Assembly (NCBI RefSeq): GCF_014201335.1 | Contig: NZ_JACHEB010000001.1 | Span: 310,001-374,000 of the forward strand | DNA length: 64,000 bases | Source: Tunturiibacter gelidiferens | GTDB taxonomy: Bacteria > Acidobacteriota > Terriglobia > Terriglobales > Acidobacteriaceae | Reading direction: 5' to 3' | Shown here: piece by piece, positions 1-64,000 of the stretch | Position numbering within the stretch: position 1 is the first letter of the stretch | How the letters are laid out: each line of letters starts with the position of its first letter | The notes under the pieces: model-generated | Told to the model about the DNA's origin: nothing | The model's database searches: none | The model's input: only the letters and a program-made list of their open reading frames with translations | Position numbers and translations under genes: made by a program

Positions 1-604
1 TTGGCCCGACGTTCTCTTTGAGCACCGAGACGGCGGACATGATCTGGCCTGAGGTGCAGTATCCACACTGGTAGCCGTCGTGCTCGATGAAGGCAGCCTG
101 CATCGGGTGGAGATGATCCGGCTGACCGATACCTTCGATCGTTGTGATCTCATCGTTCCGATGCATGACGGCGAAGGAGAGACAGGAGTTGACGCGGCGA
201 CCGTTAACGTGGACCGTGCAGGCTCCACATTGACCGTGATCGCAGCCTTTCTTGGTGCCGGACAGCGCAAGGTTCTCGCGGAGGCAGTCGAGCAGAGTTG
301 TACGGGGGTCAAGTTGGAGAGCATGGGATTGCCCGTTGACTTTGAGAGTGAGGGCAACCGTACCCTCAGGAAGAACTTCTTCCGTCGCAACGGGTGGAGG
401 AGCGACCGGGGTCGAGGCCGACGCGAGCACTGGAGGCGCCGCGGCGGCAAGACCTGCGGCTCCAAGATGCGAGAGAAAGGAACGGCGGCTGAGGCGGTTG
501 TTCGGTGGGGTTTCGGAGGGAGCTACTGCAGCCGAATCAGGATAAGACTCCGAATCGACTGCTGAAGGAACCTCAATTTCTGGATCGGTGGGATGCTTTG
601 CCAT
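1..604 (-). CDS. (2Fe-2S)-binding subunit of aldehyde/isoquinoline-type oxidoreductase, Tat-exported, partial
   Basis: Reverse-strand reading from the ATG at 604 is open to the window edge, so the 3' end is missing (201 residues seen). After a polar N-terminus comes a twin-arginine motif (RLSRRSFLSHLG, about residues 38-49) and an Ala-rich hydrophobic stretch ending in VLASAS. A plant-type ferredoxin fold follows, with CDHGQCGACTVH and then CGYCTSGQIM, the cysteine patterns of the small subunit of molybdenum hydroxylases (PaoA/IorA family). By family, this subunit carries two [2Fe-2S] clusters that pass electrons from a Mo-cofactor subunit. The partner FAD and Mo subunits would lie to the left, outside the window. 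The Tat signal implies folding with cofactors before export to the periplasm. Family assignment is firm; the substrate cannot be told. Confidence 0.88.
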   Translation of the reverse strand, partial: MAKHPTDPEIEVPSAVDSESYPDSAAVAPSETPPNNRLSRRSFLSHLGAAGLAAAAPPVLASASTPVAPPPVATEEVLPEGTVALTLKVNGQSHALQLDPRTTLLDCLRENLALSGTKKGCDHGQCGACTVHVNGRRVNSCLSFAVMHRNDEITTIEGIGQPDHLHPMQAAFIEHDGYQCGYCTSGQIMSAVSVLKENVGP

Positions 605-859
605 AGAGCCTCTGTGAGATCGAGAGTGAAATGCGAGTGCTGGCGCTCTTCTAATGGACGGTCTGGGCGGGCATCAAGTTGCACATTTGCTCGGCCGATA
701 TGGGGATGTTCAAAACCAATCGGAGAATGACCTATGGCGGAGGTCGTTGTAACAGACTCGCGTCCAAACCTTGCAACTCTGAATACCCCTTCGCCTCCAG
801 CTCTTACCATCGCCATTGCGAATGTTTGTTGCTGAAAATATGTGTTGAAGTTCTTGAGG

Positions 860-1474
860 CTAATCGCAAAGAACGTTCCCGAGAATGAGGTCGACCGAGG
901 CAGCAGCCAAACGCTTGAGTTCGGCGTCGTTTTCCTGCTTACCGACTCCCGCTAACAGACGGTATAGGATGTCCCCCGTCAACGAGTCGTGAAGTATCAC
1001 GGCGATCCGGTCAATTGGAATTGCCGTCTTTCGCAGCTCTTTGTGTCGACTTTCCAACAGAGACCGTATAAACGAGGCTGTTTTGGCGGGACCGTGTGTG
1101 TACCACGCCTCGCCTACTTCGGGACAATTCGCGGCTTCGCCTATAGCGAGACGGTGAAGGTCTACCGACCGTTTTGCGGTGATGAGCTTCAGGATGTGAA
1201 AGGAGAGTTTCTTCAGACTCGCTTCAAGGTCCAATCCCGTGTAGTCAATCTTCGCTAGCGGCTCATTCGACTCGCGGCACAGGTTCTCGATGCTGCTGAT
1301 AAATAACCCACATTTCCCACCGAATTCGCTATACACCGTACTCTTCGAACCACCAGCCACCTCGACAATCTTGTCGATAGTGACGCCCTCATAGCCGCGC
1401 TTTAGAAACAGGTCCGCTGCGACTTTTTGAAGTTTGCCGTTTCGGACCTCTCCGCGCGACCTTTTGTTAGGCAT
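860..1474 (-). CDS. TetR/AcrR family transcriptional regulator
   Basis: 204 residues, usual TetR length. The N-terminal helix-turn-helix is clear: VTIDKIVEVAGGSKSTVYSEF at about residues 31-51 (shown in part), with the typical K-x-T-x-Y recognition helix. The C-terminal ligand domain resembles the TetR_C group with the AEAANCPEVGEAWYTHGP-like segment seen in AcrR-type regulators. It is transcribed away from the NIPSNAP gene at 1694, and the shared 219 bp intergenic region holds an operator-like palindrome at 1629-1649. A near copy of that palindrome precedes the cupin gene at 2638, so I infer that this protein represses both promoters. The inducer is unknown. The start is ATG at 1474 with a GGGAG-type Shine-Dalgarno sequence just upstream. 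Confidence 0.9.
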   Translation of the reverse strand: MPNKRSRGEVRNGKLQKVAADLFLKRGYEGVTIDKIVEVAGGSKSTVYSEFGGKCGLFISSIENLCRESNEPLAKIDYTGLDLEASLKKLSFHILKLITAKRSVDLHRLAIGEAANCPEVGEAWYTHGPAKTASFIRSLLESRHKELRKTAIPIDRIAVILHDSLTGDILYRLLAGVGKQENDAELKRLAAASVDLILGNVLCD

Positions 1475-1497
1475 TCATCTCTCCCATCTCAAGTCAT

Positions 1498-1526
1498 GAG
1501 TGCATCCAAAAATATGTAATGCACTC
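1498..1526. promoter_or_regulatory. 8-bp inverted repeat upstream of tetR
   Basis: GAGTGCAT at 1498-1505 and ATGCACTC at 1519-1526 form a perfect 8-bp inverted repeat with a 13-nt AT-rich spacer, 24 nt upstream of the tetR ATG. The geometry fits a dimeric regulator site, possibly for autoregulation or a second regulator. It differs in sequence from the palindromes at 1629 and 2577. Function is inferred only. Confidence 0.4.
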
Positions 1527-1628
1527 CCCAGCTTGAATCCCCTCTACTAGCAGTATCTTATGCGACCTACTACTTCAGACCACTCGGGCTCGCTAGCCTC
1601 ATAGGGTTGCCGCAAGCTGTAATTATAG

Positions 1629-1649
1629 TGTAACGTACTGTACAGTACA
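1629..1649. promoter_or_regulatory. Operator-like palindrome, copy 1
   Basis: The core GTACTGTACAGTAC is a perfect 14-bp palindrome inside a 21-nt element that is 19/21 identical to the element at 2577-2597. It sits 45 nt upstream of the NIPSNAP start and in the tetR-NIPSNAP intergenic region. The repetition before two nearby genes supports a regulator site, most simply for the adjacent TetR protein. The assignment to that regulator is inference. Confidence 0.6.
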
Positions 1650-1693
1650 GTATTTCAGTAAATCAATAGCCGGGCATCTGGGAGGATACCTCA

Positions 1694-2506
1694 TTGGATC
1701 GTCGCAATTTTCTTTCTAGCTCTCTCGCTGCTTCAGCCCTCTCGTTTGCGACTGCTGGTGATTTACTTGCACAGGCAGGCTCTCCTGCGGACAACTCTGC
1801 GCCGGAGTACATGGATCTGCGCCGGTACCATTTGGCGAGTGGACCAGGCGTCAAGATCACCAATGATTTTTTTGCCGATGCCTTGATTCCGGCACTGAAC
1901 CGGCTTGGCATAGGGCCAGTTGGTGCGTTCTCAGTTTATTTCGGACCAGATACTCCGTCCTATTACCTCCTGATGCCAAGCGCGAAGCTGGAGACGTTAG
2001 TTACAGCTGACATTGAGTTGGGGAAGGACGTCGTCTTCATGAAGGCGGCTGCGCCGTTCTGGGATGCTCCCGCCGCCACGCCGCCATACATTCGTATAGA
2101 GAGTTCCCTATTGCGGGCGTTCCCCGGATATCCCAAGGTCACGCCGCCAGCCTCCGCTGCAGCCAAGGGAAAACGCGTCTATCACCTTCGTCAGTATCAG
2201 TCACCGACTAACATGGACCACGTCCGGAAGGTGGAGATGTTTCACAACGGCGAGTTCGGCATTTTTGCTAAAGCTGGCGCTACGGGAGTTTTCTACGCCG
2301 ATACACTGGTCGGGCCGAACCTGCCGAATCTTACCTATATGCTCAGCTTTCCTGATATGACCTCGCTTGAAACCGATTGGGGAAAATTTTCCGCGGATCC
2401 CGACTGGAAGAAGCTTTCCGCCGACTCAAGGTTTAATTTGGACCCACCGACAGTATCAAACGTGACAAGCCTTGTGTTGCATCCTCTAGCCTGTTCGCAA
2501 GTCTAG
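1694..2506 (+). CDS. NIPSNAP family protein with Tat-like signal
   Basis: 270 residues starting at TTG (1694) behind a well-placed GGAGG at 1681-1685; no better ATG lies nearby. The N-terminus MDRRNFLSSSLAASALSFATA is a short twin-arginine-like signal (shown in part). The mature part holds two NIPSNAP-like ferredoxin-fold halves: one beginning YMDLRRYHLASGPG and a second beginning VYHLRQYQSPTN with KVEMFHNGEFGIF, where the family often carries EMFN/GE. NIPSNAP proteins are small dimeric alpha/beta proteins without an agreed enzyme role. The gene lies behind operator copy 1 and is followed by the cupin gene with its own operator copy. An extracytoplasmic NIPSNAP protein is typical of Acidobacteria and Planctomycetes. 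I am confident of the family and not of the function. Confidence 0.82.
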   Translation: MDRRNFLSSSLAASALSFATAGDLLAQAGSPADNSAPEYMDLRRYHLASGPGVKITNDFFADALIPALNRLGIGPVGAFSVYFGPDTPSYYLLMPSAKLETLVTADIELGKDVVFMKAAAPFWDAPAATPPYIRIESSLLRAFPGYPKVTPPASAAAKGKRVYHLRQYQSPTNMDHVRKVEMFHNGEFGIFAKAGATGVFYADTLVGPNLPNLTYMLSFPDMTSLETDWGKFSADPDWKKLSADSRFNLDPPTVSNVTSLVLHPLACSQV

Positions 2507-2576
2507 TGCAGAAATGAGCGTAGCCCGACTTTTCGAATTAATGGTGCGTCAAAGTTGTTGTTGAGCGCATCTTATT

Positions 2577-2597
2577 TGTAATGTACCGTACAGTACA
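2577..2597. promoter_or_regulatory. Operator-like palindrome, copy 2
   Basis: This 21-nt element matches the one at 1629-1649 at 19 positions, with the core GTACCGTACAGTAC differing by one base. It ends 40 nt before the cupin ATG at 2638, a usual operator position. It also argues against starting the cupin gene at the ATG at 2581, which would lie inside the palindrome. Confidence 0.6.
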
Positions 2598-2637
2598 CTA
2601 CATTAGTCTGGGCAATCACACGCCACCTGGAGCTCAC

Positions 2638-3150
2638 ATGAGAAGCAACCTCAATGATTCGTTCACTCGCTCGATAACTGACCCGTTTGCAATGCAGAGG
2701 AAAGCCGCTATTCGGCCGGGAGCGCAACCGGATTCGGATTCGATGATCAGCATTGTGCATCCGGCTGGACTGAGCAGCGAAACACAGCAGACTTCAGGAT
2801 CGCTACGGATGTCGGCTATCGCGGCAATGAATGGCATTGAGTCGTCGCTTTGGGCAGGCATATTTGTGGTGGAGCCTTCCGGAAAGACAGGCATCCACCA
2901 CCACGGCAAACAGGAGACTGTCGTTTACGTGCTTGAGGGAGAGGCTAATGTGCGCTGGGGCAACTTTGGGGAGCACTCGGTCACCGTTGGAGCGGGCGAC
3001 TTTCTGCATGTGCCGAGTTGGTTGCCACATCAGGAGCTCAACACTTCTAGAAAGAATCCATTTCGATGGGTAGTGGTGCGAAGTACACCAGAGCCGATCG
3101 TTGTAAATCTACCTGACGATTTCTGGACTCACACTACCTACAACCGATAG
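2638..3150 (+). CDS. Cupin domain-containing protein
   Basis: 170 residues from ATG 2638, chosen because GGAG lies 5 nt upstream and because the longer alternative (2581) starts inside the operator-like palindrome. A single cupin fold is visible: motif 1 as GIHHHGKQETVVYVLEGEANV with three consecutive histidines and a glutamate (shown in part), and motif 2 as GDFLHVPSWLPHQELN with the distal histidine. This keeps the usual 3-His/1-Glu metal site. Cupins of this size are dioxygenases, isomerases or sensors, so no reaction can be named. It is followed 13 nt later by a Tat-type aldo/keto reductase and is probably cotranscribed with it. Confidence 0.85.
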   Translation: MRSNLNDSFTRSITDPFAMQRKAAIRPGAQPDSDSMISIVHPAGLSSETQQTSGSLRMSAIAAMNGIESSLWAGIFVVEPSGKTGIHHHGKQETVVYVLEGEANVRWGNFGEHSVTVGAGDFLHVPSWLPHQELNTSRKNPFRWVVVRSTPEPIVVNLPDDFWTHTTYNR

Positions 3151-3163
3151 CGAGGAGATTTCG

Positions 3164-4306
3164 ATGAATACGAGAAGAGACTTCTTGAGTAGCGCTACCA
3201 AAGGATCGGCCGCAGCGGTCGCAACAGCACTTCTACCCTGGACAGCTTCAGCGGCAATCACATTAGAGATGAATGACAGCATGGAGGAGGCCATCGGCGG
3301 GGACAATAAGGAGCACTACAAGCCGCCCTTCAGGTTCGGAATAGGAGGGGTTCCACTCGGAAATGAATTTGCAGTCGTCACCGACAAAGATGCGTATGCC
3401 ACCATCGAAGCCGCATGGAATGCTGGGGTTCGCTACTATGACATGGCTCCGTGGTACGGGCTCGGCTTGGCAGAGCGTCGATACGGCAACTTCCTTCACA
3501 ACAAGAATCGAAGTGAATTCGTCCTCTCCTCGAAGGTCGGTAAGCTTCTTAAGGCATCGAAGACCGCGAAGAATAAGGAGTATTTTCCATTTTCTCCTTC
3601 GCCTAACGACGTCGTCTACGATTACACGGCGTCTGGCGTGCGACGATCCATTGAAGACAGTCTGCAAAGACTCGGGATTGACAGCATTGACATCGCCTTC
3701 GTGCATGACATCTCATCGGACAACAAAAGTCTTCCGACACCCTGGCAAGAGCAGTTCGAAATCGCGCGAAAGGGTGCATTTCCTGAGCTCACCCGCATGC
3801 GGGAAGAGGGATTGATCAAAGGTTGGGGAATCGGCGTCAATACTCCAGAACCAATCATGCGACTGCTTGAAGTTGCGGATCCGGATGTATGTTTCCTGGC
3901 CTCCCAGTATTCTTTGATCGACCACAAGAACGCACTGGATCAGCTGTTTCCAGCAGCCAGAGTCAAGAATGTGTCTTTCGTGATTGGGTCGTCACTCAAT
4001 GCAGGGTTTATATCGGGAAGTCCACGTTACAACTATGGGAAAGAGTCATACCGGATTCCGTCGGCGTTTCTTGAAAAACGCGCGAGGCTTCGCGAGGTTG
4101 CGAGTAACCACGGAGTCGACCTCCGGACTGCTGCGCTTCAATTCTCTGCAGCGCCAGACATCGCTGCAGCCCTGGTTGTAGGCGCCAGCAGCGAGCAACA
4201 GATTCTTGCGGATTACACCTCGATGCAAACCAAGGTCCCTTCTGAGTTCTGGGCTGATCTCAAGGCTCAAAATCTGATCGAGCAAAATGCGCCAGTGCCC
4301 GCTTGA
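3164..4306 (+). CDS. Aldo/keto reductase with Tat signal peptide
   Basis: 380 residues. The N-terminus MNTRRDFLSSATKGSAAAV is a twin-arginine signal ending near TASA (residue 30). The rest is a TIM-barrel aldo/keto reductase resembling the D-threo-aldose 1-dehydrogenase group, with the catalytic tetrad visible: Asp93 and Tyr98 (YYDMAPWYG), Lys124 (LSSKVGK) and His181 (IAFVHDIS). The C-terminal VVGASSEQQ segment is the expected 2'-phosphate/cofactor region. It follows the cupin gene closely and precedes a cytosolic aldo/keto reductase, so an operon is likely. AKRs use NAD(P)H, so a Tat-exported form is odd; the cofactor may be carried folded or the reaction may differ. Confidence 0.9.
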   Translation: MNTRRDFLSSATKGSAAAVATALLPWTASAAITLEMNDSMEEAIGGDNKEHYKPPFRFGIGGVPLGNEFAVVTDKDAYATIEAAWNAGVRYYDMAPWYGLGLAERRYGNFLHNKNRSEFVLSSKVGKLLKASKTAKNKEYFPFSPSPNDVVYDYTASGVRRSIEDSLQRLGIDSIDIAFVHDISSDNKSLPTPWQEQFEIARKGAFPELTRMREEGLIKGWGIGVNTPEPIMRLLEVADPDVCFLASQYSLIDHKNALDQLFPAARVKNVSFVIGSSLNAGFISGSPRYNYGKESYRIPSAFLEKRARLREVASNHGVDLRTAALQFSAAPDIAAALVVGASSEQQILADYTSMQTKVPSEFWADLKAQNLIEQNAPVPA

Positions 4307-4364
4307 GTGCAGGCATCCGGGCTCCAACCATTCCAAATTCTCAACACAAAAAAGGAGCATTCAT

Positions 4365-5252
4365 ATGAACACCCAACAGACCCTTACAGGCGCAGCAGCA
4401 GGCACGTTCACAATCGGTGGTGATCTTACGGTCAATCGGATGGGCTATGGAGCGATGCGAATCACAGGGGCAGGCGTGTGGGGACCTCCCGTGGATAAGG
4501 CTGCTGCGGTTACGACTCTCCGACGGGCGATTGACCTCGGAGTAAACCTAATCGACACGGCCGACTCCTACGGGCCTGGGACATCCGAAGAGTTGATCGC
4601 AGAAGGACTCTACCCATATCCAAATGGATTGGTAATAGCAACCAAAGGAGGATGGGAGCGCCCGGGCCCCGGCCAATGGACGCACAACGCCAGTCCTAAA
4701 CATCTCACCGGGGCACTTGAGGGCAGTTTGAAGCGTCTGCGTCTGGATCGTATCGACGTCTATCAACTACATGCTCCCGATAATGCCGTGTCCTTCGAAG
4801 CGTCGATAGAAGCACTGGCCAGACTGCGCGAGCAAGGTAAGATCCGCCATGTCGCGCTCTCGAATGTGACACGTGAACATGTGGAGAGAGCTCGCGTGAT
4901 CGTACCGATTGTCTCTGTGCAGAACCGCTACAGCTTCGCTGATCGGGAGTCAGACTTTATTGTTGATTATTGCGAGCAGAACAAAATAGGTTTTCTTCCG
5001 TGGGCTCCGCTCGGTCAAGCGCAGGAAGCACATGACGCGATCAAGAAAGTTGCAAAGGATCTTGATGCAAGTCCTTTGCAGGTCGCATTGGCCTGGCTCC
5101 TCAAACGGTCGAAAGTGATCCTGCCGATCCCCGGAACCTCCTCGGTCAAGCATCTGGAGGAGAATATTGCTGCTGCGGGTGTTGAACTTCCTCAGGCCGC
5201 GTACGACAATTTGGCTGCTGTAAGCCATCCTCCCGCGAGTCTACGTGGTTGA
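4365..5252 (+). CDS. Aldo/keto reductase, PdxI (YdbC)-like
   Basis: 295 residues from ATG 4365, chosen for the AAGGAG sequence at 4352-4357. It has no signal peptide. The opening MGYGAMRITGAGVWGPP is diagnostic of the YdbC/PdxI branch, which in E. coli reduces pyridoxal to pyridoxine. Catalytic residues are Asp64 and Tyr69 (IDTADSYG), Lys94 (IATKGG) and His136 (VYQLHAPD). The C-terminal LPIPGTSSVKHLEENI is the standard NADPH-binding segment. It lies 58 nt behind the Tat-type AKR. Family is secure; the physiological substrate is inferred from relatives and could be another aldehyde. Confidence 0.88.
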   Translation: MNTQQTLTGAAAGTFTIGGDLTVNRMGYGAMRITGAGVWGPPVDKAAAVTTLRRAIDLGVNLIDTADSYGPGTSEELIAEGLYPYPNGLVIATKGGWERPGPGQWTHNASPKHLTGALEGSLKRLRLDRIDVYQLHAPDNAVSFEASIEALARLREQGKIRHVALSNVTREHVERARVIVPIVSVQNRYSFADRESDFIVDYCEQNKIGFLPWAPLGQAQEAHDAIKKVAKDLDASPLQVALAWLLKRSKVILPIPGTSSVKHLEENIAAAGVELPQAAYDNLAAVSHPPASLRG

Positions 5253-5335
5253 AGCGCTGCCAAAGCTTCGGGCAGCTCCTGCTAAGCCATCGCACGATCA
5301 ACTTTCGCTAAACAATCGGATCTGGAGATGAGAAT

Positions 5336-6721
5336 ATGAGACGTTTACGTTTCGCAAAGTTCCACGCATTGGTTTCTCTCGCCTTCGTCGCTCTTCTTCC
5401 TTCTGCGCTCCAAGCCCAGCAGACGATCACCGGTCAGGCCGCCTTTGCCGACTACACGCAGCAGAAGCCGGGCGTCCGGCGAAAGATCACCGTGGCAGAC
5501 CTGCCAGAGCCCAAGCCGTCCGAGTCTGTAGACAACGGTCCCTCTCTTGTCCAACGGCCAGCTGGTGCGTGGCCGATTGCCCCAGCTGGTTTTACAGTGC
5601 AGCTCTATGCGGGCGGTGACGCAGCCACTCCTATGCAGCGATCCGAAAATAAGAAAGAGACGCATGCGCCCACCTCCGGAACCTTTGTGATGCCCCGCAT
5701 CATCCATGCTGCACCGAATGGCGACCTCTTCGTAGCAGACTCGCAGGCTGGCTCCATATTTGTACTGCGTGGCGTTACGGATTCAGGTAAGGCAGCTACG
5801 ATCAGTACCTACGCTACGGGCCTCGATCATCCCTTTGGCGTTGCGTTTTATCCCGCGGGCGCGAATCCGCAATGGATCTACGTAGGAAACGCAACGACCG
5901 TCGTTCGATTCTCCTACAAGTCCGGTGATACTAAGGCTGCCCACGCGCCCGAGACAATAGTGCCCGATCTTCCTGGATACGCTCAACTCCGTGGTGGCGG
6001 CCATTGGACGCGAGACGTCGTCTTCTCTGCCGACGGAAAGCACCTGCTGGTGTCTGTGGGAAGTGGATCGAATGCAGACGATCCCGACACCCATCCTGGA
6101 GAGTTCCATCGGGCGGATGTCCTGGAGTATACCCCTGAGGGAAAATTTGTCGAGGTGTACGCCTACGGTATTCGTAACTGTGTCGGCGAGGCGATCAACT
6201 CTATTACCGGTCAGCTCTGGTGCTCGACAAATGAGCGTGACGCCCTGGGGAACAATCTTGTTCCGGACTATGTGACTTCAGTGAAAGAAGGCGGCTTCTA
6301 TGGTTGGCCCTGGTTCTATATGGGGGGACATCAGGACCCGCGACTTATGGGCACTCATCCTGAACTCAAATCCAAAGTCATTACGCCAGACGTACTGGTT
6401 CAACCTCATATGGCATCGCTCGGAATGACGTTTTACCCTACCAGTCAATCCATGTTCCCATCCCAATACGACGGTGACGGATTCGCATCTGAACATGGGT
6501 CATGGAATCGTGCGAATCGCGGGGGCTACGAGGTGATCCGGATTCCCATGAAGGACGGCAGAGCCACAGGCGAGTATGAGGATTTTCTTACCGGGTTTGT
6601 CACCGCGGATGGGCAGGTCTGGGGCCGACCGGTAGGAGTAACCGTGGGTCATGATGGCGCTCTCTACGTTACAGATGACGGCTCTCGCAGCGTTTGGCGC
6701 GTTTCTTACACTGGCAAATAG
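5336..6721 (+). CDS. PQQ-dependent sugar dehydrogenase-like (glucose/sorbosone dehydrogenase fold), secreted
   Basis: 461 residues with a Sec signal peptide (basic start, hydrophobic run, cleavage near LQAQ at about residue 27). The body is a six-bladed beta-propeller of the soluble glucose/sorbosone dehydrogenase family: repeated GLDHPFGVAFYP, GGGHWTRDVVFSADGKHL, YAYGIRNCVGEAINS and EGGFYGWPWFYMGG segments. In this family histidine and arginine side chains of these loops hold PQQ and Ca2+. It would oxidise aldose-type substrates in the periplasm and feed electrons to a cytochrome. Some family members bind heme or lack PQQ, so activity is not certain. It precedes a small secreted cupin by 49 nt. 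Confidence 0.85.
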   Translation: MRRLRFAKFHALVSLAFVALLPSALQAQQTITGQAAFADYTQQKPGVRRKITVADLPEPKPSESVDNGPSLVQRPAGAWPIAPAGFTVQLYAGGDAATPMQRSENKKETHAPTSGTFVMPRIIHAAPNGDLFVADSQAGSIFVLRGVTDSGKAATISTYATGLDHPFGVAFYPAGANPQWIYVGNATTVVRFSYKSGDTKAAHAPETIVPDLPGYAQLRGGGHWTRDVVFSADGKHLLVSVGSGSNADDPDTHPGEFHRADVLEYTPEGKFVEVYAYGIRNCVGEAINSITGQLWCSTNERDALGNNLVPDYVTSVKEGGFYGWPWFYMGGHQDPRLMGTHPELKSKVITPDVLVQPHMASLGMTFYPTSQSMFPSQYDGDGFASEHGSWNRANRGGYEVIRIPMKDGRATGEYEDFLTGFVTADGQVWGRPVGVTVGHDGALYVTDDGSRSVWRVSYTGK

Positions 6722-6770
6722 CGTGACTATGCTGAGTCTAGAGTAGTCAACCCAAGAGGAGATGACCGAC

Positions 6771-7229
6771 ATGATTTCTAAATACCGCACCATTGGAATT
6801 ACTGCCGTCGCCATTGCATCTCTGACGCCCGTACTCGCTCAAACCAGCGCGAATAGCGTTGCAAGCGGTAAACGCGAGATCCTCTTGCAAACGACCGAAT
6901 CGTGGAACGGCAAGCCATACACACACTACCCGACGGGTCAGCCACAACTCACGACCATCAAGCTGACCGTCGCACCACACACCGCCCTGCCATGGCACAC
7001 GCATCCATTCCCAAATGTCGTCTATGTGCTTTCGGGAACTCTCACACTGCATGACAAGGCCAGCGGCAAGACACAGGTGGTTCATCAGGGACAAGCGGTA
7101 GGCGAGTCAGTGGACGATGTGCATCGGGGCGAGTCGGGTGACGAACCCACCGTCCTGCTCATCACCTATGCGGGAACTCCAGGCGTTCCAACCTCAGTGC
7201 CTGCAAAGGGCGAGAAGGCGGAATACTGA
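6771..7229 (+). CDS. Secreted cupin domain protein
   Basis: 152 residues from ATG 6771; the upstream AAGAGGAG (6754-6761) fits this start better than the ATG at 6762. An N-terminal signal peptide (ISKYRTIGITAVAIASLTPV, cleavage near LAQ) is followed by one cupin domain: LPWHTHPFPNVVYVLSGTL carries the H-x-H and the VLSG turn, and GQAVGESVDDVHRGESGDEP carries the second motif with His. Such small periplasmic cupins are common and of unknown reaction. It lies directly behind the PQQ-type dehydrogenase and ends before a hairpin at 7318. Confidence 0.85.
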   Translation: MISKYRTIGITAVAIASLTPVLAQTSANSVASGKREILLQTTESWNGKPYTHYPTGQPQLTTIKLTVAPHTALPWHTHPFPNVVYVLSGTLTLHDKASGKTQVVHQGQAVGESVDDVHRGESGDEPTVLLITYAGTPGVPTSVPAKGEKAEY

Positions 7230-7317
7230 ATAAGGATGCGGGGGTTAGACAGTTCCGTCGTTTTGCAAAGATGAGGTTTGCTATGGAAAGACCAGATAAA
7301 GCGCAAGTACGGGAAAT

Positions 7318-7345
7318 GCTGTGAGCCTAAATATTGGCCCACAGC
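7318..7345. terminator. Stem-loop between convergent genes
   Basis: GCTGTGAGCC and GGCCCACAGC form a 10-bp stem with one A-C mismatch around an 8-nt TAAATATT loop, between the stops of the cupin gene (+) and the bicupin gene (-). The position suits a bidirectional terminator, though no T-run follows on either side. Confidence 0.35.
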
Positions 7346-7363
7346 AAGAGACCCGAAGCAGGA

Positions 7364-8311
7364 TTAGTCTTCGAGATAGAACTGGATGTCGAGGGTGCGC
7401 AGATAGGAATGCAAGCCCGCATCCTGGATTGGCATCACATAGGCGTCGGCACCGGACTCGTTGACGTGCTCATGCCAGTAGCCAGCTGGTGTTACGAACG
7501 CAGCGCCCTTCACCCAGTCCACGCGGATAGCGTGTTTGATAGAGCCGTCCGGATTCAGTTCCGGTCCGATCAGGGTATATACGCCGGGCTTGGCTTCTAC
7601 CGCGAAGTCGAGCGCGACGGACTGATGACGGTGCGGGAGCTGCCGCGTACCCGGAGGCACAATGCCAAACATGGACCATAACGTATGTGTGATGGTTAGC
7701 GTCTGGTCGAAGTTTTTGTTTGCCAGCAGTACGCTGACACGGCTGCGCTTGCCTGCGTTTGGATCGTTCCTGGCCCTCTCCAACTCGGTCATAATCATGG
7801 CACGCGTGTACAAGGTCGGCTGGAAGCGGTTCTTTGACTTTTCCACGCCAAGATATGCGAGCAGAGGAGAGTCGTTGACCATGTAGAAGGCAGTGTCCGC
7901 GTCAGCATGGTGCACTGCAGCAGCTACGCCGGGTAATGCAAAGATGTCGCCTTCGTTCCATTCGATCGCGCCCTGTTCGATCTCTGTATGGCCCTTGCCC
8001 TTGATGACGTAGAAGAACTCGCTGGTAGCATCAGCGGAAGTGGTGATCGACTCACCAGCTTTGATGCGAACGAAGCTTGCCAGCACGCTTGGGCCTGTCA
8101 CGGGATAGTCAGTCTTCAACTCTTTGCTTAGATCGAGTGGAACAACACGTGTCGCGCCTGAAGCATACAGTTCAGGCGAGAACGTCTTGACTGGGATGCG
8201 CGGCGTCGCTCCGGAAGAGATTGGGTCGGCTGCTTTACTGTACTCAAAGATCTCGGCACCCTTCGTGAGAGCAACGGTCGGGATCATCTTTTCGGAAATT
8301 GCGTTGTTCAT
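7364..8311 (-). CDS. Bicupin domain protein
   Basis: 315 residues from ATG 8311, preferred over 8350 because GGAGAACAC lies just upstream. Two cupin barrels are visible: the first around SEFFYVIKGKGHTEIEQG with GDIFALPG and HHADAD, the second around LPHRHQSVALDFAVEAKPG with VTPAGYWHEHVN. The second keeps a full histidine set (HRH, HEH); the first keeps fewer metal ligands. The two-domain layout resembles gentisate 1,2-dioxygenase relatives, but length and motifs do not allow that name. It is transcribed divergently from an AraC regulator at 8490, which probably controls it. Confidence 0.82.
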   Translation of the reverse strand: MNNAISEKMIPTVALTKGAEIFEYSKAADPISSGATPRIPVKTFSPELYASGATRVVPLDLSKELKTDYPVTGPSVLASFVRIKAGESITTSADATSEFFYVIKGKGHTEIEQGAIEWNEGDIFALPGVAAAVHHADADTAFYMVNDSPLLAYLGVEKSKNRFQPTLYTRAMIMTELERARNDPNAGKRSRVSVLLANKNFDQTLTITHTLWSMFGIVPPGTRQLPHRHQSVALDFAVEAKPGVYTLIGPELNPDGSIKHAIRVDWVKGAAFVTPAGYWHEHVNESGADAYVMPIQDAGLHSYLRTLDIQFYLED

Positions 8312-8489
8312 GTGTTCTCCTTTTGCACGAGGTGCAGTCGTTGATTGCATGGCTAACCTCAGATATAGTCTGGCTGCTGCCGAGCAATCCTGTATCTTTG
8401 ATTTCCACGGGTCTTTTGGATTCTTTAGACTGGGATCATCCGGCCAGTTAGGAGCCGATCGACGCGTGACACAGTCATCGCAGGAACGA

Positions 8490-9359
8490 ATGATTCTTGT
8501 AGGAGCGAATGACCCGCTTCCTGAGGACCACTTTTGGTTTGATGGAGATGGCTTCAGTGTTTACGCGGCCAAACAGCCGCGCAGTACGTGGCAGGAGCAT
8601 GTACACGATTGCTTACAGGTGACCGTGGGCCTTGAGCCCGCGCATATGCATGCGGAGTGGCGTGCAACGGGAAAGCTGCGCCAAAGCAAGGAATTTATCG
8701 GAAACGCAGTCAGCGTGATCCCTGCGGGTATTCCGCACAAGACACTCTGGCAGCGGCGGGCAACGTTGATTCACATCTACATCCGTGAGGAGTTTCTGCT
8801 ACGTCTCACCTCAGATGTCTTACAGCAGGACTCTTTGGAGCTTCAGCCCACCTATCTGGTCCGAGATCTGCTGATTGAGGAACTCGCTCGTTCGCTTTAT
8901 CTTGAGTCAGTTGATGGTCATCTAAATGCTGCGGTGGCGAGCGCAGCAGTCACGACGCTCTGCATGCGAATACTCCGAGCCTACTGCGTACGAGAAGGCG
9001 AGGCGGCTTATGCGACAGGAGGTTTGGGGCCCGCCCGCGAACGTCGCGTGCGGGAGTACATTGAAGCGGACCTAGAACGCGATCTCTCCCTTCAGTCTCT
9101 TGCGTACGTAGTTGGATTGAGCCCACAACACTTCGCGGTCCTATTTCGCGAGTCCACCGGATTCACACCGCATCAATACGTCAACCATCGCCGCATCGCC
9201 TGCGCACAGGAACTTCTGAAGAAAGTTGATGTACCGCTCATCGAGGTATCGATGCGATGTGGCTTCTCAAGCCAGAGCCAGTTCATCACGACGTTTCGCA
9301 AGCTGGTAGGCATGACGCCGGGGCGATTCCGCTCATCACTCGCTTCTTCTCAGTCGTAG
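8490..9359 (+). CDS. AraC family transcriptional regulator
   Basis: 289 residues from ATG 8490, chosen because AGGAACGA precedes it and because it leaves a 178-bp divergent promoter region facing the bicupin gene; an in-frame ATG at 8349 would extend it by 47 residues. The N-terminal half is a cupin-like sensor (HVHDCLQVTVGLEPAHMHAEW ... VIPAGIPHKTLW, shown in parts). The C-terminal 100 residues are a double helix-turn-helix: LSLQSLAYVVGLSPQHFAVLF and the AraC signature around VSMRCGFSSQSQFITTFRKL with GMTPGRFR (each shown in part). It likely regulates the divergent bicupin gene and perhaps the downstream SDR; the ligand is unknown. Confidence 0.88.
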   Translation: MILVGANDPLPEDHFWFDGDGFSVYAAKQPRSTWQEHVHDCLQVTVGLEPAHMHAEWRATGKLRQSKEFIGNAVSVIPAGIPHKTLWQRRATLIHIYIREEFLLRLTSDVLQQDSLELQPTYLVRDLLIEELARSLYLESVDGHLNAAVASAAVTTLCMRILRAYCVREGEAAYATGGLGPARERRVREYIEADLERDLSLQSLAYVVGLSPQHFAVLFRESTGFTPHQYVNHRRIACAQELLKKVDVPLIEVSMRCGFSSQSQFITTFRKLVGMTPGRFRSSLASSQS

Positions 9360-9491
9360 CTGTTACCTCGCCGTCATCCTCTGTGGGAAGCGTTGCAAGT
9401 ACACCTGAAGATTTCAGAATTACGCGTTTTTCGAGAAAGCTAAGCAGTCTCTGCTCGTCCAAACTGTTAATGAAGAACAGTGGAGGCGCTT

Positions 9492-10490
9492 ATGAAATCA
9501 GATGAAAAGCATGAGTCGGCGAAGGCGATCGTATCGCGCAGGTTTTTTCTGGCAGGGTCGACAGCGCTGAGTGCGGTCTCACTAACAGGAAACATGGAGG
9601 GGCAGATGACACAGGCGAAGACAGAGCCTTGGGGACGCATTCTCAACGGCAGACTGGCGGTAGTGACTGGAGCGGCACGCGGGATTGGACGCGCCGCGGC
9701 GGTGGCCCTGGCGCATAGCGGAGCTAACGTGGTTGGAATCGACATCTGTGCCGTTGTCGATCCACGTTCAGGAGTGGAGCCAGCTAGTCGGGCGGAACTC
9801 GATCAGACTGGTGAAATGGTCAACAGCGAAGGCGTCGAGTGGAGGAGCATTGTGCTGGACCAGCGCGACCTTCCCGCATTGCGCATAGCCGCGGAGAAGA
9901 TCAACGCCGAGTTTGGCCACATTGATATCTTGTTTGCCAATGCCGGTATCCAAGCGTTCCGTCCGCTACTTCAGATGGAAGACGCCGACTGGCAAATCCA
10001 GATCGACGTCAATCTGACGGGTACAGCTAATGCTCTCCGTGCCTTTGCGCCGTATATGGTGCAGCAGAAACACGGCCGGATCATCATGACTACATCAACT
10101 CAAGGGCGGCACGGCACGTTGAACGGTTCCGCTTATTCGGCATCGAAGTGGGGCATCATTGGCTTGATGAAGTCAGCAGCGATGGAACTGGGGCCGCATG
10201 GCGTCACCGTGAACTGTCTTGTGCCGGGACTCATCGATACACCACTGACGCGCCATGAGGAGCGATATGAGCAAGCTCTGCAGGCGGCGGGACGCACGCC
10301 AACGGGCGACAAAGCCGTGGATGAAGAGGCGGCTCGTAAGGTGCTGCAGAGCAAGTCAATTCTGGGTGTCCCGTGGATCGATCCGTCAGAAATGGCCCCG
10401 GTCGTCGTGTTCCTTGCGTCTGATGCGGCGCGAATGGTTTCAGGCGCAACCTACGATGTAACGGGCGGTGACAGTGCCAATAACGTCTAG
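9492..10490 (+). CDS. SDR family oxidoreductase with Tat-like signal
   Basis: 332 residues from ATG 9492, 5 nt behind GGAGG (9482-9486). The first 40 residues contain VSRRFFLAGSTALSAVS, a twin-arginine-type signal. Then a classical short-chain dehydrogenase: cofactor motif TGAARGIG (59-66), ANAG (149-152), Ser202, and YSASK with Tyr215 and Lys219. The insert after the second strand (DICAVVDPRSG) resembles the mycofactocin-coupled SDRs that hold NAD tightly; that resemblance is weak evidence, but a tightly held cofactor would make Tat export sensible. It follows the AraC regulator. Substrate unknown, probably a secondary alcohol or sugar. Confidence 0.88.
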   Translation: MKSDEKHESAKAIVSRRFFLAGSTALSAVSLTGNMEGQMTQAKTEPWGRILNGRLAVVTGAARGIGRAAAVALAHSGANVVGIDICAVVDPRSGVEPASRAELDQTGEMVNSEGVEWRSIVLDQRDLPALRIAAEKINAEFGHIDILFANAGIQAFRPLLQMEDADWQIQIDVNLTGTANALRAFAPYMVQQKHGRIIMTTSTQGRHGTLNGSAYSASKWGIIGLMKSAAMELGPHGVTVNCLVPGLIDTPLTRHEERYEQALQAAGRTPTGDKAVDEEAARKVLQSKSILGVPWIDPSEMAPVVVFLASDAARMVSGATYDVTGGDSANNV

Positions 10491-10785
10491 CCAGGCCGTT
10501 GACCGATAGTTGCATCACCCTACAACATGCCAGTTAGTTCGGCGATCTCCGAGTGGCTGACCGCCGGACACTGGCATGTTCCAGTGATTCCCGATTCGAA
10601 CCGTCGTAGCGAGTAGCGGTCGTGACTGTTGTCACGGAAATCAAACTTCGTGTCCACAAGTCTCGCCGATGATCTTGAGCCGATTCAACGTGAAGATCAT
10701 TGCACCGAGAGAACGCGAGTTGCGGCCATTGCATGACGTTCCGTAGAGTGCATGGAACTCCTTTTATTCAATTATTCTCTGCCTC
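10491..10785. other. Non-coding gap, 295 bp
   Basis: No convincing gene in either strand and no strong repeat. Short open frames here have no start signals or protein-like composition. Confidence 0.5.
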
Positions 10786-11319
10786 TTAGAGCAAGCAAAG
10801 ACTACCAACAAGCAAAAATCCAAGTAGGAGTGGCCAGTCATGTTGCTTCATGTCATGATTTCTCGTCAGTGGGTAGGTATGCTTCTCTCGCCAACTACCG
10901 AATTTGTCCTTGAGATCAGATGTGAAGTCACTGAGTCGTCGGCGCCTTGGAGCTATGAGCGCCTTCAGAGCGTAGCTGCTCATTCTTGAGTAGCAAATCG
11001 GCAATGATGAGTTGCAGAGCTTCGATTTTTGCCGCCAGAATGTGGTATCCGCTTCAGGCTCTGGACCTGTCGGGCGCTCGTGGGGAAGGACTTTCTCGCT
11101 GTACGTTGCCAATTCAGCCGTTGCACACGTCGATGCAGAGGTAGCTACTGAAGGTGAGGAATTGTGCTTCAGAAGGCGGTCTGCTGAAACATAGCCGGTG
11201 CTCATCGCTACGATGAGGAGAGCACCGATGATCGCTTGAGGGGCCAGAGATGGAACACCGGTCCACCTCGAAGCTGCACCGATAGCGAATGCGACAATGA
11301 ACGCGATTAGGATTCTCAT
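10786..11319 (-). CDS. XapX-like (DUF1427) membrane protein, apparent frameshift
   Basis: The reading frame of 177 residues opens with MRILIAFIVAFAIGAASRW and VPSLAPQAIIGALL, the two-helix XapX/DUF1427 pattern (about residues 1-50). After residue 90 the frame loses protein character, while the -1 frame on the same strand, open from the TGA at 11054, reads ILAAKIEALQLIIADLLLK (from 11041) and ends at a TGA at 10928. That is a clean amphipathic coiled coil. The likely protein is therefore XapX plus linker plus coiled coil ending at 10928, joined by a frameshift near 11041; the remaining frame down to 10786 ends with a separate hydrophobic stretch. Either the gene is broken or one base is missing or extra in the sequence. 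Function of XapX proteins is unknown. Confidence 0.6.
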   Translation of the reverse strand: MRILIAFIVAFAIGAASRWTGVPSLAPQAIIGALLIVAMSTGYVSADRLLKHNSSPSVATSASTCATAELATYSEKVLPHERPTGPEPEADTTFWRQKSKLCNSSLPICYSRMSSYALKALIAPRRRRLSDFTSDLKDKFGSWREKHTYPLTRNHDMKQHDWPLLLGFLLVGSLCLL

Positions 11320-11420
11320 CTACTCCTCCTCAAAGCCTAGGTGACACCAGTTTCCTCGACGGGGTCGCGGGACCTGGTGTGGTCATTGAAGAGATTGGAG
11401 ACGGAGCACACGAAGGAACA

Positions 11421-11541
11421 GTCGGTAAAAGCCACTGCTGAAACGGGTTATATGCATTTCTGCATATGGTCGATGATACTGGTTGATATCGGTTGGTACC
11501 AGTCAAAACCGCGGAAAAGTGTAGCCAGAGTGTAGCCAATT
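11421..11541. repeat. Long direct repeat, copy A (possible island left end)
   Basis: About 121 nt matching 29091-29201 in the same orientation with scattered substitutions and a 6-10 nt gap. It contains a 7-bp perfect hairpin (ATATGCA-TTTC-TGCATAT), a TTGGTACCAGTC segment, and a tandem GTGTAGCCA-GA-GTGTAGCCA near its right end. These look like binding sites of a site-specific recombinase, an inference only. Together with copy B it brackets the accessory genes from 11.8 to 29 kb. Confidence 0.7.
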
Positions 11542-11781
11542 CAGTGCACCGTTCTTGTCAGCCAGAAGGACTGGCCACGCGAGTGAGTTTAAGGCCTTCG
11601 GCATGGGTGGATTCACATTCTGCCAACCGGCTACCCTTCACACATCGTCGAAGACCAGTGGCGGAGTTGGCTTGTGAACCCATAACGATCGACGCCTATG
11701 TCGTCCAGCTAACATTTCGCGAACAGGCTTTGTCGGCTGCCCATATTCAGCTAAGCTGTTTGAGTTGTTCACTCTTGCTCA
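11542..11781. other. Non-coding leader before the PAS kinase
   Basis: 240 nt between repeat copy A and the sensor kinase. No gene, rRNA, tRNA or clear terminator seen; it presumably carries the kinase promoter. An AGCTAAGCT palindromic motif lies about 30 nt before the ATG. Confidence 0.4.
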
Positions 11782-14157
11782 ATGCCAAACGAAACCCCAG
11801 GCCCACTCAAAACTGAAAGAATTCATAAGAATCTGATCCAGGGCAAGAGCCAAATGGCCGACCTGATTCGAGCTCATGACTGGAGTTCGACTCCTCTTGG
11901 GGGAGTCGAGGACTGGTCTGAGGGCCTTTTGTCCTCCGTGAACCTCATGCTTGCGTGTGCCTTTCCCTCGCTGGTGTTCTGGGGGGAGGAGTTGGTGCAA
12001 CTCTACAACGATGCGTTTATTCCCCTTCTCTCGGAGCGCCATCCATCAGGTCTAGGCCAGAAGGCAGAGGAGTGCTGGTCCGATGCCTGGCAGATTGTTG
12101 GCCCAAATCTAAGAAGGGTCATGGATGATCGGGAGACCGTATACCACCAAAACGCGATAGTTCCGATCATCCGGGACGGCAGGTTGCAGGATATCCGGTG
12201 GACGTATAGCTATAGCCCGATCTTTGGTTCCGATGGGGCTGTTCTGGGCGTGCTTGTCATCTGCCAGGACATTACTCGCGAAGTGGGTGCAGTCCAAGAC
12301 CTCAGAGAGAGCGAGACTCGCGCTTCGCGCATATTGCAAAGCATCGGTGACGCCGTGATTGTGACGGACCCGGAGACTCGCATAACCCAGATGAATTCCG
12401 TCGCCGAACAACTGACTGGCTGGAAGCTCGGAGCAGCCAAGGGCGAATTGCTGGCAAATGTCTTTCAGATCGTCAATGAAGCCACTCGACAACCCCTGGA
12501 GAGTCCCGCAGACAAAGTCAGGAGCACAGGTTCGGTGGTTGGGCTCGCCAACCATACTGTTCTCATCTCCAAAGACGGAAGAGATGTTCCTATTGATGAC
12601 AGTGGCGCTCCTATTCTCGATGAGAGAGGAGCCCTCAACGGTATCGTTCTTGTATTTCGTGACATTGAAGAAAGGCGAGCCGCTGAGCGGGAGAGCGATC
12701 GCCTCACGGAGCGCTTGACTCAAGTATTGGGTGCGACGACGGATGCGATTGTGGGAGTGGACCGTAACTGGGTTATGACCTATCTCAATCCAAAGGCGAC
12801 TGAGCTCTACGCTTCCGATCGGCAGATCCTCGGCGGGAATATTTGGGAGGCATTCCCGGACGCGGTCTACGAGGGATCTCCTTACGTCGAACATTACTAC
12901 CGGGCGATGAACGAGAGGGTTTCGAGCGGGTTCGACGCGTATTATCCTGCGCCTCTTAATTTATGGCTTCACATCGATGTCTACCCAACAGGCGAGGGGA
13001 TCGTTACCTTTTCCCGAGATGTCACTGACGAGAGGAATGCTCGCGAAGCATTGAAGAGCAAGTCTGAACAAGCAGAACGCCAGCTTGCAGAGATTGAAAC
13101 CGTCTATCGTACCGCTCCAATCGGTTTGGCTTTGTTTGATACACAGGATTTCCGCTATCTGAGGCTCAACGACAGGCAAGCGGAGTTTTTCGGACTGAGG
13201 CCGGAACAGGTCGTTGGCCGCACCCTAACCGAGATGGCTCCGATTGAGGGGCTTAAAGAGTTGTTTGAACAAGTGCTTGCGGGGCAGCCGGTCGTCAATT
13301 TTCCTCTGGAAGGAGAATTGGTTACGCGTCCCGGGGAGCACCGCTACTGGACCGTGAGCTACTTTCCGGTGATTGGCGCTGGTGGCACCGTTCAGGCGAT
13401 CTCGGCAGCATCGCTGGAGATTACTCACCAAAGGAAGGCCGAGCTTGCTCTGATGCAGAGTGAAAAGCTGGCAGTCGTGGGACGGCTCGCGTCTTCGATT
13501 GCACACGAAATCAATAACCCGCTTGAATCTGTCACGAATCTCTTATATCTAGCGGAGCGTTGCGACGACATGACGGAGACCAGGACATATGTCCAGACTG
13601 CGGAGCGCGAGCTGCGTCGAGTGTCAGTTATCGTCAATCAAACTCTTCGATTTCATAAGCAGTCGAGCAGTCCCCAGGAGATCTCCGGAGATCAGCTCAT
13701 CGATAGCATCGTCTCCATGTTTCAGAGTCGCATTGTGAACTATGGCATACGCGTCGAAGAGCGCAAACGTATAGTGCCAGCAGTACGGTGTTTCGAGGGA
13801 GAGATCCGACAGGTACTCAGTAATCTGGTTAGCAACGCGATTGATGCCATGCAACCGCTGGGAGGCGGCCGGCTAATGTTGCGTAGTCGTGTCGGAAGAG
13901 ACTGGAACACAAAACGACGGGGACTTATCATCACCGTCGCAGATACCGGCAGCGGTATGTCAGCTTCGGTCGCGAAACGCATATTTGAGCCGTTCTATAC
14001 GACGAGGGGCATCAGTGGAACTGGTCTCGGACTTTGGGTAAGTAGCGAGATCGTTCTTCGACACCGAGGAACATTGCGCTTTCGGACCAGTGAGAGATAC
14101 GGTCGGAGCGGAACGGTCTTCTCATTATTCCTCCCGTTCGACGCGGTGACCAGGTAA
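11782..14157 (+). CDS. Multi-PAS sensor histidine kinase
   Basis: 791 residues with no clear membrane segment, so probably cytosolic. At least four PAS-type units can be seen: an N-terminal one with HDWSSTPLGGVEDWSEGL and LVFWGEELVQLYNDAF, then units starting near SIGDAVIVTDPETRI, GATTDAIVGVDRNWVM and RTAPIGLALFDTQDFR. The kinase core has a HisKA H-box (SIAHEINNPLESVTNLLYL, His near residue 575), an N-box LSNLVSNAIDAM, G1 VADTGSGMS and G2 GTGLGLWVSSEI. No receiver domain and no adjacent response regulator gene is present, so it is an orphan kinase. It is the first gene of a cluster of small stress-type genes following repeat copy A. The ATG at 11854 is an alternative start. Confidence 0.9.
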   Translation: MPNETPGPLKTERIHKNLIQGKSQMADLIRAHDWSSTPLGGVEDWSEGLLSSVNLMLACAFPSLVFWGEELVQLYNDAFIPLLSERHPSGLGQKAEECWSDAWQIVGPNLRRVMDDRETVYHQNAIVPIIRDGRLQDIRWTYSYSPIFGSDGAVLGVLVICQDITREVGAVQDLRESETRASRILQSIGDAVIVTDPETRITQMNSVAEQLTGWKLGAAKGELLANVFQIVNEATRQPLESPADKVRSTGSVVGLANHTVLISKDGRDVPIDDSGAPILDERGALNGIVLVFRDIEERRAAERESDRLTERLTQVLGATTDAIVGVDRNWVMTYLNPKATELYASDRQILGGNIWEAFPDAVYEGSPYVEHYYRAMNERVSSGFDAYYPAPLNLWLHIDVYPTGEGIVTFSRDVTDERNAREALKSKSEQAERQLAEIETVYRTAPIGLALFDTQDFRYLRLNDRQAEFFGLRPEQVVGRTLTEMAPIEGLKELFEQVLAGQPVVNFPLEGELVTRPGEHRYWTVSYFPVIGAGGTVQAISAASLEITHQRKAELALMQSEKLAVVGRLASSIAHEINNPLESVTNLLYLAERCDDMTETRTYVQTAERELRRVSVIVNQTLRFHKQSSSPQEISGDQLIDSIVSMFQSRIVNYGIRVEERKRIVPAVRCFEGEIRQVLSNLVSNAIDAMQPLGGGRLMLRSRVGRDWNTKRRGLIITVADTGSGMSASVAKRIFEPFYTTRGISGTGLGLWVSSEIVLRHRGTLRFRTSERYGRSGTVFSLFLPFDAVTR

Positions 14158-14307
14158 GAGCCCCATACAACATCCTGTACTGAAATCGTCATCTCATTGA
14201 GGCTAGGCAAGGCAAGCCAATCCGGATCAGTGCAATAGGTTCGAGAGGGTTTGAGTCAAGTTGGCTCGGCTCGGTGGCATCGCCTGGATCCGTAGCCAGG
14301 AGCTAAC

Positions 14308-14793
14308 GTGACGAAAACCCGATTACCAAACCAAAAGTTACCGAACGAAACTGCAGTGAGACTTTCGACTCAAATTGCTAAAGAGACGAGAGGAGATGCA
14401 TTCGGAAAGTTCGCAACCGTGGCTTCGGGATGGTTGGGATCGAAGTGGGCGTTTCTCGCGGCCATCTTGCTTATTGTGATTTGGGCAACTACGGGGTCGC
14501 TCTTTCACTACTCAGATACTTGGCAGCTGGTCATCAACACGGGAACTACTATTGTTACTTTTCTCATGGTCTTCCTGATTCAGAACACTCAGAACCGGGA
14601 TGCCCGAGCGATCAATCTCAAGCTGAACGAGCTTATCCATGCCATTGACACTGCCGGCGATCAAATGATGGACATCGAGAAGTTGAGTGATGAGGAACTA
14701 GATGTCCTGCAGTCTCGTTACGAAACGATTCGGGCTGAATGCATGGAACGAAACAAACGTAGCAATACGGGCAAGAAAGAGGTAGAAGCATGA
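14308..14793 (+). CDS. Low-affinity iron permease family membrane protein
   Basis: 161 residues from GTG 14308, 5 nt behind AGGAG. Two membrane helices, AAILLIVIWATTGSLFHYS and INTGTTIVTFLMVFLIQ, are followed by the conserved NTQNRDARAINLKLNELIHAI and a charged tail; this is the Iron_permease (PF04120) pattern. In fungi the family is linked to low-affinity iron uptake, while bacterial members are untested, so transport is not established. Its stop overlaps the next start by 4 nt (ATGA at 14790), so it is translationally coupled to the pyrophosphatase-like gene. Confidence 0.88.
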   Translation: MTKTRLPNQKLPNETAVRLSTQIAKETRGDAFGKFATVASGWLGSKWAFLAAILLIVIWATTGSLFHYSDTWQLVINTGTTIVTFLMVFLIQNTQNRDARAINLKLNELIHAIDTAGDQMMDIEKLSDEELDVLQSRYETIRAECMERNKRSNTGKKEVEA

Positions 14794-15323
14794 AGTCCTT
14801 GGCGGATCCAACAAAACTGAAACCCCTCGATAAAAAGGAAGGACTGGTGCAGGTCATCATCGAGAACCCCGCTAACAGTCGCAACAAATTCGCCTATGAT
14901 CCCGATCAGGGGATCTTCGCACTTAAGAAGGTGCTCCCTGCTGGCATGGTGTTTCCTTATGACTTCGGCTTTCTTCCTCAGACCCTTGCACCGGATGGTG
15001 ATCCTATCGACGTTCTTTTGCTGATGGATGAGCCCGCCTTTCCAGGATGCGCCGTTCGCGCTCGACTCGTTGGCGTCATCGAAGGGGAACAACTTGATGG
15101 GAAAAAGAAGATCAGAAACGACAGGTTGATTGCGGTAGCGGAAGCAAACCACCAATACGCCAATGTTCGAAAGCTCAAAGACCTCCCTTCTCAATGGATG
15201 AAGGAAGTGCAGGACTTCTTCGTGAACTATCACAATCTTGAAGGAAAAAAATATCGCCTGCTGGGATGTAGAGGCGCCGATGCGGCGATGACTTTGATCA
15301 AAGAGGCGATGAAAGCCGGCTGA
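14790..15323 (+). CDS. Divergent family I inorganic pyrophosphatase
   Basis: 177 residues. The fold is recognisable from FPYDFGFLPQTLAPDGDPID, which includes the two metal-binding aspartates of the D-x-D-P-x-D motif, and from RNDRLIAVAEAN. The usual E-x-P-x-G-S-x-x-K-Y-E is altered to ENPANSRNKFAYDPD, keeping the lysine. It therefore keeps most catalytic residues but is distinct from the housekeeping enzyme at 46569. By family it hydrolyses PPi to two phosphates; here it may act on another small phosphate compound or serve under stress. It overlaps the iron-permease gene by 4 nt and precedes two DUF3147 genes. Confidence 0.88.
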   Translation: MKSLADPTKLKPLDKKEGLVQVIIENPANSRNKFAYDPDQGIFALKKVLPAGMVFPYDFGFLPQTLAPDGDPIDVLLLMDEPAFPGCAVRARLVGVIEGEQLDGKKKIRNDRLIAVAEANHQYANVRKLKDLPSQWMKEVQDFFVNYHNLEGKKYRLLGCRGADAAMTLIKEAMKAG

Positions 15324-15344
15324 GAGGAAGAGGTTTTACAGCCT

Positions 15345-15692
15345 ATGAGCGAGATAATCTTTCGGTTTCTTATCGGAGGCTTTGTAGTAAGTATGTTCGC
15401 CACGATTGGAGATACACTTCGCCCCAAGAGTTTTGCAGGCCTGTTTGGAGCAGCACCCTCGATTGCTTTAGCGACCCTCGGGCTCACGATCGCAAAGAGC
15501 GGGGCCCAATACGCTGCGATCGAATCGAGATCTATGCTTCTTGGCGCAATTGGATTTTTCTTCTACACAATAGCTGTGTCGAAAGTTCTCAGGCGCTATA
15601 AGCCCTCGACGCTCGCGGCGACGATAAGTCTTATGCCTGTATGGTTCGGCGTTTCATTGGGCTTATGGTTTCTGACAATGAGGTCACACTGA
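15345..15692 (+). CDS. DUF3147 family membrane protein
   Basis: 115 residues, almost wholly membrane: about four hydrophobic helices (IIFRFLIGGFVVSMFATIGD, SFAGLFGAAPSIALATLGL, SMLLGAIGFFFYTIAVSKV, ISLMPVWFGVSLGLWFL), with the conserved GLFGAAPSIALATL turn. No known activity. It sits 1 nt before a second DUF3147-type gene; such tandem pairs suggest a two-subunit membrane complex, as for paired small transporters. That is inference. Confidence 0.82.
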   Translation: MSEIIFRFLIGGFVVSMFATIGDTLRPKSFAGLFGAAPSIALATLGLTIAKSGAQYAAIESRSMLLGAIGFFFYTIAVSKVLRRYKPSTLAATISLMPVWFGVSLGLWFLTMRSH

Positions 15693-15693
15693 G

Positions 15694-16131
15694 ATGATCA
15701 GGGTGGATCTGTCTTCGCTTCGGGAGACCAAACCGCATGAGTACGCGATGAGGTTCCTCTTTGGTGGGATGTGTACCGTTTTGGCAGGACTTATCGCAAA
15801 GCGATTCGGCCCGGCCGTCGGGGGGCTCTTTCTGGCATTTCCGGCCATCTTCCCGGCAGGTGCGAGTTTGATTGAAGATCACGAGAAGAAGCGCAAGGCT
15901 GAATATGGATTAGATGGAACCGTGCGAGGACGTCTGGCGGCCAGCATTGATGCGGAGGGTGCATCCCTCGGATGCATCGGCCTTATGGCATTTGCAATCG
16001 TTCTTTGGCGCGGAATACCCGGCCGCAATGCATACTGGGTAATTTCCGTTGCTTCGTGCGCCTGGATGCTGCTTTCAGGAGCACTTTGGGCACTAAGAAG
16101 AAAGCGCCTCTTTCATCACGGACCAAGATAA
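15694..16131 (+). CDS. DUF3147 family membrane protein, second of a pair
   Basis: 145 residues. It shares the G-GLFLAFPAIFPAGASLIE motif with its neighbour's GLFGAAPS segment, then has a charged loop (DHEKKRKAEYGLDGTVRGRL) and two C-terminal helices. It starts 1 nt after the first DUF3147 gene ends. Its 3' part (15959-16133) has a decayed copy at 29244-29417, to the right of repeat copy B, which shows that part of this block was once duplicated. Function unknown. Confidence 0.78.
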   Translation: MIRVDLSSLRETKPHEYAMRFLFGGMCTVLAGLIAKRFGPAVGGLFLAFPAIFPAGASLIEDHEKKRKAEYGLDGTVRGRLAASIDAEGASLGCIGLMAFAIVLWRGIPGRNAYWVISVASCAWMLLSGALWALRRKRLFHHGPR

Positions 16132-16156
16132 CGGGCCGCGTGCTACACTTCCGCGC

Positions 16157-16318
16157 ATGCCTCTGATAGTCATTCTCATCATCTTGTTAGTTCTCTTCGG
16201 CGGTGGCGGCTACTACATGGGCCCCGGAATCGGTTACTACGGTGGTGGTGGCATTAGCCTGATTCTCGGTTTGATCGTCATCTACCTGCTCTTTGGGCGA
16301 GGACGAGAACGACTCTAA
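16157..16318 (+). CDS. DUF3309 family small membrane protein
   Basis: 53 residues, read directly from ATG 16157 to TAA 16318. MPLIVILIILLVLFGGGGYY opens it, then a Gly/Tyr-rich turn and a second helix ending in FGRGRERL. This is the DUF3309 pattern: two short helices with a glycine-rich loop, about 50 residues long. Family members often accompany stress genes in soil bacteria. No activity is known. Confidence 0.85.
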   Translation: MPLIVILIILLVLFGGGGYYMGPGIGYYGGGGISLILGLIVIYLLFGRGRERL

Positions 16319-16429
16319 GCAATCGATCGTGACGTAACGACCAATGCCACCCCATCAATCCCTTGACGATGTGTCTGCATCAGACTGCGTGGAATGATCG
16401 CACGCATATGAGTGGCAGGAGCACAGGTC

Positions 16430-17221
16430 ATGGAAGATAAGTTGGCTTTAGTTACAGGTGCGTCGAGTGGAATCGGCCTCGAATTAGCGAAGGAATTAGC
16501 AAACAGAGGATATGACCTAGTCATTTCTTCGGCCGGTGAGAGACTGAGCGCAGCCGCAGAGGAGATACGGAGCAGCGGACATCAGATCGTTGAAGTGAAT
16601 GCCGATCTCGCAACAAGAGCAGGCGTTGATCAGCTATGGGCACAAGTTCAATCGCTTGGTCGTCCAGTCGACATTGCCTGCATCAACGCGGGCGTGGGAG
16701 TGGGCGGATTATTTTCCGAGACTGATCTTGACGCCGAGTTGAATATGGTTGAACTTAACTGTGTCGGAACCGTGCAGCTCGCGAAATTTGTGGTGCAACA
16801 CATGAAAGAGTTGAATGCCGGGAAGATTCTCTTTACTGCGTCCATTGCAGGTGAGATGGTCGCGCCACGTGAAGCGATCTACGCTGCGACAAAGGCATTT
16901 GTTCTTTCGTTTGCTCATAGCCTTCGGTACGAGTTGAAAGAAACCGGCATCACGGTCACGGCTCTTCAGCCGGGCCCAACCGATACAGACTTCTTTCATC
17001 GTGCAGGGATGGACGATACCGAGGTAGGGCAAAAAGGTAAATCTGAAAGCGAACCAAAGGATGTCGCCCGCCAGGGGATTGATGCACTGTTGGCCGGTAA
17101 AGATCACGTTTATGCTGCGTCGTTCAAGACGAAGCTCGAAGGTGCTCTGGCTAATGTCGTACCGGGAAATCTGAAAGCCGCAATGCACGAAAAGATGGCC
17201 AAGCCTAACTCTGAAAAGTAA
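16430..17221 (+). CDS. SDR family NAD(P)-dependent oxidoreductase
   Basis: 263 residues from ATG 16430 (AGGAG about 9 nt upstream; a GTG at 16412 is possible). Classical SDR: TGASSGIG at 9-16, NAGVGVGG, and YAATK as the catalytic Tyr-Lys pair. The extended PGPTDTDFFHRAGM segment places it in the DltE/YqjQ-like group of ketone or acyl reductases. No signal peptide. A strong hairpin follows at 17244. Substrate unknown. Confidence 0.88.
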   Translation: MEDKLALVTGASSGIGLELAKELANRGYDLVISSAGERLSAAAEEIRSSGHQIVEVNADLATRAGVDQLWAQVQSLGRPVDIACINAGVGVGGLFSETDLDAELNMVELNCVGTVQLAKFVVQHMKELNAGKILFTASIAGEMVAPREAIYAATKAFVLSFAHSLRYELKETGITVTALQPGPTDTDFFHRAGMDDTEVGQKGKSESEPKDVARQGIDALLAGKDHVYAASFKTKLEGALANVVPGNLKAAMHEKMAKPNSEK

Positions 17222-17243
17222 CAAGCAGAAACTTGATGGCGCG

Positions 17244-17267
17244 GAAGCCCGTCCTTTGACGGGCTTC
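17244..17267 (+). terminator. Stem-loop after SDR gene
   Basis: GAAGCCCGTC and GACGGGCTTC form a perfect 10-bp stem with a CTTT loop, 22 nt after the SDR stop. No clear T-run follows (TGATCGTTG), so it may work with Rho or act as an RNA-stability hairpin. Confidence 0.6.
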
Positions 17268-17386
17268 TGATCGTTGATAGTCAGACCACGCAATCACCGG
17301 TTTGTGCGTCTATGTTAGTACGTCTGTGAGCAAGCCGCCGGACGATCCCAAACATTGCGTTGCACGGATGCGCAAAGGAGATTGCG

Positions 17387-18025
17387 ATGTCCTCTGCCTT
17401 AAAGGAAAAGCCCTATGCGGAAGAAGTACCCACCACCAGCCCTGCGAGTGTGATTCTCAATGGACGTTATCTTCCTCCTCCTGAGGACAAAGATGGCAGA
17501 CTCTGGGTAAGAACCTCCGCGCTGATTCAAGCGAGCACCAACGATTTATACGCTATGTGGCGTAACGTCGAAGCCGCGCCTGGCTGGCAGGAACAAATTA
17601 AGCACGTTGCAGTCACAGGTGAGCGAACTTCGCATTGGGTGATGCAGTCCGGTGAAAAGACCATTGAATGGGATTCCGAAATCCTCGCGGACGAACCTGG
17701 GAGACGGATCGCATGGCGATCCATCGGTGGCGACTCGGACAATGCCGGTGAGGTGATCTTTGAACAGGCTCCTGGTAGCCGCGGTACCGTAGTGACGGTG
17801 CTGCAGGCGTTCCGCATCGACAAACTGACTAGCGCCTGGGAGACGTTCACGGGTCGCAATCCGAAACAAGCCGTGATTGAGAATCTGCGACACTTCAAAG
17901 CTCTTGCCGAGACGGGCGAGATCCCGAGGACTCAGGGACAACCTCATGAGGACCGCGGCTTGATTGGAAAGATGAAGATATCGACCTATGGTGAAAAAGT
18001 TCCTACGCCTTCGGGATCAAACTGA
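17387..18025 (+). CDS. SRPBCC (START-like) family protein
   Basis: 212 residues from ATG 17387, 6 nt after AAAGGAG. The SRPBCC cyclase/dehydrase-like core runs from about residue 45: LWVRTSALIQASTNDLYAMW, VEAAPGWQEQIKHVAV, and GRRIAWRSIGGDSDNAGEV (in pieces), with a helical C-terminus carrying IENLRHFKALAETGEIP. This fold binds hydrophobic ligands. The same kind of gene commonly neighbours formaldehyde-dehydrogenase-like ADHs in soil bacteria, as here (next gene 48 nt downstream). Function not known. Confidence 0.82.
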   Translation: MSSALKEKPYAEEVPTTSPASVILNGRYLPPPEDKDGRLWVRTSALIQASTNDLYAMWRNVEAAPGWQEQIKHVAVTGERTSHWVMQSGEKTIEWDSEILADEPGRRIAWRSIGGDSDNAGEVIFEQAPGSRGTVVTVLQAFRIDKLTSAWETFTGRNPKQAVIENLRHFKALAETGEIPRTQGQPHEDRGLIGKMKISTYGEKVPTPSGSN

Positions 18026-18073
18026 GCGACAAGCTCGCATTGGACATTGCCAGGAATCGAATTGGAGGAAGTC

Positions 18074-19264
18074 ATGAAGGCTGTTTGTTGGATGGGGAAG
18101 AGCAAAGTAGAAACGCTTACGGTAGCAGACCCGAAGCTTCTGAATCCGCATGACGCGATTATCAAGGTCACGCGAACTGCCATTTGCGGATCAGATCTTC
18201 ATCTCTACGACGGATTCATACCTACCATGGAATCGGGAGACATTCTGGGCCACGAGTTCATGGGTGTCGTCGAAGAAGTGGGGAAAGAGGTCACCAATCT
18301 GCGGCGCGGGGATCGAGTCGTTGTTCCATTCACGATTGCATGCGGCAACTGTCTCTTCTGCAAGAAGAAGATTTGGGCTGCGTGTGACAACAGCAATCCC
18401 AATGCTCATTTGATGGAAGCCGCATACGGATATTCAGGCTCGGGCCTGTTTGGCTACTCCCATATGATGGGCGGTTATGCTGGCGGGCAGGCGCAGTATG
18501 CGCGTGTTCCTTTTGCGAATGTAGGCCCACTGAAGATCGAAAGCGATCTTCCGGATGAGAAGGTGCTTTTCCTTTCCGATATCTTCCCGACCGGATATAT
18601 GGCGGCTGAAAATGCGCAGATCCAATCTGGAGATACGGTCGCGGTGTGGGGCTGCGGACCGGTAGGTCAGTTCGCAATTGCAAGCGCGTTCATGCTTGGG
18701 GCTGCACGAGTTATCGCAATTGATCGTATACCGGAACGACTTGAGATGGCGCGAAGCCTCGGGGCAATCACGGTCGACTATTCCGAGGAGGATGTCAGCG
18801 TTCTCACCGCACTCAAAGATCTAACTGGTGGCATTGGCCCGGACGCGTGCATTGATGCCGTTGGTCTCGAGGCTCATTCCGCTCAACTTCAGGGAACCTA
18901 CGACAAGGTCAAGGTCGCTCTGATGATGGAGACCGATCGACCAAGCGTACTCCGGCAGGCAATTCAGGCTGTCCGCAAGGGCGGCACCTTGTCGGTGCCT
19001 GGAGTCTATGGTGGCCTTCTCGATAAAGTGCCGTTTGGGGCGGCTTTTGGTAAGGGCATCACTATGAAGATGGGCCAGACCAACATGCATAACTACATGA
19101 AACCTCTGCTTGAGCGGATCGAGAAAGGACAGATCGATCCGAGCTACATCATCTCTCATCGCATCACGCTTGAGCAGGCGCCTGAGATGTACAAGGTCTG
19201 GAGAGACAAGAAAGAGAATGTGACAAAGATCGTGATCGATCCTTGGGCAAACGCCGCAGCCTAG
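18074..19264 (+). CDS. Zinc-dependent alcohol dehydrogenase, formaldehyde-dehydrogenase-like
   Basis: 396 residues from ATG 18074 behind GGAGGAAG. MDR-family enzyme: catalytic zinc ligands Cys38, His60 and Glu61 ([14 protein letters not shown]), structural-zinc cysteines 90, 93, 96 and 104 in [16 protein letters not shown], and a Rossmann motif [11 protein letters not shown]. The long insert after the structural zinc site ([20 protein letters not shown]) marks the glutathione-independent formaldehyde dehydrogenase-like branch. By family it oxidises alcohols or aldehydes with NAD. It lies between SRPBCC and Tat-type SDR genes, probably as one stress/detoxification unit. Confidence 0.9.
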
Positions 19265-19324
19265 GCAAGATACCTTTTGGCGTTATGACAATAACAATCA
19301 CCATAGTCTGTGGAGTTGCTGAAT

Positions 19325-20332
19325 ATGAGTTCTGACAATCCGATTTCCCGCCGCGATCTCGTCACCCATCTGGGAGCGGGCATAGTAGGTGCTGCGATCA
19401 CTGCGGCTGTTCCCAATGCACAGGCACAGACCGCGGTTGGCAATACCGCCGCACCATTTGTCGATCCGACATCCAAATATCCAAAGCCGCCCTATCCGGG
19501 GCAATCACAACCGTGCCCTGGCCTCGCCAGTAAGATGAACCCCCGAGCGGACCACGGCGAGACGAGTTACAAGGGCTCGGGCCAGCTCATGGGACGCAAA
19601 GCGCTCATCACGGGCGGCGACTCTGGCATGGGACGCGCTGCTGCCATCGCCTATGCGCGGGAGGGCGCTGATGTTGTCATCAGCTATTACCCCACGGAGG
19701 AGCCTGACGCTCGCGAAGTCATTCAGCTGATCAAGGCAGAGGGCCGCAAGGCCATCCCAATACCAGGTGACCTTCGCGAGGAGAGCTACTGCAAGGAACT
19801 TGTTACGAAGGCCATCGCTGAACTTGGTGGGCTCGACATTGTTGTGTCCAACGCGGGACGACAACAGCAGTGTGAAGACATACTCCAGCTCACGACGGAA
19901 GCTTTCGATGCGACCATGAAGACCAATATCTATGCTCCTTTCTGGATCATCAAGGCAGCACTTCCGCACATGCAGCCGGGCTCATCCATCATTGCCACAA
20001 CGTCTGAGCAAGCCTACGATCCCGCAGGCAACTTGTATGATTACGCCCAGACTAAGGCAGCGACGATGAATTATGTGAAATCATTGGCCAAACAGTTCGG
20101 TCCCAAGGGAATTCGTGTGAATGGTGTTGCGCCGGGACCGATCTGGACAGCACTTCAGGTGTCTGGCGGAGCAACCCAGGATCACTTGATTCACTCTGGC
20201 GAAACGTATCCCTTGAGACGAGCAGGACAGCCAGCTGAACTCGCCAGTATTTACGTGCAGCTCGCAGCTAACGACGCCAGCTATACCACCGGCAATATCT
20301 ATGGCGCGGGCGGTGGTGCGGGGCAGCCGTAG
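19325..20332 (+). CDS. SDR family oxidoreductase with Tat-like signal (YghA-type)
   Basis: 335 residues from ATG 19325, 9 nt after GGAG. The N-terminus NPISRRDLVTHLGAGIVGAA is a twin-arginine-type signal with an Ala-rich end (AQAQ). The extension KPPYPGQSQPCPGLASKM with DHGETSYKGSGQL is typical of YghA/YhdF-type SDRs, followed by TGGDSGMG (96-103), SNAG and YDYAQTK with the catalytic Tyr and Lys. E. coli YghA is itself annotated with a Tat-type start, so export is plausible. Likely alcohol or glucose-type dehydrogenase; substrate unknown. Confidence 0.88.
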   Translation: MSSDNPISRRDLVTHLGAGIVGAAITAAVPNAQAQTAVGNTAAPFVDPTSKYPKPPYPGQSQPCPGLASKMNPRADHGETSYKGSGQLMGRKALITGGDSGMGRAAAIAYAREGADVVISYYPTEEPDAREVIQLIKAEGRKAIPIPGDLREESYCKELVTKAIAELGGLDIVVSNAGRQQQCEDILQLTTEAFDATMKTNIYAPFWIIKAALPHMQPGSSIIATTSEQAYDPAGNLYDYAQTKAATMNYVKSLAKQFGPKGIRVNGVAPGPIWTALQVSGGATQDHLIHSGETYPLRRAGQPAELASIYVQLAANDASYTTGNIYGAGGGAGQP

Positions 20333-20366
20333 AGTTCTGAGCTACTTCCAAAAAACTTCACCTATA

Positions 20367-21329
20367 TTAGATAAACACAATTACTGAGCCGGGCGAGATC
20401 TTGATAGCGCGACCTAGCGCTTCCAAATCGCGTTCGGCATGAGACTGGCGAAGATAGAGGTCCAGCTCCTGATAGCGTTTTGAAATCTTCTCGTCCATCG
20501 CGACTGGATGGGGTCCATAGGCTCGCGGTAATCTTCTCAAGATGTCTGAGCAAGCTTGCTCAATAAGGTGTCGAACGGTTAGGGCGCGTACCAGAGCGCT
20601 TTCACGATCTTTCGGAGCAACGTCGATCTCACGACCAGCGGAGTCGAGGTAGCACAATGACGCCCAGATTGAAGCCCGCATTGCACCAAGGTGCGCCAAT
20701 GTGTGAGGGTCCTCTCGGGATTGTTCGTTCGCATACTCAACAAGTCCTGCAGCGCCTCCAGCCCAACAGGCTGCGGGTCCGCATGCCCCGTGCCAGAAGC
20801 CCGGTCGCTGAAGGTACCAGCCCGGGACTCCGATTAGTTCCTCAGGGATGACAGGTAGATTCTCGAAGGTCACGGTGGAGGTCCGAGTTTCTCGAAAGGC
20901 GTTCGTCTTCCATTCTGAATCATCAAAATGTAGGAAGCGATCATTGTCTCGAAGATCGGCATCCACAAGTTGCGGCTGAGGACCGCCCACTGTGATGAGT
21001 GCGCGATCAACTAGTCCGGCCCCACTGCAAAACATCTTTTTTCCACTGATCCGAAAAGAGGAGTCATGGTTCCGTTCCAGTGTGATGGCCTGTCCTGGGC
21101 GCTCGGACGCCCACACTCCGTAAAGGCTATCTGGTTTAGGATTGCTGCCATTCTCTTTAAGGATAGCGACTGCATCCCAATGCGCTTCTGCCATACGGGC
21201 AAGAGAGAGATTCCTGCGGCCAATCTCAAACAAAGATCGGTGACGCCTGTCAGTGTTGCCAGCACCAGGCAGAGGAATTTCTTCTGCAACTGTCTTGCGA
21301 AGCTGAACGATAAACGCCTCGGTCGTCAT
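20367..21329 (-). CDS. Acyl-CoA dehydrogenase family protein (last gene of PIG-L operon)
   Basis: 320 residues, shorter than the usual 380. Visible acyl-CoA dehydrogenase features: FRISGKKMFCSGAGLVDRAL (the FAD-contacting beta-barrel), TSTVTFENLPVIPEELIG, and a C-terminal helical domain with AGREIDVAPKDRESALVRAL. The N-terminal helical domain is short. This is the degenerate type found next to PIG-L, methyltransferase and glycosyltransferase genes; the true substrate is unlikely to be an ordinary fatty acyl-CoA. Its ATG overlaps the stop of the GT2 gene by 4 nt (21326-21329), so it is coupled to it. Confidence 0.82.
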   Translation of the reverse strand: MTTEAFIVQLRKTVAEEIPLPGAGNTDRRHRSLFEIGRRNLSLARMAEAHWDAVAILKENGSNPKPDSLYGVWASERPGQAITLERNHDSSFRISGKKMFCSGAGLVDRALITVGGPQPQLVDADLRDNDRFLHFDDSEWKTNAFRETRTSTVTFENLPVIPEELIGVPGWYLQRPGFWHGACGPAACWAGGAAGLVEYANEQSREDPHTLAHLGAMRASIWASLCYLDSAGREIDVAPKDRESALVRALTVRHLIEQACSDILRRLPRAYGPHPVAMDEKISKRYQELDLYLRQSHAERDLEALGRAIKISPGSVIVFI

Positions 21330-22051
21330 GCGCTCACCTCATTATGCGCGGCGAGAGCGTCCGCAAATCCATGGGGTGCACGTCCAACACGCCTACCACT
21401 CGTCAGTACTTTCACTGCATTTGTTGAGGTGCGTCGCGCAGCAGTTTTCAGAAGGCGATCCCATAGATCATGATCCTCAGCCGTCGTAAGTCCTTTCCAT
21501 CCGCCTGAGCGAAGGTAGACATCACCACGAATTCCCAGGTTTGCCCCATGAACATGTGGATGGGAACCGTCCTCATGGATGAGGTAGCTCTTGCGAAACC
21601 GCACGCCAACGCCGATATCATGTTCCTCGAACGAATCGACATCAACAATACCGGCGACGGTCTCTATGCCTTGGTCCGCAAACAAAAGCTGGTCGACGAG
21701 CCATGACCTTGGTACGCAGCAATCGGCATCCGTATTTGCCAGCCAACAACGACGGAGCTGGCCTGAATACCGCCGCAGAGCCATCCTAGTGGCAAGCGAA
21801 CGTGCGTGGCCCACAGCCCCCGCTTCTGTTGTCAGAACTGTTCCATGTTCTGCCAGGATCTTTTTCGCGATTTCAAATGTCAGGTCGGTAGAAGTATCGC
21901 AGGCGACAACGACATCCGTGGTGACCGATACCGGAAGAAGTGCACACGCCTCCAACACGGATTTCAGGCATCGAGGAAGGAGAGCTTCTTCATTCCGAGC
22001 AGGAATCACCACCGCTACGTGCCATGGGTTATGACTCATAGGCGCACCCAT
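21326..22051 (-). CDS. Family 2 glycosyltransferase
   Basis: 241 residues. GT-A fold: VAVVIPARNEEALLPRCLKS at the nucleotide-binding start, a D-x-D-like NTDADC at mid-protein, and TAEDHDLWDRL as the catalytic ED-type motif. No membrane helix, so soluble. The start overlaps the end of the methyltransferase gene by 16 nt. In the four-gene operon it would add a sugar to the product handled by the deacetylase and methyltransferase; the acceptor is unknown. Confidence 0.87.
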   Translation of the reverse strand: MGAPMSHNPWHVAVVIPARNEEALLPRCLKSVLEACALLPVSVTTDVVVACDTSTDLTFEIAKKILAEHGTVLTTEAGAVGHARSLATRMALRRYSGQLRRCWLANTDADCCVPRSWLVDQLLFADQGIETVAGIVDVDSFEEHDIGVGVRFRKSYLIHEDGSHPHVHGANLGIRGDVYLRSGGWKGLTTAEDHDLWDRLLKTAARRTSTNAVKVLTSGRRVGRAPHGFADALAAHNEVSA

Positions 22052-22611
22052 CGATCAAGGCGGAAATCTGCGTGACGTTCCGAGTGTTCCAGACTCAGCT
22101 CCTTGATATTCGAGATGACCTGATGGACATTGTCCCCGCTCAAAAGATGATCGGGAGAGAAGCCGAGCCAATGTGCAGCAAGAAATGTGCCGCCGGGGCT
22201 AATCTGGGTGATCAGTCGATCTATGAGAGATGCCAATTGGGATTCAGCGAAGTAATATCCGATCTCGCTGAATACGACCAGATCGAACTCACCGGTTGGC
22301 ATCTGGTCTGGCATCGATGCGCACATAATGTGGACGTTTGTTTGGGTGCTGCAGCGTTGACGCGCCCGATCGACTGCGATGCAGGAGATCTCCATCGCTT
22401 CTACCTCGTCACAGATCGAAGCTAGTCGCTCTGTCAGGACTCCGATAGAACATCCCGGTTCGAAAGCGCGTTTGTATCGACTACGAGGGACAGCTTGAAG
22501 AATGCGTTCGTAACGCCCAAGCTCATAACTACTCGACGAGAAGCTCCACGGATCCGGGCTGCTCTCGTAGAGCGCATCAAAAAAGGCGCGACTTGTAGTG
22601 TTCCTGATCAT
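22036..22611 (-). CDS. SAM-dependent methyltransferase (NodS-like)
   Basis: 191 residues from ATG 22611, chosen because it forms an ATGA overlap with the PIG-L stop at 22608. Class I fold: motif I FEPGCSIGVLTERLA, acidic loop EAMEISCIAVDRARQR, and FDLVVFSEIGYYF as motif IV. The opening SRAFFDALYESSPDPWSF is typical of the NodS-type N-methyltransferases, which methylate deacetylated amino sugars. That matches a preceding PIG-L deacetylase. Related genomes encode PIG-L and this enzyme fused in one protein. Specific substrate unknown. Confidence 0.87.
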   Translation of the reverse strand: MIRNTTSRAFFDALYESSPDPWSFSSSSYELGRYERILQAVPRSRYKRAFEPGCSIGVLTERLASICDEVEAMEISCIAVDRARQRCSTQTNVHIMCASMPDQMPTGEFDLVVFSEIGYYFAESQLASLIDRLITQISPGGTFLAAHWLGFSPDHLLSGDNVHQVISNIKELSLEHSERHADFRLDRWVRL

Positions 22612-23300
22612 GAAGGCAAAAAGATCTCGGCCGAACGTCGGGCAGGCCAAAGCAGCTCATCCGGAAGGATGGGTTCTCCCGAAGGATGCTCCAATTGAGA
22701 ACGGTACAGAGATAACGCACTAAGCTTTGAGCGCCGATGATCAGCACTGAGAGAAAGCGACCGCAGAGGCAGGTTCTTAAGCAGCTGTGGTGTTCCGCGG
22801 TGCCACGTCCAAAAAAAATAAAAGGTGAGCGATGCTCCCGCACGCTGCGCAACTGTCTGCGCTACGCGACCGCAGGCTTCATGGTCTGGATGAAAGTCTC
22901 CTATCCATGGAGCAAAGATGTGGGTTTCTCTAGAAACGAGCGGGAGGAGGCGTTCTGTGAGAGTGCTTTCTTCAGAGCTGACAGCGCTGTCAGTAAGCCC
23001 GAGACGAATAACGTCGCCGGGCTTCAAACCTAGTTGCTTAACTGCCGCACTTTGTTCCATCCGTCGGTTCGCAGCAAGAGTAGGGCCGCCCCGGCCATAT
23101 GCGTTCTCGCCGTCTGTTACGGCGACTACCTGCACAGGAACGCCTTCCGAAACTTGTGTTGAAATCAAGCCCCCGGCTCCGAGAGTTTCATCGTCCGGAT
23201 GTGGTGAAATCACAAGGACATTCTTCCCAGATGGTTGCCACGACGTCGCGGCTTGCCACATGGGTGACCACTCTTCTTCTAGAGACAGGGGTACGATCAT
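22608..23300 (-). CDS. PIG-L (LmbE) family deacetylase
   Basis: 230 residues. The zinc motif appears as VISPHPDDETLGAGG near residue 33 (HPDD), with PDHEACGRVA as the distal histidine motif. By family, it removes acetyl from N-acetylglucosamine-type groups, as in mycothiol and bacillithiol synthesis (MshB, BshB). It is the first gene of a four-gene reverse-strand operon (deacetylase, NodS-like methyltransferase, GT2, acyl-CoA-dehydrogenase-like) joined by overlaps. No BshA or BshC type partner is nearby, so thiol synthesis is not indicated. Confidence 0.88.
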   Translation of the reverse strand: MIVPLSLEEEWSPMWQAATSWQPSGKNVLVISPHPDDETLGAGGLISTQVSEGVPVQVVAVTDGENAYGRGGPTLAANRRMEQSAAVKQLGLKPGDVIRLGLTDSAVSSEESTLTERLLPLVSRETHIFAPWIGDFHPDHEACGRVAQTVAQRAGASLTFYFFWTWHRGTPQLLKNLPLRSLSLSADHRRSKLSALSLYRSQLEHPSGEPILPDELLWPARRSAEIFLPS

Positions 23301-23574
23301 AGGTCAACTCAAATTGTCTGATGCATGAAACTCCTGAATCGCCAAAGCTAAGAGACATCCGGCCGTGTGTTTTTGATAGCACCCACGTTCTTTGCAAATT
23401 CAACGAGCAGGTGATGATTCCATGGCTGGAGCAAGGAAGGGCTTGGTGATCCTGCCGCGTTTTACGGAGTTAAACCTCACCCGCTTGAAGAAACGGCTGG
23501 GAGTCGGATTGAGACTCATCAAATGATGCTCGAAGTCGGTCAAAACCATATTGCGAAGATGCTCTGAGGCGTAG

Positions 23575-24159
23575 CTACTGCGCCAAAGTCCTAAACGTAA
23601 GTGAGTAGCGTAGCGAGTCGACGGGCGGGATACTATGCTCCCATCGCGTTCGAACTTCGCCTTCCAGAATGTAGATCGATCGTGGTTTGAGTATTTGGGA
23701 CTTGCGAATCCAGCTCGTGCCGGTTGAAAGGCGAAGGCGCATGATTGCCGGTGCCAGAAGCGAAACCCCAACGATCACACCAAATTCCGGCTTGTCTTTG
23801 TGCCAGCCTATTCCAGCGCCTGGCGGATATTGATTTACTCCGCCTTGCTGAATTTCATCGATGTTCCTCCCCGCGAAATCTGCGGCCTTTCTGCGGAGCT
23901 CTTCGATAAACAGCGGAAACCTTTCCGTTGGCTCAACCGTACGACGTGCATAGTCATAGCGAAGACCAAAAGATGTTACACGTCGATTGCCAACATGACC
24001 GTGAAATTCGAATGGTTTGAGCTCGAGTGTTGCAAGTGAGGCGACGAGAGCAGCCTCATCAGCTTCACTGATGATGTCCTCTTGATAACGAAAGCCACTC
24101 GGCATAGTAGGCGCTTGGGTACTCTCTAGTTCAGCGAAGAGACCTTTCTGCGTTGCCAT
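23575..24159 (-). CDS. AlkB-like alpha-ketoglutarate-dependent dioxygenase
   Basis: 194 residues from ATG 24159, with AGGAGG about 6 nt upstream. The 2OG-Fe(II) core is clear: GVNQYPPGAGIGWHKDKPEF supplies His and Asp of H-x-D, WEHSIPPVDSLRYSLTFR supplies the distal His and the arginine pair that binds 2-oxoglutarate. Members repair alkylated bases or act on RNA. It lies 20 nt behind the DUF763 gene on the same strand, a likely two-gene repair operon. The nucleotide-recognition lid is short, so the substrate class cannot be set. Confidence 0.88.
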   Translation of the reverse strand: MATQKGLFAELESTQAPTMPSGFRYQEDIISEADEAALVASLATLELKPFEFHGHVGNRRVTSFGLRYDYARRTVEPTERFPLFIEELRRKAADFAGRNIDEIQQGGVNQYPPGAGIGWHKDKPEFGVIVGVSLLAPAIMRLRLSTGTSWIRKSQILKPRSIYILEGEVRTRWEHSIPPVDSLRYSLTFRTLAQ

Positions 24160-24179
24160 CAGAACCTCCTGGAAGGTCT

Positions 24180-25394
24180 TCAAAATAGATTCAGCTGAGA
24201 CGTTGGTGCCGACTGTTTGTCCTGTGGCTTGTCATCAAGAACCGTCCTGCCGCCGATCGATGCAGAGATTGCTCGCTCGTGAGCTATCGCGGTGTCGAAA
24301 TCTGCAAACGGCTGCCGATTCGCCTCGACATTACGGATCAATTGATCCAATCGCCGGAAGCCCTCAAGTTTTTCGGTGTGGCCCAGTCGAGCTGCTTCCA
24401 GAGAGCGACGCAGGATGGCGAGCGAGTCATCGTAGACCTTTAGTGGAACCGGAAAAGGGTGCCCATCCTTGCCACCATGTGCGATTGAGAAGCGTGCCGG
24501 ATCGGAGAAACGGCTGGGGGCACCATGTACGACTTCGGCAATGAGAGCAAGAGATTGTAGCGTTCGTGGACCGAGACCTTCTACCAGGAGTAGCGAGGCG
24601 AAGTCTCGTAGGTCTTTTTCATGTGCGACTGCCAGGACTGCGCCTAGTCGCTCCAAATCGACATCCTTGGCACGGACATCGTGATGCATTGGCATCGAAA
24701 GCTTGCGGGCGTCGCCTAAGACCTTTTCAAAAGGACTTTTTGCAATTACAAGCAAAGCATCTCTTGCCCTTTCGGAACGGGCGTCCACCAGATTCCGAAT
24801 CTCACCCTGGGGTTCGCCTACGATGGCGGTGTGTGGGTCGGACACGAAGTCCCGCACTGTAGCTGAATGCCAGTGATACCTCCGCGCTACGCGATTTTGA
24901 GCATTCATCCCCTGCTGTACAACGGCCCATTCGCCGGATCGCGTGACTACGAAGGAGTGCAGATAAAGCTGGAATCCGTCTGCAATGGCGTTGTTGTCCA
25001 CTCGCGCCGTCAGCCGGCTGGTGCGTGCCAATGTATCTCCATCAAGTCCAGTCTTCATAGAAAAAGCACGAAGTTCATCCGAGGTGCGGATGGAATGTCG
25101 GCCACGACCTCCGCAGACCATCAAACCAAGATCCGAAAAACGTGGATTGAGACCACGCTTCAGTGCTCCGAGTACCGAAGTCGTGATGCCAGATGAGTGC
25201 CAATCCATACCCATGACTGCTCCATAAGACTGAAACCAGAATGGATCACTCAATCGCGTCAGAAATTCGGATTGGCCATAGTTTAAAATCACCTGCTCGG
25301 CGATGGCTGTTCCTAGCGCAGTCATGCGATTGGCCAGCCACGTAGGCACACGCCCTCCGTGGAGCGGAAGATCGGCAATGCCGGAGCGTTTCAT
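24180..25394 (-). CDS. DUF763 domain-containing protein
   Basis: 404 residues, full length for the family (COG1415). It opens with the conserved MKRSGIADLPLHGGRVPTWL, contains MVCGGRGRHSIRTSDELRAF, and has a helix-hairpin-helix-like LLLVEGLGPRTLQSLALIAEV near residues 270-300 (shown in part), which suggests DNA binding. No biochemical role is established. The immediate coupling to an AlkB-type gene supports, but does not prove, a nucleic-acid repair role. C-terminus is low complexity and ends in SQLNLF, resembling a short clamp- or partner-binding peptide (inference). Confidence 0.88.
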   Translation of the reverse strand: MKRSGIADLPLHGGRVPTWLANRMTALGTAIAEQVILNYGQSEFLTRLSDPFWFQSYGAVMGMDWHSSGITTSVLGALKRGLNPRFSDLGLMVCGGRGRHSIRTSDELRAFSMKTGLDGDTLARTSRLTARVDNNAIADGFQLYLHSFVVTRSGEWAVVQQGMNAQNRVARRYHWHSATVRDFVSDPHTAIVGEPQGEIRNLVDARSERARDALLVIAKSPFEKVLGDARKLSMPMHHDVRAKDVDLERLGAVLAVAHEKDLRDFASLLLVEGLGPRTLQSLALIAEVVHGAPSRFSDPARFSIAHGGKDGHPFPVPLKVYDDSLAILRRSLEAARLGHTEKLEGFRRLDQLIRNVEANRQPFADFDTAIAHERAISASIGGRTVLDDKPQDKQSAPTSQLNLF

Positions 25395-25689
25395 TGGATG
25401 ATATCGTATTTATTATTCGCCATTTGTTCGCTTTAAGCAATCTGATGACTGGTTAGTAGCAATGACCATCATGCAGGAGCAGTCAGCTTTATTCTTAGCG
25501 CCAACCCTGACTTCAACGCCATGCACTGAAGAATGGCAGTACCGAAAAAGGCCGAGAAAGCTCAGCGGAAAACGGACGCGAATAGAGAAAACGATGTCAC
25601 TCTTTGACGATCAGGGCTAACGACTACAACAGCGGACGAGGTAATTAATTCCGTGCGCCGTCCGGTTTATCTCCTTCCCTTTGGAAGGA
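25395..25689. other. Non-coding gap, 295 bp, with small hairpin
   Basis: No supported gene. CCTTCC-CTTT-GGAAGG at 25673-25688 forms a 6-bp hairpin just beyond the stop of the GH13 gene on the reverse strand and could be a weak terminator. The right part of the gap would also hold the DUF763 promoter on the left side. Confidence 0.4.
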
Positions 25690-27255
25690 CTAAGAAATGA
25701 TCTTAACGATTACACCTTCCGAACCTCGTAGCTCTATAAAGTTGCCGACCTGCTCCAAGTCACGACGAAAATCGGTCCCCGTGAGAATTATCCCGGCTTC
25801 TGTCTCCGCATGAATCGGACTTTGACCTAAATTGAGCAACACCACCAAGCGCTGGTTCCCGTCGCTTCGTTCGTAGCATAAGAGATCTCCTAAAGTTGTG
25901 AGGACGCCCAAATGGCCACCTACCAGCATTGGGTAAGCACGCCTGAGAGCGATCAATCTGCGATACAGGTTCAGGATGGACGCTTTATCGCTTTCTTCAA
26001 CCTCAACATTCACCGTCTGATGATCGGCCCCGATAGGCAGCCAAGGCCGACCCTGCGTGAAGCCGGCTTTCTCGGATGAGTCCCACGTCAAAGGAGTACG
26101 TTCGGGATCTCGTCCCATCCCGATTCCCGGCTGCCTCTTTTCCGCGGGATCTTGCACGTCTTCCGCCCGAATCAAGGCGTTCGTCATACCGATCTCTTCG
26201 CCATAATAGATCGTCAATGTTCCGGGAAGAGTGAGCAACAGCATAGCTGCTATCACGCTTTGTGAACGGCCAACTCTTGTCGCGATCCGCGCATTATCAT
26301 GATTTCCCAATACCCAATTTGGCCATGCTCCATGCGGTAACACTTTCATATATTCGGAGACAACCCTGGCAATGGCTTGCGCGTTCCAGGTACATTGGAG
26401 CAGCAGGAAGTTAAACGGCAGATTTGCTCCGTTCAAATCCAGTCCGTAGTAAGTCATCAAATCTTTTAAGGGGAGATATATCTCTCCTATCAGGACGCGT
26501 TCGGGATAGCTGTCAATCAGAGATCGCATCTCTGCGACGACCTCGTGCACCTCGGGCCGGTTGGAGTTGTATATCGTTAGCAAGCTGTTGCCGGAGGATT
26601 GAGTTGCACTGAACTCAGGATTCGGTGGATTGTCGCGATATTGATCGTCCTTGATGATGAGCCACATGACATCAACGCGAAATCCGTCCACACCTTTGTC
26701 CAGCCAGAACCGGAGCACGTCGAACATAGCCGCGCGGACATCAGGGTTACGCCAGTTCAGATCCGGTTGTTCTTTTAAAAAGGAGTGATAGTAATACTGA
26801 TTCGTGCGTTCATCCCACTCCCAACCCGAACCACCAAAGTTGCTCCTCCAATTGTTCGGTTCATCGCGCCACAAATACCAATCTCGTTTCAGATTCTCAC
26901 GAGAAGATCGACTCTCTATAAACCAAGGATGTTGATCGGAAGAATGATTGGGAACGAAATCGAGGATTAACCTGAGATTTCGGCGATGTGTTTCCTCGAG
27001 AAGGCGATCGAAATCCTCCATGGTTCCGAAAATTGGATCAATGCTGCAATAACCAGCGACGTCATATCCGAAATCAGCCATGGGAGATCGATAGATCGGC
27101 GCTACCCAAATAGCGTCGACACCGAGTCGAACCAGATAATCCAGGCGCTGGATGATGCCATCCAAATCTCCGATGCCATCCTCGTTGCTATCTTGAAACG
27201 ATCGAGGATAGACCTCGTATATCACTGCGGATTGCCACCAGACAGGATTGTGCAT
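25690..27255 (-). CDS. GH13 alpha-glucosidase/oligo-glucosidase-like
   Basis: 521 residues with no signal peptide. (beta/alpha)8 GH13 enzyme: region I DFVPNHSSD, nucleophile Asp195 in GFRVDVMW, acid/base Glu258 in LIGEIYLP and Asp320 in VLGNHDNARI. QPDLNWRNPDVR between A and B domains is typical of alpha-glucosidases, oligo-1,6-glucosidases and sucrose or trehalulose-type enzymes. It would cleave or transfer alpha-linked glucose in the cytosol. Divergent from a trehalose-synthase-like GH13 gene 46 nt away, sharing one promoter region. Exact linkage specificity cannot be read from sequence alone. Confidence 0.9.
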   Translation of the reverse strand: MHNPVWWQSAVIYEVYPRSFQDSNEDGIGDLDGIIQRLDYLVRLGVDAIWVAPIYRSPMADFGYDVAGYCSIDPIFGTMEDFDRLLEETHRRNLRLILDFVPNHSSDQHPWFIESRSSRENLKRDWYLWRDEPNNWRSNFGGSGWEWDERTNQYYYHSFLKEQPDLNWRNPDVRAAMFDVLRFWLDKGVDGFRVDVMWLIIKDDQYRDNPPNPEFSATQSSGNSLLTIYNSNRPEVHEVVAEMRSLIDSYPERVLIGEIYLPLKDLMTYYGLDLNGANLPFNFLLLQCTWNAQAIARVVSEYMKVLPHGAWPNWVLGNHDNARIATRVGRSQSVIAAMLLLTLPGTLTIYYGEEIGMTNALIRAEDVQDPAEKRQPGIGMGRDPERTPLTWDSSEKAGFTQGRPWLPIGADHQTVNVEVEESDKASILNLYRRLIALRRAYPMLVGGHLGVLTTLGDLLCYERSDGNQRLVVLLNLGQSPIHAETEAGIILTGTDFRRDLEQVGNFIELRGSEGVIVKIIS

Positions 27256-27301
27256 CTAATGTTGCTCCCCGGGGAAAATTTCGAACTGAAAGATTGCTCG
27301 C

Positions 27302-28963
27302 ATGATCAATGACCTCTGGTACAAGAACGCAGTTATCTATTGCCTTTCAGTCGCAACTTATATGGATGCAAATGGAGACGGCTGCGGCGATTTTCAGGGA
27401 CTAATGCGCCGTCTGGATTACCTGCAAGGACTGGGTGTCACTGCGATTTGGCTGATGCCGTTTCAACCATCTCCCTGCAAGGATGATGGGTATGATGTCG
27501 CCGACTACTACGGAGTCAACCCTCGCTATGGGACGCTCGGCGACTTTGTCGAGTTCACGCATGGTTGCAAACAGCGTGGATTGCGCGTGCTGATCGACCT
27601 GGTGGTCAACCATACCTCTAACGAACATCCTTGGTTCCAGGCGGCACGTCGCGATCCGCAATCTAAATATCGCGATTGGTATGTGTGGTCGAAGAAGAAG
27701 CCGAAGAATGCCGCCTCAGGAGTAGTGTTCCCCGGTGTACAGAAGTCGACATGGACCTATGATGAGGTTGCCAAGGCCTATTACTTCCATCGCTTTTACG
27801 ATTTCCAACCGGACCTCAATACTTCCAATCCTGAAGTACAGGCTGAGATCCTTAAGATCATGGGCTTCTGGTTGCAACTTGGAGTCTCCGGTTTTCGCAT
27901 GGACGCCGTTCCATTTGTCATTTCGCAAAAGGGTGCAAAGGTAGCCAAACCAGAAGAACACTACGATATGCTACGGACCTTTAGCCAGTTCCTAACCTGG
28001 AGAGAAGGAGAAGCAATTATTCTGGCCGAAGCGAACGTGCTCCCAGGAACCGACATGAAATATTTCGGCTCAGCTGGTGAGCGCGTGCAGATGATGTTCA
28101 ACTTCGAGGTAAACCAGCACCTTTTTTATGCGCTCGCCACCAGCGATTCTCGACCCCTTGTCAAGGCGATGCGCTCGACAAAATCGAGACCTGCTACGGC
28201 GCAGTGGGGGCAATTTCTCAGAAATCATGATGAACTCGACCTCGGACGTCTAGAAGTCGAGCAGAGAGAGGCCGTCTTCAGCAAATTTGGCCCCGATCCG
28301 GACATGCAGCTCTACCAGCGCGGTATTCGACGTCGGCTCGCCCCGATGCTGCAAGGTGATCGTCGCCGACTGGAGCTCGCTTACAGTTTGATGATGACCT
28401 TACCTGGCACACCGGTGATTCGCTATGGCGACGAGATTGGAATGGGAGACGATCTCGCTCTGCGCGAACGAAACTGTGCCCGAACGCCGATGCAATGGTC
28501 AACAGAGCCGCAAGCAGGCTTCACAAAAAGTGATCATCCAGTGCTGCGTGTCATCAGTGATGGCCCCTATGGTTTTCAGCACGTCAACGTGGCCGATCAG
28601 CGCCGGGATCCGAACTCGCTTCTTAACTGGATGGAACGTATTGTTCGCATGCGCAAGGAGGTTCCCGAGATTGGCTGGGGTGACTTTTCTTTTGTCTCGG
28701 CAGGTACTCCAGAGGTCCTGGTAATGCAGTACAGCTGGCGTAATAATTCCGTCCTATGCGTACACAACCTTAGCGGCCAACCACGAGAGATTCGATTCTC
28801 TCTTCAATTTGAAGAGAAGCAATGTATGCTCGCGAATCTCTTGTCCGATGACCACAGCCAACCTGATCGGGGTGGCAAACACTCCATGCTGCTTGAACCG
28901 TACGGCTATCGCTGGTTTAGGGTTTGTGGCTTGGACTACTTGCTCAAACGATCAGACATTTAA
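27302..28963 (+). CDS. GH13 trehalose synthase (maltose glucosyltransferase)-like
   Basis: 553 residues. It opens WYKNAVIYCLSVATYMDANG, the TreS-like start, with region I DLVVNHTS, nucleophile Asp201 (GFRMDAVPF), acid/base Glu243 (LAEANVLPG) and Asp310 (LRNHDELDLG). The LRNHDELDL segment is characteristic of the TreS/maltokinase-linked group rather than amylases. By family it interconverts maltose and trehalose, a desiccation and osmotic protectant. No maltokinase domain is fused and no glgE or pep2 gene is nearby. Other GH13 activities remain possible. It is the last intact gene before repeat copy B. Confidence 0.87.
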   Translation: MINDLWYKNAVIYCLSVATYMDANGDGCGDFQGLMRRLDYLQGLGVTAIWLMPFQPSPCKDDGYDVADYYGVNPRYGTLGDFVEFTHGCKQRGLRVLIDLVVNHTSNEHPWFQAARRDPQSKYRDWYVWSKKKPKNAASGVVFPGVQKSTWTYDEVAKAYYFHRFYDFQPDLNTSNPEVQAEILKIMGFWLQLGVSGFRMDAVPFVISQKGAKVAKPEEHYDMLRTFSQFLTWREGEAIILAEANVLPGTDMKYFGSAGERVQMMFNFEVNQHLFYALATSDSRPLVKAMRSTKSRPATAQWGQFLRNHDELDLGRLEVEQREAVFSKFGPDPDMQLYQRGIRRRLAPMLQGDRRRLELAYSLMMTLPGTPVIRYGDEIGMGDDLALRERNCARTPMQWSTEPQAGFTKSDHPVLRVISDGPYGFQHVNVADQRRDPNSLLNWMERIVRMRKEVPEIGWGDFSFVSAGTPEVLVMQYSWRNNSVLCVHNLSGQPREIRFSLQFEEKQCMLANLLSDDHSQPDRGGKHSMLLEPYGYRWFRVCGLDYLLKRSDI

Positions 28964-29090
28964 GACCCAATGTGCGTTTAATGGTGAAAGGTGGTGTTTT
29001 GCGCCTGACTGTTGAGCTCTACCTTTTCTCTGTTGCAAGTGTGGGACTCGAATCGACCTTTTTGTCCGTCTTTTTGGAAGCAGTTAGATA
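28964..29090. other. Non-coding gap before repeat copy B
   Basis: 127 nt without a supported gene or structured RNA. It precedes the repeat at 29091. Confidence 0.4.
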
Positions 29091-29201
29091 GTCGGTAAGA
29101 GCCACTGCTAAAACGGGTTACATGCATTTCTGCATGTGGTCAATGATATCTGTTGGTACCGGTCAAAATGGAGGAAAAGTATAGCCAGAGTGTAGCCAAT
29201 T
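29091..29201. repeat. Long direct repeat, copy B (possible island right end)
   Basis: About 111 nt in the same orientation as copy A (11421-11541). The hairpin is conserved with a paired change (ACATGCA-TTTC-TGCATGT here, a C-G pair where copy A has T-A), as are GTTGGTACC-GTCAAAA and TATAGCCAGAGTGTAGCCAATT. A deletion of 6-10 nt relative to copy A lies just before TGTTGGTACC. Confidence 0.7.
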
Positions 29202-29243
29202 GGCGATGACGCGATCTACCCCCGCGAGCTTCGGGCAAAGTCC

Positions 29244-29417
29244 GTGCATCCCTCGGATGTATTGGTCTTATGGCATTTGCAATCGTTCTTTGTCGCGGAA
29301 TACCGGTCGCAATGCCTCTTGGGGTGACTACCCTAGCTTCATGCGACTAGATCCTGCTTTCGGCAGTACTTTGGGCGGGGAGAAGAAGGCGCTCCTTCAT
29401 CGCGGACTAAGATAACG
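29244..29417 (+). pseudogene. Decayed 3' fragment of DUF3147 gene
   Basis: 174 nt aligning along its length with 15959-16133, the 3' third of the second DUF3147 gene: both share GTGCATCCCTCGGATG, TATGGCATTTGCAATCG and the terminal AAGATAACG. Small indels break the reading frame and there is no start. It lies 43 nt after repeat copy B, whereas in the intact block this segment is 4.4 kb after copy A, so most of a second element was deleted. Confidence 0.75.
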
Positions 29418-29578
29418 AAGAAGAGATTAGACGTTGGATAAAGTTTAATGACAACAAACTATAGAGGAGATTGGGAGTCTCTCATCGGGTCAACATCGCG
29501 CCTTGCGGTGAAACTCGGTCAGGATGGTTCGCGACTTCGAACCACGGTCTGAGACGAGTGACACCGCCCGGGCAACGC
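29418..29578. other. Non-coding gap after the DUF3147 fragment
   Basis: 161 nt between the decayed fragment and the stop of the GloVer gene. No gene or clear terminator seen. Confidence 0.4.
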
Positions 29579-32065
29579 TCAGAGGACCTTTACCGTGATG
29601 ACCTGAGAGGTGGAAGCAGTGTTGTTCGCGTCACCAGCGTACTCAGCAGTGACCTGATACGTTCCTGCTTTCACTGCCGACGAGGGTACGGAGATTGTTG
29701 CCACTCCTCCTGAGAGCTCGACCGAGCCGACAACTACCGTACCGAAGAGCAGAGTGACCTTCCCTGTCGCGGTGCCGGGCAGGTTTGGTCGAGCCACTGA
29801 GATTTTGTAGCTGCCTGATGATCCCGCATTGATCGTTGTCGGGCCGGTGAGGTTCGTGGTGGATGTGGCTTTCGTAATTTTGATGGTCTGGGTCGCGCTG
29901 ACAGGTTCGTTGTAGTTGTCTCCACTGTAGGCGGCTGTCACCACGTAGGTGCCAGCGGCTATCTGTCCGAAGTTTGCCACGAAGATCGCCATACCACTGC
30001 TAACGGTAGTGCTCCCAAACTTGTAGGCAGGTGTGCTGAAGGTTACGGTTCCGGTCGGGGTTGGAGCTCCGGTTTTGCCGATCACAACGGCGAAGGTGGA
30101 ATCCAGCCCCTGTGTGGTCGTCGTTGGAGTGGCGTGGAATGTGATCGCCGGCAGAACTCTGATGTCGAGCTTGTCGTTGGTGGAGACTGAGCTGACGAAA
30201 GCCGTTGAGCCGCCATAGGTGACGTGGACCTGGTAGACGCCCGGAGCGATGAGGGCGGTGGGGAACGAGAAGGTGGCCTTTCCGTCTGAGAGCGTTGCGG
30301 TGGAGACTGTCTGGCTGCCAACGACAAGACTGACGGTTCCCTGGGGAAGGTTGCTGCCTACGTGTGCGGCAACTGCTACCGTCACCTTGGCAGTCTGTCC
30401 CTGTTGAATCGTCGTCGGGGAGCTTTCAATGGTCGTGGTTGTGGGCACTTTGCTCACCTGGATTGCTGTGGTCGCTGATTCAACTCCACCGCAGGTGAAC
30501 GAGTAGGCCACGCTTCCGCTTGCTACTGGAACGACGCTCTCACTGCCCGCGATCGTACGTAGGCCGGCAGATCCATTGCCTCCGAAGGTGCCATCGGAGC
30601 TGCGAGCCACGCACACGGCCGCGTTGTTGCTAAACGCATTGCTGACCGACCAAGAGAGAGAGAGCGGCACACCGACATACGCCGAAGATGTGCTGGCGCT
30701 CAACGAGATGGCAGGAGGAAGACCGGCGTTCAGCTCGTAGAGAATTCCGGAGGCAAAGCCACTTGAGAAGGTAGCTCCATAGAGGTTGCCATCCTGGCCT
30801 TCCATCACGCCACCGTAAGGACTGATTGCGAAGTCGTCGTAGGGACTTTCGAAGCTGTAGATTCTGTTTGCATTTCCGAAGGTGTCCATCTGCAACACTG
30901 TGCCGCCGGGGTTAGTACCGCCGTAGGATGGCGTGATGTACATGTAGCCGTCACCTGCGATCATCGGTCGACCAAGATCTACATCTCCACCCTCAGCAAA
31001 TGGGTATGGGTACACGGACTGGCCGAGAACTGCCAGCGGGGTGAGCGTGGAATTTGCGCCGTCTGGAGTGATGCGGAAGAAAGCACCTTGTAAGTTGAGG
31101 CCGCCTCCACAGCATGACGTTCCATAAAGGTTTCCGTCCTGGGCTTCGACCAGGTCGGCCGACGGAAAGGAACCATCGATCGCGGAGTAGAAGTTTGTGA
31201 AGTTGTAAAAGGCCTTGAAGCCAGTGCCGTTGGTGTTCAGTTCGAAGGCGGTTCCCCATCCGAAGGATCCGCCGTAAGCTGCGGTCCCGTAGAGCAGGCC
31301 ATCGCTGGCAAGAACCAGACCGCCGGTAACACCCGCTCCGTCTTGTTCTCCGGTAAACGAATAGAGGGTCTTGAAGGTGTTCTTCTGGTAGTTCCAGCTC
31401 CAGATACTGCCATCTCCGTAGGTTCCATCGGCAAAGGTGGTTCCGTAGAGGGTTCCCTTGCCGTCGTCGATCATGTCGCCATATGGCGTTCCGCCATGCT
31501 GAAAGCGATAGAGAGAGATAAAGACGCCCGTGGAGATGTTGTAACGAAAGAGGGATCCGCCTGCAACGGCGCTACCGGGAGCACCGAACGCAAGGGTCGT
31601 TCCATAAAGATAGCCGTCTGAGGCTTGAATCAATCCGGTCAACGGAAGACTGCCGTCCTTCGCGCAATCAAGGCTGTACAGCGTAAGGTAGGTCTGACTT
31701 GCAGGATCGAAGTTGAAGATAGTACCGCAACCGTTTTTTCCGCCCTCAGTCGTGGTGCTGTATAGCTTGCCGTCGCTGGCAAAGATTACAGGCGCATCGG
31801 GCCCCTGTCCGTCGAGGCTGGAGGGTACGTCGAAAGTATGGAGTACGGTAGGGCTAACGCCGCCCGAAAACTGCAGCGTTGGCGCGTTCGGTGTCGCTGC
31901 CTGCGACTTTGCCCCAACGCTCGTGGGCGACGCGAATTTCTGCGAACCGGGCACCAGAGCAGCTACGCCCTGCGCAAGCTTCTCTTTGACTGTCATCGGC
32001 GATTGTGCAACAGACGGCAGAGCCGCTGCGATAAGGGCGAGCATTAAGACCGGAACCTGCTTCAT
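29579..32065 (-). CDS. Secreted GloVer-repeat protein with Ig-like domains (1)
   Basis: 828 residues from ATG 32065 (GTG at 32077 is possible). A Sec signal (VPVLMLALIAAALPSVAQS) leads to about eight TIGR03803-type repeats with the pattern D-G-x-LYGTT-x-GG-x-G-GTIF, e.g. SDGKLYSTTTEGGKNGCGTIF (in part) and DGNLYGTSCCGGG, likely a beta-propeller. From about residue 455 come three to four Ig-like beta-sandwich repeats starting VPTTTTIESSPTTIQQGQ, each ending in a V-T-x-x-YAGD-type strand. Such proteins are extracellular or surface-attached; binding to a polymer or to cells is plausible but unproven. Last gene of a three-gene reverse-strand run with a paralogue and an S53 peptidase. Confidence 0.87.
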   Translation of the reverse strand: MKQVPVLMLALIAAALPSVAQSPMTVKEKLAQGVAALVPGSQKFASPTSVGAKSQAATPNAPTLQFSGGVSPTVLHTFDVPSSLDGQGPDAPVIFASDGKLYSTTTEGGKNGCGTIFNFDPASQTYLTLYSLDCAKDGSLPLTGLIQASDGYLYGTTLAFGAPGSAVAGGSLFRYNISTGVFISLYRFQHGGTPYGDMIDDGKGTLYGTTFADGTYGDGSIWSWNYQKNTFKTLYSFTGEQDGAGVTGGLVLASDGLLYGTAAYGGSFGWGTAFELNTNGTGFKAFYNFTNFYSAIDGSFPSADLVEAQDGNLYGTSCCGGGLNLQGAFFRITPDGANSTLTPLAVLGQSVYPYPFAEGGDVDLGRPMIAGDGYMYITPSYGGTNPGGTVLQMDTFGNANRIYSFESPYDDFAISPYGGVMEGQDGNLYGATFSSGFASGILYELNAGLPPAISLSASTSSAYVGVPLSLSWSVSNAFSNNAAVCVARSSDGTFGGNGSAGLRTIAGSESVVPVASGSVAYSFTCGGVESATTAIQVSKVPTTTTIESSPTTIQQGQTAKVTVAVAAHVGSNLPQGTVSLVVGSQTVSTATLSDGKATFSFPTALIAPGVYQVHVTYGGSTAFVSSVSTNDKLDIRVLPAITFHATPTTTTQGLDSTFAVVIGKTGAPTPTGTVTFSTPAYKFGSTTVSSGMAIFVANFGQIAAGTYVVTAAYSGDNYNEPVSATQTIKITKATSTTNLTGPTTINAGSSGSYKISVARPNLPGTATGKVTLLFGTVVVGSVELSGGVATISVPSSAVKAGTYQVTAEYAGDANNTASTSQVITVKVL

Positions 32066-32145
32066 ACGTTTCACCACTCCCTGTCATCTTCTGGAAAGGA
32101 AAGCGCGGTCGCTGTGCGTAAGTATGCGACCGCGCTTGCCAGGTT

Positions 32146-34557
32146 TTATTTTGTCGTTACGGTGACAGACTCGCTCGAAGAGGACGACGACGCATCCTGC
32201 GTATCTCCCAGGTAGACAGCGCTGAAAGAGTAGGCTCCTGCGGACACCACGACGGTAGAGCTTTTGATGACTGCTTTACCGCCGGACAAGGTTGCGCTGG
32301 CGACGACCTGTCCGTTTCTCAGCAACTGCACTGTACCGGTTGGGGTTCCCGGTATATTTGGCTTCGTCACGGCGATGTTCGCTACCAGCTGGCTGCCTAC
32401 TACGACCGACGATGCAATTCCAAGCGTAGTGATAGTGCTGTCCTTGGAGATGGTCATCGTTTGCGAGGCAGACGCGGTGGTGTCATCGACATCCCCTCCA
32501 TACTTAGCGGTCACTGCATAGGTCCCGGCTGCATATTTGCTCGTGTCGATCGAGACGATAGCTGAACCTGAGCTGAGCACGCTGCTGGTAATGGTCTGAT
32601 TCCCGATGGAGAAGACAACAGAACCACTGAGAGTTCCAGCCCCGTTAGTCACAGAGACTATTAGAGTAACTGGCTCGCCATCCGCCAGTTTGGCCGGTGT
32701 TAGAGTGAATTTGACGGTAGGGGTGGTCTTCGCGACGACGATCTTCGCGACTCCGGAAACCGAAGCGGCGTACTTCTGATTCCCCTCATAACTTGCCTGA
32801 ACGCTGTAGTTGGCCGCACTGAGCTTAGCAGTCGCGAAGGAGAGGTGCGCCACACCATTTGTTACTTCTGCAGTAGCAATTGTTTTCCCGCCAGAGACCA
32901 GATCAAGAATACCTGAAACCACTCCGGACGGAGTTGCAACCGAGACATCGACTGCGCCCGTTTGTCCGAAGACCAGACTCGACGGCGCGGAATCGATTGT
33001 TGTCGTTGTCACGATCTTCGGCAAGACGTCTACCGTCGCAGTTGCCGTTTGCGAGCCTCCACATGTCAGTGTGTAGAGGATGGTTCCGGACGTAGCCGGC
33101 TCAACCGTCATATTTCCGGCGATCGACTTCTGGCCGACGAAGCTGCCATCAGAGCTCGAAGCGAAGCATACCTTAGCTGAATCACTGAAAGCATTCGTCA
33201 CGCCCCATGTGAGCTTGACCATCTGATCTACGTCCGAAGTCGTTGTGCTTGCAGTCAGCGTCATTGCAGGCGCAATGCCGGCTTCGATCTTGAAGATGTC
33301 ACCGTTCTGGTTTTCGGCGCCAGTGATGGTGCCACCCCAGAGGTTCCCAAGCTGGTCTTCCAGCACTGCAGCGGTGGGAGTTCCGGAAGTATCGCTGGCT
33401 CCGAGTGCGGCGAAGTCATGTACGTCAGTGAAAACGCCTGCTGTTGTGAAAGCCATCAACTGGCCGTAGCCGGTCGGCCCTCCTTGCGGACCGACCACGT
33501 AGAGTCTTCCGTCACCGCCAAGTGTCGGGGCCCCGTGCTGTGGATTTGTACCCTGACCGGCGCTGAGGCTAAAGGCGTAGACCTGCGTGTAAGTGGGGTT
33601 GCCTCCATTTGGCGTGATCTTGTATAGCGTGCCGCAGCCGTTGCTGTTGTCATTCGCCGAGCAGTCCTTGCCCCCAAAGAGAGTGGTGCTATAAAGCGAG
33701 TGGTCCGATCCTTCGACAAATCCCTGAACCGGAGAGTATCCGTCAGTGGCGCTCGCTCCGAAGTTATGAATCACCTTGAAGTCGGTTCCCTGGACGTCGA
33801 CAGACCAAGCCACGCCGTCGCCGAAACCCGTACCGGTGTGGTCCGTTGGGCCACCGAAGCGGGAAGTACCGTATATTCTGCCGTCGCTCGCAACAAGGAT
33901 CCCACCCCAAGGATGCTGCCCATCGACGCCATTCTTGAAGTCGTAGACATCGACGTAGGAGTTGGTCTTGTAGTTCCACGAGAAGATATTCCCAAGGCCG
34001 TTCAGTCCGTCGTACGAAGTGCTTCCATATAGATGGCCCTTGGCATCATCGATTAGCTGACTGTATGAGCCACCTCCGACGACAAAGTTGTAGACGGTAG
34101 TGAAAACCCCCGTGGAGAGGTTGTACTGGAAGATCGTGCCGCGATAGTTAGCACCCCCCGAATCGGTCACTCCGTATAGGTTTCCATCAAAGGCTTCCAT
34201 AAGCGATGTGACAACGGTCGCGCCGTCGGGCGTAAATCCGAAGTTATGGATGTCGGTGTAGGTGCCATCCGGAGTCAGCTTGAACAGTACTCCGTTCATA
34301 AGCGTGCCGCCCGAGACAGTTGCGCCGTAGAAGTTACCGTCGCTGGCGAGCATTAGGCTGTTGGAAGAGCCCGTGCCGTCCGGCGCGCAGCTTCCACCGC
34401 AGTGATAGGCTCCTTCAAAGCTGAAGACATCCACGATGGAAGGCTGGGTATAGGCAGAGGTGGAAGCTTCCGGCCTGCTCTGCAGCGCTGCGGCCGGCAG
34501 GGCAGATGCGGCAAGGATGGCTGCGGCGGTAGTGGCTTGGATCAGTCGATGAATCAT
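32146..34557 (-). CDS. Secreted GloVer-repeat protein with Ig-like domains (2)
   Basis: 803 residues, a paralogue of the neighbouring 828-residue protein with the same layout: signal peptide (ATTAAAILAASALPAAALQS), GloVer-type repeats (SDGNFYGATVSGGTLMNGVL, DGNLYGVTDSGGANYRGTIF), a linker domain with CFASSSDGSF, and three Ig-like repeats. The cysteine pair VCFASS...LTCGGS is shared with the paralogue. It starts 55 nt after the S53 peptidase gene ends and stops 80 nt before its paralogue starts, so the three are probably one transcript. Role unknown. Confidence 0.87.
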   Translation of the reverse strand: MIHRLIQATTAAAILAASALPAAALQSRPEASTSAYTQPSIVDVFSFEGAYHCGGSCAPDGTGSSNSLMLASDGNFYGATVSGGTLMNGVLFKLTPDGTYTDIHNFGFTPDGATVVTSLMEAFDGNLYGVTDSGGANYRGTIFQYNLSTGVFTTVYNFVVGGGSYSQLIDDAKGHLYGSTSYDGLNGLGNIFSWNYKTNSYVDVYDFKNGVDGQHPWGGILVASDGRIYGTSRFGGPTDHTGTGFGDGVAWSVDVQGTDFKVIHNFGASATDGYSPVQGFVEGSDHSLYSTTLFGGKDCSANDNSNGCGTLYKITPNGGNPTYTQVYAFSLSAGQGTNPQHGAPTLGGDGRLYVVGPQGGPTGYGQLMAFTTAGVFTDVHDFAALGASDTSGTPTAAVLEDQLGNLWGGTITGAENQNGDIFKIEAGIAPAMTLTASTTTSDVDQMVKLTWGVTNAFSDSAKVCFASSSDGSFVGQKSIAGNMTVEPATSGTILYTLTCGGSQTATATVDVLPKIVTTTTIDSAPSSLVFGQTGAVDVSVATPSGVVSGILDLVSGGKTIATAEVTNGVAHLSFATAKLSAANYSVQASYEGNQKYAASVSGVAKIVVAKTTPTVKFTLTPAKLADGEPVTLIVSVTNGAGTLSGSVVFSIGNQTITSSVLSSGSAIVSIDTSKYAAGTYAVTAKYGGDVDDTTASASQTMTISKDSTITTLGIASSVVVGSQLVANIAVTKPNIPGTPTGTVQLLRNGQVVASATLSGGKAVIKSSTVVVSAGAYSFSAVYLGDTQDASSSSSSESVTVTTK

Positions 34558-34612
34558 CTTTCGAAACCCCCGGGAGATACTGTTTCAATGCCGATGTTGT
34601 GATCACTTATCC

Positions 34613-37600
34613 TTACCGCGTCGCAGCGCTGGCGGCTGCGACGACGGTGAGGGTGAAGGTCCTTGTAGACGGCTGGTTGGTAGCGTCGCCGCTGTACTTT
34701 GCGATCACGCTGTAGGTGCCTGGTGTGAGGCCCGCGGTGTTTACGGAGAGCACAGCACTGCCGGAGCTCAGACTGAGAGTTCCGAGTGACTTGGTTCCGA
34801 GGAGGAACGCGACCGTACCCGAAGGAGGCACTGTCGAGCAGCAAGCATGTGTCACGACCGCTGTGATAGACACCAGAGAGCCTTCGGCTACTGGATTCGC
34901 GCTGGAGGTGAGGGTTACCTCGCTCAGCGCCTTGGTCACAATTACAGTGAGGGTTGAAGAGTTGGAGGCGGCATCCGAACCATCTCCTGCATACTTGGCG
35001 ATTACATCGTAGGTTCCCGCAGGAACGCCGGTCAGCACCTGCTCGTAGACAGCTTTGCCGGTACTGTCCAGCGTCGCTACACCTTGTGTGCTCTGCAGCA
35101 GAGTACTGGAGTAGAAGTGTACGGTTCCTGTCGGAACGCCTGTGTAGCCTGCAGGACGCGCCACGTTGGCAACCAAGGTTACCGTGCCGCCCGCTTCTAC
35201 GGAGCTTGTACCACTCGGTACCACGGTGGTTGCCGCCTTGGTGACGATCAGTTTTTCCGCCGCTGAGACCGAAGACTCGTAGGTGGCGGAGCCGCTGTAT
35301 ACCGCAACCACTGAGAAGGTGCCCGCCGCATACGTGGTCGCGGGTAGGCTGATCGAGCATGCTCCCTTCGCGAGTGTGCAGATTCCCTTCGAGACACCGC
35401 CTGAGGTGAAGGTGACAGTACCGTCGAGCGTGCCTGTGGCACTCGAGACCTTCGCAGCGAAAGTGATCTTGGAAGAGCCTGCTGCCAAGGTCGAGGGCGA
35501 GACGGTCAGCGCCGTCGCGTTGACTACTGTGCCAGCCTTGATCACCTGAAGGGTCGTCTGCGCGGTGGCTGGCGCGTAGTTTTCATTCGTGGACGAGTAC
35601 GTCGCCGAGACTGCGTAAGCACCGACAGCCAGCGTACCCGGCGCATACGTGTAGCTCGCTACCTCGGTGCAGCTTCCGCCGGACGAGCATCCGCCAGTTG
35701 GCTCGAGGGTTGCCGTTCCTAGCGTGGTGCCTCCGATCGCGAAGGTCACTATACCCGTGGGGTAGGTGCCCGATCCGCTGACCGTTGCCTGGTAAGTGAT
35801 GCTCGCGGGCCCGTGTTCGAAGACATAGGAGGCGACGCTTGAGTTAAGCGCCACGGTCGCCTTGAAGGGCGATGCGCTACCGTAGGCCTTCGCGAAACCC
35901 TGTGCCAGATTCCATGCATTGACTGACCCGATGCCGGTTGCGAAGTCCCAACCAACGTTGGTGCCGTAGGTGACTTTGTAAGATGCATCTGTTACTGAGT
36001 CCACTCCTACCGGGGCACCTGCTGGAGCGTTGATGTTGAGGTCGTTGGCGATGCCGAAGCAGTCGAACGCAAGCAGAGTCTGCGGGTTGTAGTAAGTGCA
36101 AGGCGTATTGATATCGCCCCGGGTGACGTCATGGAAGATGCAGGCGCTTGTGCCGCTCGCACCCTTCGTCGAGTTACAGGCAGAGTTGCCGGCCGAGCCG
36201 TACTCCGTGCTTGCCAGCGAGTAGTACAGGTAGTTGGGATTACCTGCCATCTCCTTTGTGTAGCTGTTGATCAGGGTCTGAATGCCGGCCATCATCGGCG
36301 AGGAAGCTGAGGTCCCTCCTGCGCCAGACCAGGTATCGGGCGTTCCAGTGCAGGGTTCGGTTCCATACTGCGCCTCTGCCGGATTCGAGGCACAGAGCAC
36401 GATGTAATGGCCCCAGACACCGTTCGAAGCGAAGAGTGAGACGTCCGGAATATCGCGCACGTGATCGTTCGGATTTCCAACGATCTTCTGCCAGGAAGGC
36501 TTAGGTTGGCCTATGCAGGTGCCGTCGGCTACGCCGCTGGTCGCAGAGGTGCCGCTAAAGCAATTGCTTGGGCCTCCGCTGCCTGCGACCGTGTCGATGT
36601 ACTCGAATGTGTTTTGAGGCGTAAGAGTGGCCGCCAGCGGGCTTCCGCAAAAACCGCTTGGGCCATAGCTCTTCGGATATCCCAGGAAGGACGCAACCAA
36701 CTCACTCGCGCAGCTGTCATTCCACGGGATCTCGGGGATGTAGCTTTTGGCGGAGGCGTAGTCTGCATTGTTGGTAGCGTTCCAGTAGGTCGTCCGAGTG
36801 TGATCGTACGTATCGCCAAAGTCGGTTCCACCTACGGCCACATTGTAGGGCGTGGTGGCATACCCGCTGGTGTCGACGCCGTAGTACGAGACCGGATTTC
36901 CATCATCGCAGGCGCGTGCCCCATCGTCCCCGCTTGAGACGAAGATCGACACACCTCGGGCTGCTCCATGCTGGTAAGCATAGGAGAACGCAGCGTTGCT
37001 TGCCGCTCCGTTGCCAACTTCGCAAAAGCCATAGCTCATGCTGAGTACCGGAACTGTAATCTTGCTGGCGGACACAAGATTTTCAATCGCGATCAACCCG
37101 CCGAACGTGCTGTATCCGTCCTGGCAGGCCTCCACGACTACGTTCGCGCCGGGAGCCATGGCAGAGGCATATTCCACATCGAGAGCTACCTCAACGTCGG
37201 TCCCGTCGTTGTAATCTCCCGGCTGGCCACAGAAGAGTGCACCAGTGGGAAACGAGGTCGTCTGTTTGCCGCCATATTTGGCCAGGCCAAAGGTATCGAC
37301 AAACGTCGTCCAATCCGGTGAGGTTCCCGTGCCCTCGGGATCGTACGCGGTCTCGTCCTCGATCAGTCCAATGGTTTGGCCTTTCCCGGTTGTACCGGCA
37401 GCCAGCAATGGCGTCGTGTTGTAGATTGTCTGCGCGTCGCCGGGCGTGAAGAGATACGAACTGCCACTACCGTTGGGAGCGGTATAGTCCGGTCCAGAGC
37501 CTGTTGTCGCTCTGCTCTCTTCCGCGGTCACCTTACGGCGCGTCACATGATCGGCATGAGGCTTGAAATCGCTCAGTGAGGTCGGCCCTACGACTACGCT

Positions 37601-38155
37601 TGCGAGCGATGCCGGGATCTGCGGGTCGGACATGTTGGCGACGTGTCTCTCGCCCCCAGGAAGTTCCAGCCGATGGATGTCAGTATGGAAGGCATCACGC
37701 ACCATGGATGCGGTTCCGGAGAAGTCAACCACCATTCCGTCTGGCGTGATACCTCCAATAGTGAAACCATGACCTGCGAGCCATGCCGTGACCTTCGCCA
37801 CATCGCTCGCGCTAACTCCAAACTGCTCGTCGAACTCCTGCTCCGAGAGCCAAGAGTGATATGACGCGCTACCCGGTGTCTGCATTTGGTCCATGGCCTT
37901 CTGAAGTGCCGCCTCCTGCTCGGGTGAACGCTTGAGCTGTAGCAGCATGTGGGGCATTGAGAAATCAGCTGCCACAGCGCCTCGATCGTTGGCGGAATCG
38001 CGTGCGGCGCGGTGGGTGTTGCCTTCCAGTGTCACCAGGACGCGCTCATTGATCTGGGCGGTTATACGTGCGCGAGCGGAGACCGAACCTGGCACAGCAG
38101 CGCCCCAAGCGTAGCTGGTGAATGCGAGAACAGCGGCAATGACGGCTTTCTTCAT
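34613..38155 (-). CDS. S53 (sedolisin) peptidase with C-terminal Ig-like repeats
   Basis: 1180 residues. Signal peptide (KKAVIAAVLAFTSYAWGA), then a pro-kumamolisin activation domain (about 60-200; LSEQEFDEQFGVSASDV) and the catalytic domain: Glu and Asp in VEVALDVEYASAMAP (E-x-x-x-D) and the serine in SGAGGTSASSPMMAG; the calcium-site region lies near the end (VTYGTNVGWDFATGIGS). After about residue 770 come four Ig-like repeats like those of the two downstream GloVer proteins. Family members are acid-acting secreted endopeptidases with a Ser-Glu-Asp triad. Divergent from a Reg_prop sensor kinase, which may control it. Confidence 0.92.
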   Translation of the reverse strand: MKKAVIAAVLAFTSYAWGAAVPGSVSARARITAQINERVLVTLEGNTHRAARDSANDRGAVAADFSMPHMLLQLKRSPEQEAALQKAMDQMQTPGSASYHSWLSEQEFDEQFGVSASDVAKVTAWLAGHGFTIGGITPDGMVVDFSGTASMVRDAFHTDIHRLELPGGERHVANMSDPQIPASLASVVVGPTSLSDFKPHADHVTRRKVTAEESRATTGSGPDYTAPNGSGSSYLFTPGDAQTIYNTTPLLAAGTTGKGQTIGLIEDETAYDPEGTGTSPDWTTFVDTFGLAKYGGKQTTSFPTGALFCGQPGDYNDGTDVEVALDVEYASAMAPGANVVVEACQDGYSTFGGLIAIENLVSASKITVPVLSMSYGFCEVGNGAASNAAFSYAYQHGAARGVSIFVSSGDDGARACDDGNPVSYYGVDTSGYATTPYNVAVGGTDFGDTYDHTRTTYWNATNNADYASAKSYIPEIPWNDSCASELVASFLGYPKSYGPSGFCGSPLAATLTPQNTFEYIDTVAGSGGPSNCFSGTSATSGVADGTCIGQPKPSWQKIVGNPNDHVRDIPDVSLFASNGVWGHYIVLCASNPAEAQYGTEPCTGTPDTWSGAGGTSASSPMMAGIQTLINSYTKEMAGNPNYLYYSLASTEYGSAGNSACNSTKGASGTSACIFHDVTRGDINTPCTYYNPQTLLAFDCFGIANDLNINAPAGAPVGVDSVTDASYKVTYGTNVGWDFATGIGSVNAWNLAQGFAKAYGSASPFKATVALNSSVASYVFEHGPASITYQATVSGSGTYPTGIVTFAIGGTTLGTATLEPTGGCSSGGSCTEVASYTYAPGTLAVGAYAVSATYSSTNENYAPATAQTTLQVIKAGTVVNATALTVSPSTLAAGSSKITFAAKVSSATGTLDGTVTFTSGGVSKGICTLAKGACSISLPATTYAAGTFSVVAVYSGSATYESSVSAAEKLIVTKAATTVVPSGTSSVEAGGTVTLVANVARPAGYTGVPTGTVHFYSSTLLQSTQGVATLDSTGKAVYEQVLTGVPAGTYDVIAKYAGDGSDAASNSSTLTVIVTKALSEVTLTSSANPVAEGSLVSITAVVTHACCSTVPPSGTVAFLLGTKSLGTLSLSSGSAVLSVNTAGLTPGTYSVIAKYSGDATNQPSTRTFTLTVVAAASAATR

Positions 38156-38307
38156 GACTCCCGTTTCCTCAAATCTGAGCTTCAGTATTAGTGCGTGTAG
38201 CGTCGCGTGGCCGCGGCGATTCGGACGCCGAACCTGGATAAGTGGTGGAGTGTCGTCTCTTAAGTAGGGCTGGAAGAATAAGACCCTGTAAAATTGATAA
38301 ATCTCCC

Positions 38308-41300
38308 ATGAAACTTTGCCAAGCCCTCATTCGTAGCCGTGCGGCACCCTCTTTCGAGGGGTTACTACAATGCGGACTGAAAAATGTAAGGCCGCTACTG
38401 GCTTGTGTACTACCCGCGCTTCTGGGCTGTCAGCTGCTCGCGAGTTCTGTACACCCTCCGACCCAAGAGGATATGCGGGAGCTTTATCACTCTACCTGGA
38501 CCGCGCGAGAGGGTGCTCCTGCAGGCATTTGGCGAATCGCGCAGTCGACCGACGGGTTTTTGTGGATCGCGACCAACTCGGGGCTTTATCGCTTTGATGG
38601 TGTCCAGTTTACGAAGTTTCAGCCTGCAGACGACGCCAAGCTTCTCTCTGAGAACGTGATTACCTTGTACGCACCCACCACGGGTGGGCTCTGGATCGGC
38701 TACCAGTTCGGTGGCATTAGTTTCATCAGAGATGGAAGGATCACAAACTATCCCGCTGAAGGTATCTTTGCGTCCTCTTCGACTGGTTTTCTTGAACTCA
38801 AGGACGGCACGCTGTGGGCGGCGACGGGACAAGGCATGGCGCGATTTGTCAACGGCCAATGGATACCTATGGGCCACGAGTGGGGATTCCACGGACGATC
38901 TGTCTTCCGTCCTTTTCTTGATGCCTCAGGAACACTCTGGGCTTACAACGGCAAGACACTTCAGTACCTCCCGGCGGGGGAACACCTCTTCCATGACACA
39001 AGCATCGAAGGCAAGTTTTGGGGCCTCCTCTCCGACAGGCCGGACCGCACCTGGCTAGCAAGTGATCACGATCTGGTCGAGCTCGTTCGCGCGCCCGGCG
39101 GTAACTGGTTGTTGTATCCAACGCACTCTGACTTTTCGCCAGGCTTTGCGGCACGAGCGCGTGACGGTAGCTTATGGATGGGCTCTGACCTTTCCGGCGT
39201 ATTTCGCTTGAGAGCACCGCTTCCCTCCCCCGGCGTTGCAGTCAGCCGCGACTCGTTTGAAAACTTCGCGGCCAAAGACGGGCTTACTGCAAACGTAAGC
39301 ATGCAAGTCATGCGTGATCGCGAAGGCAGCCTGTGGGTTGCGACCGAAAAAGGGTTGGATCAGTTCCGTCCGGCGGCACTCTCGTCCCTAACAATGCCAC
39401 TTGGGACCAACGGCATCTCAGTCGCGCAGGACAAGGGCGGCCTGCTGGTTGGCGTGAAAAATATTCGCGGGCCATCGCTGTTTCGTCTGCGAGACAACAC
39501 ACTCGTCCCAATTCCTCATAGCCCGGAGGGGATCACCAGCCTCTATGCCGACGGCGACAACAGCGTCTGGATTGGGGTAACCAGCCAGCTCTGGCATATG
39601 GTGGGCAACCGATTCACAAGGATCCCGATGCCGGAGGATGGGAATGGCCTGCCGCTGGAAGTCCAGACCATGACTACCGACGCGAAGGGAGTTCTGTGGG
39701 CGAGCATTCTCGGACACGGCACCTTCAAGCTGGAAGGTGCCAGATGGAGCAGGTTCAAGGCGCCGGACGCGGATCACTTTGCGGTGCTCAGCATGTTGCG
39801 GGACCACGAAGGCCGCATCTGGCAGGGTTTCATCCGGAACAACGTCGCGATAGTAACGGGCAACACGACCACGACGCTGGGGACGCGCGACGGCGTGACT
39901 GCAGGAAATATTCTAGCCATCGCCGAAGACGGCGACCATGTATGGCTCGGCGGTACCGAAGGCCTGTCGTACTATCGCGACGGTGCGGTTCATTCCATCC
40001 TGAGTTGCGGCGATGACTCGATCCGGGGCGTGACCGGTATCGTCGAGTCGGCAGATGGAAGTCTTTGGCTGAACCAATCGTCCGGCGTGATCATGATCTC
40101 GCACGACGAGCTTGCAAAGGCATCTGCCGATCCGCGGTATCGCGTTGCGCTGCGTCTGTACAACTACCTCGACGGACTCACCGATGTCCCGGTGCAACTG
40201 AGGCCGCTGCCCACGGCGATCAACACCAAGGATGGACGCATTTATTTTGCGGACCGCCACGAGCTGACCTGGATCGATCCCGCGCAGATTGCCAGGAACA
40301 CGGTTGCTCCTGCGGTCTTCGTCGACCGTGTGGTCGCCGACCATCGTGAATATATGGCGCCGTCAGGCGTCACTTTAGTTAAGGGCGTGCAAAACCTTCG
40401 TTTTGACTACACTGCCCCAAGCTTATTGATACCGCAACGCGTGCGCTTCCGCTATATGCTCGAAGGTTTTGATAAGAGCTGGCAGGACGTGGGTCCCCGT
40501 CGACAGGCGTTTTACGTAAAAGTTCCTCCCGGGCACTACACGTTTCGCGTGATGGCCAGTAATAACGATGGCGTCTGGAGCCCCGTCACAACGACCACCC
40601 CGCTTTACCTTCCACCTACTTTTCTTCAGAGCTGGTATTTCAAAGCCTTAATCATTGTGACTATGGCGAGTTTGCTGAGCTTTCTCTACAACCTGCGGCT
40701 TCGACATGCGACCAACCAGGTGCGCGTTCGGCTCCTCGAACGTCTGCGCGAGCGGGAACGAATCGCCCAAGACCTACACGACACGTTCTTTCAATCGATT
40801 CAGGTATTGCTGCTTCGCTTTCATACGCTGACCAAACAACTGCCACACGAAAACCCCGCCCGCCGATCCTATGAGGATGCGCTCAAGCAATCCACACAGG
40901 TGATGATTGAAGGACGCGAACTCTTACGCGAGCTGCGATCCGAGCCTTCGTTCGATACGCCCCTGTACGCACCGTTCAAGCAGATGATCGACGATCTGCG
41001 CCCGAGCACGAGTGCGCGACTTACGTTTGAGACTAACGGGAACCCTCGCAAGCTTGACGCTGCTGCAGGCAGCGAGACCATGAAGATCACACGAGAAGCG
41101 CTGGCCAATGCGATCCGCCATGCCGGAGCTTCGTGCATCGAAGTTCTGCTTGCCTTCGGTGACTCGTCACTGCGCATTGTTGTCTCTGACAACGGTGTTG
41201 GCATCCCCGCTGAGTTCGTGCAGCACGGTCACCGAGACGGTCATTTAGGCATGCTGGGTATGCGGGAGCGGGCAAGCCGACTCGGTGCGCTCATCGAGAT

Positions 41301-41445
41301 ACGAAGACACCCAGGGGGAGGCACGGTTGTGGAGTTGAACATTCCCGCCACGGTGATCTATCCGACGGAGAGTTCCCCGAGCAGACAAGCGACTCCTTTC
41401 TACCCGCTAAAACCTATTACTGCGACGAGGAAGATCAATGATTAG
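38308..41445 (+). CDS. Reg_prop sensor histidine kinase
   Basis: 1045 residues from ATG 38308; a GTG at 38242 is possible. N-terminal hydrophobic segment (RPLLACVLPALLGCQLLAS), then about ten two-component-regulator propeller strands of the form G-x-LW-x-A-T-x-x-G-L (e.g. DGFLWIATNSGLYRFDG, GSLWVATEKGLDQF), a Y_Y_Y domain (about 690-770), one membrane helix (FKALIIVTMASLLSFLYNL), and a HisKA_3 core with His824 in IAQDLHDTFFQSIQ, plus HATPase motifs VSDNGVGIP and GMLGMRERA. The periplasmic propeller would sense a polymer or its breakdown products. It overlaps its response regulator by 8 nt and faces the S53/GloVer operon. Confidence 0.92.
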   Translation: MKLCQALIRSRAAPSFEGLLQCGLKNVRPLLACVLPALLGCQLLASSVHPPTQEDMRELYHSTWTAREGAPAGIWRIAQSTDGFLWIATNSGLYRFDGVQFTKFQPADDAKLLSENVITLYAPTTGGLWIGYQFGGISFIRDGRITNYPAEGIFASSSTGFLELKDGTLWAATGQGMARFVNGQWIPMGHEWGFHGRSVFRPFLDASGTLWAYNGKTLQYLPAGEHLFHDTSIEGKFWGLLSDRPDRTWLASDHDLVELVRAPGGNWLLYPTHSDFSPGFAARARDGSLWMGSDLSGVFRLRAPLPSPGVAVSRDSFENFAAKDGLTANVSMQVMRDREGSLWVATEKGLDQFRPAALSSLTMPLGTNGISVAQDKGGLLVGVKNIRGPSLFRLRDNTLVPIPHSPEGITSLYADGDNSVWIGVTSQLWHMVGNRFTRIPMPEDGNGLPLEVQTMTTDAKGVLWASILGHGTFKLEGARWSRFKAPDADHFAVLSMLRDHEGRIWQGFIRNNVAIVTGNTTTTLGTRDGVTAGNILAIAEDGDHVWLGGTEGLSYYRDGAVHSILSCGDDSIRGVTGIVESADGSLWLNQSSGVIMISHDELAKASADPRYRVALRLYNYLDGLTDVPVQLRPLPTAINTKDGRIYFADRHELTWIDPAQIARNTVAPAVFVDRVVADHREYMAPSGVTLVKGVQNLRFDYTAPSLLIPQRVRFRYMLEGFDKSWQDVGPRRQAFYVKVPPGHYTFRVMASNNDGVWSPVTTTTPLYLPPTFLQSWYFKALIIVTMASLLSFLYNLRLRHATNQVRVRLLERLRERERIAQDLHDTFFQSIQVLLLRFHTLTKQLPHENPARRSYEDALKQSTQVMIEGRELLRELRSEPSFDTPLYAPFKQMIDDLRPSTSARLTFETNGNPRKLDAAAGSETMKITREALANAIRHAGASCIEVLLAFGDSSLRIVVSDNGVGIPAEFVQHGHRDGHLGMLGMRERASRLGALIEIRRHPGGGTVVELNIPATVIYPTESSPSRQATPFYPLKPITATRKIND

Positions 41446-42052
41446 AGTACTTGTCGTTGACGATCATCCCATGATGCGTGCCGGGATTGCGAGTGAGATC
41501 AATACCGAGCCGGACATGATCGTGGTCGGCGAGGCTATCGACGGTCGGGAGGCGATCCTGCAGTTTCGTTTGCACAAGCCAGAGGTCATGTTAGTGGACA
41601 TGCGTATGCCGAATATGGGCGGTCTGGAGACGATTCTAAAAGTACGGGCAGAGTTTCCAACAGCACGAATTGTCGTACTCACTACGGGCGGTGGCGATTA
41701 TCAAGCCATTCGAGCCTTTCGTGCAGGAGCCTCCGGATATCTGTTGAAGGACATGCTGGGATCAGAACTCGTCAAGACCATTCGTCTCGTCCATGAGGGG
41801 CACCGCTGCATTCCCGATGAGATCGCCTCAAAACTTTTCGGCTCCAGCGGAGAGGCGGAGCTTACTGTGAGAGAACTTGACGTTTTGCGGCGTGCCGCAA
41901 GGGGTTTATCCAATAAACTCATCGCGGAGGAGATGCTAATTTCTGAGCACACGGTGAAGGGGTATTTGAAGAACATCATGACGAAACTGCAGGCGAGCGA
42001 CCGCACTCACGCAGTGACCATCTCGATTCAAAGGGGCTTCTTCGATGTCTAA
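41438..42052 (+). CDS. NarL/FixJ family response regulator
   Basis: 204 residues. Receiver domain with VVDDHPMMRAG, phospho-acceptor Asp54 in VMLVDMRMPNMGG, and Lys in GYLLKDM. LuxR-type helix-turn-helix: LTVRELDVLRRAARGLSNKL and EHTVKGYLKNIMTKL. It overlaps the upstream kinase gene by 8 nt, so it is its cognate partner. DNA targets probably include the divergent secreted-protein operon ending at 38155; no site was recognised there. Confidence 0.93.
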   Translation: MIRVLVVDDHPMMRAGIASEINTEPDMIVVGEAIDGREAILQFRLHKPEVMLVDMRMPNMGGLETILKVRAEFPTARIVVLTTGGGDYQAIRAFRAGASGYLLKDMLGSELVKTIRLVHEGHRCIPDEIASKLFGSSGEAELTVRELDVLRRAARGLSNKLIAEEMLISEHTVKGYLKNIMTKLQASDRTHAVTISIQRGFFDV

Positions 42053-42071
42053 CGGGATCACGTCGAATTAG

Positions 42072-42180
42072 GGTACCTTTTTTTGGAGTGGCTTTGTGAT
42101 GTTTTTGCCGTGTTGTTTTGATGGTGTGCGTGAGGTGTTTTGCGGGGCTGATGTGATGTTTTAGCAGTCGTTTTTTTGGG
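42072..42180. repeat. G/T-rich low-complexity segment
   Basis: About 110 nt with almost only G and T on the forward strand, containing TGTGATGTTTT twice (42095-42105 and 42152-42162) and several GGTGTTTT-like runs. Base composition is unlike either neighbour. It lies between the response regulator gene and the hrpB remnant. I cannot name it; similar A/C-rich tracts occur between genes of Terriglobia as far as I recall. Confidence 0.45.
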
Positions 42181-42301
42181 TTACGCTAAGACGGTCGAAC
42201 GTCATATTGAGAGCGAAGCAAGTGCGAAACTGGCACCTCAGAGAGGCATGGAAATGCCCCAGGTCGGTTTCCTAGAGCGAGCGATACGTCATTGGATCGA
42301 A

Positions 42302-42931
42302 TTACGGACTTTCTGGCCACTGGTGCCTGGGGTATCGGCGCATGAGCTCGCGGCGCACTTGTGGATAGAGTCTCGACCAAAATCCGGCAAGATCGGTCGT
42401 GGTCTGCACAGCTCTCTGGTTCGGTGCGAGCAGATGTACTACCAGCGGGGTACGGTCGGCTCCAACACGCGGAGTGTCTCGCATTCCGAAGAAGTCCTGA
42501 AGGCGAGATGCTATCCAAGGGGGCTTGTCGCCACCGTAATGAATTTTGGTGTGACGCCCATTCTGCAATCGAACGCTCACTGGAGCCAGTTCACGCAGAA
42601 GCTTTGAATCCGTCTTTTGCTCCACAAGGAGAAGGAAGTCCTTCGCTGCGGCTTTCAGATCGGCAAAGCTTCGAAGTCCGGAGCATAGTTCACGCAATGC
42701 TTGTGCGATATCTGGCTGCGTAAGACCGGCGAACTCAACCCGTGCTCGGAATTGCTTCAGTAAATCCCCATCGACGAAACGCTCGATGCCAACTTCCAAC
42801 GCCTTGCTGCAGAGCAGATCGGATGCGGCCTCCGTGTCCGGTAGTGTGTCCTGGGACTCTTGAATCACCAGATCGTCGTATAGCAAGGTGCTGACTACAT
42901 CTACCCGTTCTGCGACGCGATTCCATGTCAC
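42302..42931 (-). pseudogene. hrpB: Truncated hrpB (ATP-dependent helicase) C-terminal fragment
   Basis: 209 residues that match only the end of HrpB: ERVDVVSTLLYDDLVI, a helical middle, then GDKPPWIASRLQDFFGMRDT and VVHLLAPNQRAVQTTTDLAG, the HrpB_C signature. DExH helicase and HA2 domains (about 600 residues) are missing, and the usual last 20 residues are also cut (stop after HQWPESP). The frame remains open upstream to a TGA near 42975. Helicase activity is impossible. It is either a deletion remnant of a full hrpB or a piece carried in with flanking DNA; the sequence right of it shows no hrpB. Confidence 0.82.
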
Positions 42932-43794
42932 GCTGGATTGCGGTCGCGTTGAAGCGACTCACGCCATCATTCAAGATCCGTCCGCTAAATATGGGCAACA
43001 GAAACGATCTGTCAAAGTTAAAAAGTTTGAAATGGCTCTAACGTTCAATTATTGGCTCGGCTGATTCCGGGTTTCACAGGGGTCGGACTGTGGATCCGAT
43101 CGCGGGCAGACTCGCAGACTCTGCTCAGGTACGCAGGTTTATGGAGCAAAGCTTTCTAAACAAGCGATTATGTGGATCAGGTTCGAATCGACTGCATCTA
43201 CCTGATGTCATTCCCGCCAGAAAGTCCACTTCCAAGAATGAAACAGGCTCGTTTTCATTTACGGGAAAAGGTGTTTTCTTCGCGCAGGTTTCGCACAGTC
43301 TTTGACCACTTGGAAGCTCGGCTGAACGAGCGATTGCGCCTACAATCCGGAGACGCTGTTGCCGATCTCAAGGAGTGCCATTCACACGGACCCTAGCATG
43401 ATCACCGTGGCACTCGTGAAAGCTGAAGCCGAATGCGAGGATTTCCTCTTGAATTTGGATATTACAGTGTGAAATATACTTGCGGATGATAATTACTAAC
43501 TAGTCGATTATTTTGTCGCTTGAATCGGGGCAAAAAGCGGGCTGTAGGTGCCCTACCCCACCAAAACCCTGCCACCACATCAATGAAGAGGGTTGGTTAG
43601 GGCTCCTAACATCCTGTGACGGACTCGGAGCTATGGTTCGACGAAGGTCTCGTGAGGTGCTCTCTCCTCTTGAACCCTCTGTTCTTCGCCTACGCGCTCT
43701 TCTTCAGCATGAACTTCTTCCCGCACTACTTTCATCTCTTCTCCCACCACACTCTGAATATCCTCTTTCGAAGACTGTTGCATACGGAAGCGAT
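42932..43794. other. Gene-poor 863-bp stretch
   Basis: No recognised gene. The best open frame, 43172-43396 (+, 74 codons), includes an arginine-rich helix (FHLREKVFSSRRFRTVFDHL) but has no clear ribosome site and no family match that I recognise. Long frames at 43513-44301 are shadows of the reverse-strand gene. Likely decayed DNA. Confidence 0.4.
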
Positions 43795-44763
43795 TTAGCA
43801 AGAATCCGAAAAAGCAGTGGTCAGAGGCAGCACGTCGTTCAGGTGGGCGCTCAATACGGGTTTCAAATGGTGGTCGAAATAGTAGTCGGCTTCCTTATCC
43901 ACCAAGCTGTCAATAAACTTCGCGGACACTCCTTCGAATTCTGGCACTGCTGTGCCTATCAGTTCTCCAAAGATGGCGCTCAGTCCTGCAATCAGTTCCT
44001 CATTCGGGCCCGTGCTCGAATCCTTCTGTTCATCTTCAGTCTTGTCCGCACCCTCCGCTTCGGGGTTGAAGCCGGACTTCCTTTCCATCGTATCCAGGGC
44101 GTCCGCCATCTCTTGGCTGTTCGGAATAGCCGAAACAGCATGTTGCGCCATTGCTTCAAGGGTTCGACCTTGGTCACGGTAGGGGACTGTGTCATTGATC
44201 TCCGAGAACACCGCTTCATATTCCTCGCGAATGCTCGCTTTCTCATCGGGAGTAAGCTTTTTCAAGGAACGGTCAAGGGACTCAGCGGCGACAAGGCGTA
44301 GATCGTTTCGGACGGGCTTCTCTTTTCGTTCGGCCTCGATTCTGCGCCTCTCTACGTGATCCTGGTATTTGAACGGCACTTGGGCAAAAAAGGTGAAACT
44401 GCTTACACAGGCTACGACCGACGATATCGAATGAAGATACTTGAGGACCTTGCCGCCTCTTGTTACCGGTTTGAGTCGGGGAATCAGCAGGGCTACGAAT
44501 ATGAGACTCAAGGTCAGAGCTATAGTGCTTGGGAGAGAGAGATCCACCCACGCTTTCGCCTCCTTTGAGAGATAACCGATATGGTTTTCAATCAGGCGGA
44601 TCGACTTCGTGTCCTCATCGAAGAGATCGAAGACCGCCTGCATGACACAAACGATCGAAAGGCCAAAGCTGATGGGGAGCAACAGACCTCTCGTTGTCTT
44701 CAGAAGGACGCTCTTTTGTCCTGATCCATCGTCGTCCCGCGTCAGCTCGACCAGAAGCAGCAC
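43795..44763 (-). CDS. Hypothetical membrane protein
   Basis: 322 residues from GTG 44763, a start without a clear ribosome site; a short ATG frame (44806) in another phase enters from upstream, so the true 5' end is unsure. Three membrane helices are visible in the first 130 residues (LLLPISFGLSIVCVMQAVF, PSTIALTLSLIFVALLIP, ISSVVACVSSFTFFAQVPF), followed by a long charged cytosolic or periplasmic domain with acidic linker (GADKTEDEQKDSS). I recognise no family. It stands alone between hrpB debris and tRNA-Ser, a typical place for acquired genes. Confidence 0.6.
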   Translation of the reverse strand: MLLLVELTRDDDGSGQKSVLLKTTRGLLLPISFGLSIVCVMQAVFDLFDEDTKSIRLIENHIGYLSKEAKAWVDLSLPSTIALTLSLIFVALLIPRLKPVTRGGKVLKYLHSISSVVACVSSFTFFAQVPFKYQDHVERRRIEAERKEKPVRNDLRLVAAESLDRSLKKLTPDEKASIREEYEAVFSEINDTVPYRDQGRTLEAMAQHAVSAIPNSQEMADALDTMERKSGFNPEAEGADKTEDEQKDSSTGPNEELIAGLSAIFGELIGTAVPEFEGVSAKFIDSLVDKEADYYFDHHLKPVLSAHLNDVLPLTTAFSDSC

Positions 44764-44867
44764 GATTGATGCGTTTGGTTAGATTGACCCGAAGATTCAT
44801 GGTCAAAGCTTACCAAATCAGTATCAGAGCTAGTATCACTGGTTGTAAGCTATTGATTATAAAGTAA

Positions 44868-44959
44868 TGGCGGAGAATGGGGGATTCGAACCCCCGATAG
44901 AGCTTTCGCCCTATAACGGTTTAGCAAACCGCCGCCTTCAGCCACTCGGCCAACTCTCC
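44868..44959 (-). tRNA. tRNA-Ser (anticodon GCT)
   Basis: Reverse strand folds as a long-variable-arm tRNA: acceptor GGAGAGT/ATTCTCC, D arm GCCGAGTGGCTGAAGGC, anticodon loop TTTGCTAAA with anticodon GCT, variable arm ATAGGGC-GAAA-GCTCTAT, T arm GGGGG-TTCGAAT-CCCCC, discriminator G, and an encoded CCA at 44868-44870. It reads AGC/AGU codons. Confidence 0.96.
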
Positions 44960-45008
44960 GTCTGTGTTGCGATGAGCATCTGCCTCTCGGCGATGCCCGG
45001 CTGTGGCA

Positions 45009-45014
45009 ATTATA
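45009..45014 (-). promoter_or_regulatory. Probable -10 element of tRNA-Ser
   Basis: TATAAT on the reverse strand, 50 nt upstream of the tRNA 5' end. A TTGTCT lies 19 nt further upstream as a possible -35. Position and perfect -10 match suggest the tRNA promoter. Confidence 0.5.
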
Positions 45015-45092
45015 GCTTGAGGCTGGGGGAGGAAGACAAGGTGCTGCGGAATGAGGCTTGGGCACTCCTCAGAAAAACGAATGCAACCGCAG

Positions 45093-45107
45093 ATTCCCTT
45101 CGGGAAT
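45093..45107. repeat. Small palindromic intergenic element
   Basis: ATTCCC-TTC-GGGAAT, a perfect 6-bp hairpin followed by GACAACTAAAGGACGAGGACG. It resembles short repetitive elements that I associate with intergenic DNA of Terriglobia, but no second copy is in this window. Confidence 0.35.
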
Positions 45108-45209
45108 GACAACTAAAGGACGAGGACGACAACCAAAAAGACGGCGGATGCGCGGGATTGACTATATAAAGACTGAATGGCGGTGGGGCGGGTGGGTTTG
45201 GGAAGAGCG

Positions 45210-46562
45210 ATGGCGGGCGGGGGGAAGATACGGCTGCTGCCGCTGATTGCGGCGACGTACTTTATGGTGTCGGGTGGGCCGTATGGACTGGAAGACATAC
45301 TCGGCATGGCGGGGTATGGGTGGGCGCTGGTGCTGCTGCTGGTGGTGCCGGTGGTGTGGAGTCTGCCGACGAGTTTGATGGTGGGGGAGCTGGCGGCGGC
45401 GATACCGCTGCAGGGTGGGTACTACTGCTGGGTGAGGCGGGCGCTGGGCAGCTTCTGGGGGTTTCAGGAGGCGTGGCTGAGCCTGGCGGCGAGTGTGTTT
45501 GATATGGCGATCTATCCGGCGATCGTTGTGCTGTATGTGGGGAGGCTTGAGCCGGCGTGGACGGCTGGGTACAGGGGGACGGTTTGGGCGCTGGCGGTGG
45601 TGGTGCTGTGTATGGTTTGGAATCTTTGGAGCGCGAGGGCGGTGGGCGAGGGTTCGGTGGGGATGTTCTGCCTGCTGCTGTCGCCGTTTGTGGTGCTGAC
45701 GGCGGTGGGGTTGTGGAAGGGGTTGGTGGGCGGGCATGGTTTGGGCGTGGCGGGGACGGCGGCGCTGGGGGTTCCGAGGACGGGGGCGGACTTTGCGGGG
45801 GCGGTGTCGGTGACGCTGTGGAACTACATGGGGTGGGATAACGCTTCAACGGTGGCGCAGGAGGTGGAGGAGCCGCAGAAGAATTATCCGAGGGCGATGC
45901 TGGCGGCGGTGGGGCTGGTGGCGGTGACGTATGTTCTGCCGCTGGCGGCGGTGGCGGCGGCGGGGATTCCGGCGGAGAGGTTTTCGACGGGTGCGTGGAC
46001 GGATGCGGCGAGGGAGCTGGTGGGGCCGTGGCTGGCGCTGTGCGTGGTGCTGGGTGGGACGATCAATGGGTTCGGGATGTTCAACGCGCTGGTGATGAGT
46101 TATACGCGGGTGCCGTATGCGCTTGCCGAGGAGGGGATGCTGCCGAAGGTGGTGGCGAAGACGAATGCTCGTGGGGTGCCATGGGTGAGTGTGGTGCTGT
46201 GTTCGGTGGGGTGGGCGCTGGCGCTGAGGCTGTCGTTTGAACGGCTGATTTCGATTGACCTGGTGCTGTATGGAGGGGCGCTGGTGCTGGAGTTTGTGGC
46301 GCTGGTGGTGTTGCGAGTGAAGGAGCCGGAGTTGGCGAGGCCGTTCAAGGTGCCGGGCGGCGTTTGGGGTGCAGTGGGGATGGGCGTGGCGCCGGCGGGG
46401 CTGATCGCGTTTGCGCTATGGGCGGCGCGGGGGGAGCGTGTGGCTGGGCTGCCGGCGCTGGGGTTTGCGGCGATTGTGGCGGCAGCGGGACCAGTGGTTT
46501 ATTTTGCGGCTCGGGTGATGCGAAAGGGCCGCCTTACGGCGACCCCTTCGGTGATGCGCTGA
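45210..46562 (+). CDS. APC family amino acid permease
   Basis: 450 residues from ATG 45210, chosen for GGGAAGAG just upstream; the earlier ATG at 45177 lacks a ribosome site. About twelve membrane helices, with the APC start LLPLIAATYFMVSGGPYGLE, the helix-4 to 6 region WNYMGWDNASTVAQEVE and PYALAEEGMLPKVVAKTNA. It is probably a proton-coupled amino acid or polyamine importer. Codon use is unusual: third positions are overwhelmingly G or C with long GTG/CTG runs, unlike the flanking genes. It ends 6 nt before the convergent ppa stop. Confidence 0.9.
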   Translation: MAGGGKIRLLPLIAATYFMVSGGPYGLEDILGMAGYGWALVLLLVVPVVWSLPTSLMVGELAAAIPLQGGYYCWVRRALGSFWGFQEAWLSLAASVFDMAIYPAIVVLYVGRLEPAWTAGYRGTVWALAVVVLCMVWNLWSARAVGEGSVGMFCLLLSPFVVLTAVGLWKGLVGGHGLGVAGTAALGVPRTGADFAGAVSVTLWNYMGWDNASTVAQEVEEPQKNYPRAMLAAVGLVAVTYVLPLAAVAAAGIPAERFSTGAWTDAARELVGPWLALCVVLGGTINGFGMFNALVMSYTRVPYALAEEGMLPKVVAKTNARGVPWVSVVLCSVGWALALRLSFERLISIDLVLYGGALVLEFVALVVLRVKEPELARPFKVPGGVWGAVGMGVAPAGLIAFALWAARGERVAGLPALGFAAIVAAAGPVVYFAARVMRKGRLTATPSVMR

Positions 46563-46568
46563 TGGCAG

Positions 46569-47129
46569 CTACGATTTTTTGGGGACCGGCTTGGGGATGG
46601 GGTTGGCCTTGTTGTCGATGAAGCGCTGCTGGGCTTCGAGGACTTTGTTGCGAGCGAAGGATGCATCCCGCCAGCCTTTGACTTCGACACGCTTGCCTTC
46701 GAGATCCTTGTAGATGGCGAAGAAGTGCGTGATCTCCTTGAGCATGTGGGGATAGATCTCGGAGAAGTTCCAGACATCTTTGTAGCGGGGATTGTCCTGG
46801 CCTACGCAGAGGACCTTCTCGTCGCCGAGGCCCTGGTCTAGCATCTCGAGGACGCCGATGGGGCGAACCTGCATGACGCATCCGGAGAAGCTGGGGGTGT
46901 CGACGAGAACGAGGCAGTCGAGGGGGTCGCCGTCGTCGCCCAGGGTGCTGGGGATGAAACCATAGTCGCCGGGGTAGTGGACGGGGGAGTAGAGGTTGCG
47001 GTCGAGACGGAAGACGTGGAGCTCTTTGTCGTACTCGTACTTGTTGACACCCTCGTAAGGGATCTCGATGACTGCGTTGATGACCTCGGGGCTGTTAGGC
47101 CCGACGGGGAGTTCCAGGTAGTTCGTCAT
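46569..47129 (-). CDS. ppa: Inorganic pyrophosphatase, housekeeping type
   Basis: 186 residues from ATG 47129, where the conserved protein begins (MTNYLELPVGPN). Family I soluble enzyme: EIPYEGVNKYEYDKE with the active-site Lys and Tyr, YPGDYGFIPSTLGDDGDPLD with the metal-binding aspartates, and DNPRYKDVWNFSEI. It hydrolyses the PPi made in biosynthesis, pulling those reactions forward. Compared with the divergent copy at 14790 this one keeps all canonical motifs, so it is the main enzyme. Its start is 139 nt from the divergent purS start. Confidence 0.93.
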   Translation of the reverse strand: MTNYLELPVGPNSPEVINAVIEIPYEGVNKYEYDKELHVFRLDRNLYSPVHYPGDYGFIPSTLGDDGDPLDCLVLVDTPSFSGCVMQVRPIGVLEMLDQGLGDEKVLCVGQDNPRYKDVWNFSEIYPHMLKEITHFFAIYKDLEGKRVEVKGWRDASFARNKVLEAQQRFIDNKANPIPKPVPKKS

Positions 47130-47249
47130 AAAGTCTGGGGTCTCTTCTCTTGTCCAATCGAAAAATTTAGGCTTGGCTGACTTCGTAGTTCGGTTGGCCC
47201 AGCTGCCTGGTGGAGGTTCGCTACCTCGATTGAGGGCGAAAGCTGCACC

Positions 47250-47267
47250 TTGTCTATAATCAGACAA
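47250..47267 (+). promoter_or_regulatory. purS promoter with palindrome over -10
   Basis: TATAAT at 47255-47260 lies only 8 nt before the purS ATG, with TTGAGG at 47230 as a weak -35 (19-nt spacing). TTGTCT-ATAATC-AGACAA (47250-47267) is a perfect 6-bp inverted repeat over the -10. Position implies transcription starts at or next to the start codon (leaderless). Confidence 0.5.
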
Positions 47268-47268
47268 A

Positions 47269-47514
47269 ATGAAGGCTCATGTCTATGTAACGCTGAAACG
47301 AACGGTGCTGGATGCCCAGGGGCAGACAGTTGCAGATGCATTGCGGCGGATGGAATATCGCGGCGTTGCCGATGTGCGGCAGGGGAAGTATTTCCTGCTG
47401 ACTCTGGAGGATGGACTGGAGCAGAACGCCGCGCAGACAGAGGTGGAGCGGATTGCACGCGAGGTTCTGACAAACCCTGTTATTGAGGAGTTTACGTTCC
47501 GGTTGGAGTCCTGA
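47269..47514 (+). CDS. purS: Phosphoribosylformylglycinamidine synthase subunit PurS
   Basis: 81 residues, usual PurS length. MKAHVYVTLKRTVLDAQGQT is the family opening, with VADVRQGKYFLLTLEDG and the C-terminal NPVIEEFTFRLE. PurS holds PurQ and PurL together in the third/fourth-step enzyme of purine synthesis. purQ and purL are not adjacent here, so this is an isolated gene. No Shine-Dalgarno sequence is visible and the -10 box sits 8 nt upstream. Confidence 0.93.
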   Translation: MKAHVYVTLKRTVLDAQGQTVADALRRMEYRGVADVRQGKYFLLTLEDGLEQNAAQTEVERIAREVLTNPVIEEFTFRLES

Positions 47515-47648
47515 GCAAAGGCTTCCTGTGCGGTACTCGGCGCTAATTTGGCGTGGATTTTCGCGTGTGACGAATAGTTCAGAGTGCGCCAGTTCGCGTA
47601 GGGAAACCCATGGGTGCTAGGCTTAAAGGGTTATAGAGGACAAGCCTT

Positions 47649-48758
47649 TTGAGTGATGCGATTGTGGAAAGTGCCGCAGCGACGGCTGGTGATAAAGAGA
47701 CGGGAGCGAGCCGTTTTGTGCGGGCCTGCCTGCGTCGGCCAGTAGACAGAACGCCGGTGTGGTTTTTGCGGCAGGCGGGGCGTTATATGCCGGAGTATAT
47801 GGCGGTGCGGAAGCACCATTCCCTGCTGGAGATCTGCCGAACGCCTGAGATTGCGGCTGAGGTGACCATTACGGCGGCTGAGCGACTGGATGTGGATGCC
47901 GCGATCATTTTTGCCGATCTGCTGCTCCCATTTACGCCGATGGGTCTGGACTTCGAGTTTGTTGCTGGCGAAGGCCCCGTAGTGCATACGCCGGTGAGGA
48001 CGCTGGAGCATGTAAAGGCACTGCGTACCGATCGAGTGGAGGAGTTGCAGTACGTTGCGCGCGCGATTGAAAAAGTTGCCACGCACTTTTCTGCGCCCCG
48101 TGCCGATGGGGACACGCTGGGGATCATCGGATTTTGCGGCGCTCCGTGGACGCTTGCTGGATACATGATCGAAGGCGGCAAGCAGGGCGGTGGGGATCGC
48201 AACTACATCGAGACCAAGAAGATGATGTACTCGTATGGACCTGCGTGGTCGCTGTTGATGGAGAAGATTGTTACTGTTTTGGTTGCTTATGTGCAGCAGC
48301 AGATTGAAGCGGGCGCGGATGTGATTCAGGTCTTCGATAGTTGGGTGGGTAAGCTGAGCGTTCGCGACTATCGACAATACTGTCTTGGCTGGACAACGGA
48401 GCTGGTGCAGCGAATCAAAGCGCTGGGTGTGCCGGTGATCTACTTCGGCGTGGAAACCGCTTCCCTGCTGCCGGCGATGAGCGAGACAGGTGCGGATGTG
48501 ATTGGGCTTGACTGGCGGACTCCGTTGGAAGAGGGCTGGAAGGCCGTTGGTGCTGGCTGCGCGGTGCAGGGGAATCTCGATCCGATTGCCCTGTTTGCGC
48601 AGGAAGATGTGTTGAAGGAGCAGGTGCGCGAGATTCTTAATGGGGCTGCGGGGCGGCCTGGACATATCTTCAATCTCGGCCACGGCATTGTGCCCGGAAC
48701 ACCTGTCGAGAATGTGATCCGCGTGGTGGAGTTGGTCAGAGAGCTGAGCGCGCGATGA
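47649..48758 (+). CDS. hemE: Uroporphyrinogen decarboxylase
   Basis: 369 residues from TTG 47649, preceded by AGAGGA. Family signatures: VWFLRQAGRYMPEY (active-site arginines), DAAIIFADLLLPFTPMGLDF with the catalytic aspartate, FCGAPWTLAGYMIEGG, and NLGHGIVPGTPVENV near the end. It removes four carboxyl groups from uroporphyrinogen III to give coproporphyrinogen III. Its stop overlaps the hemH start by 4 nt, so both are translationally coupled. Confidence 0.95.
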   Translation: MSDAIVESAAATAGDKETGASRFVRACLRRPVDRTPVWFLRQAGRYMPEYMAVRKHHSLLEICRTPEIAAEVTITAAERLDVDAAIIFADLLLPFTPMGLDFEFVAGEGPVVHTPVRTLEHVKALRTDRVEELQYVARAIEKVATHFSAPRADGDTLGIIGFCGAPWTLAGYMIEGGKQGGGDRNYIETKKMMYSYGPAWSLLMEKIVTVLVAYVQQQIEAGADVIQVFDSWVGKLSVRDYRQYCLGWTTELVQRIKALGVPVIYFGVETASLLPAMSETGADVIGLDWRTPLEEGWKAVGAGCAVQGNLDPIALFAQEDVLKEQVREILNGAAGRPGHIFNLGHGIVPGTPVENVIRVVELVRELSAR

Positions 48759-49777
48759 GCCTCGAGACAGGCCGGAGCGCTGTGCTGCTGCTCGCGCATG
48801 GAACGCCAGACATGCTCGGCGAGATGGCGGAGTATTTAAGCAAAGTGACCGGCGGCCAAGCAATGCCGCAGGAGGTTGTGAAGGAGCTACAGCATCGGTA
48901 CGCGCAGATTGGCCTGCAGGAGTCGCCGGGTCTGGAGCCACCGCCGCTGACGAAGTGGACGATGGTGCAGGCGCATATGCTGGAGCATGCACTGGACGCC
49001 GGAAAGGTTTATGTAGGTATGCGAAACTGGCACCCCTATATCGCCGATGTGGTGGCACAGATGCGGTTGGATGGTGTGACGCACATCAAAGCAGTGTGCC
49101 TAGCTCCGCAGAACTCCCGAACGAGCGTGGGGCTTTATCGCCGGGCCGTGCATGCTGCGGCGAAGGGTATGGAAGTTGAGTTTGTTGCGGGTTGGGCTGA
49201 GAGTCCTCTATTGGCGGAGGCGTTTGCGGAGAAGCTGCAGCCTGTATGGACGGAGGCCTGTGCTGAGGTGGGACAGCGCGTGCCCGTTTTGTTCACAGCT
49301 CATAGCGTGCCGTGTCGAACGATCATGACGGGCGAGGCTTCAGTTGCAGGAGCGCGGCCGGGAACTCCTGTGCAGGATTCGCCGGACCCCTATCCGGTGG
49401 AGGCTAAACGCACTGCGCAGTTGGTGGCAGAGCGGATGACCCCGGCTGGATTCGGAGACAAAGATTGGTACTTCGCGTTTCAGAGTCAGGGTATGAGCGG
49501 TGGTCCGTGGATCGGTCCAACGGTGGAGGACACACTCAAAGCGATCAAGGCCGAAGGGCATGTGGGCGTGGTGATGCAGCCCGTGGGCTTCCTCTGTGAT
49601 CACGTGGAGATCCTTTACGACATCGACATCGCTTTCCGGCAGACCGCAAACGAGTTGGGCCTTAAATTGTGGCGAGCCGAGAGCTTGAACGACTCCCCGG
49701 TACTGGTAGAGGCGCTGGTGGAGGTCGTATCCGGCAGATATAAAGCAACCGTCGACGAGGTCATGGTTCCGGCGTAG
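48755..49777 (+). CDS. hemH: Ferrochelatase
   Basis: 340 residues. LLLAHGTPDMLGEMAEYL, LFTAHSVPCRTIM (metal-site histidine) and QPVGFLCDHVEILYDIDI (second conserved His/Glu region) mark HemH. By family it inserts Fe2+ into protoporphyrin IX or coproporphyrin III; with an oxidase of the HemY type downstream, the coproporphyrin-dependent route is possible, and which one applies is not settled by the sequence. Couples with hemE by a 4-nt overlap; hemY starts 74 nt after it. Confidence 0.93.
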   Translation: MSLETGRSAVLLLAHGTPDMLGEMAEYLSKVTGGQAMPQEVVKELQHRYAQIGLQESPGLEPPPLTKWTMVQAHMLEHALDAGKVYVGMRNWHPYIADVVAQMRLDGVTHIKAVCLAPQNSRTSVGLYRRAVHAAAKGMEVEFVAGWAESPLLAEAFAEKLQPVWTEACAEVGQRVPVLFTAHSVPCRTIMTGEASVAGARPGTPVQDSPDPYPVEAKRTAQLVAERMTPAGFGDKDWYFAFQSQGMSGGPWIGPTVEDTLKAIKAEGHVGVVMQPVGFLCDHVEILYDIDIAFRQTANELGLKLWRAESLNDSPVLVEALVEVVSGRYKATVDEVMVPA

Positions 49778-49851
49778 GTATAGGCTGTCATGAGGGCTGA
49801 AGGCGGGGGCTCTGGCCTCCGCTTTTGTTTGCGGAAACCTCTGGAGAAACG

Positions 49852-51234
49852 ATGAAACGGGTTGCAATTGTGGGCGGTGGGGTAGCCGGGGTGACGGCAG
49901 CGTATGAGCTGGCGCAGCAGGCCCGCAAGGGCGTACCGCTGCAGGGAGTGTTGTTCGAAGCCTCGACGCGGCTGGGGGGAATCATCGAGACGGTCCATGA
50001 GGGTGAGTTTGTGATTGAATGCGGGCCGGATGCCTGGGTGACGGAAAAGCCCTGGGCGCGCGAGCTCGCAGAAGAGCTTGGGTTGGCTGATGAAGTGATG
50101 CCTTCCAATGACGCCACGCGGAAGACGTATGTGCTGATCGATAAGAAGCTGCAGGCTATGCCGGATGGCATGCGGATGATGGTTCCGGCTGACCTCGATG
50201 CTCTGGATCAGTCCGAACTGTTCAGCGCAGAGGCCAAGCGGGCTTATCGCGAAGAGCCTGGCAGAGCGGAGGAGTTGCGAGCGGCGTCTCCTGAAGGAGA
50301 CGAGAGTGTTGGGGAGTTTGTTCAACGCCACTTTGGAGACGAGGTGTTGGAGAAGATCGGGACTCCCCTGCTGAGTGGTGTATTTGGTGGCGATGTGACG
50401 AAGTTGAGCGTGCAGGCGGTGATGGCTCCGTTTGTCACAATGGAGCGAGAACACGGCAGTCTGATCGACGCGCTGCGGGCGAGGAGTGTTGTAGCGAAGA
50501 AGAGTTCAGTGTTTACAACGCTGCGCAGCGGAATGGGAACTCTGGTGAATCGTATGATCTCCGCGATTCCCGAGGATTGGATTCGATTGGCTGCGGAGGT
50601 ACGGTTCATCTCGTACGGCGAAGAAGGATGGCTGGTGGGGACGGCCCGGGGCGTAGAGCGCTTTGATGCAGTGATGATGGCCGCGCCGGTTGATATTGCT
50701 TGTTCTCTTCTGCAACCGATTGACGCTGAGATGGCTCCTTTGATGGAGATGGATGCTAGTTCCGCAGTAGTGGTCGGATTTGGGTTTCCAGACGCCGCGA
50801 AGGTGTCTTTACCGCAGGGGTTCGGTTTTCTGGTGCCTACAGGATCAAATAGTCTACTGCTCGCAGCGACGTTCGTCGATCAGAAGTTTGAAGACCGCGT
50901 GCCCCAGGGGGGACGACTTTTGCGAGCCTTCTTCGGTGGCAAGGCTGCCGAACGGTTGATGCGATGCGGCAACGACGAGACAGTTGCAGTGGCACGGATG
51001 GAGCTGGCAAGAGTCCTGGGGCCTTTGCCTGAGCCGCAAGTGACCGTGGTGCGGCGATGGCCGCGCAGTCTTCCGCAGTATGCCGTGGGACATCTTGAGA
51101 TGATGAGGAAACTCGATTCGCGAGTAAGAGCGTTCAAGGGATTGTCACTGCTTGGTAATGGATATCGCGGCGTGGGAGTGCCCGATCTGGTGCGGGATGC
51201 GAGAACTGCGGCAAGACAGATCGCGGACGAATGA
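49852..51234 (+). CDS. hemY: Protoporphyrinogen/coproporphyrinogen III oxidase, HemY type
   Basis: 460 residues from ATG 49852, 5 nt after GGAG. FAD-binding dinucleotide fold at the start (KRVAIVGGGVAGVTAAYEL), FEASTRLGGIIETVHEGEF, and ECGPDAWVTEKPWARELAEE. The C-terminal FAD contact is LLGNGYRGVGVPDLV. Oxygen-dependent oxidation of the porphyrinogen makes the ring aromatic before iron insertion. Third gene of the hem cluster. A cobalamin riboswitch starts about 70 nt after its stop and belongs to the next operon. Confidence 0.92.
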   Translation: MKRVAIVGGGVAGVTAAYELAQQARKGVPLQGVLFEASTRLGGIIETVHEGEFVIECGPDAWVTEKPWARELAEELGLADEVMPSNDATRKTYVLIDKKLQAMPDGMRMMVPADLDALDQSELFSAEAKRAYREEPGRAEELRAASPEGDESVGEFVQRHFGDEVLEKIGTPLLSGVFGGDVTKLSVQAVMAPFVTMEREHGSLIDALRARSVVAKKSSVFTTLRSGMGTLVNRMISAIPEDWIRLAAEVRFISYGEEGWLVGTARGVERFDAVMMAAPVDIACSLLQPIDAEMAPLMEMDASSAVVVGFGFPDAAKVSLPQGFGFLVPTGSNSLLLAATFVDQKFEDRVPQGGRLLRAFFGGKAAERLMRCGNDETVAVARMELARVLGPLPEPQVTVVRRWPRSLPQYAVGHLEMMRKLDSRVRAFKGLSLLGNGYRGVGVPDLVRDARTAARQIADE

Positions 51235-51304
51235 GAAGAGATGCCGCGAAGTCGCGGAATGTAAAGATTTGACCCGGCGGGATGAGCGGGATAGTCTTTT
51301 CTAC

Positions 51305-51450
51305 ATCTGGTGTTGGGAAGACGGTGCAAATCCGTCACTACCCCGTAACTGTAAGCGCTGAGAGTTTTGACGATTGGTATTAAACCACTGGGATGCGTCC
51401 TGGGAAGGTAAGTCAAAATTTGCTGAAGCGTAAGTCAGGAGACCTGCCAG
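51305..51450 (+). promoter_or_regulatory. Cobalamin riboswitch
   Basis: The conserved core is intact: TTGGGAAGACGGTGCAAATC, CACTACCCCGTAACTGTAAG, then CCACTGGGATGCG, TGGGAAGGTAAGTC and the B12 box GTCAGGAGACCTGCC at 51434-51448. It binds adenosylcobalamin and turns down the downstream genes. It lies 141 nt before the cobU start, in the leader of the eleven-gene operon. Expression platform is not clear; a C/T-rich stretch follows. Confidence 0.95.
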
Positions 51451-51590
51451 GGCCGATCAGGCTGATTCAGCTTCGCTGGGAGAGCTGAAGAGCATTCTCG
51501 CCGACTGCATTCACGGTCTGCACGAGCGCTGCCTAACTAAATTCCCGCTCTGCTCGATTGCTTCGAAAGATGCCGGGCAAGGAGCTAACG

Positions 51591-52145
51591 ATGCAGGAGA
51601 TGCGCCACAGTTCCATCACTCTCGTACTTGGCGGCGTTCGCAGCGGGAAGAGCCGTTACGCGCAACAGCTTGCAGAGCGAGAGAGCCGCGTCATCTTTGT
51701 GGCGACAGCGAAGGCTTCCGACGACGAGATGCACCGCAAGATCGAGCGGCATCGTAGAGAACGCCCTGCGGAGTGGATCACCGTGGAGGAGCCGCTGGAG
51801 CTGGTTCAGGTACTAGCGCAGAAGGCACGCGACTGCGAGGTGATGCTTGTGGATTGTCTGACGGTCTTTGCGGCGAATCTTCTAGAGACCGAAGGCGACG
51901 ACCAGGATGCCATTGAACGACGTGTTGAGGCTCTGTGTGCCGCGTTGCAATCGGCGGGTTGCTCCGTCGTGTTGGTGTCCAATGAGGTAGGCAGCGGAGT
52001 TGTGCCGGCGTATCCCCTGGGACGCCAATACCGCGATCTGCTGGGCGAGATCAATCAGAGCGTAGCAAGGATCGCCGATGACGTGGTGCTGATGGTGGCT
52101 GGGCTTCCGCTCGCTTTGAAGGGACACCTGGAGGTGACTCTGTGA
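51591..52145 (+). CDS. cobU: Adenosylcobinamide kinase / cobinamide-phosphate guanylyltransferase
   Basis: 184 residues from ATG 51591 behind AAGGAG. P-loop GGVRSGKS (14-21), [18 protein letters not shown] with the active-site histidine, and [11 protein letters not shown]. It phosphorylates adenosylcobinamide and adds GMP to make AdoCbi-GDP. First gene of the riboswitch-controlled operon; its end overlaps the cbiA start by 4 nt. Confidence 0.93.
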
Positions 52146-53533
52146 GAGCTCTGCTGGTGTCAGGCACAGCGAGTGGCGTGGGAAAAACGACGGTCGCGCT
52201 TGCGATCATGTCTGGCCTGAGGCGACGCGGTCTTGCGGTGCAGCCATTCAAGTGTGGACCTGATTTTTTGGACACTGGCCATCACACCAGGATATGCGGG
52301 CGAAAGGCTCGAAATCTTGATACGTGGATGCTGAGCGAAGACGCGAATCGATCTGTTCTGCAAAATGCTGCGCGTGGCGCGGATGTTCTCGTCGCTGAAG
52401 GAATGATGGGATTGTTCGACGGAAAGAGCGGGAACACTGAGACGGGAAGCACAGCGGAGATTGCCAAACTGTTGAAGCTGCCGGTCGTACTCGTCGTCGA
52501 TGCAGCAAAGACTGCCAGGAGCATCGCGGCGGTAATGCTCGGCTTTGAGATGTTCGACTCAGAGCTGCAGCTTGCCGGAGTGATTTTGAATCGCGTCGCG
52601 ACCGAGCGACACTACGAGATGCTACGTGCGGCGATTGAGACATCGTGCAAGACGAGAATTCTAGGCTGGCTGCCACGTGATCCGGCGATTACGATTCCCG
52701 AACGCCATCTCGGCCTGCAGGGAGCGGCTGAAGCTGCGGTAGAAGATGATGCTGCAATCGATACACTGGCTGCTCTTGCGGAGAAATATTTCGATCTTGA
52801 TAGTTTGGGTGAGCTGCATTGTGGGTTGGAACTGGATGTGACGGGCGTTACCGGAATAGAAAGTTCGCCAGTGGCCGAAAGCGTGCGAATCGGTGTTCCA
52901 TCTGATCACGCTTTCTCGTTCTACTATGAGGACAATCTGGATCTTCTTCGCGAACAGGGCGCTGAGATCGTTCGGTTCAGCCCGCTGCGCGACAGGTCTC
53001 TTCCAACGGGGCTGGATGCGCTCTATCTCGGCGGAGGATATCCGGAGCTTCATGCAGAACGACTAAGCAGGAATCGTCAGATGATCGAGGAAGTCCGTGC
53101 TTTTGCTGCTTCGGGGCGACCCATCTATGCGGAGTGCGGTGGCATGATTTATCTCTCCGAAAGCCTTAAAACCACCGAGGGCGTGAACTACGCGATGGCT
53201 CGAGTCCTGCCACTCTCGATACAGATGACCGGAAAACTTGTGCAGTTCGGATACGTCACCGTGAAGTTTACCGAAGACTGTCTCCTAGGCCTCAAAGGGG
53301 CAATTGTCCGCGGACACAGCTTTCACTACTCGTCTATCGTCTCTCGCGGAGACATTGAGACGAGCTATCGCGTGCAGTACTCCATGTCGGGGAAAGAGGA
53401 GTTTGAAGGCTTCCGGCAAGGTAATGTTCTGGCGAGTTACGTTCATCTGCATCTGCGCGCAAATCCGGCAATAGCGAGAGATTTTGTCGCTGCAATACGA
53501 CAGGCGCGAACCTTGCAGACGGTGGCGACATGA
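52142..53533 (+). CDS. cbiA: Cobyrinate a,c-diamide synthase
   Basis: 463 residues from GTG 52142, overlapping the cobU stop. N-terminal P-loop ATPase ([12 protein letters not shown], 8-19), [13 protein letters not shown], a dethiobiotin-synthetase-like domain, and a C-terminal glutaminase-like domain with [17 protein letters not shown], active Cys in [10 protein letters not shown] and His near GHSFHYSS. It amidates the a and c carboxylates using glutamine and ATP. Corrin-ring genes are not in this window, so cobyrinate comes from elsewhere on the genome or from salvage. Confidence 0.93.
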
Positions 53534-54630
53534 GCGGACCTAGTGACTGGAGGGGGAACACATCAAGTCCGATGATCGACTCTAAAATTACGTTTAGCAT
53601 TGAGCCCCCAAGTCAGCAATGGCTAGCGAGAGCACGAAGACGTTTGGATCAGTTGACCAAGCCGCTGGGCAGCCTCGGCAGACTCGAAGATCTCGCGGCC
53701 CAGATGGTGTCAATCCGTGAGGAGACCTTTGCTGATCCGATGCGAAAGGCAGTCTACGTCTTTGCCGCCGATCATGGAGTTACCGCTGAAGGGGTCAGCG
53801 CGTATCCGAGCGAGGTGACCCGGCAAATGGTGCTCAACTTTCTTGCTCACGGCGCCGCAATCAATGTGCTCGCAAAGGCCCACCAGGTCGAGATGAACGT
53901 TGTGGATGTCGGCGTCGATGCGGACTTCGATCACACCGCTGGGTTGCTGCACCATAAAGTACGCAGAGGAACGCGCAATATGATGCGAGAGCCGGCGATG
54001 AGTGCGGATGAGTTATCAGAGGCGCTCGATATTGGCCTCATGCTTGCAGATTCTGCAAATGAGAAGAGCTACAACCTGGTTGCCGTCGGCGAGATGGGTA
54101 TCGGCAATACCACGGCGGCCAGTGCGATTACCTCTGCACTCACACGTGAACCGGTTGATCTCATCACCGGTAAGGGAACGGGCTTGAATTCCGAGGCACT
54201 CAAGCGCAAGTGTCTGGTCATCGAAGCTGTTCTAGCGAAGCATTTTGATAATCTGCCTCCTAATCCTCTCGATGTGCTGCGTTGTGTCGGCGGCCTGGAG
54301 ATTGCCGCGATGACCGGTTTCATACTGGGTGCGGCAAGGCATCGGATCGCAATAGTCGTGGATGGGTTCATCTCGACCGCAGCCGCGGCAATCGCATTTG
54401 CAATCGCACCGCAAGTGCGCGGCTATCTCTTTGCGGGGCATCAATCCGAGGAGCCGGGCCATCGAGCGCTGCTTGAATACGTTGGACTGCTGCCGATTCT
54501 CGCGCTAAAAATGCGACTCGGCGAAGGAACAGGTGCTGTTCTGGCGATGCCGATCCTCGAGTCTGCACTGTGCCTCTACAACCAGATGGCGACGTTTGAA
54601 TCGGCCGGCGTTAGTGAGGCGAAGGATTGA
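53530..54630 (+). CDS. cobT: Nicotinate-nucleotide:dimethylbenzimidazole phosphoribosyltransferase
   Basis: 366 residues from ATG 53530 (ATGA overlap with cbiA); an ATG at 53572 would match the typical protein start more closely. TKPLGSLGRLEDLAAQ, FAADHGVTAEGVSAYPSEVT, GEMGIGNTTAASAI and KGTGLNSEA are the CobT signatures, with the catalytic Glu near the C-terminus (LRLGEGTGAVLA). It makes alpha-ribazole phosphate from dimethylbenzimidazole and nicotinate mononucleotide. BluB in the same operon makes its base. Confidence 0.94.
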   Translation: MSGPSDWRGNTSSPMIDSKITFSIEPPSQQWLARARRRLDQLTKPLGSLGRLEDLAAQMVSIREETFADPMRKAVYVFAADHGVTAEGVSAYPSEVTRQMVLNFLAHGAAINVLAKAHQVEMNVVDVGVDADFDHTAGLLHHKVRRGTRNMMREPAMSADELSEALDIGLMLADSANEKSYNLVAVGEMGIGNTTAASAITSALTREPVDLITGKGTGLNSEALKRKCLVIEAVLAKHFDNLPPNPLDVLRCVGGLEIAAMTGFILGAARHRIAIVVDGFISTAAAAIAFAIAPQVRGYLFAGHQSEEPGHRALLEYVGLLPILALKMRLGEGTGAVLAMPILESALCLYNQMATFESAGVSEAKD

Positions 54631-55391
54631 GTGCAACGCGGCGAATCCGCAACGTGGGCTGGGAGTTGGCAACCGCCTTCCAATTTCTCACGCGAATCCC
54701 CATGCCCTCGACAACATTCGAAGAGAACTCGCTCTCTCGATCAGTCAAATTTTTTCCATTGGTCGGCTTGGCCATAGGTTCTGGAGCCGCGCTGCTTCAA
54801 GGGATTCTGACCGTCCACCTGGCTCGCCCACTTGCTGCGTTTGTCGTGCTGACCTATCTGGTGCTAATCACGGGCTGCCTGCACGAAGACGGACTCGCAG
54901 ACACAGCAGATGGATTTGGCGGCGGCTGGACGAAGGATCGAATATTGACCATCCTGAGAGACAGCAGGATTGGAAGCTACGGCGCGATCGCGCTAGTCTT
55001 GTCTCTGCTGGCACGCTATCTGCTTCTCGCGTCATTGCCGATGGAACGCTTCACCGCTTACATCATCTCTGCCCACGTATTGTCCCGTTGGAGTTCGCTG
55101 CCATTAAGCTACTTTCTCGCTTCAGCGCGCGAACAAGAGGGGCAGGGCGCGCGCATCGCCAGGCTGATCTCCTTCCCTTCGCTTCTGTTCGGCTCGCTCG
55201 TGAGCGTCGCGATCGTTATCTTCGCGCTGCGAAGATCCTCCGTGGCGCCTCTTCTCGCTGCTCCACTTCTCGTAGCGCTGAGTGGGTGGTTCTACCAGAG
55301 AAAGATTGGCGGTATAACTGGCGACTGCTTTGGTGCAACCAATCAGCTTACTGAAATCGCGGTCTATTTCTGTGGGGTGTGGATCGCATGA
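54627..55391 (+). CDS. cobS: Adenosylcobinamide-GDP ribazoletransferase
   Basis: 254 residues from TTG 54627 overlapping the cobT stop. Polytopic membrane protein of six or seven helices: AFQFLTRIPMPS at the start and HEDGLADTADGFGGGWTKDR with the acidic metal-binding motif. It joins AdoCbi-GDP to alpha-ribazole(-phosphate) to give cobalamin at the inner membrane. Its stop overlaps the cobC start by 4 nt. Confidence 0.93.
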   Translation: MSATRRIRNVGWELATAFQFLTRIPMPSTTFEENSLSRSVKFFPLVGLAIGSGAALLQGILTVHLARPLAAFVVLTYLVLITGCLHEDGLADTADGFGGGWTKDRILTILRDSRIGSYGAIALVLSLLARYLLLASLPMERFTAYIISAHVLSRWSSLPLSYFLASAREQEGQGARIARLISFPSLLFGSLVSVAIVIFALRRSSVAPLLAAPLLVALSGWFYQRKIGGITGDCFGATNQLTEIAVYFCGVWIA

Positions 55392-55975
55392 GCGACATTC
55401 TCTTCATTCGCCACGCGGAGACCGACATGGCTGGAACATTTTGCGGTCACTCCGACCCCGATCTGAATGCACGCGGTCACGAACAAACGGCCGAATTGAT
55501 CGGCAGACTTCGCCCGGAAAACATTGGCACCGTCTATACAAGCGACCTGCGTCGGGCGCAAACGACAGCAGAAGCCATCGCCAGCGCATTCGGAATTGAA
55601 TGCACACCACGTCGAGCTCTGCGCGAGATCAGCTTCGGTGAATGGGAGGGTCTCACTTGGAAAGAGATTGAGCAGCACGACGAAGCTTATGCGCGTCGGT
55701 GGATGGCTGATCATCCCTTGCTCTCAGCACCTGAAGGCGAGGCCCTTTGCGATTTTGAACAGCGCGTCCTCGAGGAAGTCGCGTTCTTATCCACAAAAGC
55801 CGCAGAGCAAGATATCGCGGTTGTGACCCACGCAGGGGTACTACGTACGGTGCTGGTCTCACTTCACAAATGCAGCGAAGAAGATGCATGGAGACTGACA
55901 AAGCCTTACTGCGCCATCGTTCGACATGTGGTTGCGGCTTCGTCTCAACTGCAGTTCGTGGAGGCACGCTCGTGA
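55388..55975 (+). CDS. cobC: Alpha-ribazole phosphatase (histidine phosphatase family)
   Basis: 195 residues from ATG 55388, overlapping the cobS stop. LFIRHAETDMAGTFCGHSDP carries the RHAET phosphohistidine motif, FGEWEGLTWKEIE the second motif and THAGVLRTVL the second catalytic histidine. It dephosphorylates alpha-ribazole-5'-phosphate, or cobalamin-5'-phosphate. Overlaps the next gene by 4 nt (GTGA). Family members also include broad phosphatases, but the operon supports this role. Confidence 0.88.
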   Translation: MSDILFIRHAETDMAGTFCGHSDPDLNARGHEQTAELIGRLRPENIGTVYTSDLRRAQTTAEAIASAFGIECTPRRALREISFGEWEGLTWKEIEQHDEAYARRWMADHPLLSAPEGEALCDFEQRVLEEVAFLSTKAAEQDIAVVTHAGVLRTVLVSLHKCSEEDAWRLTKPYCAIVRHVVAASSQLQFVEARS

Positions 55976-56829
55976 CTATCTCGAAAGTTAGCGTGCACGA
56001 ACTGATCGCATGGGATTTGGATGACTACCCCTACCGCGATGCAGCCGCCGGTGTCGAGTCGGTCAAGTTAAGTGAAAGAACGAAACGAGCACGTGCCAGA
56101 CTCGCCGAACGAGATCTATACGTGGGGACCACTGCACTGCTCGAACGAGAGACGAAAGACATTCAAGACCTACTCAAAGGCGCTGCGCAGCGCGAAGATT
56201 TGAGGCAGGAGTATGAAAATCTTGACTGGGTTTTAGCCGTGATCGACCTGCGCCGCCTGCTCGCGTTTCAGCGCAGACTGATCTTCAGTTCCGAGTCGGA
56301 GGTCTTGGTCGCCCCAGAACCACATGACTGGCCCCAATTGATCTCGATGGCGATTGGTTCACAAAGAAGTACCGAGCATGTGCTGATTCACGACCGTAGC
56401 AAGGAAGATCAGTTGGACATTCGCCTGCATTCGAGCAATCCAGACCTGCGGTTGCGCTTTCATCCTAAGACGAGCCGAGGTGAGCTTTTACCGCTTTCGC
56501 TTTATGGCGGCAGTCCCTTCTTCGAGGTGGCAGAGTTTCGTGGACGATGGTTTTTGCGCGATGGCTATCATCGCGCCTACCATCTGCTACAGGCGGGAGT
56601 CGATCGCGTGCCTGCTGTAGTGATCTATGCGCGGAGTATTGAGGAGTTGGGCGCAACTGCCCCATGGTTCTTTAATGATGAGCACTTGTTTTCGGATCAC
56701 CCTCCGCAGGTCACTGATTTTCTCGATAACAATATGATCCTGCGTTACGAGAGGACAGCTCTTCATAAGGTCATTCGAATTCATATCGAAGAGTCGCTGG
56801 AACCATTTGACGCGACCGAAGGAAAATAG
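55972..56829 (+). CDS. Uncharacterised ParB-like protein inside the B12 operon
   Basis: 285 residues from GTG 55972, overlapping the cobC stop as GTGA, which fixes the start. N-terminal part is charged and helical (LSERTKRARARLAERDLYVG, then a heptad-like stretch to about residue 100). The C-terminal half contains FRGRWFLRDGYHRAYHLLQA followed by GVDRVPAVVIYA, like the ParB/Srx-type fold (D-G-x-H-R ... VPV). I recognise no known B12 enzyme. It precedes pduO by 10 nt. It could be a regulator, chaperone or nucleotide-acting enzyme; conservation next to cobC/pduO in other genomes is untested. Confidence 0.75.
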   Translation: MTISKVSVHELIAWDLDDYPYRDAAAGVESVKLSERTKRARARLAERDLYVGTTALLERETKDIQDLLKGAAQREDLRQEYENLDWVLAVIDLRRLLAFQRRLIFSSESEVLVAPEPHDWPQLISMAIGSQRSTEHVLIHDRSKEDQLDIRLHSSNPDLRLRFHPKTSRGELLPLSLYGGSPFFEVAEFRGRWFLRDGYHRAYHLLQAGVDRVPAVVIYARSIEELGATAPWFFNDEHLFSDHPPQVTDFLDNNMILRYERTALHKVIRIHIEESLEPFDATEGK

Positions 56830-56839
56830 GAGAAAGACC

Positions 56840-57418
56840 ATGAGCATCGCAACGAAACGTGGAGATGGCGGACAAACCGGGTTGGCTGGTGGAATTCGCA
56901 TCTCGAAAGCAGATCTGCGAGTGGAGGCTTACGGCACAGTTGATGAGTTGAATTCGACTCTGGGATTTGCCCGAAGCATATGCACGAACAAAGAGATCTG
57001 CGACTGGACCGAAACGATTCAACGCACGCTGTTTCGGGTGGGATCGGCGCTGGCTACTCCTCCGGAGAGCAAAAAGTCTCCTCCGGCTGTTTTGCCAGAA
57101 GATGTTGAAGCACTAACGCAGCTGGTGCATCAGATCGAAGCGACAGAAGGCATCCTCGCTGATTGGTCATTACCTGGGGCACACACTGAGTCGGCTGCAT
57201 ACGAGGTGGCTCGCACAGTCTGTCGCAGAGCAGAACGCAATGCGGTGCGGCTTGCAAACAGCGGAATAGAACTCAAGCCAGAGATACTCGCATACCTCAA
57301 TCGATTGTCTGACGTGATCTGGCTCTTCGGCAGGCTCATTGAGGTCAAGGCCGGCGTGGATGCACGCTTGCGCAGTGGCGATACTGCAGGGCCAAAGTGG
57401 TCAAGGGCCTGGAAATGA
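56840..57418 (+). CDS. pduO: Cob(I)alamin adenosyltransferase, PduO type
   Basis: 192 residues from ATG 56840 after AGGAGA. TKRGDGGQTGLAGGIRISK is the ATP-binding N-terminal motif, AYGTVDELNSTLGFAR the second, and VCRRAERNAVRL the conserved Arg/Glu helix. It moves adenosyl from ATP to Co(I). Length is normal for the single-domain enzyme. Its stop overlaps the bluB start by 4 nt. Confidence 0.92.
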   Translation: MSIATKRGDGGQTGLAGGIRISKADLRVEAYGTVDELNSTLGFARSICTNKEICDWTETIQRTLFRVGSALATPPESKKSPPAVLPEDVEALTQLVHQIEATEGILADWSLPGAHTESAAYEVARTVCRRAERNAVRLANSGIELKPEILAYLNRLSDVIWLFGRLIEVKAGVDARLRSGDTAGPKWSRAWK

Positions 57419-58095
57419 CCAGAGCAGAGGGTTTCGATGAGAATGAGCGGAAGGCGGTCTACCGGGCCATTCGCGAGCGTAGGGATGTGCGTCGCGGCTT
57501 TCTGCCGGAGCCTATTCCAGAAGAGCTATTGCATCGGCTGCTGGAGGCCGCGCACAATGCACCTTCTGTCGGTCTCATGCAGCCATGGCGATTTATTGTT
57601 GTGCGTGATCTCGCTGTGCGACGGAAGGTACATGAGATTTTTCTCAAAGCAAATGAACTGGCGATGGCGAGTTACGAAGGAGAACAACAACAAAACTACG
57701 CGTGCATGAAGCTCGAAGGAATTCTCGAGGCTCCACAAAACCTTTGCATAGTTTGCGATTCGCAGAGTAGTCAAGGGCATCGACTGGGGCGACGTACAAT
57801 GCCTGAGACTGCGATCTACTCTGCCGTATGCGCGGTTCAGAATCTGTGGCTCGCCGCAAGAGCTGAGGGAATCGGCGTTGGGTGGGTAAGCATTCTGGAG
57901 CCACAATCATTGCGCAGCACGCTGAAAATTCCGCAACGAATAACACCGGTAGCTTATTTGTGCCTCGGTTACGTTGATGCGTTTTCAAAAGAGCCGGATT
58001 TGGAGCGTGCAGGCTGGGAAAAGAGAACGCCACTGAAGAGTGTGCTCTCGTTCAACGAGTACAACGGCGATTGGGGTGAAGGAGGACTAGCTTGA
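57415..58095 (+). CDS. bluB: 5,6-dimethylbenzimidazole synthase
   Basis: 226 residues from ATG 57415 (ATGA overlap). Nitroreductase-like flavin fold: AIRERRDVRRGFLPEPIPEE, AHNAPSVGLMQPWRFIVVRD, and PETAIYSAVCAVQNLWLAAR with AEGIGVGWVS. BluB breaks FMNH2 with oxygen to form the lower ligand of B12. Its presence shows aerobic ligand synthesis. Overlaps cbiP by 4 nt. Confidence 0.93.
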   Translation: MTRAEGFDENERKAVYRAIRERRDVRRGFLPEPIPEELLHRLLEAAHNAPSVGLMQPWRFIVVRDLAVRRKVHEIFLKANELAMASYEGEQQQNYACMKLEGILEAPQNLCIVCDSQSSQGHRLGRRTMPETAIYSAVCAVQNLWLAARAEGIGVGWVSILEPQSLRSTLKIPQRITPVAYLCLGYVDAFSKEPDLERAGWEKRTPLKSVLSFNEYNGDWGEGGLA

Positions 58096-59702
58096 CGAGA
58101 GCGCGAGCGATCATGGTTCTGGGCACCGGCTCGCATGTCGGCAAGTCGTTGCTGACCGCAGCTTTGTGCCGCATCTTCGCGCAGCATGGCTATCGCGTTG
58201 CACCGTTTAAATCACAGAACATGTCGTTGAACTCTGCGGCAACGTTTGAAGGGCTGGAGATTGGCCGCGCGCAGGCGCTGCAGGCGGAGGCCGCTGGAGT
58301 TGCGGCATCGGTTCATATGAACCCTATTCTCATCAAACCATCTGGCGATCAATCCTCGCAGGTTATCGTGCGCGGAAAGATATGGGGGCGAGTAACTGCG
58401 GCGGACTATCATCGACGACGCATCGAAGAGCTGTTGCCGATCGTCCGCGAAAGCTATGACTACCTTGCCTCCCGATTCGATGTCATCATTCTGGAAGGTG
58501 CCGGATCGCCCGCAGAGATCAATCTGAAGCAGCATGACATTGCGAATATGCGAATGGCTGAGTTGGCCGATGCCGGCTGCCTGCTAGTCGGCGACATCGA
58601 TCGTGGAGGAGTCTTCGCCTCGCTGCTTGGCACGCTCGAACTGCTGGACCCTGAGGAGCGTGAGCGCGTTCGAGGATTCGCGATTAATAAATTTCGCGGT
58701 GACGTAACCTTGCTGGAGTCCGGCATACGAATGATGGAAGGGCGAGTGAACAAGCCGTGTCTAGGGGTCGTTCCATATTTGCCTTCGCTAGTGCTCGAAG
58801 AAGAAGACAGCCTTGGGCTGCCGCCTACAATCCAGACTAAGTGGTCAGTAGAGCAAACTGCAAACAGTTCGGCTAACCGTGCGCTACGGATAGCCGTGAT
58901 TTTGCTGCCGTCGTTTTCGAACTTTACTGACTTTGATTCCTTGCGTGCGGAGCCGTCCGTGTCCCTGCTGTTCTGTCGAACTGCCGAGGCAATCGCCCAG
59001 GCCGACGTGATCATTCTGCCGGGCAGCAAGCAGACCGTGGATGATCTCCTTTGGATGAAAGAGGCCGGTTTGGATATTGCCTTGCAGCAGCACGCCCATA
59101 CAAGTCTAGTCGTCGGTATCTGCGGAGGCATGCAGATGCTCGGCAAAGCAATTAGTGATCCGTCCGGCATGGAGCACAGTGGATCGGTTGCGGGACTTGG
59201 CTTATTGCCAATTCACACCATTATGCAATCGGAGAAGGTGACTCGAAATACGCGCGGAGAGATGGCCGCCGAAGTTTTATTCGGACAGCAACTCACACAA
59301 AAAGGACTTGCAGGGTACGAGATTCACATCGGGCATACCGACTATGAAGTGGGGGCCAAGCACTTCTCAAATCTTGCATGCGGAACCGATCTGTCGAACA
59401 CAAGCAGAGACGGATGCATAAGTTCCGACACACGCATCTTCGGTACCTACCTTCATGGGATTTTCGAAGAAGACAGTTTTCGCCATCAGTTTCTTAGTGC
59501 CGCTCGCGCGTTTCACAGACTCTCGCCACCTCGTGACGTTAATCCATGGAAGCAGCTTCGAGAAGGCTCACTAAATCGACTCGCTCACGCGGTCGAGAGT
59601 GCGCTCGACATGCGGGCGATCTTCTCTTGGGCTGGCCTAACTTATGATCCGCCTCTCTCGGAAGACACGCTATCGCTCCGAAGTTCAAGTGTGGCGAGAT
59701 GA
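58092..59702 (+). CDS. cbiP: Cobyric acid synthase
   Basis: 536 residues from TTG 58092 overlapping the bluB stop. GTGSHVGKSLLTAALCRIF is the P-loop, FKSQNMSLNSA and GAGSPAEINLKQHDIANMRM follow, and the glutaminase half has VVGICGGMQMLGKAI (catalytic Cys) with YLHGIFEED. It amidates carboxylates b, d, e and g of the corrin ring. Full length. Overlaps cbiB by 4 nt. Confidence 0.93.
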   Translation: MTRARAIMVLGTGSHVGKSLLTAALCRIFAQHGYRVAPFKSQNMSLNSAATFEGLEIGRAQALQAEAAGVAASVHMNPILIKPSGDQSSQVIVRGKIWGRVTAADYHRRRIEELLPIVRESYDYLASRFDVIILEGAGSPAEINLKQHDIANMRMAELADAGCLLVGDIDRGGVFASLLGTLELLDPEERERVRGFAINKFRGDVTLLESGIRMMEGRVNKPCLGVVPYLPSLVLEEEDSLGLPPTIQTKWSVEQTANSSANRALRIAVILLPSFSNFTDFDSLRAEPSVSLLFCRTAEAIAQADVIILPGSKQTVDDLLWMKEAGLDIALQQHAHTSLVVGICGGMQMLGKAISDPSGMEHSGSVAGLGLLPIHTIMQSEKVTRNTRGEMAAEVLFGQQLTQKGLAGYEIHIGHTDYEVGAKHFSNLACGTDLSNTSRDGCISSDTRIFGTYLHGIFEEDSFRHQFLSAARAFHRLSPPRDVNPWKQLREGSLNRLAHAVESALDMRAIFSWAGLTYDPPLSEDTLSLRSSSVAR

Positions 59703-60652
59703 GCAGTCGAAATGTTCTTGCTGCTGCATATTTGTTCGACTGGATAGCCGGAGATCCTGAGTGGCTCCCGCATCCCGTGCGGGCGATCGGTAGAGGGATC
59801 GATGAGGGAGAGCGAATTTTACGACGGCCTGGGCAGACTCCCGCAGCCGAGCTTGCAGCGGGCGGGGTGCTGACGTTCGGCATGGTTGTCGCGGTTTACT
59901 TAAGTACGGCGAAGACTATCGCATGGATGAAGGAACGAGACAGGCGGTTGGGGTTCGTCACGGAGACGCTTTTGGCTTGGACATGCCTCGCATCGCGCAA
60001 TCTGCACGATGAGGCCTCTGCTGTAGTGAACGCTCTTGAAAAACACGATATCGTTCTGGCGCGACAACGTCTCTCAAGAATCGTCGGTCGCGACACTCAG
60101 ACGCTGAACGAACAGGAGATTAGTCGAGCGGTGATCGAAACCGTCGCAGAAAGTTGCTCGGATGGTGTGATCGCGCCTCTCTTTTATATGGCGATCGGAG
60201 GGGTTCCGCTCGCCATGTCCTATAAGGCGGTCAACACGCTCGACTCTATGATCGGTCATGCAGACGATAGATACTTTTATTTTGGGAAAATAGCTGCGCG
60301 ACTGGATGACATCGCCAATTTCGTTCCCTCTCGACTGACGGCCCTGGGTATTACCGCCGTCGCTCTCATAGAAGATGCGAGTCCGGCAGCTGCGCTTGAA
60401 ACATGGCGTCGCGACGGCGCCAAACACAAGAGTCCGAATTCCGGACAGCCAGAGAGCTCCATTGCCGGCGCACTTCAGGTTCGTTTGGGCGGGGAGAATC
60501 ATTACGCGGGCGAGCCCTTGACTTCGCCTCTCATTGGAGAGGAATTTGCACGACCAACGGTACAGAAGGCAAAGCAGTCAATTCGAATGGTCGCAGTTGT
60601 CTCGGTAATCGGAGCGCTTACTGCATTGTTGCTGCACCGGGGACGACGATGA
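59699..60652 (+). CDS. cbiB: Adenosylcobinamide-phosphate synthase
   Basis: 317 residues with five or so membrane helices. AAAYLFDWIAGDPEWLPHPV is the family start, and SCSDGVIAPLFYMAIGGVPL with YKAVNTLDSMIGHADDRY the core. It attaches aminopropanol phosphate (or threonine-derived aminopropanol) to adenosylcobyric acid. Overlaps cobD by 4 nt. Confidence 0.92.
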   Translation: MSSRNVLAAAYLFDWIAGDPEWLPHPVRAIGRGIDEGERILRRPGQTPAAELAAGGVLTFGMVVAVYLSTAKTIAWMKERDRRLGFVTETLLAWTCLASRNLHDEASAVVNALEKHDIVLARQRLSRIVGRDTQTLNEQEISRAVIETVAESCSDGVIAPLFYMAIGGVPLAMSYKAVNTLDSMIGHADDRYFYFGKIAARLDDIANFVPSRLTALGITAVALIEDASPAAALETWRRDGAKHKSPNSGQPESSIAGALQVRLGGENHYAGEPLTSPLIGEEFARPTVQKAKQSIRMVAVVSVIGALTALLLHRGRR

Positions 60653-61764
60653 CGCCACCCACGCAGATTTTCTTGCCAACGCATGGCGGTCAACTTCGTC
60701 AGATCGCTTCTCGGTATGGGTTCGAGCCGGAGCAGCTCATTGATTTCAGCGCCAACATCAATCCAGCTGGCCCTCCTGCGTCGGTGCTCATCGCACTTCA
60801 GCAGGCCCTCGGGGATGCTGCCATTCTAGTTGCATATCCCGATCTTGAATTGACCGAACTCAAGAAAGCTTTGGGAGAAGCCTCGGGAATTCTCGCCGAA
60901 AATATCGCAGTCGCGAATGGTTTTGTACCGCTCCTCGAAGCCGCTCTGCGTTCACTCAAGATTGCACGTTGCTTTCTGCCTGTCCCCTCATTCAGTGAGT
61001 ATAGGCAAACGCTCACAAACGCTGGCGTCGAGGTCGCTCAATACTATCTCCCCCAGGGGGAGGGATTTTCCTACCAGCCCGAAAAGCTTTTGCGAGCTGC
61101 GTTGGACAATGGTTGCGACGCGCTTCTGTTGGCCAATCCGCAGAACCCTTCTGGCGCACTTTGTGGAGCCGGCGGTATGCGAGACCTGGTCGAAATGGCT
61201 GCTAAGCACAGAATCAAGGTGCTGCTCGATGAAGCTTTCATAGACTATGTTCCGACCGAATCCTTAACCCGATCCGCAGTCGAGTTGGAAAATCTCATCG
61301 TGTTTCGTTCGGTAACGAAATTTTTTGCGATTCCCGGGCTGCGTGTGGCCTACGCGGTCAGTAGTGCTTCGTCTATTCAGAATCTGAACGACAGGCTTGC
61401 TCCATGGCCGGTCTCGAGCTTGGCTTCAGAGGCGGCATCTACCGCTCTCCAAGACAGCGCCTATGTAGAGGAGACTCGTCGAGAGAATTATCTGCGACGA
61501 ACCTGGCTAGAGCGAGAGTTTGCTAGCGTGAAGATCTTTACCTACCCTTCGAGCACAAATTTTTTGCTGCTTCGATTTGCTGCAGATGTGGACGTGCAAC
61601 TGCTCTGGGAAAAGATGATCGCGGAGGAGCAGATTGTGCTTCGCTCCTGCGCTAACTTCGAAGGACTCGCCCCGGTGCACCTACGGACCGCCGTTCGGTC
61701 GGAAGCAGAAAATGAGAGATTGGTTCACGGCCTGGAGCGAGTACTGTTACGAATGAAGAGATGA
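60649..61764 (+). CDS. cobD: L-threonine-O-3-phosphate decarboxylase-like aminotransferase
   Basis: 371 residues from ATG 60649 overlapping the cbiB stop. PLP fold type I: LIDFSANINPAGPPASV is the CobD/HisC-like opening, LLLANPQNPSGALC and LDEAFIDYVP bind PLP, and VFRSVTKFFAIPGLRVAY holds the Schiff-base lysine. By position it is the decarboxylase making aminopropanol phosphate; a histidinol-phosphate aminotransferase would look similar. No PduX-type kinase to make threonine phosphate is nearby. Its stop lies 4 bp from the convergent GH9 gene. Confidence 0.87.
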   Translation: MTPPTQIFLPTHGGQLRQIASRYGFEPEQLIDFSANINPAGPPASVLIALQQALGDAAILVAYPDLELTELKKALGEASGILAENIAVANGFVPLLEAALRSLKIARCFLPVPSFSEYRQTLTNAGVEVAQYYLPQGEGFSYQPEKLLRAALDNGCDALLLANPQNPSGALCGAGGMRDLVEMAAKHRIKVLLDEAFIDYVPTESLTRSAVELENLIVFRSVTKFFAIPGLRVAYAVSSASSIQNLNDRLAPWPVSSLASEAASTALQDSAYVEETRRENYLRRTWLEREFASVKIFTYPSSTNFLLLRFAADVDVQLLWEKMIAEEQIVLRSCANFEGLAPVHLRTAVRSEAENERLVHGLERVLLRMKR

Positions 61765-61768
61765 GTCT

Positions 61769-63859
61769 CTAGAATTGAGGCTGTTTTGCCATTCTCCATG
61801 ACCACATCAGAAATGACGTTGAGGTAAGGTCGATAGCTGGCTCTGTAGTGCTATAAGACTGCACATTATCCTGGAAGACAGCAGCCTGGGATCGGTTGAA
61901 CGTGCCACTATTCCCATTGAATTTCTTGAAAGTGTCGACTCCGTTGGCAGGGCAGAGAATCATGCCTCCTACGACGCCGCTGGTCGCGGAGCTGGCCGGC
62001 CCCTCGGTAGCCGCACCCCACAGAATCAGAGTTCCACCAGAGGTGCCATTCAGCGCTCCCACGAGATTGGCAACCTGGTGTTGAATACAGTTCGGGAACG
62101 TGCTGCCGTCACCAACGATGAAAGAGGATCCCCACGAGTTGGCGCCCATGATATTGGCCAGCCAGCGCTGTGAATACTGGTTGTAGCGGGGAGAGTTCGT
62201 AAGCAGATATGCCTCGCTTGCCATCACCGACAGGCCGGCGCCATGCGAGGTCGTGTCGCCTGCGCTCCATTGGTCGCCGAAGCCCCACGGATCGGAGTCA
62301 GCCTGAGCGATGGCGTCGTCCACCTGGCGGAGCAGTTGGCTGCGGATCGCCGACTTCGAGAGCGCCAGGCCGCCGGGATCACCAGCCAGCTCCATAGCCC
62401 GGTAAAGTTCAAAATGGGCGAGGCCGCTGACATCGTAGAGGTTGAGCGTATCGGTGAAGCCAGGTTTGTAGATGTTCACGACATAGTTTCTAGCGAACTG
62501 CGCGGCTTGTCTCAGATAGAAGCTTGCATCGACCTGCGGCAATCCTGGGGGAACGTCTTGTTCCTCCGTCGCGGAACGCAGTGCGAAGTACAGTTCCGTA
62601 GCGCCGAGTTCCATGTCATCTTCCCATACACTCTCCGGATATCCGTCAAACGGCGCGATTGTCAGCAGACACGTTGGACAAGAGCCGCCCCCGTCAGAAG
62701 GCGCGGGGTCGGGGTAGGTCGTGTCGGCACGCGCAAAAACATCTTCGGCCTCTTTGAGGCATCGATGGGCGAGCGCCGGATCTTGCTTGCGGTTGAGTTG
62801 GTAGCATAGGCTGAAGTCCGCCGCGAGGCGCCCGGCGAGGTTCGGGCTTATTTTGGATGCCGAGGGCGGCGCAACAAATACCGGTCGGTTGCAGATATAG
62901 AAAGTGGTGAGCGGATCGCATGGCTGCGGGTCACCAACCTGCTGAAAGATGTCTGCGGCCTGGGGAAGTGTCCAGATGTCGTACTCGGTGATCAGGCAGT
63001 AGGGAGTGTTGTAGGTCCCTCCACAATTGCCACTCGCTGACGATGGAGTACCTTCTCCGTAGTAGTTCCAATCCTGCGAATTGTCGACCTGGTAAGCGAG
63101 TCTTCCCGTCGAACCATCCCACATCTTCAAGAGCCAATCGACGCCGAACTTTGCTTCGGAGCTGAAATCTGAGGAGACAGGGCCACCATGGCTTTTCCCC
63201 GCATAAGAGACTGAGTTCGGCGGGGCCGGCGGATAGAGCGGTGCAGTTCTCCCCATCTGATCGGGAAAGTCGCGGACACCGATCTGCATGAGCGCCGCAG
63301 TGTAGGTGAGGGTTTGCACATATTTCTCGTAATCGCCAGCGTCCCACCAGCCACCCGACGCATCGATCTTCGACGGGCTTGCCGGACTCAAGGGGGGTGC
63401 CGGAGGCACATTATTGATGAAGTCATTGTCATCCAGCGGAGGAGTCAGATAAGTCCGGGCACTCTTGTCCTTCAGGTGCCCGGGGGCGGTGCGCAGTTCA
63501 TTGCGGATAAAGTCCGGCCCGTCGCGCTGCGTTTCATAGAAAAAAAGCGAGTTCACCAGCAGCCCGGGATAAAGGAGCTCCGGACGGTCGACCGCAAAAC
63601 GGGGCGAGCTCGCCGGTACCGGTCCGGAGACATTGATGGAATAACTGTGTCCGGATGGAACGTTGAAATCGAGCGCGTAGACCTGATAAGTGAGCTTCTT
63701 GCTATTCGACCAAGTGCCCGAGGGATCGGCCACCTTGCCGCGATACGCGACGTTGCCCGCGTCATCGACCACTTGGAACAAGGCGCCAGCCTCCGACGCG
63801 GTCGACATTAAATACGCACGAGCAGGAAGAGCCCCTGCTTCGTACCCGACCTGATTCAC
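61769..63859 (-). CDS. GH9 cellulase (endoglucanase), signal peptide in another frame
   Basis: 696 residues in this frame. N-terminal Ig-like CelD_N domain (NQVGYEAGALPARAYLMS ... LDFNVPSGHSYSINVSGP), then a GH9 barrel: DASGGWWDAGDYEKYVQ with the catalytic aspartates, and STTEPAIDLTSTSFLMW with the proton-donor Glu near the end. The usual NPxxxSYVxGxGxxxPxxPHHR is changed to SSFIVGDGSTFPNCIQHQ. Frame 2 continues upstream as VASAESAYVRVNQVGYE, while the ribosome site and signal peptide are in frame 1 (63891-63977). The GTG at 63859 is thus an artefact of the shift; the true gene probably runs to 63977 with a 1-nt slip near 63890. Confidence 0.87.
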   Translation of the reverse strand: MNQVGYEAGALPARAYLMSTASEAGALFQVVDDAGNVAYRGKVADPSGTWSNSKKLTYQVYALDFNVPSGHSYSINVSGPVPASSPRFAVDRPELLYPGLLVNSLFFYETQRDGPDFIRNELRTAPGHLKDKSARTYLTPPLDDNDFINNVPPAPPLSPASPSKIDASGGWWDAGDYEKYVQTLTYTAALMQIGVRDFPDQMGRTAPLYPPAPPNSVSYAGKSHGGPVSSDFSSEAKFGVDWLLKMWDGSTGRLAYQVDNSQDWNYYGEGTPSSASGNCGGTYNTPYCLITEYDIWTLPQAADIFQQVGDPQPCDPLTTFYICNRPVFVAPPSASKISPNLAGRLAADFSLCYQLNRKQDPALAHRCLKEAEDVFARADTTYPDPAPSDGGGSCPTCLLTIAPFDGYPESVWEDDMELGATELYFALRSATEEQDVPPGLPQVDASFYLRQAAQFARNYVVNIYKPGFTDTLNLYDVSGLAHFELYRAMELAGDPGGLALSKSAIRSQLLRQVDDAIAQADSDPWGFGDQWSAGDTTSHGAGLSVMASEAYLLTNSPRYNQYSQRWLANIMGANSWGSSFIVGDGSTFPNCIQHQVANLVGALNGTSGGTLILWGAATEGPASSATSGVVGGMILCPANGVDTFKKFNGNSGTFNRSQAAVFQDNVQSYSTTEPAIDLTSTSFLMWSWRMAKQPQF

Positions 63860-63890
63860 GCGTACATACGCCGACTCGGCACTCGCAACA

Positions 63891-63977
63891 CGCGCATATT
63901 AGCGAGAGCGCCAACCCTAAGAGACCGGCCTTTAGCCCTTGGAGACAAACGGATGAATGATGATTGAGCAGCGGCAT
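63891..63977 (-). other. Signal-peptide start of the GH9 gene, out of frame
   Basis: From ATG 63977, with AGGAGG at 63985-63990 and a 7-nt gap, the frame reads a 28-residue signal: QGLKAGLLGLALSLICA. The frame continuing into GH9 resumes with VASAESAYVRV after about 63890. Both parts are consistent with one exported protein split by a single-base frameshift. Confidence 0.7.
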
Positions 63978-64000
63978 TTGCGAACCTCCTCGCGCCGGCA

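Follow-up and report, generated by a model that had tools for sequence, protein, structure and literature searches.

The tRNA-Ser(GCT) gene of the soil acidobacterium Tunturiibacter gelidiferens (RefSeq GCF_014201335.1, contig NZ_JACHEB010000001.1) forms the right end of a 48.6-kb block of mostly accessory genes, the left end of which consists of a repeat, copy A, together with a fragment of the tRNA 3' end. Did this block arrive at the tRNA gene in one insertion or in several? An earlier note had described its middle third as a stress-type island between two long direct repeats. Our analysis indicates that the island is most likely a stack of three segments of 15.0, 17.5, and 15.7 kb (Table 1). 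The window, that is, the whole stretch of DNA analyzed, comprises 64,000 nucleotides (C1:310001-374000); bare positions refer to the window, and positions preceded by C1 refer to the contig. Composition leaves the island unmarked, with a G+C content of 0.530 to 0.563 inside versus 0.543 and 0.563 outside.

Table 1. Features of the tRNA-Ser(GCT) island and its borders
Feature	Position	Strand	Remarks
Copy A with tRNA-end fragment	C1:306278-306455		Outside the window, to its left
Second match to tRNA-Ser 3' end	C1:306278-306298	Same as tRNA	3 edits; edge of copy A
Repeat copy A	C1:306337-306455		3.5 kb left of the window; 95% to B
Segment 1	C1:306456-321419		14,964 bp between A and B; 1-11419 inside the window
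Repeat copy B	11420-11541	+	Putative left attachment arm lacking the tRNA core; its start lies within a broken gene
Paired site GTGTAGCCAGAGTGTAGCCAATT in B	11519-11541	+	Read from the tRNA side, two copies of TGGCTACA
Segment 2	11542-29041		17,500 bp; stress-type island of the earlier note
Segment 2 block (first 12 kb)	11655-23607	+	Collinear in G054 at C1:2223749-2235656, 94%
53-amino-acid ORF	16157-16318		May be the DUF3309 gene of the earlier note
SRPBCC, ADH, and SDR genes	17360-20332	+	Relatives beside tRNA-Ser(GCT) in KBS 146 (L060)
Repeat copy C	29042-29201	+	Longer left part in common with A; core decayed
Segment 3	29202-44867		15,666 bp between C and the tRNA gene
DUF3147 gene relic	29244-29417	+	Right of C; 82% identity to the terminal part of the second DUF3147 gene (15959-16133)
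Segment 3 block	29575-42053		Encodes a two-component pair and three Big_3_5 proteins, of which one has a pro-kumamolisin activation domain
hrpB helicase gene, C-terminal fragment	42302-42931	-	Inside segment 3
Paired repeat TGATACT-AGCTC-TGATACT	44820-44838	-	30 bp past the tRNA 3' end; putative tRNA-side arm site
tRNA-Ser(GCT)	44868-44959	-	Island right border; last 23 bases (44868-44890) are the core

The block carries the pair of borders by which tRNA-associated islands are defined, a tRNA gene on one side and a repeat of its 3' end on the other; a second match of this quality to the tRNA end arose in 0 of 40 shuffles. Synteny between relatives breaks off at tRNA-Ser, and the DNA downstream of tRNA-Ser(GCT) differs in nearly all of the 37 loci compared (four of which have less than 300 bp beyond the tRNA), the variable content between relatives that is expected of such an island. 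The interval from the tRNA gene to a DUF4142 gene is 50.6 kb here, versus 10.1 kb in G060, 10.1 kb in G013, 16.2 kb in G028, and 26.2 kb in G054. These four genomes hold the only matches counted as syntenic, lying on the contig of the tRNA, within less than 30 kb, and in the right orientation; other DUF4142 matches were left out as nonsyntenic (for example, those in G061, G041, G052, G002, and G048, and that in G035, which is on the wrong side), and matches to query part 2928-3112, itself a dispersed repeat, were discarded. Copy A may not be the outermost border, because in G047 DNA like that at C1:285705 lies 2.8 kb past the tRNA.

The repeat occurs three times in the genome, always in the same orientation and within 33 kb, and no further copy was found genome-wide. 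The two direct copies reported in the earlier note were recovered at their places, 11420-11541 and 29090-29201, where their alignment has 101 identical positions, 11 mismatches, and a single 10-bp gap (E value of about 5e-30 in a 124-kb self-comparison). Copies A and B are 95% identical, and copy C is 80 to 83% identical to them. The likeness between A and C runs 48 to 49 bp farther to the left than in B and includes part of the core region; the core is readable at A only, decayed at C, and absent at B, which begins in a rearranged gene with an inverted neighbor. The repeat also contains a small internal inverted repeat. This last feature, together with the existence of dispersed repeats in the genus, such as that in the query part mentioned above, would fit a dispersed intergenic element whose three places are meaningless. 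We give this idea almost no credence, since only three copies exist, in 33 kb and in one orientation, A adjoins the tRNA-Ser end, and the repeat was found in none of the 149 and 198 other genomes in the sets of 150 and 199 searched. The earlier note had named conserved synteny of the segment with a dispersed repeat as evidence against an island; in the relatives that were compared, segment 2 proved nonsyntenic, and the genome searches contradict a dispersed repeat.

The same note had likened the repeats to the att ends of an integrated element. The resemblance to attachment-type sequence is borne out, but not the assignment of B and C to opposite ends of a single element, as each of the three copies is made up like a left end. 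The model of one 17.7-kb stress island with B as attL and C as attR draws on the long direct repeats at both of its ends and on the homology to G054, which ends at the start of B, but it leaves the third copy, A, and the left-end make-up of every copy unaccounted for. Moreover, no target gene is present at B or C, and the block homologous to the second site in G054 is 11655-23607 only, not B to C, so that we consider this model improbable. Rather, each of A, B, and C resembles a left (tRNA-distal) end, and the three copies are likely attachment ends that mobile elements left behind.

These ends contain paired short repeats. The paired site of copy B has two matches within the window and none in 100 shuffles. 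The far pair is present in A and B, and C has it with one change; at their ends, A and B carry a paired 8-mer identical to that on the tRNA side of L040, an integrase locus of a relative, and oriented alike. The distance from the pair to the last 12 bases of the tRNA end is 166 bp in A, 169 bp in G084, and 168 bp in G306. Located about 160 bp inside the left end, the paired TGTAGCCA sites are predicted to serve as arm-type binding sites of the integrase. On the tRNA side, the pair found here is TGATACT, which differs from TGGCTACA; at one mismatch there is no other TGATACT pair, that by the tRNA being the sole one. The likeness of the island's right end to the integrase-side ends of G044 and L040 is short and hardly exceeds shuffles (scores of 32 versus a shuffle maximum of 30 and 29 versus 26), and three other ends fell below the shuffle maximum. 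Paired repeats beside a tRNA are not specific to one family, as all three of the other tRNA-preceded integrases of this genome have one, and 5 of 10 L040-type loci with a tRNA have no exact 7-mer pair or only a doubtful one. The paired-site pattern was no commoner outside this genome than its backwards control (three sites versus five); the site at G306:C129 was put down to chance, as it looks like coding sequence and no tRNA end was seen beside it.

An integrase beside the tRNA gene is common in such islands and is not required in decayed ones. A PF00589 scan of the whole genome gave 29 matches, none of them in C1:270001-394000, which upholds the absence of a visible integrase reported in the earlier note as far as tyrosine integrases are concerned. 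No integrase relic was detected by tblastn in C1:270-394 kb (best E value, 0.31), no transfer family was found among the island ORFs scanned with Pfam, which were a part of the whole, and the search of this genome for the tRNA-Ser integrase family turned up no close member, the nearest being 29% identical and on another contig (C6:309370). In several related genomes, a family of tyrosine integrases is located directly downstream of tRNA-Ser genes. L040-type integrase genes start 41 to 146 bp past tRNA-Ser(GCT) in four loci, and a tRNA lies upstream in 10 of 30 loci of the family, 9 of these 10 being tRNA-Ser. The island in G084, a genome of another genus, has the order tRNA-Ser, paired TGGCTACA, broken tyrosine-integrase gene, cargo, second pair, and tRNA-Ser fragment, and it is the only island in which both TGGCTACA pairs were seen together; the far end of G306 is similar and has the far pair. 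No second tRNA-Ser end with fewer than five edits was found in the 13 to 80 kb fetched for the elements at tRNA-Ser in L082, L060, L049, L066, L075, and L040. Searches for a plasmid, phage, or viral source gave no match; three stretches of viral contigs matched the L040 integrase pattern, and none was confirmed.

The gene content of segment 2 agrees with the accessory and stress-related calls made previously. Pfam matches include a PAS histidine kinase, an iron permease, a pyrophosphatase, two DUF3147 proteins, SDRs, a Polyketide_cyc protein (SRPBCC type), a zinc ADH, PIG-L with a methyltransferase and a glycosyltransferase, DUF763 with a 2OG-Fe(II) oxygenase, and two GH13 proteins. The best NCBIfam model for the zinc ADH is glutathione-independent formaldehyde dehydrogenase, with a score far below the cutoff. 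The relatives of the SRPBCC, ADH, and SDR genes in KBS 146 are 80%, 93.5%, and 51% identical, respectively. Among 10 proteins submitted to PADLOC, two gave partial matches that were not taken as defense. The decayed island-gene piece noted to the right of copy C is indeed present, and it is an older relic rather than a recent duplicate, because it is only 82% identical to the copy here and 83% identical to that in G054, whereas the two segments match each other at about 94%.

The three segments have separate distributions among relatives. Segment 1 has a collinear copy, about 80 to 90% identical, at tRNA-Ser(GCT) in G054, which has the tRNA fragment but lacks arm A and, at this tRNA, segments 2 and 3. 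The first 12 kb of segment 2 occur at a different place in G054. The 12.5-kb block of segment 3 is collinear at three unrelated sites, in G047, G028, and G036. At the sites where relatives have the segment 2 and 3 blocks, no tRNA-Ser is contained in the stretches fetched. These last sites would also suit a single integration, bounded by A and the tRNA, followed by duplication or recombination of the arm to give B and C and by homologous or illegitimate rearrangement bringing in segments 2 and 3, as would the closeness of A to B relative to C and the coreless start of B in a broken gene with an inverted neighbor. Against such a history, C has 48 bp beyond B in common with A on the core side, like a separate attachment end, tRNA-Ser has been used repeatedly in relatives, and the G084 backbone has two successive tRNA ends at one far end. 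We therefore regard a single integration as rather unlikely.

The explanation that we favor, and think probable, is that the 48.6-kb block was built by repeated insertion of mobile elements at tRNA-Ser(GCT), one repeat being left per element. An integrase of the tRNA-Ser family would join a circular element to the 3' end of the tRNA gene, every inserted element would leave behind, as its left attachment end, a single repeat copy, and newer elements would enter between the tRNA and their predecessors. Decay of the integrase genes, and of the cores at B and C, would have followed, and the mobile elements have probably since lost their integrase gene. Given this decay, the stack can probably no longer move, except through the action of an integrase from outside. 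Counting against this explanation are the missing arm A in G054, the absent core at B and the decayed one at C, the TGATACT pair in place of TGGCTACA beside the tRNA, the slight likeness of the right end to integrase-side ends, the negative tblastn search for an integrase relic, and the lack of specificity of the paired repeats. The earlier suggestion that a second element followed at the same end holds in spirit, in that segment 3 lies between C and the tRNA, although the decayed piece on which it was based is the older relic.

Tandem tRNA islands are a known kind of structure, here in decayed form. The founding work on cis-mobilizable elements and accretion was reportedly done in Streptococcus. 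In the part of the account of the Dehalococcoides ssrA islands drawn on here (PMC3146451), several islands likewise follow one another downstream of a single RNA gene, with a short repeat of the ssrA 3' end bounding each of them; some lack integration genes, and the authors propose cis-mobilizable elements and accretion. The target and enzyme there are ssrA and a serine recombinase, in contrast to tRNA-Ser and a tyrosine-integrase family here, where the core is readable at A only and no integrase is left. The cis-mobilizable elements described in the available part of PMC5704250 are alike in being decayed and integrase-less, in keeping attachment ends, and in that newer elements enter on the tRNA side; there, however, attL and attR are both kept and movement was shown, whereas here the ends are decayed. 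Candidate islands of the acidobacterium Solibacter usitatus also lie near tRNA genes and have degenerate mobile genes, but in the portion of PMC3174227 consulted, composition and mobile genes were the basis for calling them, and neither attachment ends nor a tandem stack was described. A literature search on acidobacteria, tRNA-Ser, and integrase, partly on titles and the beginnings of abstracts, returned no account of such islands.

For this acidobacterial group, which is hard to culture, our findings identify an insertion hot spot, tRNA-Ser(GCT), in Edaphobacter, Granulicella, and their relatives, and the end structure (a tRNA-Ser end, about 160 bp, and paired TGTAGCCA) offers a way to recognize islands that lack an integrase. 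A bolder and doubtful proposal is that the Acidobacteriaceae harbor an undescribed class of cargo-only islands with a portable left arm of about 160 bp, bearing paired TGTAGCCA and a tRNA-Ser end, in which a tRNA-Ser-specific tyrosine-integrase family belonging to other elements would move resident gene clusters in trans and stack them next to serine tRNA genes. If this were true, stress genes, secreted protease-like operons, and redox operons would be the clusters picked up. The locus shows a route by which unrelated clusters of stress, redox, and secreted-protein genes become neighbors.

The two direct repeats that an earlier note had read as att-like ends of a stress-type island at 11421..29417 are present as described (copies B and C; positions without a contig name refer to the window, C1:310001-374000), and a third copy, A, emerged when all 6.18 Mb of the genome (23 contigs) were searched. 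When the window and its surroundings (124 kb) were aligned with themselves, B matched C at an E value of about 5e-30; with gaps allowed, 101 positions are identical, 11 are mismatched, and a single gap spans 10 bp. The genome search returned eight matches, namely, the three real copies and five of 14 to 15 bases that look like chance. All three copies lie on one contig (C1) and on the plus strand within 33 kb, and A and C share an additional 48 to 49 bp on the left (from C1:306288 and 29042, respectively) that B lacks. By eye, a small inverted repeat in B (11448-11475, ATATGCA..TGCATAT) has its counterpart in C (29118-29145, ACATGCA..TGCATGT), with pairing kept through a change on both sides. 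Among 150 genomes searched, only that of T. gelidiferens itself contained the repeat, and an exact 20-mer from its right end was again confined to this genome among 199; plasmids, phages, and viral contigs gave no match. Because the repeat is private to this genome in the set searched, the possibility that it is a dispersed element, which the earlier note had named as its refuting case, is removed.

The last 23 bases of tRNA-Ser(GCT), here termed the core, have one further match at up to 5 edits within the 124 kb, a 3'-end fragment bordering copy A on the left. At up to 3 edits, the region contains two matches (the tRNA and the fragment), versus none in 40 dinucleotide shuffles. Fragment and tRNA lie 48.6 kb apart, and the three copies cut this island into segments 1 (A to B), 2 (B to C), and 3 (C to the tRNA) of 14,964, 17,500, and 15,666 bp. 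The segment proposed earlier is the middle one of the three.

Features of the tRNA-Ser(GCT) island and of related loci
Feature	Position	Strand	Remark
Repeat copy A	C1:306337-306455	+	outside the window, to its left; whole-genome search
Repeat copy B	11420-11541	+
Repeat copy C	29090-29201	+	from 29042 with longer left part
tRNA-Ser(GCT)	44868-44959	-
tRNA-Ser(GCT) 3'-end fragment	C1:306278-306298	-	same strand as tRNA; 3 edits; left edge of copy A
tRNA-side pair of island	44820-44838		TGATACT, not TGGCTACA
tRNA-side paired repeat, other loci			L040, TGGCTACA; L075, TGTGACA; L066, GTTACTA; L082, TGCTACC
G084 tRNA-Ser(GGA)	C56:510754-510843
G084 far-end TGGCTACA pair	C56:525381

Several other features were observed in and around the island. 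Segment 3 contains an hrpB (helicase) gene fragment covering the C-terminal part (42302-42931), with stretches about 90% identical elsewhere in the related genomes G013, G054, and G028. An inverted 36-base stretch 2.3 kb beyond the tRNA (47209-47244), matching part of the tRNA-Ser(GCT) gene at 75%, is perhaps another tRNA relic. A Cobalamin riboswitch (Rfam RF00174, 86 bits) lies outside the island at 51291-51465, and C1:303327-303511 (L010:13327-13511) is a dispersed repeat of ~185 bp with many copies here and in other genomes of the genus.

tRNA-Ser(GCT) is an insertion hot spot. A contig scan with the pyrophosphatase that adjoins the tRNA as query yielded 49 loci, 37 of which have a tRNA-Ser(GCT) recognized by ARAGORN. 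Conservation is seen on the pyrophosphatase side; on the far side, compared over about 8 kb in most loci, only four protein families among 197 ORFs were common to at least two loci. The largest is a tyrosine integrase (PF00589) starting 41 to 146 bp past the tRNA in four loci (L040, L066, L075, and L082), and an integrase of another type follows the tRNA in L049. The closest relatives of segment 1 to 3 proteins among these loci were found in strain KBS 146, where a match to the SRPBCC and ADH proteins of segment 2 (80% and 93.5% identity) starts 135 bp after tRNA-Ser(GCT); an SDR there is 51% identical, and a different locus has a response regulator at 52%. Bryocella elongata has a second tRNA-Ser-like 3' end ~100 bp downstream of its tRNA-Ser(GCT) (L074:12266).

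With the L040 integrase as query, matches were obtained in 27 of 62 same-genus genomes. A tRNA lies directly upstream in 10 of the 30 family loci returned (nine tRNA-Ser, five GCT, two TGA, and two CGA, and one tRNA-Trp), and none was seen in 20, one of which (G034) has an exact tRNA-Ser(GCT) pattern ~320 bp upstream. G055 carries near-identical integrase-side ends beside tRNA-Ser(GCT) and tRNA-Ser(CGA) (L167 and L191); the family is therefore not restricted to a single serine tRNA. In some loci, the gap between tRNA and integrase contains a short direct repeat twice, 12 to 13 bp apart. An exact 7-mer pair occurs in 5 of the 10 tRNA-linked family loci, one of them doubtful; such pairs are not special to this family, since all three other T. 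gelidiferens integrases with an upstream tRNA also show one.

The right end of A and B is TGTAGCCAGAGTGTAGCCA, which, read from the tRNA side, gives two copies of TGGCTACA at 11 bp and agrees with the L040 pair in both 8-mer and orientation; C differs by one base. The pattern TGTAGCCAN{2,5}TGTAGCCA, searched in 300 family genomes, gave three sites in two other genomes versus five for a backwards control, so site number alone says nothing. Two of these three sites (in G084 and G306) have a fragment of a tRNA-Ser 3' end nearby, the pair being 169 and 168 bp, respectively, from the last 12 bases of the tRNA end, versus 166 bp at copy A. The G084 locus is a parallel island: a TGGCTACA pair with one change stands 28 bp after tRNA-Ser(GGA), followed by a disrupted gene, the N-terminal portion of which matches the L040 family in two reading frames, and by about 14 kb of further DNA, whose ORFs, read by eye, resemble a formate-dehydrogenase operon. 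Past its far-end pair, tRNA-Ser 3' ends occur at 525542 and 525663, 121 bp apart (L119:10150 and 10271). This plan (tRNA, pair, cargo, pair, and tRNA end) is that of copy A and the tRNA here, and mainly for this reason we read A, B, and C as putative left attachment arms. By analogy with the arm-type sites of other tyrosine integrases, the TGTAGCCA pairs would be those of an L040-type enzyme. Such an integrase would have inserted circular elements at the 3' end of the tRNA, newer elements entering beside the tRNA and displacing older ones outward, with later loss of the integrase genes. The nearest L040-family member in the genome, on another contig (C6:309370), is 29% identical.

The segments have separate histories in relatives. 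The distance from the DUF4142 gene on the left flank of A to tRNA-Ser(GCT) is 50.6 kb here and 10.1, 10.1, 16.2, and 26.2 kb in G060, G013, G028, and G054. In G054 (one contig), segment 1 is found, at about 80 to 90% identity, in the interval from tRNA-Ser(GCT) to the left-flank gene and carries on its left a tRNA-end fragment (16/16 bases as in A); segments 2 and 3 are not present at that locus. The homology stops five bases into B, and the last 88 bp are inverted in G054. The first 12 kb of segment 2 (11655-23607) is found 2.85 Mb away on the G054 contig at 94% identity, beside ORFs that by eye look like LigD and Ku. The main block of segment 3 (29575-42053) occurs in G047, G028, and G036 (80%, 80%, and 70%), where its 13-kb flanks match neither each other nor the island region beyond the block. 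At the left end of segment 1 in G054 (L150), an apparent 3' half of another tRNA, which reads by eye like tRNA-Glu, adjoins the tRNA-Ser fragment.

Several results stand against the attachment-arm reading. Segment 1 of G054 begins directly after the tRNA-end fragment, without arm A; B has no core and starts within a gene whose G054 counterpart is longer, and the core of C is decayed. The pair on the tRNA side here is not that of L040. The island's right end resembles the integrase side of G044 (22/26 bases) and L040 (19/22) at nearly equal offset, a short likeness that barely exceeds the maximum of 200 shuffles; the three further ends that were compared fall below it. No integrase relic was detected by tblastn in C1:270-394 kb. 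Because DNA matching C1:285705 follows 2.8 kb after the tRNA in G047, A is perhaps not the outer border, and the variable zone may extend to 285.7 kb. On account of these results, we retain recombination as an unlikely alternative origin of B and C.

Candidate islands near tRNAs have been described in Solibacter (PMC3174227), and a literature search yielded no paper that combines acidobacteria, tRNA-Ser, and integrase. Tandem islands at ssrA of Dehalococcoides are described as working by stacking beside one gene (PMC3146451), and accretion with cis-mobilizable elements is described as working likewise (PMC5704250). Here, the target would be tRNA-Ser and the integrase family a different one. 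The T. gelidiferens island is probably a new, decayed case of known tandem-island accretion.
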